From positions 1 to 29,215 of the IMG/VR virus record IMGVR_UViG_3300005099_000038: a DNA stretch of 29,215 nucleotides. One strand, written 5' to 3'. The number at the start of each line of letters is the position of its first letter. Position 1 is the stretch's first letter. The notes under the pieces were generated by a model, which was not told the origin of the DNA, made no database searches, and saw only the letters and a program-made list of their open reading frames with translations. Positions 1 to 29,215 of the stretch are shown here, one piece after another. The DNA is from a virus. The translations under genes were made by a program, and so were the position numbers.

Positions 1-207
1 TCCTTGATAGGAGTTGAGTGTGCTTCCATCTGAAATCGCTTTCACTCCTTTTGCTGAATTATAAATCCCAACCGTAAAGCCAAAAGAAGTCTTATTAAAG
101 AAGTAATTCACAATATCATAAAGAACTCTGTCATATTCGCTTGAATAAATGTGAATTAATGGAAATACACCTCTTATTGTTGCGTCAAATTTATCCAAGA
201 AATTCAT
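1..207 (-). CDS. Probable AAA+ ATPase, N-terminal part (runs off the left edge)
   Basis: The frame is open from an ATG at 207 to base 1 (69 codons, no stop), so the gene continues outside the window. AGGGAGGTG lies just upstream of the ATG. The visible protein begins MNFLDKFDATIRGVFPLIHI and continues with SSEYDRVLYDIVNYFF. This resembles the N-terminal lead-in of Ycf46-like AAA+ ATPases, where a 'yPLIyI.t.EedRv' stretch precedes the Walker A domain. No Walker motif is visible because the domain would lie beyond the edge, so the call is a pattern-based inference. It is the last visible gene of the short leftward cluster. One copy of the dispersed 14-bp motif (31-44) lies inside it, encoding K-A-I-S. 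Confidence 0.4.
   Translation of the reverse strand, partial: MNFLDKFDATIRGVFPLIHIYSSEYDRVLYDIVNYFFNKTSFGFTVGIYNSAKGVKAISDGSTLNSYQG
31..44 (+). repeat. Dispersed 14-bp near-palindrome, copy 1 (exact)
   Basis: TGAAATCGCTTTCA: arms TGAAA and TTTCA around TCGC. It lies inside the partial AAA+ gene, where it is read as K-A-I-S on the minus strand. Confidence 0.8.
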
Positions 208-218
208 GCCACACCTCC

Positions 219-329
219 CTATCCGCAGTATATTTTTTCACATTGTTTATTACACTCATTTTTGAACGGACAATATTCACATTCAGTCAAAATCTCAATT
301 CTTCCGTTGATAACTTTTAAAGTAAGCAT
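219..329 (-). CDS. Small Cys-rich protein, possible metal-binding knuckle
   Basis: This is a 36-residue protein starting at an ATG preceded by AAGGAG six bases upstream, which is the best start. An in-frame ATG at 413 would lengthen it to 64 residues but has no ribosome binding site and lies deep inside the upstream gene. The C-terminal half carries five cysteines in the order C-x2-C-x5-C-x3-C-x4-C (starting CEYCPFKNEC). This looks like a Zn- or Fe-S-binding cluster; a similar CxxC...C spacing is seen in Cas4/RecB-type nuclease clusters, but there is no nuclease domain here. It overlaps the 3' end of the preceding gene by 35 bases, which suggests translational coupling. Function unknown. Confidence 0.6.
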   Translation of the reverse strand: MLTLKVINGRIEILTECEYCPFKNECNKQCEKIYCG

Positions 330-813
330 ATATCTCCTTGAACATCTCATCGGGGGCTTTCCCGAGCAACTCATAGACTTTGATGATTGTTGCAAATAGT
401 TTCTTTTTTTCATAACCTCTCTCCAAATAAGAGTATATTTTTTTCTTATCTTTGTTTTCTATGGCTTTTATTATTTCTGGCACGAGCTCTTTATAAATCG
501 CAAATTCAAGTTTTTTCTTTGGAATAAGAGTTTTTGTGAACTCCCAGATTTTGTCATTGAAGAACAAGTCTGGATGAGGAAAATCTAACTTTGTGATTGG
601 AAAATAAGAGAATTCATTTTTTATTTCTTCATAAAATTTAGTCATCCATTTAATTCTCTCCTCTGCTTCTTTACCAAGTTTCTTTTCCAGTTCTTTCAAT
701 TTCTTCGAATAACTCTTTCTGAATTTTAAAGGATAACCATTGTCAATGAGACATTTTTTATAAAACATCACAACGGTCGGGTTGATTATTTCAGCTGGAT
801 GGAGGATTTTCAT
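295..813 (-). CDS. Hypothetical Lys/Glu-rich protein, first gene of the leftward cluster
   Basis: This 172-residue protein starts MKILHPAEIINP. An ATG at 834 would add seven residues, but it lies upstream of the -10 box (823-828), so 813 is preferred. With a start site predicted about seven bases after the -10, the ATG at 813 would be almost leaderless, and no Shine-Dalgarno sequence is visible. The protein is charged, mostly helical in appearance and cytosolic (no signal or membrane segment). I recognise no family. Its position directly behind a strong sigma70-type promoter, divergent from the nuclease/sigma/terminase cluster, suggests an early or regulatory role, but that is inference only. 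Confidence 0.7.
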   Translation of the reverse strand: MKILHPAEIINPTVVMFYKKCLIDNGYPLKFRKSYSKKLKELEKKLGKEAEERIKWMTKFYEEIKNEFSYFPITKLDFPHPDLFFNDKIWEFTKTLIPKKKLEFAIYKELVPEIIKAIENKDKKKIYSYLERGYEKKKLFATIIKVYELLGKAPDEMFKEIYAYFKSYQRKN

Positions 814-822
814 CTTAATAAT

Positions 823-850
823 ATTATACCACAAAAAAAGGTTTTGTCAA
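823..850 (-). promoter_or_regulatory. Leftward sigma70-type promoter P1
   Basis: On the minus strand a perfect TTGACA (850-845) is followed after 16 bases by a perfect TATAAT (828-823). A TG at 831-830 gives an extended -10. The predicted start is about 815-817, only two to four bases before the ATG at 813, which implies a near-leaderless transcript. Confidence 0.75.
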
Positions 851-884
851 CCCCCGCCGAAAAAATTTTTGAAAATTTTTAAAT

Positions 885-913
885 AAAATAATTTAAATAA
901 AAAGTTTTGTCAA
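885..913 (-). promoter_or_regulatory. Possible second leftward promoter P2
   Basis: A second minus-strand TTGACA (913-908) is followed after 17 bases by TATTTT (890-885), a 4/6 match to TATAAT. It would give a leader of roughly 65 bases before 813. It is weaker than P1 and may only be a binding half-site. Confidence 0.35.
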
Positions 914-927
914 CAAATTTGACAAAA
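905..927. promoter_or_regulatory. Inverted repeat, operator-like, overlapping two -35 boxes
   Basis: TTTTGTCAA (905-913) and TTGACAAAA (919-927) are perfect inverted arms around CAAAT. The same half-site recurs alone at 842-850. The repeat covers the -35 of the rightward promoter and of the second leftward promoter, so a dimer bound here could block both. Confidence 0.5.
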
Positions 928-946
928 AGAGATTTTGCATTAAATT
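919..946 (+). promoter_or_regulatory. Rightward sigma70-type promoter
   Basis: TTGACA (919-924) is followed after 16 bases by TAAATT (941-946). The predicted start falls at about 952-954, on the ATG at 953, so this transcript also looks leaderless. No good Shine-Dalgarno sequence is seen before 953. Confidence 0.6.
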
Positions 947-952
947 AAAGAT

Positions 953-1285
953 ATGAACCTGAATAGGCAAAGAGGAAAAAGAGCACAGAAAAAGATTGCC
1001 GAAAAGCTTAATGGTCTCGATATAGGTATTCTTGGGAAAGTAGACGTCCTTACAGAACATTTCATTGTAGAAGTCAAAGATAAAGCAAAGTTCGTAGGAG
1101 AAAAGTGGCTTGAGCAGGTAGAAAAGCATAAAGATAGAAAAGAATTCAAAGGAAGAAAATGTTTAGTGATAGTTCATAAAAGGGGGAGAAGATATGAGAA
1201 TAGTATTGTAATGATGAGGCTCAAGGATTTCTTAGAGCTGTTAAATGGACTTTTATCAAGAACTGGCAAAATATCAGATAAATAA
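953..1285 (+). CDS. PD-(D/E)XK-type nuclease, Holliday junction resolvase-like
   Basis: This 110-residue protein has the core of a PD-(D/E)XK nuclease: Asp31 in GKVDVL, then Glu40-Val41-Lys42 in FIVEVKDK on the next strand, followed by CLVIVHKRG. A helix with basic residues precedes the core. Small proteins of this kind in phages are usually annotated as Holliday junction resolvases or packaging-related endonucleases, clearing branches before packaging. The gene is first in a rightward cluster with a sigma-like gene and the terminase small subunit, which fits a packaging or late-phase role. The ATG at 953 lies at the predicted transcription start with no clear ribosome binding site. The 3' end overlaps the next gene by 41 bases. 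Confidence 0.65.
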   Translation: MNLNRQRGKRAQKKIAEKLNGLDIGILGKVDVLTEHFIVEVKDKAKFVGEKWLEQVEKHKDRKEFKGRKCLVIVHKRGRRYENSIVMMRLKDFLELLNGLLSRTGKISDK

Positions 1286-1730
1286 GAGAGAACTGAGAAA
1301 GCTGTATTGGAGATGGAAAATTCTAAAGAAAAAGGAAATAAAAAGCAAGATAATAAATAGTTTCTTACCAATGGCATTGAAAATCGCAACGAAAATCTCA
1401 GAAAAATTTCACAACATAGAGCTGATGGAACTTTTCAATGAAAGCTACCTGATTATAGATAAAGCTCTTGATTACTATAACCCAAGCCGAGCTGAGCTAT
1501 CTACATTCGTGTATCTCATGTTGAAATGGAATTTAAAAAATTTTGTATTCAGACAGCATGCTCCAGTAAAATATTCAGCCAAACAAAAACAAAGAATGAA
1601 GAAGGACGGAGTTTCATTCAATCCTCTTTATCTATCAGAAGTAGAGGACGACTTCTTTGTTTACAAAAAAACTCCAGAAGATATTTTATATGAAAAGGAA
1701 TTGAAATCGCTTTCAAAGGAGGAGAAATGA
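1245..1730 (+). CDS. Sigma-70 region 2-like protein
   Basis: This 161-residue protein has a central segment (about 60-105: LMELFNESYLIIDKALDYYN then PSRAELSTFVYLMLKWNLKN) that matches sigma region 2, the part that binds the polymerase clamp and the -10 element ('DLxQeGxxgLxxAxxxFDxxrgxxFsTyaxxxI'). No region 4 helix-turn-helix follows: the rest is a basic linker and an acidic tail, so -35 recognition is missing. It may be a minimal phage sigma factor for late genes or a co-factor, which is inference. The start overlaps the nuclease gene by 41 bases with only a weak GAG upstream. Its last codons contain a dispersed 14-bp motif copy (1702-1715) directly followed by the ribosome binding site of the terminase gene. 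Confidence 0.6.
   Translation: MDFYQELAKYQINKRELRKLYWRWKILKKKEIKSKIINSFLPMALKIATKISEKFHNIELMELFNESYLIIDKALDYYNPSRAELSTFVYLMLKWNLKNFVFRQHAPVKYSAKQKQRMKKDGVSFNPLYLSEVEDDFFVYKKTPEDILYEKELKSLSKEEK
1702..1715 (+). repeat. Dispersed 14-bp near-palindrome, copy 2 (exact)
   Basis: An exact copy in the last codons of the sigma-like gene (K-S-L-S phase). It directly abuts AAGGAGGAG, the ribosome binding site of the terminase small subunit, 11 bases before its ATG. Confidence 0.85.
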
Positions 1731-2173
1731 ATTTCTTAGGCTACAATTTAGAAGAATTAGTAGAAAAAGAGAAATACATCAAAAAGCTGTCTCCAAAGAG
1801 AAGGAAATTTGTAGAAGTATTCTGCACTACTCTGGACATAAGTAAGACAGCAAAAATGCTTGGAATAAAAGTCAGAACTGCTTACAAGTATCTACAAAGA
1901 GAGGATGTCCAGAGAGCTATACAATATACCCAAGACTTGATTTCTTTCAGGAATGCAATAACACAAGATTATTTTGTAGAGAAGCTAAAGGAGATAATCG
2001 AAGATAAAAAAGTGCGTCCTTCCGAAAGAATTGGAGCTCTACAACTACTTGCAAAGATAACAGGACATATCAAAGAAAAGCCAATTGAAACTCAACAGCT
2101 TGTTATCCTGAAGCAAGAGGGATTAAGAAAAGAGGAAGATGTTCCCACAATTAAAATAAAGACGGAATCTTAG
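1727..2173 (+). CDS. terS: Terminase small subunit
   Basis: This 148-residue protein has an N-terminal helix-turn-helix (about 24-62, SPKRRKFVEVFC then ISKTAKMLGIKVRTAYKYL). A middle helical region follows (YFVEKLKEIIED...RIGALQLLAKITG), the usual layout of small terminases that recognise the packaging site and stimulate the large subunit. It starts with an ATGA overlap with the sigma-like gene and a strong AAGGAGGAG. It is the last gene of the rightward cluster and its end overlaps the convergent virion-protein gene by 23 bases tail to tail. The large terminase subunit does not follow, which is unusual; it is presumably outside the window, perhaps upstream of the portal. Confidence 0.75.
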   Translation: MNFLGYNLEELVEKEKYIKKLSPKRRKFVEVFCTTLDISKTAKMLGIKVRTAYKYLQREDVQRAIQYTQDLISFRNAITQDYFVEKLKEIIEDKKVRPSERIGALQLLAKITGHIKEKPIETQQLVILKQEGLRKEEDVPTIKIKTES

Positions 2174-3749
2174 TTAGCTCTCTATATCTTTCAATGACAG
2201 GCTGAGTTGCTCTTCTTATTCCTCTTGCTCTAATTGGAGGAATGAGACCGTGATATTCAAGAACTTTCTCATTAAATTCTTCTATGTCCTCTAACACTTC
2301 TCTTAAATCCTCGTAATTATCAGCACGACGATACTTTTCATAAAGTTTCTTTCTCCATTCATTGAAGGCTCTTTCTATCCTCATACCAAAATATCTATCA
2401 TCCTGAATCTTGGCAAGACTTACTGGTCTAAATCCAAGAGACCTTAATACGATTTCAAGTCCAGTCAACTTATAAGGTTCTCCTGTCTCCGCTTCAATGA
2501 TTGGTTTACCGTATCTCGTCCTTAATCCTTCTGTAGCCAGTAATCCAGATTGGAAGAACATAGATAATCCCATAGGAAGTAAGTAAGATAAACCAGCTAC
2601 TATTTCTTCATCTGCCACACCCCTTGGCCCTGTTAATAAGTCTCTCAATCCTTCTAATAACTCTCTTCCTCCTATTAAGCCACGCTGATATACTCCTTTA
2701 TAAACTCCTAAGAATATATCTGCTAATGCGTCAAATGATGTGCCTTTAGGAATTGGAGCTTCAACTTTTAAAGAAGAAGATAAATCAGCAAGTCCTACGG
2801 CACAAGGAACTCCCCTTGTAACAAGGTCAGCAACAGATTCTCCTCCCAACTTACTGAGAGTATTATAAACCATCAATCTCAGTGGTTTACCAGACAATCT
2901 CTCAAAGACATCTGCTATATCGTCAAAGAAAGGCATTGCCTTCAATCCGCCAAGAATTCCAAACATAAGGAAGGATAAAGCTAACTTTTCAAATTCTCTC
3001 TTTCCTACCCAGTCAACATACAAGCCAAATAGATTAGCAATAAATCCTTTCAGAGTAATAGGTAAGGACATTATAGCTCCAAATGGAGTTCCTGGATTAG
3101 CCCAGTAAGGACGATTAGCTCTGGAATAATCCATAAAAGTTCTTTCTACTATATGTCTTGCTACTTCGCTCACAACATTTACATTTACATCTCTTGGAAG
3201 TAAGTGTTTAGAAATCGCTATAGTGGCTATCAATCTACCTAAAGATTCAGCATACTTGAACATAAACATAGATGAGCCAAAGACATAATGCATAGTTTTA
3301 CCAAACAGATTCATTCCTTCTTCTCTTAACATTTGATAGAAAGAACTTTCTATCTTTCCATGATTTATCAAATCTTGAATTACTCTTAAGGTATCTACAT
3401 CAATATCGGAAGCTCCATCATGAATTGCTTTTTCTATATCCACCTCTGATAAATCTCTTTTAATCCATCCTTTTTCCAGATACATCTTCAAAGTTCCATG
3501 AGCATCACGGAAAGTTTCTTTAACAGCTCTTGGGAGTGCCTTGAAATACTTTGTAGGTCTGATTCTATATTCCATTCTCCCAGCGATTTCAAGCTTAGGT
3601 AGAAATCTTGTTAACTGATTTATCAATTCTGCTGGACTGCGAGCAGTAGAGGACATAGCAACAACTTGACAAAATTCAGGAAGGAATGTAGTAACAAGGT
3701 TTGTATAGTTAAGGAAAGCAGAAGATACACGGTAGCCAAGATAATACAT
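2151..3749 (-). CDS. C-terminal part of the giant internal virion protein (separate frame)
   Basis: This 532-residue frame is probably not an independent gene. The ATG at 3749 has no good ribosome binding site. The preceding frame ends in an unnatural Cys/Trp-rich tail, whereas this frame begins YYLGYRVSSAFLNYTNL, which reads as the natural continuation. It contains several hydrophobic helices (around residues 225-280) and ends in a charged helical region after LEIVLRSLGFRP, a C-terminal feature I associate with large podoviral internal proteins. The likely role is an ejection-apparatus protein released into the host with the DNA. If expressed alone it would be a separate virion protein. See the finding on the frameshift. 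Confidence 0.6.
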   Translation of the reverse strand: MYYLGYRVSSAFLNYTNLVTTFLPEFCQVVAMSSTARSPAELINQLTRFLPKLEIAGRMEYRIRPTKYFKALPRAVKETFRDAHGTLKMYLEKGWIKRDLSEVDIEKAIHDGASDIDVDTLRVIQDLINHGKIESSFYQMLREEGMNLFGKTMHYVFGSSMFMFKYAESLGRLIATIAISKHLLPRDVNVNVVSEVARHIVERTFMDYSRANRPYWANPGTPFGAIMSLPITLKGFIANLFGLYVDWVGKREFEKLALSFLMFGILGGLKAMPFFDDIADVFERLSGKPLRLMVYNTLSKLGGESVADLVTRGVPCAVGLADLSSSLKVEAPIPKGTSFDALADIFLGVYKGVYQRGLIGGRELLEGLRDLLTGPRGVADEEIVAGLSYLLPMGLSMFFQSGLLATEGLRTRYGKPIIEAETGEPYKLTGLEIVLRSLGFRPVSLAKIQDDRYFGMRIERAFNEWRKKLYEKYRRADNYEDLREVLEDIEEFNEKVLEYHGLIPPIRARGIRRATQPVIERYRELTKIPSLF

Positions 3750-6700
3750 AGCAGGCAGTTAAAGCTCTTACTTTATAAACAAATGAGGCAAGAGGAACGT
3801 GGGGAGCAGTAGTAGCTTCAACATACTTATCTATAAGAGATTTAAGTTCTGGGTCTTCAATGAATAAATCTTTAAGCTGTGGACTTTCGTAGGCTTCTAA
3901 TACTCTATTCAAGAAAAATTTATTTACAAGGCTTCCAGTCATTCTGATATGATATTCTTTTGTAACATCAATGACATCTTTTCTATATCCTTCAATAACT
4001 CTTTGAGAGAACTCTGCTGGTAACAATCTCCTATGGAGTCTCCTCGCAAGAGCATAAGCAACATCTGCATACATAGAATAAAGAGCTTGTGGGAAGACAT
4101 CTCTTAATAACTTCTGTGCCTCTGGGTCATCAGTTCTCAAAGCAAGACTTCTGATGAAATCAAATGCTTCATAAGGAGACATTTTATCGATAGTCCTCTC
4201 AGCTTTCGGAGGCTTCTTGCCAACCATAATGATATAATCTGGAGTTTTACCTTTCTGTATAGTTTCTCCAATAATAAAATCAGACAGAGATTTTTCACTT
4301 CTATGCCAGTCTTCAGTTCTAAATTCCATCACTTCCTTCTCTTTCTCAAGTCCTTCCTTAACAGCTTTATAAATCTTATAAATCTTTAAAAGCTCATTCT
4401 TCTGTGCAAAATCGCTCTTTCTCCTATCAGTATCCCAATAACCAATCTCTACATATTTCTGTCTTCCTCTCTTGTCCGTATATTTCACAAATAGTCTGAC
4501 CTCATAATCTCCATTCTGCCTTACGAGAGGAGTATAAAAACTTTCATCAAGTCCTTTAAGAGTGTAGGTAGCTTTAACAAGATTGTTGGTCATGAAGGCT
4601 TCAATCGTCCTAAAAACTTCCTGATGCTCTTTACTCAAGTCAGATAAATCCCCTTCCTTCTTATATTTCTCTGGGTCTCCTCCAAACATTTTCAAAATTT
4701 CATCACGGTATTGATACCAAAGCTTCTCTGGCTCGTGTCTCATATCATTAATAGCAACTCTTCTAAGTCCTCTCCTACCAGCAGTTTTAGTTCTCGTTAT
4801 TTCCAATTCTATCATCTCTTTTATTTCATAATCATAAAGCCTAAACAATTTGTCGTGAGCTTCAGTTCTTATGTGAGTTAACATAGTAAGAAGCCTGTCC
4901 TTGACATCTCCAGAGATGTAATTCATCTTCTCGAATGTATTCAGAAGTCCTCTCAACTTAATCCATCCAATATCAAATATAGCAGAAAAAGTCATAATGG
5001 CTTCTATGTCATAATAATTCTTTGCCTTATCAACAATATCTTTCAATGTAGAAATGTCGCTTGCAGATAAATCAGGATACATTTCTCTGACTTCTTTTTC
5101 AAACTCAAGAGGATACCTTCCTTCCGCATTGTAATACCAGATGAGCTTCTGAGCTATATCATGAAGCTCAGGATTCTCTTTTTTGAGATTCTCAAAAGAA
5201 TTAAGAAATTCCTGTAAAGGTCTCATGGTCGTCTCATTCACTCTGCCAACACTTTCAGAATAATAGTTATGGAAGACAGTTAGAATATCATGATATTTTG
5301 GATAAATGGCTACATTATAGAACTTACGGAAGATTGGATTTTTCTCCTTACCAAAATACTTTCTACGGAATTCTCTTTCCTCTTTGGAGACAGCTTCTAC
5401 CTTACCTCCAAATGTTCTTTGTAGCCATTCTCTCAATCTGTAAGGAGCATTCTCTCTGAAGAATTCTACAAATCTATCCTGTGCTTCACTGAGTTTGGTT
5501 CTGAAAGCGATTTCAAATTCCTCATTATTAAAATCGTCTCTTATTCTTTTAGCTATATCCCAGACGTCAGTGAAATAAGCAAGAGGAATTTCCTCTGGAG
5601 ATTTATATTCTCTGGCAAGTCTTCCAGCATAAATTTTATCAAATATATCATAAGCACTAACAAAGCCCAATCCTTTAAGAGCATTCCTTATCCTGTCAAT
5701 AATAGAAATCATTTTGTCAAAAATTCTCTTGAGAAAAGAAGGAGGCTGATATTTATGAAAGATATAATTTCCAAATGCCTCAGCTATTTCTTCTGTATTC
5801 TTGAATTTTGAATAAAGAAGTCTTCTGTCTGTCTCAGGAAGGAGAGGCTCAATCAAGTGATATAATTCGTGTCCAAATGTGATAAGACCATTGGATTTTT
5901 CCCCGAAGACAATTCCTATATATCTTCTATCTCCAAGCCTCAGAGCAAATCCAGAGAAAGGAACTCCAAGAGCTTTCCTCATATAAGCTACAACTGGACT
6001 ATATTCATTTCCTACAATAATACCAACCTCTTCTCCGAGAGCTTTGGCAACGACACTTTTCATAAATTGGAACATCTTTACTGGTTCGCTGAGAATAAGT
6101 GGGTCTTTCTTAGCCATCTCAATAGTTCTATAGTAAGCATCTTCACTTCTTAAGCCTTCAATCAGCTTGGAATATGCCTCATCAATTTGTCTATTTACAT
6201 CACTTGCCTCAATCATTTCAAGAAGTCTTACCTTTACATATTCAGCAGGATTTCTGAGAAAGTAAGAAACATCTCTATGCTGGGAAAGCTCCTCCTTAGT
6301 CTTAATGATATTTCTATCAAAATTTTCTGCAAAAGTATTTAAAGGCTCATCAGATAAGTCAAGAATCTTAGGAAATTTTTCCTTATCGGTAATCTTTACA
6401 ACTGCCTTTATGTAAGTATCCCAGAGCCTCTTAATTGGAGATTTTCCTCTCAAAGTTGGAAGTCCAATTGCCTCAGGCTCTAAAATCTCCAGGTCTTCTT
6501 TACCCTCCAAGAAATTCCTGAAATTCTCTGCGTCCACAATAACAAATTTTCTTTTCTCAGGAACAACCAAGTCAAGCCTATCAGTAAAAAATCGTCTAAT
6601 AGGAATGTCCTCTTTAAGAGTATCAGACAAGAAATCTTTGAGTTTCAGAAGTCTTGCCTCTCCAGTTTCTCCAAAGCTCAATATAACATAACCGTTAGGT

Positions 6701-9651
6701 CTATCTGTATTAAGGCTTTCCAAATCCTTAGGAAAAAATAAAACATCTGGAACAATAGAATAAGCGTTCTCTGGAGTAGCCAAAGGACGAAGTGTCTCTT
6801 CAACATTCCTTTTTATATCAGCAAAAGCCTGCTGTCCCTCTCTTGTTTCCAAATTATGTCCACGAGAAGTAGCCACAAATGAAGCATACCAATCGACAAA
6901 ATTATTAATTATCTCAGATACTCCAAGTCTTTGAGCAAACGCATTTGCATAACTCTCATTAATATCACGAATTCTCTTATAAACCTCTTCGCTCGGAGGA
7001 ACAATGCCTTCCCTCTCTTTTATAACAAAAGGCAAATCTTTCAAAATGCGAAGTGTAACATGAAGTTGATTTCCAAGAAGTTCAATATATTTAGTTTTTC
7101 TGGCTTCCTTTGCCTCTATCCTCTCTTCTTTCTTTATATCTCTGAGATTTTTAATAAGTGTATTTGCATATTTTGTAATCTCTTCTTCAACTTTCTTCAG
7201 TGCAGATAAACCAAACTCTTCATTAGGAATTCGCTCAATATAATCTTGAAAGATAGATAATAAGTGGTCTTCAATTGCATTATAAGGTTTTACCTCTCTC
7301 AGTTCATCTAATATACGCTGTTTATCTTCTCCTTTATTGACCCAATTCTTGACAGCAGGAAGAACCTCTTTCTTGATATAATCAGAAGCTCTCTTATAAG
7401 CTTTAATTCCTGTCTCTTGAATGGCAGTCCTTGTATCTATATCTCCATAGATAATGATAGAAAGAATATCTTCAAGAGACAGAGTCTTATAAGCCAAATC
7501 ATAAAGTTTATCTTCTGCACCTTCTTTAAGTAAAGTCTCAATTGGATTCTTTTTTAATTCCTTCAAAAATTCTAAATCTTCCTCAGTATATTTCCCTTCT
7601 GTCTTCCCACGAGCTAAAGCACTTTCAAGCCTTGAGCCTATTCTCCTTCCAAAAATTGCTTCTAAATATCCTTTTTCTCCAGAAGTAATCTGTTGAAAGG
7701 CTTTTGTAAGTTCAGCTCTGACCTGTGTAGGTAAGGTTGCCTTCATTTTCAAAATATCTGTAACTCTGCTACCCAGAAAGCCTCTAATATATCTATCTAC
7801 TGCCTCTTTTACATTCGGATGAAGTCTAAATAAAGTTGCAAAATTAGCTTCAGTTACATGCCTTGCAGGAACTACTATCCCCTCAGGAGGAACAGTAGTC
7901 TCGGTAAAAGCAGTCTTTATTTCTGGAACAACAGGTCTCTCTGGTGAAGGAGGAACTTCTTCTAACTTTCTTAAGAGATTGTAAATATCTTTTTCAAAAT
8001 CAGTAATTATTTCTGTCCACGAGACATACTCTCCTTTTTTCATCTTGTTTACTATTCCTTGAGCATATCTGTCAATATCCATAACAGAGAGGATAGTCTT
8101 AACATTTTCTTCAGGCAGATTTTCTCTCAATAAACCTTCCAGATACTTAGACACATGCTTGACATTGGGCTTCCATTCTGGAAACCATTCCTTCTTGAAA
8201 ATAACAGGGATTTCTGAAGGTTCTAAGAATTTATCTATGTCTTGCTTGATATAGTCAAGGAAAAGTTCAGCTCCTTCTTTCAAATCTTTGTGTTCTTTTA
8301 CCTTCTCTATAAGAGGAAGGTTTATATTGACAAGGTCTGTTCCTATACCTCCATATCTCTCGGTAGCTTTGCTATAAAGGTAGTCTAACAAAATGCCATC
8401 AGCAATTGCATCCACTTCTCTCAATGCATTCTCAACTTCCCCTCTAATTGGTTCTACCTGCTTTCTCTTTAATAAACCTCTCAGGAAATCATAAGCAAAT
8501 TTAATATACTCCAATTTCTCATCAATGGAAAAGTTCTCAAAGGAAGGCTCTTTCAGAAAAGAAACTAACATATCTATATCTTCCCTTAGCGTATCAGGAA
8601 TAAGCCTCTTACTAAAAGCAGATTTTAACTTACCTCTCTTCGTGAAATAAACCTTCCTGAGAACAGAAATAAAATAAGGAAGAGTTACTTTTGGTTCTTC
8701 TTCTGGTTTCTCTTCAGGTTTTACCTCAGGTTCAGGCTTAGTAACCTCTTTAGAAAGTTCTTTTTTCTCTGGCTCTATAATAGGCTCTTTCTCAGGTTTA
8801 GTTGGCTCTATCTTAAGTTCAGGTCTTACCGCCTTTACTTCAGCCTTAGGTCTCTTCGGAGGTAACTCTTTCTCAATCCTCCTGGCTACCTCTCTACGCA
8901 AAGCAATGCCTCCTGGAATACCAAACAAGCCTCCAACTATTGCTTCAGCGAGAATATCCTGAGCAGTTCTCTCAGGTAAAGCAACCCCAGTTCCATATTC
9001 ATAAATAGGTCTCATTGCAGAGAAGATGGCAGGAAAAGCAGTTGCCTCAATAGCCATACTTGTAGCTAAAGGATACCTTCTCATTACTCTGCCTATTGGA
9101 GTTATAGTTCTCAAAGCTCTTGAAGTTGCTCTTGTAACAGGTAAAGCTTGAAGAAGACCCACTGCAACACCTGTTGGAATGGCTCTTAAAAGACTTCTTC
9201 TTTCTTCAGGTTGCTCTGTATAAATAGCTCCCGTCTCAGTCAAAGTAGTAACAGTAGGTAAAGCTACTGGAGCAGTAACAGCTATTCCAGCATAAGGAAG
9301 CAATCCGCCAAGTGTTCCAGCAACTCTACCAGCTAAACCTTCATAAGGAGATGGGGCAACTCTTTTCAATCCTTCCCTTTGTATACTTTCCCTGATAGGT
9401 CTGAAAACTTTTTCAGCAATAATTTTAAGACCAGGAATCCTTTCAGTGATAGCCTCACCAATACCTAATGCACCAGCACCAAGACTTAATGCTCCTCTGC
9501 TGATGCCACGAAAAAGTTCTCTGATAAACCCTTTCGGAGGAATATAAGTTTCAAGAGCTTCTCTTAGTAATTCTGGAGGATAACCTGCAAGTAAATAAGG
9601 TTTTATATCTACGCCTTTCTCTCTTGCAAGTTCAAAAAGGTCTTTAGCCAT
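3709..9651 (-). CDS. Giant internal virion (ejection) protein with HExxH metallopeptidase motif
   Basis: The frame encodes 1980 residues. The N-terminus (about 40-260) is Gly/Ala-rich with hydrophobic stretches. A Lys/Glu/Pro linker follows (about 270-340), then long charged helical regions. Around residue 1261 sits GHELYHLIE: His1261 and His1265 with Glu1262 form HExxH, and Glu1291 in EEIAEAFGNY is a plausible third zinc ligand, as in gluzincin-type peptidases. Very long multi-domain proteins of this kind near podoviral tail genes act in DNA ejection, and a peptidase activity could process virion proteins or open the cell wall. It starts at a TAATG overlap with the upstream gene. The last ~14 residues look like out-of-frame reading into the next ORF. 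It contains one 14-bp motif copy (5502-5515, encoding EIAF). Confidence 0.7.
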   Translation of the reverse strand: MAKDLFELAREKGVDIKPYLLAGYPPELLREALETYIPPKGFIRELFRGISRGALSLGAGALGIGEAITERIPGLKIIAEKVFRPIRESIQREGLKRVAPSPYEGLAGRVAGTLGGLLPYAGIAVTAPVALPTVTTLTETGAIYTEQPEERRSLLRAIPTGVAVGLLQALPVTRATSRALRTITPIGRVMRRYPLATSMAIEATAFPAIFSAMRPIYEYGTGVALPERTAQDILAEAIVGGLFGIPGGIALRREVARRIEKELPPKRPKAEVKAVRPELKIEPTKPEKEPIIEPEKKELSKEVTKPEPEVKPEEKPEEEPKVTLPYFISVLRKVYFTKRGKLKSAFSKRLIPDTLREDIDMLVSFLKEPSFENFSIDEKLEYIKFAYDFLRGLLKRKQVEPIRGEVENALREVDAIADGILLDYLYSKATERYGGIGTDLVNINLPLIEKVKEHKDLKEGAELFLDYIKQDIDKFLEPSEIPVIFKKEWFPEWKPNVKHVSKYLEGLLRENLPEENVKTILSVMDIDRYAQGIVNKMKKGEYVSWTEIITDFEKDIYNLLRKLEEVPPSPERPVVPEIKTAFTETTVPPEGIVVPARHVTEANFATLFRLHPNVKEAVDRYIRGFLGSRVTDILKMKATLPTQVRAELTKAFQQITSGEKGYLEAIFGRRIGSRLESALARGKTEGKYTEEDLEFLKELKKNPIETLLKEGAEDKLYDLAYKTLSLEDILSIIIYGDIDTRTAIQETGIKAYKRASDYIKKEVLPAVKNWVNKGEDKQRILDELREVKPYNAIEDHLLSIFQDYIERIPNEEFGLSALKKVEEEITKYANTLIKNLRDIKKEERIEAKEARKTKYIELLGNQLHVTLRILKDLPFVIKEREGIVPPSEEVYKRIRDINESYANAFAQRLGVSEIINNFVDWYASFVATSRGHNLETREGQQAFADIKRNVEETLRPLATPENAYSIVPDVLFFPKDLESLNTDRPNGYVILSFGETGEARLLKLKDFLSDTLKEDIPIRRFFTDRLDLVVPEKRKFVIVDAENFRNFLEGKEDLEILEPEAIGLPTLRGKSPIKRLWDTYIKAVVKITDKEKFPKILDLSDEPLNTFAENFDRNIIKTKEELSQHRDVSYFLRNPAEYVKVRLLEMIEASDVNRQIDEAYSKLIEGLRSEDAYYRTIEMAKKDPLILSEPVKMFQFMKSVVAKALGEEVGIIVGNEYSPVVAYMRKALGVPFSGFALRLGDRRYIGIVFGEKSNGLITFGHELYHLIEPLLPETDRRLLYSKFKNTEEIAEAFGNYIFHKYQPPSFLKRIFDKMISIIDRIRNALKGLGFVSAYDIFDKIYAGRLAREYKSPEEIPLAYFTDVWDIAKRIRDDFNNEEFEIAFRTKLSEAQDRFVEFFRENAPYRLREWLQRTFGGKVEAVSKEEREFRRKYFGKEKNPIFRKFYNVAIYPKYHDILTVFHNYYSESVGRVNETTMRPLQEFLNSFENLKKENPELHDIAQKLIWYYNAEGRYPLEFEKEVREMYPDLSASDISTLKDIVDKAKNYYDIEAIMTFSAIFDIGWIKLRGLLNTFEKMNYISGDVKDRLLTMLTHIRTEAHDKLFRLYDYEIKEMIELEITRTKTAGRRGLRRVAINDMRHEPEKLWYQYRDEILKMFGGDPEKYKKEGDLSDLSKEHQEVFRTIEAFMTNNLVKATYTLKGLDESFYTPLVRQNGDYEVRLFVKYTDKRGRQKYVEIGYWDTDRRKSDFAQKNELLKIYKIYKAVKEGLEKEKEVMEFRTEDWHRSEKSLSDFIIGETIQKGKTPDYIIMVGKKPPKAERTIDKMSPYEAFDFIRSLALRTDDPEAQKLLRDVFPQALYSMYADVAYALARRLHRRLLPAEFSQRVIEGYRKDVIDVTKEYHIRMTGSLVNKFFLNRVLEAYESPQLKDLFIEDPELKSLIDKYVEATTAPHVPLASFVYKVRALTACYVLSWLPCIFCFP
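5502..5515 (-). repeat. Dispersed 14-bp near-palindrome, copy 3 (exact)
   Basis: An exact copy in reverse orientation inside the giant virion protein gene, read as E-I-A-F. Confidence 0.8.
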
Positions 9652-10112
9652 TATTCTCTACCAAGATATTTAGAAAGGTGTTTGGCAAATGGACTTTCTT
9701 CAATTTTCTCTGGAGGGACAAGAGGTAAAGCTGAAGCAGTCGTAGGAGCTATCGCACCAGTCGGAGCGGAAGTCTCTCCTCCTACAGGTATTCCAGCAGT
9801 AGGTAATCCATAGGCACGAGAAATCATATTCACAAAAGCATAGAAAGGCTGTAATCTTCTCTCTATTTCAGTTACTTTCAGAAGAAGCTGTTCCTTTATC
9901 TTCGGGTCTGTCTCTTGCTGTAACGCACTTAAATAACTCTTCTGAAGAGTAAGAAGAGGTTCATATGCTTCAGTTAGAGCTTCAAATGGAGACCTTCTTT
10001 GAATCGCTCCAAGTAATCTAAAAGCATCAAGAATTGTAGATAAAACAAGTTTTATTCCAGCAGGAGTTGCTCTTTTATCACGAAATAAGCGGGATAAAGC
10101 TCCCCAATCTAT
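9651..10112 (-). CDS. Hypothetical virion protein lacking a canonical start codon
   Basis: A clear 153-codon protein is open from about 10112 to the TAA overlapping the giant protein's ATG. It reads IDWGALSRLFRDKRATPAGI, then helical KLVLSTILDAFRLLGAIQRR, then a Thr/Ala/Pro-rich part and PFAKHLSKYLGRE. A GTG at 9833 would leave only 60 residues and discard the best helical part. Between the in-frame stop at 10167-10169 and 9834 there is no ATG, GTG, TTG or CTG. The upstream gene ends TAATAGAT, so an ATA overlapping its stop is the positional equivalent of the TAATG junctions used elsewhere in this operon. A -1 frameshift fusion with the upstream gene or a one-base sequence error are alternatives. 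Function unknown. Confidence 0.55.
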   Translation of the reverse strand: MDWGALSRLFRDKRATPAGIKLVLSTILDAFRLLGAIQRRSPFEALTEAYEPLLTLQKSYLSALQQETDPKIKEQLLLKVTEIERRLQPFYAFVNMISRAYGLPTAGIPVGGETSAPTGAIAPTTASALPLVPPEKIEESPFAKHLSKYLGRE

Positions 10113-10564
10113 TAAATTAAATCTGCTGGAGTTTTTGCTGGAGCGGGAGAGGGAGTGGGAGGAGTTTCAGCAGGAGTAGGAGCTGAAGCAGGCACTTCCT
10201 CAGCCTTAGCAGTAGGAATAGCTGTCTCGGTTTCTTTCTGAAAAGCAGAAGCTAATGTTTTTGCCACTTTTTCCATAGCAGGAGATAAACCCTCAGCAAG
10301 AGCCTTAAAAGGTCTGCTTGCAATCTCTGCAACCTGATAAACTTTCTCGGAAGGAGGTTGAAAGGCAGTTCTCAATGGAGCAGTTAATCCATAAGCAGTT
10401 CTCTCCATTTCTTCTGGAGTAGGAGGAGCAAATAAATAAGCTAATCCACTATAGGCACGCCTTGCTATATCTTCTGCTTTTTCAGGAACAGCAGTCAGTC
10501 TCTCATATGCCTCTCTTCCAAAGAGAGCTTCGAATAAATTGCGTGGAGTTCTATTATCTGCCAT
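10112..10564 (-). CDS. Hypothetical structural protein with Pro/Ala-rich C-terminus
   Basis: This 150-residue protein starts at an ATG preceded by AAGGAGGAATT. The first ~110 residues are helical and amphipathic (NLFEALFGREAYERL, AEDIARRAYSGLAYLF). The last ~35 form a Pro/Ala/Thr linker (PTPAETPPTPSPAPAKTPAD). Linkers like this normally connect two domains, yet the frame stops immediately after it. This supports the idea that it is read on into the next frame (IDWGALSRLF...) as a single protein. It sits between two other small Ala-rich proteins and the giant ejection protein, so a minor virion or internal protein is likely. No family recognised. Confidence 0.6.
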   Translation of the reverse strand: MADNRTPRNLFEALFGREAYERLTAVPEKAEDIARRAYSGLAYLFAPPTPEEMERTAYGLTAPLRTAFQPPSEKVYQVAEIASRPFKALAEGLSPAMEKVAKTLASAFQKETETAIPTAKAEEVPASAPTPAETPPTPSPAPAKTPADLI

Positions 10565-10573
10565 AATTCCTCC

Positions 10574-11044
10574 TTAGGGTAAGTTCAATCCATATAAGGA
10601 ATATAAAGCAGAAAATAATGGACTGAGAATTTCAAAAGCTTTTCCAATCCATTCTCTATCCACATCTTCCCATCCAATAGCTCTGGTTCTCGCTCTTGTA
10701 TATTCAATCTCAGAAGGAACAGCCTGAGCTGTCATCCATCTGAGATAAGCTCCAGCAGGAATACCATATCTGGCTTCAGCTTCATACATTCTTGCTCTGG
10801 CTGGAACTTCATACATGGCTCTGGCACGAGTATACATTTCCTCAGCAGGAATAGCTCTGGCTCTCGCTCTAAGCCACTCAGCTTCAGCAGGAATAGCAGT
10901 AGTAGCTCTTGCTCTATATAATTGAGCTTGAGCCTGCCTTAATGGGTCGTATTGCCATAATTGCAATTGTTTTCTCGTCCTATAATCTGCTATTGCTCTT
11001 CCTATTCTGAAAGCTTCTTCTAAAGGATTCCCAAACAAAAACAT
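10574..11044 (-). CDS. Ala/Arg repeat protein, probable minor virion protein
   Basis: This 156-residue protein starts at an ATG with AGGAGG upstream. Residues about 43-125 consist of roughly six imperfect repeats of 13-16 residues with a core like 'RARAxxIPAExx' (YRARATTAIPAEAEW, LRARARAIPAEEM, YTRARAMYEVPARARM, and so on). Each repeat looks like a short amphipathic helix broken by Pro, giving a helical rod. The C-terminus (SPLFSALYSLYGLNLP) is hydrophobic. It lies in the tail/ejection gene group ahead of the giant internal protein. A fibrous or membrane-interacting internal protein is possible, but no known family is recognised. Confidence 0.6.
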   Translation of the reverse strand: MFLFGNPLEEAFRIGRAIADYRTRKQLQLWQYDPLRQAQAQLYRARATTAIPAEAEWLRARARAIPAEEMYTRARAMYEVPARARMYEAEARYGIPAGAYLRWMTAQAVPSEIEYTRARTRAIGWEDVDREWIGKAFEILSPLFSALYSLYGLNLP

Positions 11045-11068
11045 AGTTTTCCTCCTACTTAAATTATA

Positions 11069-11770
11069 TTATTCAGAACCAAAATAAATCGGAATATGAG
11101 AGAAGTAGACAATTGTAGTCTTCACATTCTCCGCCGTCAAAAAACACAAATCATAAGGATTTATTGTATTTACCTGGAAAGGAGAAAGGAGATAGTTATA
11201 AACAGGCACTCCACAAAATAAGAAATGAATAAACTTATAATATTCATCTTGAGAACAAGACTGGTAAACATCATCAAAAAAACCCACTTTTCTTACTTCT
11301 GAGACAAGCTCCTTATGTAGTTCATCCCTAAAGCGAAAACTTAAAAACAGTAAAGAAGAGAAAAGGAAGTTCTCCGAAAGAAAAGCATCCAGAGAGGCTA
11401 TTTTCTCATATTTTCTTAAAACAGCACTATATACATTACACAAAGAATTATAAAATCTAAGATAAGTTTTGTCCTCTAACATCCGATTGTGAAGCCTGCC
11501 ATACAATTCATACCTTTCCTCTTGAGATATAGAAGGTAGATTATCTTCTGAATTGGCAAAATAAACTTCCTCAATCAGAGAATATAAAGGATGACAATCA
11601 CAAGCTCCCAGCTCAATTAATTTTCCCTCCTCTTGTTCTACCAAATGAGACAAAAAAGTAAGAATAAGTTTGCTATGAATAGGATTACCTGCCCCAAAAG
11701 AAGATGAAAGGAGCAAAGAATTATAAGAAGATAATGGAAAAATAATTGGTCGTCTGGTCTTATTTTTCAT
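11069..11770 (-). CDS. Hypothetical protein
   Basis: This 233-residue protein overlaps the upstream gene by four bases (ATGA), with AAAGG before the start. It has no signal peptide or membrane segment. It is rich in Ser, Leu, Phe and Tyr and mixes short hydrophobic stretches (NSLLLSSSFGAG, NFLFSSLLFLSF). It contains a GACDCHPLYSLIEEVYF segment with paired cysteines. I recognise no domain. Its tight coupling to the 246-residue gene suggests that the two act together, perhaps as tail-associated or chaperone-like proteins; this is context only. Confidence 0.55.
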   Translation of the reverse strand: MKNKTRRPIIFPLSSYNSLLLSSSFGAGNPIHSKLILTFLSHLVEQEEGKLIELGACDCHPLYSLIEEVYFANSEDNLPSISQEERYELYGRLHNRMLEDKTYLRFYNSLCNVYSAVLRKYEKIASLDAFLSENFLFSSLLFLSFRFRDELHKELVSEVRKVGFFDDVYQSCSQDEYYKFIHFLFCGVPVYNYLLSPFQVNTINPYDLCFLTAENVKTTIVYFSHIPIYFGSE

Positions 11771-12507
11771 ACCTTTATTACTTCCCTCTTAAAATCTCCT
11801 TCTTTTAAACAAATCAACTTATCATAATAATCTACCTGCACACAATCAGAACCCCCGCAACAGTCTTCTTTCCAGAATCTCGAACAAGATAAAGTATAGG
11901 CATACAAAACTTCCTTTCTTTTCTTATTACATAAACAGAAAATACGAAAAGCATTAGTCCCGCTCTCAACAAAATCCTTTTCATTACAGTCCCAATATTT
12001 TATGTTTACATAATAAAAAAGGTATCTCTCCTTATAACGACCATAAATAGGAATAGCATAGACTCCCATCCGCTTCGCTTTAGCTTCTGATTCATAATGA
12101 TAAAATAAATCTGCTTCAAGAAGATTATCTCTTATAGAATCCAAAATCTCTTTATCTGAAGAATCTTCAGCTTTTGGAAAGAAAAAAAGAGGCACTTCAT
12201 TGAAAAAATAAGGACAGTTTTCCATAGTAAAATAAACCTTCTTATAGCTTGAGCTATATACTATATCTCCCTCCTGAGTTGAAACTTCCTCTCCCATTGC
12301 ATAAGCCCCAAGCTGAAATTTACCAACAAAAGAATTTAACTCTTCAAACTGTCCATTAATACTCTCTCCATCATTCAAGGAAGTATAATCGTCATAATCT
12401 CCTTCAATAATGAGCAAATATAAAGCATTCTCCTGCAATAATTTTAGACACTCCTTATGCAACAAAGACAATTTGTTTAAATCTTCTTCCCTTCTGAAAT
12501 AAGCCAT
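11767..12507 (-). CDS. Hypothetical Cys-rich protein
   Basis: This 246-residue protein starts at a TAATG overlap with the preceding coiled-coil gene and ends with ATGA into the next gene. The N-terminal half is acidic and aromatic (LLIIEGDYDDYTSLNDGESI). The C-terminal third has a cluster of cysteines (FCLCNKKRK, then SCSRFWKEDCCGGSDC, then LICLKEG) that could bind metal or form disulfides. It resembles no family I can name. Its place between coiled-coil tail proteins and small virion proteins suggests a structural or assembly role. Confidence 0.55.
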   Translation of the reverse strand: MAYFRREEDLNKLSLLHKECLKLLQENALYLLIIEGDYDDYTSLNDGESINGQFEELNSFVGKFQLGAYAMGEEVSTQEGDIVYSSSYKKVYFTMENCPYFFNEVPLFFFPKAEDSSDKEILDSIRDNLLEADLFYHYESEAKAKRMGVYAIPIYGRYKERYLFYYVNIKYWDCNEKDFVESGTNAFRIFCLCNKKRKEVLYAYTLSCSRFWKEDCCGGSDCVQVDYYDKLICLKEGDFKREVIKV

Positions 12508-14144
12508 TATTCAAACGCTTCAACTATTTGAGCAGATAATCTTGCATTAGCCATAGCCCAAGCACACGCTCTATCCAGCTCACAATAAGTATAATAAGTA
12601 TCATACAAAGGCAAAACATAATTGTTATAATAACTGCCAGCACGATGAATAGCCATTAGAGACCTTTGAATATCAGCCTTTAGCCTATGAGAATAAGCCT
12701 TTGTATCATAATAAGTTCTCAAAAACTCTCTATTCAGTCTCAAATAAGTGTCAAGATAATCAGAATAGCCACGAAAATAAGCAGTTAGGATATTTGTCTC
12801 TCCTCTGAGCTGGGCAATATCAGCCTCAACTCCCAGCACATCTGCTCTTACTAATAAAGAAGAATATCTTGCTTTGATGCCTGCCCATCTGGCTTCAAAA
12901 TCCTTTTGTAAAGATTGAAGGACATTCTGTAATCTCTCAATCTCGGAATTCAAATAATTAACTCTTTCTGAATAAAGTTTTTCTCTCTCCTCTAAGACTT
13001 GCTTTCTGCTCTGAGCTATATCTTCTCTTGCTCTGGCTTCTTCTATCCTCGACATCGCTGTCATCTTTTCCACTAAAAGCCTATCTCTCTCAATATTCAA
13101 AGCTTCAATCATAGTCAGGATAACTGACATTTCATTGTAAAAAGTAAACATTCCTCTTAAATCTCTATTCAGAGAAGTGAGAAGAGCAAAATTTTTACTT
13201 TCCCTGCTGATATGATTAAGTCTGGCTGTGGCTTCCTGTTCTTTTAAAGTCCATTCCTCTCTCTTGAGAGTGAAATCGCTTTCATTCTTAAGAATAATCG
13301 TCCTTAACTGCTGAGAAAGATTGTCAAAAAAAGTAGAAAGCCAACGCTCCCTCACCCTCATCCTTACTTTCACATCAAATAAGGAACTGAAAAATCTAAA
13401 AAGGAAGAACTGCCTTTCCTTTTTAGACAAGTGCTTCAAGAATTTATCTCTTTCACTTTCTATAACAGCTCTCATCTTCTCAATAAGGACAGAAAGATTA
13501 TAAAATCCTTTCAGACTATCCAGAAACTCAGAAATAAGTCCTTTCACATAAGAATTTTCTCTCTCAAAATAAGGAAGAGGTTTCAAGCCAAGTGTAGAAA
13601 AAACATCAGTTTTCATAAAGCTTGGAGCTTCAAAAGAAAGACTAAATTTATCAAGCAAGTCAGCTTCAATATATTCAAGAGAATTCTCTTTTATTTTTAC
13701 ATCAAAAGAAAATTCTCCTACCACAAACTTCTCAATTTCTTTCAAAGTAGGTATCTTCCTATAAAAAGGAATATAGACACAATTACTTCCAAATGGAGTG
13801 AACTTAAACTTCTCATAATCAATCTCTGAAGGAGCTTCAGGCTTTTCCATATAGTCTGGAGCAGTCGGCTCTGGTATCTCTCCTGAATATGGAGAATAAG
13901 AAGGAATTGTCAGGCTTTCTAAATCTGGAATATCAATAGAGATAGGAAGAAAAGTAATCACTGGTTTTATTATTGTTGGAGTTTCAGGAGGAGAAGAAAT
14001 AAAATAAGGTAAAGAAGGTCTCTCTGGAATCTCCACCTGAAGCTGAGGAGGAGATAGAGAAGGAGGATGTAATTCTACCGTTTTCCCTGAAGGAATTTTA
14101 ATTCTCTCTGGAGGTGTCAAAAAAGCAAAAGGTATTCCGAACAT
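12507..14144 (-). CDS. Coiled-coil tail protein with Pro-rich N-terminus
   Basis: This 545-residue protein has about 125 N-terminal residues very rich in Pro (TPPERIKIPSGK, HPPSLSPPQLQVEIPERPSL). Long heptad-rich helices follow from about residue 200 to 480 (ERDRLLVEKMTAMSRIEEAR and many similar). It ends with a Tyr-rich segment (YYNNYVLPLYDTYYTYCELD). The layout parallels the preceding 472-residue protein and the two may be distant paralogues. Proteins of this type are probably extended tail or internal virion components. The start is two bases after the upstream stop. The gene contains an exact copy of the 14-bp motif (13271-13284, encoding NESDF). Confidence 0.6.
   Translation of the reverse strand: MFGIPFAFLTPPERIKIPSGKTVELHPPSLSPPQLQVEIPERPSLPYFISSPPETPTIIKPVITFLPISIDIPDLESLTIPSYSPYSGEIPEPTAPDYMEKPEAPSEIDYEKFKFTPFGSNCVYIPFYRKIPTLKEIEKFVVGEFSFDVKIKENSLEYIEADLLDKFSLSFEAPSFMKTDVFSTLGLKPLPYFERENSYVKGLISEFLDSLKGFYNLSVLIEKMRAVIESERDKFLKHLSKKERQFFLFRFFSSLFDVKVRMRVRERWLSTFFDNLSQQLRTIILKNESDFTLKREEWTLKEQEATARLNHISRESKNFALLTSLNRDLRGMFTFYNEMSVILTMIEALNIERDRLLVEKMTAMSRIEEARAREDIAQSRKQVLEEREKLYSERVNYLNSEIERLQNVLQSLQKDFEARWAGIKARYSSLLVRADVLGVEADIAQLRGETNILTAYFRGYSDYLDTYLRLNREFLRTYYDTKAYSHRLKADIQRSLMAIHRAGSYYNNYVLPLYDTYYTYCELDRACAWAMANARLSAQIVEAFE
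13271..13284 (+). repeat. Dispersed 14-bp near-palindrome, copy 4 (exact)
   Basis: An exact copy inside the 545-residue coiled-coil tail gene, read as E-S-D-F on the minus strand. Confidence 0.8.
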
Positions 14145-14146
14145 CG

Positions 14147-15565
14147 TTATGTAAAGCTCCTTATAATACTTGCAGATACAGAAGAGTAAGATATTGCCAT
14201 AGTTCTATTATACTCTCTCACACTATTTGAACCTATTCTCATTGCCTCAAGAGCTTTCCTAACTTTATTGTAAGTTTCTTCACCAAGTCTCTCATTATAA
14301 AATATAGTTTGATTTCTCAAATCCAGATAAGTGTCTCTCGTCTTAAATTCCTGCTCCCAATAATCAACAATCTGCATCTCTTGTTCCCTGAGAGACAAAA
14401 TTTTGTCATAAATCTCCTTTCTATACTCTGCTACAATCTTATCTACATCTACTCCATACTTTCTCAAATCTCCTTCGTATCTCTCTATCTCTGCTTCCCA
14501 TTGCTCCAATTTGGCTCTTAAGTCCGCAATCTCCGCTCTTATTTCACTCTCTTTAGCAGACAATCTTGCCCTTTCACTTCTTATCTTAGACATAACTGTA
14601 TCCAACTTAATGTCTTTAACAGCCTGCTGTGCCTCTACAGTCTCAAGAGAAGATAAATAAGTTCTAACTCTTGTCCTTATCAACTCAGAAAGACTATTCA
14701 CTCTTTCTATCTCAGCCCTAAATTTGCGAAGTTCGTTTTCATATTTACGCAATAAAATCCTATATTCCTCAAAAGCCAGATAGCCAAATCTTTCAAGTTC
14801 CATCAAATACTCGCTATAAGAAGCATAATAATTATTAAGAGCCTGCTTCTGTCTTTCTTCCAATTCTTTTTCAGTAATTAAAGCTCTTATTCTTTCAAAT
14901 TTCCTTCTCTCAATATTAACAAGCTCTCTATAAACATCATTGTAATAATCCTGAAGCTGAAGTAAAAATCTATACCTCAACAGAGCCACATTATAGCTAT
15001 TAACAGCATTTCGCATAATCAACTCATAAGTCTCATAAGTTATCCTGAAATCTCTTTCAAAAATATCCCTGTAAAGATTATTAGCTGTATAAACACGGTC
15101 AATAAAAGATGAAAGAGTTCTTACGATGACATCACGATGCTCTTCCATGTATCTCGTATAAAGCTCTGTCTCATCTCTCAAACTCTTCAAATAAAAATCA
15201 TTGATGGCTTTCTGATAAACTCCCGAAGGCAACTTATGTCCAAGTAAACCGAATGAGCTATTCAATTTTTTGAAATCGCTTGCATTCCTTCGGACAATTT
15301 CATTTCTCAAAAATTGATACTTATTGCAGGCATAGGAAGTCAAGTTATTAAACAGACGATAAAATTCGTCAAGACTATCGGACAGAATAGATTTGAAAGC
15401 AAGAGTATAATATTCAGTAAGAAGCTCATTGGCTTGTGGAGAAGGAATATCTGGAGGAGGAGCATAAGTATAAGCTTCTGGTTCAATGAAAGAAAGCTCC
15501 TCTATATCGTAGGTAAATATATCTATGTCTTTAAATTCTTTTCTAAAAGGAGTTGGCTCACTCAT
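14147..15565 (-). CDS. Coiled-coil tail protein
   Basis: This 472-residue protein overlaps the tail-fibre gene by four bases (ATGA) with GAGGAG upstream. It is almost entirely helical with strong heptad repeats (ESEIRAEIADLRAKLEQWEA and neighbours, about 320-400). A short Pro-rich N-terminal segment (YAPPPDIPSPQAN) resembles a reduced form of that in the following gene. The C-terminus ends in a Ser-rich patch (MAISYSSVSASIIRSFT). No enzyme motif is visible. It is likely a rod-like tail or internal virion protein. Two near-copies of the 14-bp motif (15046-15059 and 15271-15284) lie in this gene. Confidence 0.6.
   Translation of the reverse strand: MSEPTPFRKEFKDIDIFTYDIEELSFIEPEAYTYAPPPDIPSPQANELLTEYYTLAFKSILSDSLDEFYRLFNNLTSYACNKYQFLRNEIVRRNASDFKKLNSSFGLLGHKLPSGVYQKAINDFYLKSLRDETELYTRYMEEHRDVIVRTLSSFIDRVYTANNLYRDIFERDFRITYETYELIMRNAVNSYNVALLRYRFLLQLQDYYNDVYRELVNIERRKFERIRALITEKELEERQKQALNNYYASYSEYLMELERFGYLAFEEYRILLRKYENELRKFRAEIERVNSLSELIRTRVRTYLSSLETVEAQQAVKDIKLDTVMSKIRSERARLSAKESEIRAEIADLRAKLEQWEAEIERYEGDLRKYGVDVDKIVAEYRKEIYDKILSLREQEMQIVDYWEQEFKTRDTYLDLRNQTIFYNERLGEETYNKVRKALEAMRIGSNSVREYNRTMAISYSSVSASIIRSFT
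15046..15059 (+). repeat. Dispersed motif variant, 13 of 14
   Basis: TGAAATCTCTTTCA differs from the exact motif at one central base (G to T). It lies in the 472-residue tail gene, read as E-R-D-F on the minus strand. Confidence 0.45.
15271..15284 (+). repeat. Dispersed motif variant, 13 of 14
   Basis: TGAAATCGCTTGCA differs from the exact motif at one arm base. It lies in the 472-residue tail gene, read as A-S-D-F. Confidence 0.55.
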
Positions 15566-18500
15566 TTAGGTCTCCTCAACTCAACTAATCTAAAAGATAT
15601 AAATTCTATATCTCCCAAATCCTCAAGAAGAACCTTTAATTCCTTGCCTTTTAACCCCTTGCCACAGCTTATCCATTTGTTTCCTATATAAGAATAGGAA
15701 CTTTCATCTGCATATACAGTAGCCTTTTCAAGAGGAAAACTGGCAAAAATCTTATCTATTCTTTTCAATCTTGAACTGCTCATATCTCCAAATCTAAACA
15801 TAAGGTCTCCTGTTGTCCTTTCTTCATCAAAAATATAAATTCCATCTTCAGCAGTGAGAATGCCGTCTATTCCTGTTACTTTAATAGAAGTAGAATAAAG
15901 AGAATAAAGTAGGTTTTCTGGATAAGAAATTAATGAAAAGAACAATCTTATATCAGCTTTGCCTAAAGGTAGAAGAGCATCAACGAGAGACAGGAAATCT
16001 TCAAAAGTAATTCCAGTAATAAGAGAGGGAGCAAGATGGTCTGATAAATCAAAAGAGCTTTCTTTTTTGAGAGAAAAAAGTATTTTTATGTCTTCGGAAA
16101 GAGTCGAAGAATAACTGGAAATTTTAGCACTCAAAAGTGTAGAAAATGTATCATACAAAGAAAGAGTATCCATAAAAAATCCTGGAATTAGGAAAAAGAC
16201 CTCATCAGTCAGAGCTATATTTGAAGATAAAATGAGAACAACACCACTGCTCAGGAAATCTTCTAAACTCAATAAGTCTCCTAAAGAAGAAATGAGTTTA
16301 AGCTTTTCTATACTATCCGATAATGCAGAAAGAATATCTTCAGAGATAAGAGTTGAAACTTTTCTATACAACAAGTCATCCAATAAAGCAAATAAATCTT
16401 CAAACTTAGTATAAGAACTGACAGAGAGTCCATCAATACCATAAAGAACTGGATATAAATTATCTGACAAACTTAAGTGCAATACGTAATGAGGAATTAG
16501 GGCTTCAGAGTAACTAAGGGTATCCTGTAAATAAGAAGTAGAATAAGGGAGTTGATAGTCAAGTTCATCAGAGAAAGATATAGTATCCTCAGGGTCTCCC
16601 ATACATCCCTCATAATTTATTGACCATGAAAGCCAGGGAGCAATAAAGGATAAATGAGAATTAGTATCTTCAATTATTCCATAGAGGTCATAAGTGAAAT
16701 TGATTTCATCAGATAAGTCAACTTCATTTTGTAAGACTTCAAGAAAATAAAAACCATCTATGAAGTCATAATGGTCAAGAATCTCATCAATATACCCGCA
16801 AGCCGACTTTATATCTACAAGAGGTTCTGGAGAAGCATATTTCCTTACCCTAACCCAATCAATCTCCAATTTGCTATATTCAATAAAGAAACGAAAAGTC
16901 AAATTATCCTGAGGATTGCATGCTGTTTCAGAAGAGGAGGTCTCATCTTTTTCTCCATAATCTAATTGGAATACTGTTCCATTCTCTCCATATTTGATAG
17001 TAAATACAGTCCATTCAGCCAAAGAAATACTCTTTCCAAAATTATGTGTATAACCATTAGCCTGACAATAATAATCACTGCCAGCAATACCTAACTTATC
17101 AATATAAGTCCCTTGATTCTCTCCATACATGTTAACATCTTCAACAAAGAGATTGCATTTATCATCGTTGCTTCTTCTAACTTTCATCTCAAAGATACAA
17201 GGACGGCTGAAGAAAGTCTTACACCCGAAATATACTCCGCCTTTACCAGTTCGGTCTATCGTAGCTATACTATTACTTATAACCACTTCATCGTCATAAC
17301 ATCCCAAACAGTTTCCTACTCCATACATATCATCCGTATACCATACATCTGTATCAAAAGAAGTCCCTTCGAAATCTTTAAGGAAATTAAAAACATCTTC
17401 ACTCACATCTGTAGCACTCTCATTTCCATAGTATAAGTATATAGTAGTAGAACCATTAGCAGGAATGAAAGGAACTTTCACCCAAAAGATAGCTTTCTTA
17501 TTCTCATAATCCCATTTCTCCTTCCAATAAGAGAGAAGATGTCTTCCATCTTCAGCTGTAAACCTTATATCTCCTCCATCCTCTTTAGCATGGAAAAAAT
17601 CAAAATTATCCCTATTCAAGAATATTCCAATCTGATAATCATACAAATCCTCTCCAGATTGCTCAGTTATAACAATTTTTCTACGAAAATTCCATCCAGA
17701 CAGCCATTCTGGGTTGCCAGGTATGTATCCATAAATGCCAGATATATCATCTGACAGAGAAACAGAAGTATTCAAAGTATAATCCAGACCATCAGAACAA
17801 TAAAAAGTATCTTCCACACATTCACATACTCCTCCGCCTCCTGTATATTCTTCTTCATCTCCTACAGAATAAGTAGGGTCAGTAAATAAAGTTCTCTTGT
17901 AATAAGTATCCACATATATTTTGTGGTTATAAGACGAAGACTCAGTAGAGTGGTTCTCAACTGTAAAAGTAACCTGTGCATCCGTAGGCATAGAGGATAC
18001 GAAAGACCCGTTCTCAACCTTCTTATCTCCATCTACATAAAAATCAAACGCCTGTGAATCTAAATCAATTATTACTTCAAGTTTATACCATGTTTCATAA
18101 CTTAACGAAACTCCAGTATAAATGTAACTTGACCCATCGTGGTAATACAAACCCTGCGAATGTGAACCTTCAGTAGGTTTACCAACACTTATCTTAGGCC
18201 CTACCCAAGAGTCATTCTCATCTTTGTAAGCAAACACATACCCACAGCCCGTTCCCTTTATTAAAAGATGCAAAGTTTGATGTATTTTACCTGACGAAGG
18301 AGTAGTAAAAGAGTAATAAGCCTTTTCTACTTGACCTGTCCCTTGTTGAAGATGTAAACTGTAACTCCCTCTATTAGCATAAGTGGAATCAAAAATCGCT
18401 CCCGATGTCAAAGTAAAAATATTAGAACTTCCCTCAAAATCATCAGATTCACTGAAAGTGTCATATAAAGAACTCTCATCGGAGGCAGAAGAATTTCCAT

Positions 18501-18783
18501 AATACATATAGATTGTAGTCGAGCTATTAGCAGAAATACTTGGAATTCTTATCCAGATAGTAGCTTCCTGATTCGAAGAATCCCACTTTTCTATCCAATG
18601 AGATAAAAGAGATATACCATCATCTTTCGTGAATCTTATATCACTACCATCCGAATTAGCTTTAGAAAAATCAAAATTTGAACTGTCCAAAGATATTTTG
18701 AACTTAAAGTTCTCTAAATCATTCCCAGACTGCTCTGTTACAGTGATAGCTTTGCGGTAAGACCATCCAGAAAGCCATCCCAT
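15562..18783 (-). CDS. Tail fibre / receptor-binding protein with two DUF2341 domains
   Basis: This 1073-residue protein begins directly with a DUF2341-like domain (residues 1-97: WLSGWSYRKAITVTEQSG, GSDIRFTKDDG, STTIYMYYGN). A concanavalin/LamG-like beta region follows (about 110-300, with TWYKLEVIIDLDSQAFDFYV). A second DUF2341 copy lies at 359-454 (WLSGWNFRRKIVITEQSG, GGDIRFTAEDG, STTIYLYYGN), with more beta-sandwich sequence after it. Residues about 690-980 are a run of short Leu/Ser/Asp 'LSDxL' or 'LxDxL' motifs. The C-terminal ~90 residues form a separate domain. DUF2341 is common in surface and tail proteins that bind carbohydrate or polymers. Adsorption to the host is therefore the likely role. 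The start has GAGGA upstream. Confidence 0.7.
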   Translation of the reverse strand: MGWLSGWSYRKAITVTEQSGNDLENFKFKISLDSSNFDFSKANSDGSDIRFTKDDGISLLSHWIEKWDSSNQEATIWIRIPSISANSSTTIYMYYGNSSASDESSLYDTFSESDDFEGSSNIFTLTSGAIFDSTYANRGSYSLHLQQGTGQVEKAYYSFTTPSSGKIHQTLHLLIKGTGCGYVFAYKDENDSWVGPKISVGKPTEGSHSQGLYYHDGSSYIYTGVSLSYETWYKLEVIIDLDSQAFDFYVDGDKKVENGSFVSSMPTDAQVTFTVENHSTESSSYNHKIYVDTYYKRTLFTDPTYSVGDEEEYTGGGGVCECVEDTFYCSDGLDYTLNTSVSLSDDISGIYGYIPGNPEWLSGWNFRRKIVITEQSGEDLYDYQIGIFLNRDNFDFFHAKEDGGDIRFTAEDGRHLLSYWKEKWDYENKKAIFWVKVPFIPANGSTTIYLYYGNESATDVSEDVFNFLKDFEGTSFDTDVWYTDDMYGVGNCLGCYDDEVVISNSIATIDRTGKGGVYFGCKTFFSRPCIFEMKVRRSNDDKCNLFVEDVNMYGENQGTYIDKLGIAGSDYYCQANGYTHNFGKSISLAEWTVFTIKYGENGTVFQLDYGEKDETSSSETACNPQDNLTFRFFIEYSKLEIDWVRVRKYASPEPLVDIKSACGYIDEILDHYDFIDGFYFLEVLQNEVDLSDEINFTYDLYGIIEDTNSHLSFIAPWLSWSINYEGCMGDPEDTISFSDELDYQLPYSTSYLQDTLSYSEALIPHYVLHLSLSDNLYPVLYGIDGLSVSSYTKFEDLFALLDDLLYRKVSTLISEDILSALSDSIEKLKLISSLGDLLSLEDFLSSGVVLILSSNIALTDEVFFLIPGFFMDTLSLYDTFSTLLSAKISSYSSTLSEDIKILFSLKKESSFDLSDHLAPSLITGITFEDFLSLVDALLPLGKADIRLFFSLISYPENLLYSLYSTSIKVTGIDGILTAEDGIYIFDEERTTGDLMFRFGDMSSSRLKRIDKIFASFPLEKATVYADESSYSYIGNKWISCGKGLKGKELKVLLEDLGDIEFISFRLVELRRPK

Positions 18784-18805
18784 CTAATTCCTCAATTGCT
18801 AAAGA

Positions 18806-19291
18806 TTAAGAGTATATACTATAAACAATATTTAATACATCACCAGAACTCAAATTCTTAGCAGAATCAAATTTTCCTGCACACAATAAAACACCTGTAT
18901 TATCGTTCTTGCCTGAAGTGCTGGTTACAAAAGCTCCATAAACAGTAACACTATCATTAATATTGAAAGTTGCCTGATTATCCTGATTAGTAACTTTATT
19001 ATCGCTAAAGGTGCTCTGATATTGAGGACGAGCAGTTTCATCATAAGCAGTAACTTCCTGATAAGACCCTCCTGTCCCAAGAGCAGAAGAAGCAGTATCA
19101 GTATCAGCAATAGTTACATCAGCTCCTATCAATCCTACATACCAATTAGTCTGAGAAGCCTCATTAGAGATACCCACTTTCAATAGAAAATTTCTTCCTT
19201 CCCTAACAACCATATTAGAAAACTCAAATTCGTCAATAACCTTACCATTTCTGATAATCTGTGCTTTAAAAGTGCCTTTAATTCTACGCAT
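18806..19291 (-). CDS. Virion structural protein (tail/head fibre-like)
   Basis: This 161-residue protein has AAGGAGGG before the ATG. It starts with a short beta segment (GTFKAQIIRNGKVIDEFEFS) and NMVVREGRNFLLK. A core follows with NWYVGLIGADV, then EVTAYDETARPQYQSTF, then VTVYGAFVTSTSG and a final 'GDVLNIVYSI'. This order (xxVGL ... E.T.Y....RP ... yGAf... GD.L.v.Y.i) is one I know from small phage structural proteins near tail genes. The 175-residue protein at 23517-24044 has a similar architecture. It lies between the gp10-like hub and the tail fibre, so it may attach or decorate the fibre. Confidence 0.55.
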   Translation of the reverse strand: MRRIKGTFKAQIIRNGKVIDEFEFSNMVVREGRNFLLKVGISNEASQTNWYVGLIGADVTIADTDTASSALGTGGSYQEVTAYDETARPQYQSTFSDNKVTNQDNQATFNINDSVTVYGAFVTSTSGKNDNTGVLLCAGKFDSAKNLSSGDVLNIVYSIYS

Positions 19292-19302
19292 ATTCTCCCT
19301 CC

Positions 19303-20307
19303 TTATTCATTTTTTTCTTTCTTGATTACAGTAGCAACCACACTATCTCCTAAATCTATGTTATTTCTATCAGCCCCAATTAAAAACCTGTTCCCATCAG
19401 AAACATTTACTTTACCAGAAATAAATTCTCCTCTGGCTTTCATGTCAAGTCTATCCTTACTGAATAAAACAACTTCTGCTCCTTTTGCCATAACTAACCC
19501 CCTTCTGCATAACCAAATAGCATTTTTATTTCCAAGCACAACTCCGCTTCCTTTAAGGCTTCCCACATCATATTCTACAAATCTCAAATTAAAAGGCTCT
19601 CCTTCAAGAGGAAAGCCCAAATATGTCTTGCTATCTGTAGAAATTATAATTGCCTCTTCGGTAGATAAGACAATATTTATCTCTTCTGGAAACTCAAAAT
19701 AGAAATAAGGAAGAACTAAGTCATAATAAAGAGCCTCCGTAAACCATAACTGCTTGCCTTTTGAACCAAATATTCTTCCTTTGAAAAAGCACAGATTTTC
19801 AACACGAGGCATAGGAATTGCTTCAGAAAGAGCATACTCAAAGCTATCCTTTGCAGTCTCAAAGGTAAAAGATTTATCAAATTTCCATTCTCTAACAGTC
19901 TCATTGCTTATAGAATAAACACCATTCCAGAACCTATTTGATATGTAAACATTGTCGCCAACTTTGACAAAATAAAATCTTGCATAAGGGCTGTCTGTCT
20001 TGGCAATCTGCTTCAGAGATTCATCTGGCAAAGAAAATTTGTATAGATAATCTGAACCGTTCTGATAAGAAAAAAGCAAATAGTTATTTCTATCAATCTT
20101 AAAAGGAGAGTGTGCAAAAGGCAAATCAACTATCTTCTTCAGCTTATAACGAGGTCTCAAAGAGCCATCTGGATAAATATCCATATTCAGAATTAGATAA
20201 GGGTAGCGGGCATCAGACTCAAGTCCTTTATTCTTCATTCCACGAAAAGAATTGAAAATTATATCTTTATAGGTTTGAGATGCACTGATTTTCTTTCTTC
20301 TTGCCAT
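19303..20307 (-). CDS. Tail hub / DNA stabilisation protein, P22 gp10-like
   Basis: This 334-residue protein starts at a TAATG overlap with the adaptor gene. After a basic start it is mostly beta strands with propeller-like repeats (NYLLFSYQNGSDYLYKF, VYISNRFWNGVYSI, GRIFGSKGKQLWFTEAL, AIIISTDSKTYLGF, AIWLCRRGLVMAKG). The 'GRIFG..g..LWFTEa' and 'w....GlvmakGae..lfs' segments are typical of podoviral tail stabilisation proteins related to P22 gp10, which cap the adaptor ring and hold the DNA in. The position after the adaptor gene fits. It is shorter than P22 gp10. Confidence 0.55.
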   Translation of the reverse strand: MARRKKISASQTYKDIIFNSFRGMKNKGLESDARYPYLILNMDIYPDGSLRPRYKLKKIVDLPFAHSPFKIDRNNYLLFSYQNGSDYLYKFSLPDESLKQIAKTDSPYARFYFVKVGDNVYISNRFWNGVYSISNETVREWKFDKSFTFETAKDSFEYALSEAIPMPRVENLCFFKGRIFGSKGKQLWFTEALYYDLVLPYFYFEFPEEINIVLSTEEAIIISTDSKTYLGFPLEGEPFNLRFVEYDVGSLKGSGVVLGNKNAIWLCRRGLVMAKGAEVVLFSKDRLDMKARGEFISGKVNVSDGNRFLIGADRNNIDLGDSVVATVIKKEKNE

Positions 20308-20921
20308 TACAACAGACCTCTATGAATAGCAGAAGGTCTTGGGACATCTTTATCTCTAACATGACGGGCTTTAAAGAAAGATACAAGACTAATAAAAGTG
20401 CTATAATTATATTGAGCCAGTTCCAGATTAAAAGTTTCACTATCAGCTTTCATATAAGCTCTCCATAAAACTCCATGCTCAAGAGCAGGAAGTAATTTTC
20501 TTGGTAAAGTAATCTCATCATCAAAAGTCAAGTCTCTTTCCTTTCCCACATAATAAAGACAAATGTCATAAGCCTTATCTGGGACAGGAGCAAGATGAAT
20601 GTAATTATCATAGATGCAATAATATCGAGGTTTTCCTCCTTGAAGAAATAAATTTTCTATCTCTCCCATAGATAGCTTGTAAATCATACTATTTTCACAA
20701 TAGACTGAAAATTCCCTATCAAAATCATCTGGAAGAGCATAACTTGAGGTATCTTTTTGGGTCTGGAAAGAATGCTTCTTCTCCAATAAAGGAATTTCGG
20801 TATAAATATAGCTAAGAACATCATTCAAGTAAGTAAGAAGCTCATCATCTCTCCATAAAAGAGGGTCGTTTGTGTCCGCCAGTTTGTCTCTTATATTATT
20901 CAAAAATTCCGAGACAGTCAT
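20307..20921 (-). CDS. Head-tail adaptor protein (P22 gp4-like)
   Basis: This 204-residue protein has MTVSEFLNNIRDKLADTNDP then LWRDDELLTYLNDVLSYIYT, the 'W.ddeLl.yLNd.l..i' signature of phage adaptor proteins that bind under the portal. The rest (SSYALPDDF, KPRYYCIYDNYIHLAPVP) also fits. It starts with an ATGA overlap with speD. AAGGAGG lies directly before the start, and an exact 14-bp motif copy (20932-20945) abuts that ribosome binding site. The gp10-like hub gene follows immediately. Adaptor, then hub, then fibre follows the assembly order of a P22-type tail. Confidence 0.65.
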   Translation of the reverse strand: MTVSEFLNNIRDKLADTNDPLLWRDDELLTYLNDVLSYIYTEIPLLEKKHSFQTQKDTSSYALPDDFDREFSVYCENSMIYKLSMGEIENLFLQGGKPRYYCIYDNYIHLAPVPDKAYDICLYYVGKERDLTFDDEITLPRKLLPALEHGVLWRAYMKADSETFNLELAQYNYSTFISLVSFFKARHVRDKDVPRPSAIHRGLL

Positions 20922-21310
20922 GTTACCTCCTTGAAATCGCTTTCATTCCAAGACAAATTTTTATAATCCACTCTCACATCTTTGCCAAAAAATACTTTTA
21001 CCACTTCCAAAGCTTTCTTCTCATCAAAAGATTTACAGGAAGAGATTTCAAGCCGAGCATAATTTTCTTCTGGCCAAGTATGTATGTAAATATGACTCTC
21101 AACAAGAACCATTCCAGCAGATAATCCATAACCTCCTCTCAAAATTCCTTTTATTGGAGTAGGGAAGTGAGCAACCTGTAAAGTGTGAAGAATAGGTGTC
21201 ATATCTATAAATTCAACAGCACGCACCAAAAACAATCTGATTATCTCTTCCGAAGACAATAATTCTGAAGGAGCATCGTAAATATTTACTAAAAGGGTCT
21301 GCCCCTTCAT
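20918..21310 (-). CDS. speD: S-adenosylmethionine decarboxylase-like pyruvoyl enzyme (SpeD/SpeH)
   Basis: This 130-residue protein is similar in length to the bacterial class 1B AdoMet decarboxylase. The autoprocessing site is intact: Glu71-Ser72-His73 in LVESHIYIHTWPE, where Ser72 would become the pyruvoyl group. His77 lies five residues after it and Cys92 twenty residues after it, the same spacing as Ser63/His68/Cys83 of the Thermotoga maritima enzyme. The enzyme makes decarboxylated AdoMet for spermidine synthesis, but members of this family have also evolved into ornithine or arginine decarboxylases, so the substrate cannot be read from sequence alone. No spermidine synthase gene is in the window. 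It follows three basic proteins and precedes the tail adaptor. The ATG has GAGGAG upstream. Confidence 0.85.
   Translation of the reverse strand: MKGQTLLVNIYDAPSELLSSEEIIRLFLVRAVEFIDMTPILHTLQVAHFPTPIKGILRGGYGLSAGMVLVESHIYIHTWPEENYARLEISSCKSFDEKKALEVVKVFFGKDVRVDYKNLSWNESDFKEVT
20932..20945 (+). repeat. Dispersed 14-bp near-palindrome, copy 5 (exact)
   Basis: An exact copy in the last codons of speD (E-S-D-F). On the transcribed strand it is followed at once by AGGAGG, the adaptor gene's ribosome binding site, with ten bases between motif and ATG. Confidence 0.85.
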
Positions 21311-21315
21311 TCATA

Positions 21316-21585
21316 CTATCTCCTCTTTCTTTTTATTGTCTTAACTTTTGCTCTCTTTGCCAATCTTCTTCCTTTTGCAGTCTTTAAAGACCTCAATAAG
21401 GAAATAGCTTTAGTTCTTCCTCCTCTCGGCCCCTTCTTCCTCGTAATACAAACTAAAACTTTCCTCCCTGGCTTACCAGGAACAGGAACAACCCTATAAG
21501 CAACACATCCTCTCTTACTACCTAATTTCTCCCTAACATATTTGCCAGTTTTATACCTATAAATAGTCCCTTTTCTAACTGCCAC
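21316..21585 (-). CDS. Small, extremely basic protein, possible DNA-condensing virion protein
   Basis: This 89-residue protein has about one third Lys/Arg and only one acidic residue (Glu19). It starts at GTG (21585) after AAAGGAAAG, overlapping the previous gene's end by 11 bases. The N-terminal half has beta-like spacing (GTIYRYKTGKYV, CVAYRVVPVPGKPGRKVLVC). The C-terminal half is a protamine-like run of basic helices (LRSLKTAKGRRLAKRAKVKT). It is third in a row of three basic genes leading into speD. The role is probably nucleic-acid binding inside the head, but no family is recognised. Confidence 0.6.
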   Translation of the reverse strand: MAVRKGTIYRYKTGKYVREKLGSKRGCVAYRVVPVPGKPGRKVLVCITRKKGPRGGRTKAISLLRSLKTAKGRRLAKRAKVKTIKRKRR

Positions 21586-21814
21586 TTGTCTTTCCTTTCT
21601 TTTTTCTCTTACTTCTTGAAATTTTCATTCTTCTTTCTAAAAGTTTTCCCCAACGAGTAAGGTCTTGAGTTCTTGGTCTAAGTAAACCTACCGCTTGTAA
21701 AGCTGTAGTAGCTACTCTAAATGCCTCCCTTTCACTCAAACCTCTATGACTCATTAATGCTCCGACAGTCTTCATAAGGAGATATGGCTTATCAACATCT
21801 CTCTTTTTTGCCAT
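21575..21814 (-). CDS. Small basic protein with a charged tail
   Basis: This 79-residue protein starts at an ATG after AGGAGGGAGG. The middle is helical (KPYLLMKTVGALMSHRGLSE, EAFRVATTALQAVGLL). The C-terminus is a dense Lys/Arg block (LERRMKISRSKRKKKGK). It is the second of three consecutive basic genes in the late operon, between the lysozyme and speD genes. It likely binds DNA or the capsid interior. No family recognised. Confidence 0.55.
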   Translation of the reverse strand: MAKKRDVDKPYLLMKTVGALMSHRGLSEREAFRVATTALQAVGLLRPRTQDLTRWGKLLERRMKISRSKRKKKGKTSGS

Positions 21815-21823
21815 ACCTCCCTC

Positions 21824-22057
21824 CTATTTCCCTTTCCTCCTTCTGGCAATCTTTTTCACATTACGAGCGAAAACAGCTCTTTTTAAAAGAGTAGTATTGC
21901 CTGTCCTACGAGCCTGAGATATGGCACTGTTAATACAAGCCTGAGTTACTCCTCCAAATCCGTGAGCCTTGCACCATCTTGTAAATGCTCCTACAGTCCC
22001 TTTTCTCTCCATCCTTGCCCTTGCCTTCTGTAACCATTTTTTAGTTCTTCTTGCCAT
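21824..22057 (-). CDS. Small basic protein, capsid-associated type
   Basis: This 77-residue protein starts MARRTKKWLQKARARM. The ATG at 22057 is preceded by GGGAGG; an ATG at 22072 overlaps that ribosome binding site and is rejected. There is one acidic residue (Glu17) against more than 20 Lys/Arg. The sequence 'kWlqKA...KGtvGAFTRWCKAHGFGGVTQ' resembles small phage proteins containing a 'W(l/i)qkA...pGaf...' motif, found in many head gene clusters and thought to be virion-associated. It is the first of three basic genes before speD. Confidence 0.55.
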   Translation of the reverse strand: MARRTKKWLQKARARMERKGTVGAFTRWCKAHGFGGVTQACINSAISQARRTGNTTLLKRAVFARNVKKIARRRKGK

Positions 22058-22078
22058 CTTCCTACCTCCCACATTTTT

Positions 22079-22696
22079 TTACCAGAAGACCCATCTCTTG
22101 GTCTCCCATTCCTTCATTCTTATTCCTATCCGATAAATCTTCCTACTATAATTATAATTTATGTCGCAATCAGTCCTATATTGCCTACACTTACCCTTCA
22201 CATGCCAAACACATATTCTTCTTGGATGCTTCAAACATTGATGATAGCCCTGCTTCCAAGAACAGCAATTCTTAGTCTCCTTTAAAACCTTCCAGCAGGA
22301 ACGGTTATAACATTGATAAGTAATAAAGAGCTTTTTGCATTTATTAATCTTATGATATTTATGAAGAATGTAAGCCTGAGCCAAAAAATAATCAAAACTA
22401 TCCTTCGTCTTCCAGTTAGGAAATAACCTTGAAAGTTCTTTATCCCAGAAATAAGGAGTTATCTGAGCATAACCAAGACTGCCCCAACCATCAAGAGAAG
22501 TTCTCCACCTGCAACCGCTTTCAACTCTTAATTGAGCAACAGAAAACCAATAAGGATAGTCTATGCCAAAGAACCACTCATGAGCCTTCCTTACCTTCCC
22601 TACAAATCTCTCACAATCTCCAGCTATACTAAGACAAGGCAAAAATAAGGGCAGAACCAATAAGCAAGATGAAATAATAATCCTTTTTATCCTCAT
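22079..22696 (-). CDS. Exported lytic transglycosylase (SLT-type endolysin)
   Basis: This 205-residue protein has an N-terminal signal sequence (MRIKRIIISSCLLVLPLFLP, cleavage likely after SIAG). An SLT-like lysozyme fold follows, with catalytic Glu59 in LRVESGC and GSLGYAQITPYFW (72-84) as the substrate-binding motif. It would cut the glycan strands of peptidoglycan during lysis. The C-terminal half is unusually rich in Cys (about ten, for example CKKLFITYQCYNRSC and CCSWKQGYHQC), suggesting disulfide stabilisation outside the cytoplasm. The gene overlaps the holin-like gene by 68 bases. Because it has its own export signal, lysis may depend on a pinholin-like or Sec-released mechanism. Confidence 0.75.
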   Translation of the reverse strand: MRIKRIIISSCLLVLPLFLPCLSIAGDCERFVGKVRKAHEWFFGIDYPYWFSVAQLRVESGCRWRTSLDGWGSLGYAQITPYFWDKELSRLFPNWKTKDSFDYFLAQAYILHKYHKINKCKKLFITYQCYNRSCWKVLKETKNCCSWKQGYHQCLKHPRRICVWHVKGKCRQYRTDCDINYNYSRKIYRIGIRMKEWETKRWVFW

Positions 22697-22898
22697 TTGT
22701 CCACTCTATCCTTCCAAGTCTTATTCTCCTAAATAGGTAGGAGAGGAAATACCACCAGACTACTAAAAAAGTCTTTTTTATGATTACTTGGCACGGAGCT
22801 GTAAAGTCAAAAACCCAACCTGTCAAAAATAGAACCAAACAAATTACAATTAACACTATAGACAAAGACCATTGTTTTAGATAATTCCCTACTGACAT
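22629..22898 (-). CDS. Holin-like membrane protein
   Basis: This 89-residue protein has three hydrophobic segments: about 12-30 (SLSIVLIVICLVLFLTGWV), 42-56 (KTFLVVWWYFLSYLF) and 74-88 (YYFILLIGSALIFAL). Charged loops separate them (RRIRLGRIEWTNEDKKD). Size and topology match a class I holin, which forms the lesion in the inner membrane that times lysis. It starts after GGAGG and sits between the o-spanin and endolysin genes, overlapping both. The call rests on topology and context, as holins share little sequence. Confidence 0.6.
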   Translation of the reverse strand: MSVGNYLKQWSLSIVLIVICLVLFLTGWVFDFTAPCQVIIKKTFLVVWWYFLSYLFRRIRLGRIEWTNEDKKDYYFILLIGSALIFALS

Positions 22899-23134
22899 AC
22901 TTTTATTGCCTCCCTCAACATCTCATTTTCTTTCTCAAGTTTAAGATAATTATTTAAAATAATTTGCAGTTTCTCTGGATAAGTTGCATTCTCAGGAATA
23001 GGTTGTAGATTGGCTCTCGGAACTTCAGGAATCTTACATTTTACATAAATAGGCTTTTCTACATATTCAACTCGTGGTCTTACAAAGCCACATCCAACCA
23101 AAAATAGAATTAAAATCAAAAATAAAAACCTCAT
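22889..23134 (-). CDS. o-spanin (Rz1-like outer-membrane lipoprotein)
   Basis: This 81-residue protein has a classic lipoprotein signal: MRFLFLILILFLVGCGF, with the LVGC lipobox ending at Cys15. A Pro-rich middle (CKIPEVPRANLQPIPENATY) and a C-terminal helix follow. It starts with an ATGA overlap with the i-spanin gene. Rz1-type lipoproteins sit in the inner leaflet of the outer membrane and join the i-spanin to fuse both membranes in the last step of lysis. The motif VEKPIYVKC is shared with the i-spanin partner (IEKPIYIPAKDC). Confidence 0.7.
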   Translation of the reverse strand: MRFLFLILILFLVGCGFVRPRVEYVEKPIYVKCKIPEVPRANLQPIPENATYPEKLQIILNNYLKLEKENEMLREAIKVCQ

Positions 23135-23511
23135 TTTCTCTTTTCCTTTTGTATTTTTATAAACTCATCAATCATGATTGCCATCTTTTGGCAGTCTTTA
23201 GCAGGAATATAGATAGGCTTCTCTATTATCTTCGGGATTTCAATTACTTTAGGAGGCTGATTCGCTTTCTTGAGAAGCTCACTAATCTTCTTTTCATATC
23301 TTTCCTGTTGAACTTTCATATATTCCGCCAATTCCGCATTAGCTTTCTGACAAGCCTGAAGCTGTTTTTCTAAATGGAAAACTCTTTGCTTCATTTGCAT
23401 GTTATCTTTGCGAAGATGATTGAAGTAGAAAAGAAAAGACACGATTGCCACGCCAACCAGACCACAAAGAAGCCACTTATAAATATCTTTATACAATAAG
23501 AACTGCCACAT
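23131..23511 (-). CDS. i-spanin (Rz-like inner-membrane coiled-coil protein)
   Basis: This 126-residue protein has one N-terminal membrane anchor (about 13-30, WLLCGLVGVAIVSFLFYF). A periplasmic coiled coil follows (about 34-85, RVFHLEKQLQACQKANAELA and onward), then a short C-terminal region with IEKPIYIPAKDC. This is the standard layout of Rz-type spanins. The next gene, overlapping by ATGA, encodes the matching lipoprotein. Together they indicate a host with an outer membrane. Confidence 0.7.
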   Translation of the reverse strand: MWQFLLYKDIYKWLLCGLVGVAIVSFLFYFNHLRKDNMQMKQRVFHLEKQLQACQKANAELAEYMKVQQERYEKKISELLKKANQPPKVIEIPKIIEKPIYIPAKDCQKMAIMIDEFIKIQKEKRK

Positions 23512-23516
23512 TGTAA

Positions 23517-24044
23517 CTAAGCCACATATCTCAGCATATACATTATTTTAACAGTCTTCCCATTTTCAAGCGTAATAGGGCTATCAAGAACTGTTCTGTC
23601 TATGCAATGTATGTAATCAGTAGAAGTTCCACAACAATATAATCCTACTTCCCTTATTGTTACATCTGAACCAGTGTTATTTGTAAAGCTTCTATAAGCT
23701 GAAAGTTCTATTTTTTCACTATCACAAGTAGCAGAGTTTATAGTAACTGCTGAACAATCTAAATCCAGTTTACTTTCTAAAGCATAATCAGAGCATTTAT
23801 CGACAGCAGTAGAACCAGAGCCTATAACGATTCCATAGCTATTATTATTTTCTCCAGCATTTATTGCAAAAGTAGAATCATCATCATACCCACTATGCAT
23901 TCCTCCATCTACTTTTTTTACACTAACAGCCCTTTGCCCCCAATGTCTTTCTAACAACTGAAAGAATTGTTTTAATAAAGTGTTTGCTTTCTGCCTATAA
24001 ACTTTTCCATCCTTCTCAATTATAATCTCAATTGACAAACTCAT
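23517..24044 (-). CDS. Virion structural protein (fibre or decoration-like)
   Basis: This 175-residue protein overlaps the previous gene by 17 bases. The N-terminus (SLSIEIIIEKDGKVYRQKAN) leads to a beta-rich core with GIVIGSGSTAV, DYALESKLDLDCSAVTI, then ELSAYRSFTNNTGSDVTIRE and VGLYCCGTS. It ends LDSPITLENGKTVKIMYMLRY. The 'GsGsTaV...DyaL', 'R.ftNntg...v.EvGLy' and 'pi.l..G.t..v.Y.ir' segments are familiar from small phage fibre or neck proteins. Its architecture is similar to that of the 161-residue protein at 18806-19291. It lies between decoration-like genes and the lysis cassette. Confidence 0.5.
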   Translation of the reverse strand: MSLSIEIIIEKDGKVYRQKANTLLKQFFQLLERHWGQRAVSVKKVDGGMHSGYDDDSTFAINAGENNNSYGIVIGSGSTAVDKCSDYALESKLDLDCSAVTINSATCDSEKIELSAYRSFTNNTGSDVTIREVGLYCCGTSTDYIHCIDRTVLDSPITLENGKTVKIMYMLRYVA

Positions 24045-24333
24045 AACTAACCTCCACTGTCAGATTCTCCGAAAACTTGTTAACATCCTGTAAATTTATA
24101 TCATATCCACAACTTATAGCTTCACCAAACATCTGCACTTCCTTTTCTGCCTCTGAAACACACACCCTTAAACTATTTACCATTCTGTTATGAAATCTAT
24201 ATAATTGATAAACTTCTTTCTCAAGATAATTCAAGTAAGCTTCTATCCTTCTTATCCAATCTACATCTTCCTTATCAACAGCAACTTTTCTTCCAGTAGA
24301 AGATTCATACAATACAAGTTTTCTCTCACCCAT
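24028..24333 (-). CDS. Hypothetical helical protein
   Basis: This 101-residue protein starts LVLYESSTGRKVAV and has a central amphipathic helix (DWIRRIEAYLNYLEKEVYQL). Two cysteines lie in the second half. No signal, membrane segment or known domain is visible. It starts about eleven bases after the preceding stop with only a weak GAGGGA upstream and overlaps the following fibre-like gene. By context it is a virion or assembly protein. Confidence 0.5.
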   Translation of the reverse strand: MGERKLVLYESSTGRKVAVDKEDVDWIRRIEAYLNYLEKEVYQLYRFHNRMVNSLRVCVSEAEKEVQMFGEAISCGYDINLQDVNKFSENLTVEVSYEFVN

Positions 24334-24343
24334 CTTAAGTCCC

Positions 24344-24859
24344 TCATGCCAACTCTATTGGGTCATCAATTTCTACATCAATTGTGGTATCGGAAATAGC
24401 AACTCCTAACTTTTGGGCTATATATCCAGCAGTATTTGGAGGAGTATCAGAAACTCCGCCAGGAGTAGTTGCAGATAAGAAGTAATATTTCCCTGGAGTT
24501 AGCCCAGTCAACTGTGTATTGTGTCCATCGAAATGAACAGTAACATTGTTTCCTGCCGTTGCACTATCTAAGACATAACCGTGAGCAGGCTTGTTGCCTG
24601 AAGCATCAGCTTTTCTAACTTTTGTAGTTCCACTATCATCAAAAATATTTACAAAATCTCCAGCACTTAAATCTTCATAAGCAGGAAGAGCAATTGTATC
24701 TTCTCCCATACCAGCAGGCAATACAGAACTGTCAAGCTTTCCATCAGAACCGAGAGCTACAATCTTACCTGCATCACTTGAACCAGTGCTTTGAACAGTT
24801 GCCTCTTTTTCCTTAATCCTTCCAGTAGTTCTGTCGAAGCTTAAATATTTATCTGCCAT
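24344..24859 (-). CDS. Head fibre/decoration-type protein
   Basis: This 171-residue protein has AAGGAGGTG before the ATG. After an N-terminal region with AGKIVALGSDGKLDSSVLPA comes a compact beta domain (LSAGDFVNIFDDSGTTKVRK, GYVLDSATAGNNVTVHFDG, TGLTPGKYYFLSATTPGGVS, YIAQKLGVAISDTTIDVEID). This 'GkivaL..DGkld.s.lp', 'aGD.Vni', 'G.yyfLs..pG' pattern is typical of phage head-fibre or decoration domains displayed on the capsid surface. The next gene downstream of the coat, at 24874-25368, has a related C-terminal part (QRLGRV...IDLDEPI against QKLGVA...VEIDDPI). Confidence 0.55.
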   Translation of the reverse strand: MADKYLSFDRTTGRIKEKEATVQSTGSSDAGKIVALGSDGKLDSSVLPAGMGEDTIALPAYEDLSAGDFVNIFDDSGTTKVRKADASGNKPAHGYVLDSATAGNNVTVHFDGHNTQLTGLTPGKYYFLSATTPGGVSDTPPNTAGYIAQKLGVAISDTTIDVEIDDPIELA

Positions 24860-24873
24860 TTTTCTTCACCTCC

Positions 24874-25368
24874 TTAAGAGATTATTATTGGTTCATCTAA
24901 ATCTATCAAAATCTCATTATTTTTCAAAACTCTTCCTAATCTTTGAATAAACACCGCTTCATTATCAATACTTTGAACCATAGTTCCACTTTTACCCAAA
25001 TAAATAGGTTTAGAAACATCAAAATTAAATGAAGTATCCTCACATCTCCCAAAAGTTAACACTCTTACTGAGCCTCCTGGGTCAGCAGAATTCAGAGATA
25101 ACCCTAATATTTTCTCAACATCGCCGAGACTATCACAACTCGCATAATACAAATAGCCATCATTGCCAAGTTTCACTATCTTATGAGAACCTATAGTCTC
25201 TCCCGCTATTTTCTCTACAATAACTTTTTCACTACTAACGAGAGTATAAGGAATGACACCTTGAACAGTTGTCTTTAGAACCTTTGGACTTTCAATGACT
25301 GTCTTCAGAGTCTCACATTTCTCGACGGAAACTTTCAATTTACCTTCTTCCGTTATGATAACCCTCAT
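24874..25368 (-). CDS. Decoration-type structural protein, related to the next gene
   Basis: This 164-residue protein overlaps the upstream gene by four bases (ATGA), with AGAGGTG upstream. The N-terminal ~50 residues are Val/Lys/Thr-rich strands. The remainder (GETIGSHKIVKLGNDGYLYY, SVRVLTFGRCEDTSF, KPIYLGKSGTMVQS, FIQRLGRVLKNNEILIDLDE) resembles a small beta-barrel decoration domain and ends like its 171-residue neighbour. The likely location is the capsid surface or head fibre. An exact 14-bp motif copy ends 43 bases before this start codon. Confidence 0.5.
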   Translation of the reverse strand: MRVIITEEGKLKVSVEKCETLKTVIESPKVLKTTVQGVIPYTLVSSEKVIVEKIAGETIGSHKIVKLGNDGYLYYASCDSLGDVEKILGLSLNSADPGGSVRVLTFGRCEDTSFNFDVSKPIYLGKSGTMVQSIDNEAVFIQRLGRVLKNNEILIDLDEPIIIS

Positions 25369-25775
25369 TTACTCACCTCTGGGTCAACCACAATTTTCCC
25401 TTCTAAAACTCTGAAAGCGATTTCATCATTATAAACCTTAATATCATAAACATAAACACCTTGAGTTCCTTCTGAAACACTTGAAATTCGCACATTATCA
25501 GCAGATTTTGGATAAGGAGTAATATTTGAGGTCTCGCTCGGAGACAATTTAGCTTCTATAACTCCATTTGAAGGGTCTTTTATAGAACAATTAAAAACAG
25601 CTGTAGCAACACTATCATCATAATTCGCTTTCATCATCCCTTTAACCGAATAACCAGTTAAATCTATAGGGTTGCCATCTTCATCAGTTATCTGAATAAG
25701 AATATCCCAACTTTCTCCCTGTTTTGCCAATATATCTGTAGTCCCGTCCGAATTCACAAAAAATTTTAAAGGCAT
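25365..25775 (-). CDS. BppU-like Ig-fold structural protein
   Basis: This 136-residue protein starts after GAGGATAG. It reads AKQGESWDILIQITDEDGNP then IDLTGYSVKGMMKAN, with a later GVIEAKLSPSETSN and YVYDIKV...GKIVVDPEVSK. This is the pattern of N-terminal domains in BppU-like phage baseplate or fibre proteins ('qGd.w.l.i.i.d.dG.piDLtG.sv...'), an Ig-like beta fold used to attach other virion parts. It contains the 14-bp motif at 25412-25425 (encoding EIAF). Confidence 0.6.
   Translation of the reverse strand: MPLKFFVNSDGTTDILAKQGESWDILIQITDEDGNPIDLTGYSVKGMMKANYDDSVATAVFNCSIKDPSNGVIEAKLSPSETSNITPYPKSADNVRISSVSEGTQGVYVYDIKVYNDEIAFRVLEGKIVVDPEVSK
25412..25425 (-). repeat. Dispersed 14-bp near-palindrome, copy 6 (exact)
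   Basis: An exact reverse-orientation copy inside the BppU-like gene (E-I-A-F), 43 bases before the next start codon. Confidence 0.8.
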
Positions 25776-25787
25776 ACTATCCTCTGA

Positions 25788-25964
25788 TTATTTTTTCTCT
25801 TCCTTAGCCTCTACAACAGCTCCTTTATCTTTAGCTAACTTGCTATAATATTTCTTCTCCTCATCAGGAGTAAGCAGGACAATATCAGGGTCGTTTCTTA
25901 AATTCTCATTCCATACAAAAATAGCTCCAGTTTTTTTATTTTTGCAAAGTCTTCTTTTTGCCAT
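25788..25964 (-). CDS. Small hypothetical protein after the coat gene
   Basis: This 58-residue protein starts at an ATG preceded by GAGGAGGTGAAA. It begins MAKRRLCKNKKTGAIFVWNE, continues with PDIVLLTPDEEKKYYSK and ends in a Lys/Glu-rich tail. It is the first gene after the terminator that follows the major coat protein, and a 14-bp motif copy lies 22 bases before its start. A very small head-completion or assembly protein is possible. No family recognised, but the ribosome binding site and close fit with its neighbours support a real gene. Confidence 0.6.
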   Translation of the reverse strand: MAKRRLCKNKKTGAIFVWNENLRNDPDIVLLTPDEEKKYYSKLAKDKGAVVEAKEEKK

Positions 25965-25986
25965 CTTTTCACCTCCTCAAGATTTT

Positions 25987-26000
25987 TGAAATCGCTTTCA
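25987..26000 (+). repeat. Dispersed 14-bp near-palindrome, copy 7 (exact, intergenic)
   Basis: An exact copy directly behind the T-run of the coat terminator and 22 bases before the start of the 58-residue gene. It is the only fully non-coding copy and thus the clearest sign of a DNA- or RNA-level role. Confidence 0.85.
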
Positions 26001-26030
26001 AAAACAAAAAGGGAGGGACAAAGCCCTCCC
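26001..26030 (-). terminator. Rho-independent terminator after the major coat protein
   Basis: On the minus strand GGGAGGG-CTTTGT-CCCTCCC (26030-26011) forms a perfect 7-bp GC-rich stem followed by TTTTTGTTTT (26010-26001). It lies ten bases after the coat stop codon. Partial read-through would give high coat expression and lower levels of everything downstream. Confidence 0.85.
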
Positions 26031-26039
26031 TAACTTTCA

Positions 26040-26984
26040 TTAGCCAACTTTAGCATAAAGAACACCAAAGGCTTTAGGATTGATTACATCAAAGTCATAA
26101 ACAATTAATCCTTTCATAGCTTCAGCAAAAGTATTATGAGGACGATACCTCTCTGTCTTAGTAATTTGAGCTACATAAACGAGAGAAGATTTTCTGCCAA
26201 ATGGGATATAGAAAGCATTATCAGTATCGTCTTTATAGAGCAAGTTGGAGATATAAATATTGAATCTGTCAAGCATCTTACCACTAAAGCCACCACGAAG
26301 GATGAAGCTTTCTCCAGTTCCAGCAACACTTGCATTCCTTAAATCAGATTTATTAATTAATCCCATAATAATAGGAGGAAGAACAATCCATCTATCGTCA
26401 TCAGGAACATTTTGCTCATCAAGAACAGAACCACAATCCACAATATAATCAAGAACATTATCCTTAGTAAGAGTTACTGGAGAGCCAGCAGTTCCAAGAT
26501 TATAAGCTCCAGTTTTTGCTCCAGCAGAAGTTCCCTGATTTGCACTATCAGCTTTAGTATAGATAGTAGAGAAGACTTCAGTATCAATAGTAATTTTTAT
26601 CTGCTGAGAGGCATCATCGGCAAGTTTATCAAGCCAAGATAAATCGCTTTCTTTAATATCAATATCATCCATTGCAAAGTTGAAATACTTCGCACGATTG
26701 ATAGTAAATTCAATGGCTGGGCTCTCGGGATATTCTAAATCTAAAGTGCCTCCCTTCTTATAATCCTTAATAGTTACATTTGGAAGAGTTCTAATAACAA
26801 CTCTATCTCCAACATTTTTAATCTCGCCAACATAATCAGTAGTGGCTATGTTGGCAATAGTAGATTTAGCATAAAATTTTTCTAAAAGTTTACCTGAAAA
26901 TAGAATAGGTATATGTGCGTTGCCTGGAGACCCAGGCCCTCCATATCCATAATCAGGATAGCCACTTTCTCTTGGAACAGGCAT
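26040..26984 (-). CDS. Major capsid protein (P22 coat / HK97-fold type)
   Basis: This 314-residue protein has AAAGGAGGTG before the ATG. It begins with a flexible Pro/Gly-rich N-terminus (MPVPRESGYPDYGYGGPGSP). Features typical of the P22-coat-like family follow: FSGKLLEKFYAKSTIANIAT, then VGDRVVIRTLPNVTIKDYKK, NFAMDDIDIKESD and a long helix with IKITIDTEVFSTIY. The C-terminal half has DRWIVLPPIIMGLI, GFSGKMLDRFNIYISNLL and FAEAMKGLIVYDFDVINP. It forms the capsid shell. Position after the scaffold and before a terminator matches the usual head gene order. Confidence 0.8.
   Translation of the reverse strand: MPVPRESGYPDYGYGGPGSPGNAHIPILFSGKLLEKFYAKSTIANIATTDYVGEIKNVGDRVVIRTLPNVTIKDYKKGGTLDLEYPESPAIEFTINRAKYFNFAMDDIDIKESDLSWLDKLADDASQQIKITIDTEVFSTIYTKADSANQGTSAGAKTGAYNLGTAGSPVTLTKDNVLDYIVDCGSVLDEQNVPDDDRWIVLPPIIMGLINKSDLRNASVAGTGESFILRGGFSGKMLDRFNIYISNLLYKDDTDNAFYIPFGRKSSLVYVAQITKTERYRPHNTFAEAMKGLIVYDFDVINPKAFGVLYAKVG
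26640..26650 (+). repeat. Partial motif copy (11-bp core)
   Basis: AAATCGCTTTC matches the core of the dispersed motif without the outermost arm bases. It is inside the coat gene (K-E-S-D-L region). It may be a degenerate site or chance. Confidence 0.3.
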
Positions 26985-27013
26985 AGTTTTTCACCTCCTT
27001 TATATAAAATTTT

Positions 27014-27955
27014 TTATTTTCCAAGTAAAACACGCCCTTCAACGAGGGCGTTTATAATTTCTTTTTCCATCTTTTCTCTTTGCTCTGGAGAAATTTTCCC
27101 CAGAGCACATAAACGATAAAACTCATTAATTTCACTTTCCTTAAAAATCTTTTTAGCTCCCTCACGCACGGAAGAAGAAGTCTTCCTATGCGGAGGAGCT
27201 ACATTCTTGGTTGCAGGAGCAGGCTTTTTCTCAACAGGTTCACTATCATTATTCCTCTGCTGAGCAAGGTAACGCTTAAAAAATTTAGCCACAGCAGGAG
27301 CATTTCCCTGCTCATAAGCAGAAAGCATCAATTGATGTCTGGTAAGCCCAGTATCTCCTTCCTCCTCCTGCAACCAAGCAAGAAAATCAGGGTCAGTATT
27401 AAGCTCTCTCCACTCAGGAACTAAAGAAGTAAGTTGGGCATAAAACTGCTGTTCAGTTACATTCTTGGATAAATCTCCAAGTTCTTTCTCCACTTTTGAA
27501 AGAACTTTCTTTTGCAATATCCTCTCTATTGCTCTATAAATTTCTGGATAATCCTCTTTAAATTTTTTAATCTCCTCGTCTTCCTCCTCCACTTGAGGAG
27601 CTTGAGGAGTTTCAGACTGTTGCTTTTGCATTGACACAACTCTTTCAAGCAACTCTAACCTTCTATAAAGTTCCTCTTTCTCTCTTCTTAATTGTTTAAT
27701 CTCTTTATGAAGACGAGGAACTTCTTTATCATATTTTCCTTTCAAAACACGATATTTATGCTCCCAGTCCTCTTGCTCAGGAGGCTGTTCGCTGGGTTGT
27801 TGAACAGTCTCTCCTGAGACTACTTCCTGCTCCTGAGGAGCAGGCTCTTGAGGCTGTTCAACCTCTTGTCCTTCTAAATCAACATAAGCCTGAGCGTCAT
27901 CCTGAGGTCTTTCAACTTTTACCTCAGGAGCGTCTTGCACTTGTTGTCCCATCAT
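27014..27955 (-). CDS. Scaffolding protein
   Basis: This 313-residue protein has AGGAGGTGAG before tandem ATGs. The N-terminal ~70 residues are acidic, Gln/Pro/Glu-rich and probably disordered (QAYVDLEGQEVEQPQEPAPQ). A long coiled coil follows (about 70-120, LHKEIKQLRREKEELYRRLE), then an acidic helical middle. The C-terminus is basic (HRKTSSSVREGAKKIFKESE), of the kind that contacts the coat in P22-like scaffolds. It is directly upstream of the coat gene. Two strong stem-loops lie near its 3' end. Confidence 0.75.
   Translation of the reverse strand: MMGQQVQDAPEVKVERPQDDAQAYVDLEGQEVEQPQEPAPQEQEVVSGETVQQPSEQPPEQEDWEHKYRVLKGKYDKEVPRLHKEIKQLRREKEELYRRLELLERVVSMQKQQSETPQAPQVEEEDEEIKKFKEDYPEIYRAIERILQKKVLSKVEKELGDLSKNVTEQQFYAQLTSLVPEWRELNTDPDFLAWLQEEEGDTGLTRHQLMLSAYEQGNAPAVAKFFKRYLAQQRNNDSEPVEKKPAPATKNVAPPHRKTSSSVREGAKKIFKESEINEFYRLCALGKISPEQREKMEKEIINALVEGRVLLGK
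27032..27051 (-). other. Stem-loop at the end of the scaffold gene
   Basis: ACGCCCT (27032-27038) pairs perfectly with AGGGCGT (27045-27051) around a 6-base loop. On the minus strand it is followed by GTTTTAC, a short T-run. It lies within the last codons of the scaffold, upstream of the coat gene. It may act as a weak attenuator or an RNA-stability hairpin. Confidence 0.4.
27081..27107. other. Near-perfect 27-bp palindrome in the scaffold gene
   Basis: TGCTCTGG (27081-27088) pairs with CCAGAGCA (27100-27107). Further pairing inside gives about 12 of 13 matched positions per arm. It encodes ALGKISPEQR, so it is coding, but the pairing is stronger than chance suggests. It lies 30 bases from the other scaffold hairpin. 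Confidence 0.35.
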
Positions 27956-27967
27956 CTCACCTCCTAA

Positions 27968-28357
27968 TTACTTCATTACTATAGAAATTATAAATCTGGC
28001 TAAATGGAAAAATATGGAAAAAATAACTGCAAATATAATAACTTCTGATTTCTTCACGCACTTATCACGAAGGTCATCATATTCCTCTTGCCATTTAGAA
28101 TTCAGACTTTCCAACTTCTTCCCAAAACTTGCTACAGTTTCTTTAATTTCATTCAGAGCTTCAAATAAATATTTCTCACCACTTCTAAGCTCAGTCAAAA
28201 GCTCTATTCTCTCTCCATTAACCTTCTTCATTTCCTCAACCCTCCTATCAATCTGAAGAAATTTGTCAGACAAATTACCTACCTCCCAAGATAAATGCTC
28301 AAGTTTTTTCTCTATAGCGTAAACTTTTTCTTCAAGAGCTTCCAACTTTTCCTTCAT
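27968..28357 (-). CDS. Coiled-coil protein with C-terminal membrane anchor
   Basis: This 129-residue protein overlaps the upstream gene by four bases (ATGA) after GGGAGGAAAGG. Residues 1-100 form a continuous coiled coil (EKLEALEEKVYAIEKKLEHL and onward). Residues 106-129 are a single hydrophobic segment (VIIFAVIFSIFFHLARFIIS). The tail-anchored layout is odd for a gene between portal and scaffold. It might tether procapsid assembly to the membrane or act as an accessory lysis or injection factor; neither is shown. No family recognised. Confidence 0.6.
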   Translation of the reverse strand: MKEKLEALEEKVYAIEKKLEHLSWEVGNLSDKFLQIDRRVEEMKKVNGERIELLTELRSGEKYLFEALNEIKETVASFGKKLESLNSKWQEEYDDLRDKCVKKSEVIIFAVIFSIFFHLARFIISIVMK

Positions 28358-28575
28358 TTCCTTTCCTCCCGAGTAAGCACATCTATTATCTTTCTCAAAA
28401 GATAAGCTTGCCCTTGTAAATGCCTTATATCGGAATAATCAGACACTCCCACAAGTAACTCTTGTATATTTCTATACTCAGACTCAAGAACTCCAACAAA
28501 TCTCTTAAAATCATCTGGAAACTGCCCCATAAAAGGAGCTATAGCCTTCCTTAACTCTCCTAAATTGCTACTCAT
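28354..28575 (-). CDS. Small hypothetical helical protein after the portal
   Basis: This 73-residue protein starts at a TAG/ATG junction immediately after the portal stop and ends with ATGA into the next gene. It is predicted helical (LGELRKAIAPFMGQFPDDFK, then HLQGQAYLLRKIIDVLTREE). Small proteins with a 'hlQGqa..Lr.ll..l' helix occur beside portals in other podoviruses. The function is unknown and is probably head assembly. Confidence 0.55.
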   Translation of the reverse strand: MSSNLGELRKAIAPFMGQFPDDFKRFVGVLESEYRNIQELLVGVSDYSDIRHLQGQAYLLRKIIDVLTREERK

Positions 28576-28576
28576 A

Positions 28577-29215
28577 CTATCCAGCTTCCTCCATCATACT
28601 CTTTCTATGCTCCTGAGCCATTTCAGTAACTTCACTTATCTCCTTTTTCGGTTTAGGCTTCTGAACAGCAGAAGCCTGTTGAGCCAATTGTTGCTGTAAA
28701 CTTTCAACCATAACTTGTAATTCATCAGGCATAGGAATAGACACTCCAAAATTCTTAAAAACATGTTCAAGGAGATAGCGTCTTCCTTCAATTCCAATAA
28801 GTTGCATATCAACTGGATTGTTAGTAAGATTAAGAAGCTCAAGTAATTTCTGGGTCTGTGCCAGCTTTTCCATAAGAACTGTAGAGCCTTTTGCCTTTAT
28901 ATTCAAATCAGGTATCTCTTCATCATAGCCATAATAATTGATGACATTGTAGTAATAAATTCTCTTCACCGTCGGCTCAATAAGCCCTCTATCTATATTT
29001 TTGACAACTTCCTTTATACCACGATTAGCCTGATTCATAAGCATTGCCAATCCAGAACTTGTTCGACCTGCACCGCCAACTGTAACATCCCCGTGAGCGT
29101 AGGCAGGAACGCCTGATAATTCATCTGCCAATTTCATAAAGTAGGCAATTACCTGCACAAGAGCATTAGCAGTAAGACGTGGCTGATAAAAACGGTAAGC
29201 GGGTTCAGTAGAAAC
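28577..29215 (-). CDS. Portal protein, C-terminal part (runs off the right edge)
   Basis: There are 212 residues, open to the window edge (VSTEPAYRFYQPRLTANALV precedes the internal GTG at 29158, so that GTG is not the start). It contains AYAHGDVTVGGAGRTSSGLA then MLMNQANRGIKEVVKNIDRG, the 'rtaSGlsmLm..an..ik.vv.niD.g' core of large podoviral portals. The stem/wing region and a C-terminal Gln-rich helix (LQVMVESLQQQLAQQASAVQ) with a charged tail follow. The portal forms the dodecameric DNA channel at the capsid vertex. It is the first gene seen in the leftward late operon; the large terminase may lie just beyond. Confidence 0.75.
   Translation of the reverse strand, partial: VSTEPAYRFYQPRLTANALVQVIAYFMKLADELSGVPAYAHGDVTVGGAGRTSSGLAMLMNQANRGIKEVVKNIDRGLIEPTVKRIYYYNVINYYGYDEEIPDLNIKAKGSTVLMEKLAQTQKLLELLNLTNNPVDMQLIGIEGRRYLLEHVFKNFGVSIPMPDELQVMVESLQQQLAQQASAVQKPKPKKEISEVTEMAQEHRKSMMEEAG

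Follow-up and report, generated by a model that had tools for sequence, protein, structure and literature searches.

Phage-specific 14-bp palindromes dispersed over phage genomes are probably landing sites for a phage-encoded DNA-binding protein

Each virus of a diverse set of phages scatters 5-25 near-identical palindromes of its own version throughout its genome, a widespread arrangement that has gone almost unnoticed before. These palindromes are probably landing sites for one of the phage's own DNA-binding proteins. Our starting point was a 29-kb window, that is, the whole stretch of viral DNA analysed here (29,215 nucleotides, a fragment of its phage). We give a probability of about 0.55 to the explanation as a whole: dispersed sites for a phage-encoded dimeric binder, with the uncharacterised phage protein family PHROG 17202 (hereafter c12) as best candidate, which would organise the DNA and repress its own gene.

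The 14-mer TGAAATCGCTTTCA occurs exactly seven times in the window, at the positions and on the strands given in a preliminary description of this DNA. The copy at 31..44 (plus strand) lies in a frame on the minus strand that the window end truncates (..VKAISDG..). That at 1702..1715 (plus) falls in the 3' end of a sigma-like gene, 11 nt ahead of a terminase-small-subunit-like gene whose Shine-Dalgarno sequence it abuts. Two copies are internal to genes: 5502..5515 (minus) lies far within a 1980-aa gene (FEIAFR) and 13271..13284 (plus) within a 545-aa gene (NESDFT). The copy at 20932..20945 (plus) occupies the 3' end of a speD-like gene and adjoins the Shine-Dalgarno sequence of the SU10-type adaptor gene downstream (20307..20921, minus). 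The last two, both also present in L126, are found at 25412..25425 (minus), with the next gene start 44 bp downstream, and at 25987..26000 (plus), an intergenic position between the capsid gene, which has a terminator-like hairpin, and the next gene. Orientation relative to the genes is thus mixed. Single-mismatch copies lie on the plus strand at 15046..15059 (TGAAATCTCTTTCA) and 15271..15284 (TGAAATCGCTTGCA), as described earlier, the second variant being identical to one in the intein of the relative L128/L191; an intein interrupts the portal gene in the relatives L127 and L128. The three weaker copies reported before were also recovered, at 3578, 25620 and 26639, each with three mismatches. 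The window carries no tRNAs. The coding copies had been said to be read in three phases; we find only two, since EIAF and ESDF represent one phase, T|GAA|NNN|NNN|TTC|A, read on opposite strands of the motif, and KSLS (1702) and KAIS (31) the other.

Chance or codon bias can be set aside as an explanation: four coding copies do share one phase, but shuffles, conservation and independent arrays in relatives argue against it so strongly that we count it as already refuted. At up to three mismatches, the window holds 30 occurrences versus 5.3 +/- 2.5 expected (both strands of the near-palindrome being counted), and the runner-up 14-mer occurs twice. The five coding copies compare with a mean of 0.038 in synonymous-codon shuffles (maximum 2 in 1000) and with none in codon-order shuffles. 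This codon-preserving check had been proposed in the preliminary description, whose claim that selection acts on the nucleic acid itself is borne out both by the shuffles and by the conservation of sites between relatives.

Relatives of the window's phage were sought with the major capsid protein gene (26040..26984, minus strand) as query; the window also holds the 3' part of a portal (podoviral head-tail connector) gene (28577..29215, minus), cut by its end. Phages related through their capsid, portal or replication genes have 3-25 copies each of TGAAA-N-CG-N-TTTCA, spread across the whole genome and not restricted to a late operon as first proposed. The centre of the dyad is almost always constant within one phage and differs between phages: it is AT in 25 of 25 copies of one 70-kb phage, CG, TA, GC or AC in other relatives, and GA/TC in the window. 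Between two relatives with 75.8% nucleotide identity, all ten alignable sites are exactly conserved, three of them far inside long genes, compared with 4.1% of background 14-mers. The sites are therefore under strong purifying selection, and both their occurrence throughout the family and their phage-specific centres are plain from these comparisons. Two of the three sites in G221 have counterparts at matching junctions of the window, although the centre differs: the position of window site 20932 is matched at 9674, as TGAAAGCGCTTTCA, and the junction of site 25987 carries TGAAAGCGCTTTCA in G221 and TGAAATCACTTTCA in L127. The exact site is absent from 17 kb of L128/L191, the nearest relative (72-78% nucleotide identity). 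In G226 (P = 0.005) and G229 (P = 0.04) the sites are spaced more evenly than expected at random; because evenness is not significant in the other phages, we do not claim regular spacing. An exact 14-mer scan of IMG/VR gave, among the matches listed, mostly single chance occurrences, and searches with capsid, portal and other proteins otherwise returned either short contigs of near-identical sequence or dyad-free marine phages that are distantly related.

Equivalent arrays occur in named isolates, which were picked for the similarity of their proteins, without regard to the motif. All eight non-Vibrio proteobacterial isolates examined carry TGCAA-N4-TTGCA at 4-24 copies per 50 kb; they infect Pseudomonas, Rhodobacter, Rhizobium, Agrobacterium, Aeromonas and Stenotrophomonas and have a replication module in common. 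The idea that Vibrio phages are free of dyads was dropped, as two of them have degenerate arrays (7-8 copies versus 0.1 in shuffles). The arrays follow a common plan, TGnAA-N4-TTnCA, with a phage-specific centre. Bacteroides phage BS162P1, in which relatives of RecA, polymerase, helicase and SSB are present, has neither dyads nor c12.

Which protein might recognise these sites? Plain clustering revealed no protein that separates dyad-bearing from dyad-free phages; iterated profiles then placed c12, which is encoded in the shared replication module, in every one of the 21 dyad-bearing phages with this module that were searched. In seven of the eight TGCAA isolates a dyad lies 64-130 bp upstream of the c12 start, versus 7% of genes (criterion 30-150 bp), an association exceeding that of every other conserved family. 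In TM16, G220 and G233, kilobases separate c12 from the closest dyad upstream, and in Ares1/D4 the distance is about 5 kb. The c12 gene is not in the window, although we infer that the window's own phage encodes it. Searches of PDB and Pfam with c12 sequences gave no matches; for the Ares1 member there is a weak match to the model of a Borrelia partition protein. The eight best PDB matches of one AF2 model of c12 are DNA-binding domains of ParB and Noc (Foldseek E = 0.27-1), which suggests a ParB/Noc-like fold; a second model, which does not agree, has no ParB or Noc match in Foldseek. From these sequence comparisons c12 emerges as the best candidate binder, and we lean towards the view that it binds the sites.

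According to the mechanism we favour, the 14-mers would be bound by a dimeric, sequence-specific protein that the phage itself encodes, and would be distributed genome-wide and matched to each phage's own version of that protein. The binder would be c12, supplied by the replication module beyond the 29-kb fragment. From landing sites a few kilobases apart, it would most likely coat or organise the phage DNA, much as Noc or ParB do on chromosomes, and it would repress its own promoter through the site just upstream of its gene. That c12 organises DNA seems to us a little short of an even chance, and that it blocks transcription conceivable but less probable; the sites near Shine-Dalgarno sequences could equally reflect control of transcription or translation.

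A repressor made by the phage might instead use the dispersed sites as transcription roadblocks or silencers, stopping or damping elongation to tune operons in a lytic setting. We regard this as somewhat unlikely. Many sites do lie at gene junctions, 11-25 nt ahead of start codons, the site upstream of c12 resembles an autoregulatory one, and the phage-specific centres recall the stoperator motifs that differ between Cluster A subclusters (PMC6550527). However, the pattern used for searching itself accounts in part for the closeness to Shine-Dalgarno sequences, and several sites lie far inside structural genes, whose strong transcription a lytic phage needs. In the temperate Cluster A mycobacteriophages L5 and Bxb1, a monomeric immunity repressor binds the stoperators, which are 13 bp long, lack symmetry and mostly face the same way with respect to transcription (PMC6550527, PMC9283540). 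The present arrays resemble them in their many short sites genome-wide, their group-specific motif and an autoregulatory site at the locus of the presumed repressor, whereas the dyads here are near-palindromic or symmetric and occur in both orientations. Stoperators also go with temperate phages that have an integrase or parABS in addition to the immunity repressor; no integrase (PF00589) match was found in 15 records, so prophage repression is not supported, and ParB_N is absent in most records. What survives of the stoperator-like system proposed in the preliminary description is thus a dispersed array, apparently for a dimeric protein, without prophage repression or a LacI-type binder.

The same description favoured a LacI/CcpA operator, and all seven copies indeed fit the cre-type consensus TGWAANCGNTNWCA, as LacI/GalR operators and CcpA cre sites would. 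This reading fails, however, because no LacI repressor was found and relatives lack the central CpG: neither 19 records of related phages nor the MAG associated with a relative contains a PF00356 match that exceeds the family threshold, and in isolate arrays (TGCAAC-NN-GTTGCA, TGCAATCAATTGCA; L338C, DLP_5, JP1 and Vibrio phages) the CpG is variable or missing. That the phage exploits or suffers sites of a host protein, whether of the LacI family (CcpA-like) or a nucleoid protein, is more generally quite improbable. The same palindromes do appear in papers on the Pseudomonas sugar-acid regulators PtxS and GntR, but the centre is phage-specific and near-invariant within each phage, and every array follows TGnAA-N4-TTnCA despite the diversity of the isolates' hosts. 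A count in the host genome had been suggested as a check. The one MAG (Campylobacteraceae) that contains a related contig, and that need not be the window's host, has no exact copy and no enrichment, and 200 campylobacterote relatives have at most four exact copies per genome, again without enrichment. Should the host be a campylobacterote, a host-wide motif is therefore unlikely. The sites could also serve the shared replication and recombination machinery (AAA+ ATPase, helicase, RecA) as replication, recombination or packaging marks; the module is common to dyad-bearing phages, and its AAA+ ATPase is the sole protein found in common with mycobacteriophage Catdawg. We find this improbable: BS162P1 has the machinery without the dyads, near-palindromes in both orientations are ill-suited as directional marks, and site proximity points to c12 over AAA+ (9/17 versus 4/15). 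A strict tie between the full-length AAA+ ATPase and the dyads was dropped, since dyads also occur in phages whose AAA+ protein is short. Finally, the 14-mer could fold into a stem of 5 bp, and several copies adjoin Shine-Dalgarno sequences, as an RNA hairpin beside ribosome-binding sites or an RNase site might. This is very improbable, for the stem letters are invariant among exact copies, with no compensatory changes seen so far, intragenic copies are found on both strands, the GA/TC centre, being asymmetric, would fail to pair, and sites far inside genes are conserved as well.

The closest published case is that of the Cluster O mycobacteriophages (Corndog, Catdawg), reported in 2015 for this one cluster: more than 30 near-invariant 17-bp dyads per genome, TGTTCGG-N3-CCGAACA, both intergenic and intragenic, with no preferred orientation, in phages without integrase or known lysogeny, their function being given as unknown (PMC4351075). 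Our recount in Catdawg gives 30 dyads in 49 kb. Both systems have many dispersed, invariant dyads in integrase-less phages, but ours number 5-25 per genome, measure 14 bp (TGAAA-N4-TTTCA in the window's relatives), use another half-site and belong to a different phage family. Apart from the homologous AAA+ ATPase, Catdawg shares no replication-module protein; no c12 was detected in it, which means that a similar role can fall to another protein, and profile comparison shows no relationship between c12 and its ParB-like gp90. Noc with its binding sites and ParB/parS are also comparable, with short palindromes along the DNA and an HTH protein marking or organising it, a likeness to which one c12 model may add; unlike these proteins, c12 has no CTPase domain or ParA shown for it. 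ParB itself was rejected as an explanation, as ParB_N (PF02195) was not found in TGAAAACGTTTTCA phages and is absent in G226, G245, G229, G224, G223, G256 and G227.

A 14-bp system akin to the Cluster O dyads is now at hand in phages that have been widely sequenced and whose hosts are tractable. New are the site rule TGnAA-N4-TTnCA, the strong purifying selection and a named candidate binder with an autoregulation signature, and the role of such repeats is therefore directly testable. We tentatively propose that a large group of lytic phages with a RecA/SSB/DnaB/PolA/AAA+ module may encode c12 as an autoregulated DNA-binding protein not recognised before. From phage-specific 14-bp dyads every few kilobases, where it would load, it would package, mark or partition the phage DNA inside the cell, as a viral equivalent of Noc/ParB with a site specificity that would diversify between phages. 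If true, this group spans phages of at least six bacterial genera.

The 14-mer TGAAATCGCTTTCA, a near-palindrome of the form TGAAA-N4-TTTCA, has seven exact copies in the 29,215 bases of the window and two more at one mismatch, and our sequence scan confirmed both the number and the places of the copies in the preliminary description. The next independent 14-mers reach two copies and none comes near seven. Five exact copies lie inside called complete genes, where synonymous-codon shuffles give a mean of 0.038 copies and codon-order shuffles give none. The coding copies had been reported in three reading phases; they use two, because the near-palindrome reads GAA-NNN-NNN-TTC from either strand. 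The window also encodes a small sigma-70 region 2-like protein (positions 1245-1730; phrog_351, weak Pfam match), next to the terminase small subunit gene, which suggests phage-directed late transcription. An S-adenosylmethionine decarboxylase-like gene (20918-21310) is possibly a polyamine-related auxiliary gene; by eye it has a look-alike (L298:11701-12135) in another phage, co-assembled in record G224.

The dyad array is a family trait. We scanned IMG/VR with a pattern that required a ribosome-binding site downstream of the dyad and left free the two inner bases that flank the central CG; the same records were matched repeatedly, and copies were then counted over whole records. TGAAAACGTTTTCA occurs 25 times in G226 (70.6 kb), 16 in G245 (60.2 kb), 14 in G224, 13 in G229, 9 in G223 and 6 in G256; G225 carries nine TGAAACCGGTTTCA and, with that centre unchanged, 22 further copies at one mismatch, G227 eight TGAAAACGCTTTCA, G220 five TGAAATCGATTTCA and G221 three TGAAAGCGCTTTCA, against at most 0.014 expected in each. 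The centre varies from phage to phage and is nearly constant within one phage, except in G218 and G233, which are mixed. Most dyad-bearing records have capsid, scaffold, portal, adaptor or replication proteins in common, and the structural genes of most are also shared with the window. At two gene junctions both the window and G221 carry a site, with different centres. G224 (IMG/VR 3300017593_000402) appears to be a chimaeric assembly of two unrelated phages (1-77000 and 77500-137000), with the family-phage part repeating at its ends; this part holds 14 of 14 copies, and 77 kb of the unrelated phage none.

Loci from the pattern scan are selected for the motif, and the unbiased frequency of arrays comes only from named isolates, picked by protein similarity without regard to motif and examined over 50 kb each. 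Replication genes match several Vibrio phages and eight other isolates, and TGCAA-N4-TTGCA arrays with phage-preferred centres are present in 8/8 of the latter: Pseudomonas SM1 (14 per 50 kb), Rhodobacter RcTiptonus (17) and RcZahn (4), Rhizobium L338C (24) and RHph_TM16 (7), Agrobacterium JP1 (18), Aeromonas HJ05 (10) and Stenotrophomonas DLP_5 (17). In Vibrio Ares1 and D4 the array is degenerate, with 7-8 TGCAATTAATTGCA-like sites where shuffled sequence gives 0.1. No dyad occurs in Bacteroides BS162P1, whose replication genes are also related. The published 17-bp dyads of mycobacteriophage Catdawg were recovered. The central CpG is dispensable in the isolate arrays, which argues against the LacI/CcpA operator proposed earlier. 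An AAA+ ATPase whose N-terminal half is degenerate (L274:18010-19545 and homologues), presumably resembling the chloroplast/cyanobacterial Ycf46 family, is common to these and Corndog-type phages.

Between G229 and G224 (48 kb aligned at 75.8% identity), all ten G229 sites that can be aligned are identical in G224, compared with 4.1% of 14-mers overall, and three of the ten lie deep within long genes. This conservation and the codon-preserving shuffles that the preliminary description had proposed agree with its claim of selection on the nucleic acid. Between G245 and G223 (70.6% identity), 3/5 and 3/3 alignable sites are kept. The flanks show a weak symmetric AG...CT preference and nothing more; conserved sites with such flanks indicate that the dyad is recognised as DNA, by a dimer.

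Of two contigs near-identical to the window, L126 keeps both sites (25412 and 25987) and L127 keeps one, with one base altered. In-frame inteins split the portal gene in L127, where the intein carries an additional exact 14-mer, and in L191, and are absent from the window and L126; another appears in the L191 terminase gene (loci L127:1523-2572, L191:5271-8264 and L191:8264-10651). The next relative, L128/L191 (72-78% DNA identity), has no exact site. TAAAA-N4-TTTTA occurs five times in the 17 kb of L191 (0.5 expected), possibly as its own weakly diverged version of the dyad. Marine relatives, identified through the capsid or portal protein at 33-48% identity, lack dispersed dyads over the stretches examined. 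Two other phage contigs, L219 and L241, carry 11-12 copies of TTTCA-N3-TGAAA within 10-13 kb, a different element. The host-genome comparison suggested earlier was made on a Campylobacteraceae MAG in which a related contig is binned, as a possible host; the 14-mer is not enriched there.

Which protein could bind the dyads? Iterated profile searches found c12 (PHROG 17202), a family without known domains, in every dyad-bearing phage of the replication module searched; neither BS162P1 nor Catdawg yielded a match. Its usual neighbour in the isolates is a RuvC-like gene. In 7/8 TGCAA isolates the c12 start has a dyad 64-130 bp upstream, against 7% of genes with one at -30 to -150 (chance of 7/8 below 1e-6 by simulation), and no other conserved family comes close. 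In TGAAAACGTTTTCA phages a dyad is upstream of the gene preceding c12, about 110 bp from the start of that preceding gene in G224. Such placement looks like negative autoregulation. The eight best PDB matches of an AlphaFold2 model of G245 c12 (pLDDT 78, pTM 0.54, four-sequence alignment) are ParB and Noc DNA-binding domains, at probabilities reaching 0.99 but with E-values of 0.27-1, and for one c12 member there is a weak match to a Borrelia plasmid replication/partition model. Since the G227 model did not reproduce the match, E-values are weak and sequence searches gave no solved relative, we treat kinship to ParB/Noc as a lead only. The window, an IMG/VR virus record, is very likely a fragment and lacks the replication module; we infer that its own phage carries c12.

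Literature searches, with most subscription journals outside their reach, returned only host-regulator and unrelated papers for the palindromes and only Cluster O papers for dispersed phage dyads; provisionally, the 14-bp dyad system is undescribed. The analysis shows that dyads specific to each phage are dispersed through these genomes under selection, and that a candidate gene with a site upstream occurs alongside them. A serious rival reading makes the dyads transcription roadblocks: many sites directly precede ribosome-binding sites, an enrichment partly built into the IMG/VR scan pattern, although the window's three such sites were not selected by it. However, no integrase was found in 15 records of these phages, and dyads lie in either orientation, some of them well inside structural genes; moreover, the authors of the Cluster O studies also reject a promoter role for their repeats (PMC4351075). 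For these reasons we think it more likely that the dyads serve to organise or mark DNA than that they act as roadblocks. In our reading, c12 dimers would bind the dyads, repress the promoter of their own gene and sit on the phage genome at intervals of a few kilobases.

Follow-up and report, generated by a model that had tools for sequence, protein, structure and literature searches.

Three strongly basic proteins and a SpeD homologue encoded as a conserved block in tailed phages: a possible late DNA-handling cassette with a candidate selenocysteine position

What could a homologue of S-adenosylmethionine decarboxylase (AdoMetDC) be doing directly behind three small, very basic proteins among the late genes of a virus? 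The question is raised by the IMG/VR virus record IMGVR_UViG_3300005099_000038, which was analysed over its whole length (positions 1 to 29,215) and is called the window here. A preliminary description had noted three consecutive small basic genes followed at once by a pyruvoyl-dependent enzyme of the SpeD family, and had proposed that both condense the genome in the head. The lengths and positions of the three genes (B77, B79 and B89) proved correct (Table 1), and two of them, B77 and B89, do contain a single acidic residue each. The location in a late structural operon was also borne out, as the block lies between lysis genes and the genes for the adaptor and the Hc3-like protein. All of these genes are on the minus strand and follow each other in the order putative spanin pair, holin, endolysin, B77, B79, B89, SpeD, SU10-type adaptor and Hc3-like protein. 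B77 and B79 are separated by 9 nt, B79 and B89 overlap by 11 nt, B89 and SpeD are 5 nt apart, and the 3' end of SpeD overlaps the adaptor gene by 4 nt.

Table 1. Coordinates of the four-gene block, its neighbours and selected codons in the window
Feature	Position	Strand	Remark
B77, 77 aa, net charge +22	21824..22057	-	relatives in many phages
B79, 79 aa, net charge +16	21575..21814	-	seen solely within the four-gene block
B89, 89 aa, GTG start, net charge +32	21316..21585	-	new small beta family (predicted)
B89 Cys27 codon (TGT)	21505..21507	-	TGA in homologue L024
B89 Cys46 codon (TGT)	21448..21450	-	TGA in homologue L023
SpeD, class 1b S-adenosylmethionine decarboxylase homologue, 130 aa	20918..21310	-	PF02675, PDB 1tlu match
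SpeD Ser72, predicted pyruvoyl-forming residue (T. maritima Ser63)	21095..21097	-	1tlu alignment
Putative endolysin	22079..22696	-	from sequence and position; 79-80% identical in L003/L004
Putative holin	22629..22898	-	from sequence and position
Two small membrane/lipoprotein genes, putative spanin pair	22889..23511	-	from sequence and position
SU10-type adaptor protein	20307..20921	-	PF24175 5.5e-24
Head-closure Hc3-like protein	19303..20307	-	phrog_8040 3e-8

The ratio of basic to acidic residues (K+R/D+E) is 23/1 in B77, 22/6 in B79 and 33/1 in B89, with pI values of 12.0, 11.6 and 12.0, respectively. These are the three most basic proteins among the ~36 genes of the window, and the probability that three named genes out of this number would be placed side by side at random is ~0.005. 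All three have basic C-terminal tails. Compared with their relatives, B77, B79, B89 and SpeD are all under purifying selection (dN/dS ~0.1-0.28). The assignment of the fourth gene to the pyruvoyl-dependent SpeD family was upheld by a match to Pfam family PF02675 (AdoMet_dc; E 6e-20, 72 bits, cut-off 25) and by an alignment to the AdoMetDC of T. maritima (1tlu), in which the motifs ESHIYIH and SSC match catalytic sites. Ser72, His77 and Cys92 of the window protein correspond to S63, H68 and C83 of T. maritima, the catalytic residues of class 1b SpeD as named in PMC10407285. In fold family, size and catalytic Ser/His/Cys it thus resembles the class 1b enzymes, including that of Thermus phage phiYS40, which is likewise encoded by a phage of a thermophile. 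It differs from them in belonging to a clade of its own and in sharing one operon with three basic proteins, and its activity is predicted. The enzyme of phage YS40 is a proven AdoMetDC that restores spermidine in E. coli (PMC9992855).

Conserved synteny of speD with the basic genes, the absence of which the preliminary description had named as a refutation, was found in related sequences. B77, B79, B89 and SpeD occur in the same order in four genomes: the window, two nearly identical IMG/VR contigs (G001 with locus L003 and G002 with locus L004), and L109, a 3.5-kb scaffold of a Thermodesulfobacteriota metagenome-assembled genome (MAG) from Guaymas. In the window, the block is preceded by the endolysin gene and followed by the adaptor gene, whereas in L003 and L004 it comes after the gene of a large protein, a relative of window g532, and stands ahead of putative spanin, holin and endolysin genes. 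Block and lysis module are thus swapped in order, and the block ends with exactly these four genes. Since the flanks differ between the window and its relatives, the four genes behave like a sharply bounded cassette. Identities between the window and L003 are 85% for B89, 81% for B79, ~65% for B77 and 57-60% for SpeD, and the block and the lysis genes together range from 55 to 88% between the window and G001. For the capsid protein of the window, neither G001 nor G002 gave a match; phage G015 did, at 61-66%. As the block and the lysis genes are shared with G001 but the capsid is not, they have moved together, apart from the head genes.

The SpeD clade of the window has five members among the sequences found (window, G001, G002, L109 and G015). 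All five genomes also encode B77 and B89, with adjacency in four; in G015, B77 and B89 lie side by side and SpeD is 6.7 kb away. SpeD went undetected in nine further records that contain B89 (eight contigs and the Thermus phage phiLo) and in a much larger number that contain B77; several of these records are fragments. One contig with B89 (G022) carries a more distant SpeD. Two contigs (L024 and L093) have B89 and B77 together, downstream of lysis-type genes, and in L091, B89 follows genes that resemble those of the adaptor and the Hc3-like protein by position and length. This distribution suggests that the two basic genes are the older pair and that SpeD was probably added to them in one lineage. 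A general association of SpeD with basic genes across viruses was rejected: a scan of 42 viral SpeD loci revealed only weakly basic neighbours, none comparable to those in the window, which confines the link to the window's SpeD clade. Basic genes also cluster in other combinations: directly ahead of B89, L022 (2548-2748) and L091 (5457-5869) contain more small basic genes, with 24 K+R/0 D+E, 19/3 and 23/2.

The L109 scaffold ends (3128-3372) next to tRNA-Arg(ACG) and the first part of a gene that adjoins the same tRNA in two MAG relatives, which have no phage genes at this junction. L109 is therefore very probably the end of a prophage in a Thermodesulfobacteriota lineage, and we treat this lineage as a lead to the host of the window virus itself. 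The suggestion of a link to high temperature fits these relatives, one of which comes from the Guaymas MAG. The MAG of the host lineage encodes a spermidine synthase, and its relatives encode SpeD, usually in two copies, so that the phage enzyme could feed a complete host polyamine pathway. A role of phage SpeD as a substitute for a missing host enzyme is not supported; the sole SpeD of the (partial) MAG is degenerate, but the relatives have intact copies. This chromosomal SpeD of the MAG (L110:1474-1911, minus strand, contig C35 of G023) lies beside the spermidine synthase gene, carries alanine where the pyruvoyl serine would be, and is without the catalytic cysteine. In relative L145, the copy retains the serine, but the cysteine is missing there too. 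Such a protein may be a non-catalytic SpeD partner.

Our main reading, to which we give a probability of about 0.4, is that the basic proteins and SpeD form a joint late DNA-handling cassette in tailed phages of thermophilic Thermodesulfobacteriota. The four genes would be expressed late, together with lysis and head-completion proteins. B77, B79 and B89, small, strongly cationic and probably nucleic-acid-binding, would most likely bind the phage DNA, or the head interior, during assembly, so that charge is screened; they may then be present in the virion. The co-translated SpeD would decarboxylate S-adenosylmethionine late in infection and, with the host spermidine synthase, increase spermidine-type polyamines that serve the same neutralisation. 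Putrescine and spermidine neutralise packaged DNA in some phages (PMC3281028).

A joint role is favoured by the order of the block, kept in four genomes despite differing flanks, by the presence of B77 and B89 in all five genomes of the SpeD clade, by the low dN/dS values together with the retained catalytic residues, and by the spermidine synthase of the host-lineage MAG. SpeD also lies beside or near head genes in other phages of thermophiles: two genes ahead of the portal in Thermus phage YS40, and in Moorella phage MTATph1 (L087:4989-5345) between a pair of genes whose annotation is "major head protein". Several points count against it. Most of the contigs in which B77 and B89 were found show no SpeD, and many of these contigs are fragments; SpeD of G015 is set apart, and other viral SpeD loci lack comparably basic neighbours. 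Host relatives already encode SpeD, and charge neutralisation does not explain a cysteine pair in B89 (see below). Moreover, according to PMC3281028, evidence for a large contribution of basic proteins to the neutralisation of phage DNA is lacking, and dense packing leaves little room. The condensing role proposed in the preliminary description is supported in part; joint DNA compaction is plausible but unproven.

Basic proteins of this kind have a parallel in Chlorella virus PBCV-1, where several basic DNA-binding virion proteins are proposed to neutralise packaged DNA (PMC3281028). PBCV-1 differs in being a eukaryotic virus with an internal membrane, and B77, B79 and B89 are known here from their genes. 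Phage SpeD has been described before, but a fixed pairing with three basic genes has not, as far as our searches show. If the cassette acts as proposed, a tailed phage would neutralise its DNA with dedicated basic proteins and a polyamine enzyme of its own, contrary to the view in PMC3281028 that phages do without basic proteins for this purpose, and with a tie to life at high temperature.

The main rival is a general late supply of polyamines. SpeD would then be an ordinary auxiliary metabolic gene that maintains a high level of spermidine-type polyamines in the infected cell for translation and replication; it would sit with the basic proteins in the late operon and have a task of its own. 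Phage AdoMetDCs are common as metabolic genes (PMC9992855), and both the distance of SpeD from B77-B89 in G015 and the records of B89 and B77 without SpeD agree with such a role. It does not account well for the exact four-gene unit in four genomes with different neighbours, and expression alongside lysis and head genes would be late for an aid to translation. We regard this explanation as rather unlikely, if the strongest of the alternatives.

The structures predicted for the basic proteins bear on a second alternative. AlphaFold2, run with 13 homologues, gave a fairly confident model of B89 (pLDDT 84, pTM 0.69), a small beta protein with one helix; PDB searches with the sequence profile and with Foldseek yielded no match. 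Cys27 and Cys46 lie on two successive predicted strands, which probably form one hairpin in the model, and within the family they are either both there or both missing. Conserved positions include non-basic residues. Among annotated phages, a homologue was found in Thermus phage phiLo alone, a weak one: gene 86, a hypothetical protein, which retains both cysteines and is probably identical to the best BFVD fold match of B89 (96 aa). SpeD was not found in phiLo, in which it differs from the window. B77 is also predicted to be folded (pLDDT 82), as a four-helix protein in the model, with a pair of cysteines (Cys29/Cys41) between predicted helices 2 and 3 that is retained or missing as a pair across the alignment of its family. 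Direct PHROG and Foldseek searches with B77 gave no match, but it matches a protein of L093 (E 4e-6) that in turn matches phrog_20603, a phage family without known function. For B79, no homologues were found in annotated phages, and an ANTAR domain hit (E 0.0018) was rejected, being under the Pfam cut-off and 18 residues long. The libraries searched contain no named family to which B89 or B79 could be assigned. All three proteins are small and very basic like protamines, but B89 and B77 are predicted to be folded, unlike the unstructured, low-complexity Arg/Lys-rich chains of protamines. The paired cysteines of B89, in place of which TGA is sometimes found, suggest redox or disulfide chemistry that a simple protamine would not need. 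B89 is thus not a simple protamine.

B89 and B77 could instead be proteins of assembly with redox or disulfide stabilisation, either minor proteins of the head or neck or assembly chaperones, with their charge used for local DNA or RNA contacts and not for bulk compaction. The paired behaviour of the cysteines in both families, TGA at one B89 cysteine in two lineages, the modelled beta fold with its conserved non-basic residues and the adaptor/Hc3-like neighbours in L091 all agree with this. Net charges of +16 to +32 within 77-89 residues, together with the basic tails, seem excessive for local contacts, and we consider this explanation unlikely.

While the window has TGT at both cysteine positions of B89 and no TGA, two homologues contain an in-frame TGA: L023 (IMGVR_UViG_3300005095_000123, region 6112-6114) at the position of Cys46 and L024 (IMGVR_UViG_3300028417_000008, region 6055-6057) at that of Cys27, with TGT kept for the partner cysteine in each case. 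Read through the TGA, the two proteins are 70-76% identical to window B89 over the whole protein, and selection downstream of the TGA is as strong as upstream, so that a TGA at a conserved cysteine is combined with conserved coding sequence beyond it, as in selenoproteins. Reassignment of UGA was rejected because TGA terminates ordinary genes in both contigs, where B89 is the only one of the aligned proteins with an in-frame stop. The hairpins that follow the UGA were compared with synonymous shuffles and are not significant (p 0.35 in L023, p 0.13 in L024). Under the bSECIS rules of PMC13188914, the L023 hairpin conforms (6-bp stem, GUG loop, ~22 nt from the UGA) yet has the p value of 0.35, and that of L024 has too long a loop; a SECIS element as proof of selenocysteine was therefore rejected. 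A search for tRNA-Sec in the contigs found none. Of the relatives of the MAG that carries L109, 20/20 encode SelB, which was not detected in the MAG itself, a partial one.

The placement of the TGA, the conserved downstream sequence and SelB in the relatives of the L109 host fit selenocysteine, and we regard B89 of L023 and L024 as a candidate phage selenoprotein. The TGA codons might still stem from separate nonsense mutations or from errors in the sequence, though two hits on two of ~85 codons would then be a coincidence. Bacterial selenoproteins with Cys/Sec interchange likewise have TGA at a conserved cysteine; the B89 homologues differ from them in being viral and without a significant SECIS. 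Viruses and prophages go unmentioned in a 2026 review of the prokaryotic selenoproteome (PMC13188914), and the TGA/Cys interchange gives a candidate selenocysteine in a protein of tailed phages that can be tested directly. On balance we lean towards B89 as the founder of a family of late, cationic phage proteins in whose redox-active cysteine pair either member may be replaced by selenocysteine through the host machinery, within a cassette for DNA handling and polyamine supply.

As to the reaction of SpeD, phage homologues neofunctionalised as arginine or ornithine decarboxylases exist (PMC9992855, PMC10407285), and the window enzyme could be one of these, producing agmatine or putrescine. It is 53-60% identical to members of its own clade and merely 31-44% to the other SpeDs compared, partly over short stretches. 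It retains HTWPE, however, the proline of which is probably the marker that separates AdoMetDC from arginine decarboxylase in PMC10407285. For ornithine decarboxylases derived from SpeD, that paper gives Gln, Thr, Phe and Tyr as diagnostic residues. Such a change of substrate is quite improbable in our view; it would be compatible with compaction as well as with a general supply. That SpeD depletes S-adenosylmethionine to blunt methylation-dependent host defence, like T3 SAMase, is very improbable: its enzyme family does consume this compound, but phage anti-restriction genes act early, and the late-gene placement comes too late to shield incoming DNA.

The Rfam search of the window gave no match. 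On its plus strand, 953-1285 matches a PDDEXK nuclease weakly, and 1727-2173 has a weak match to the terminase small subunit.
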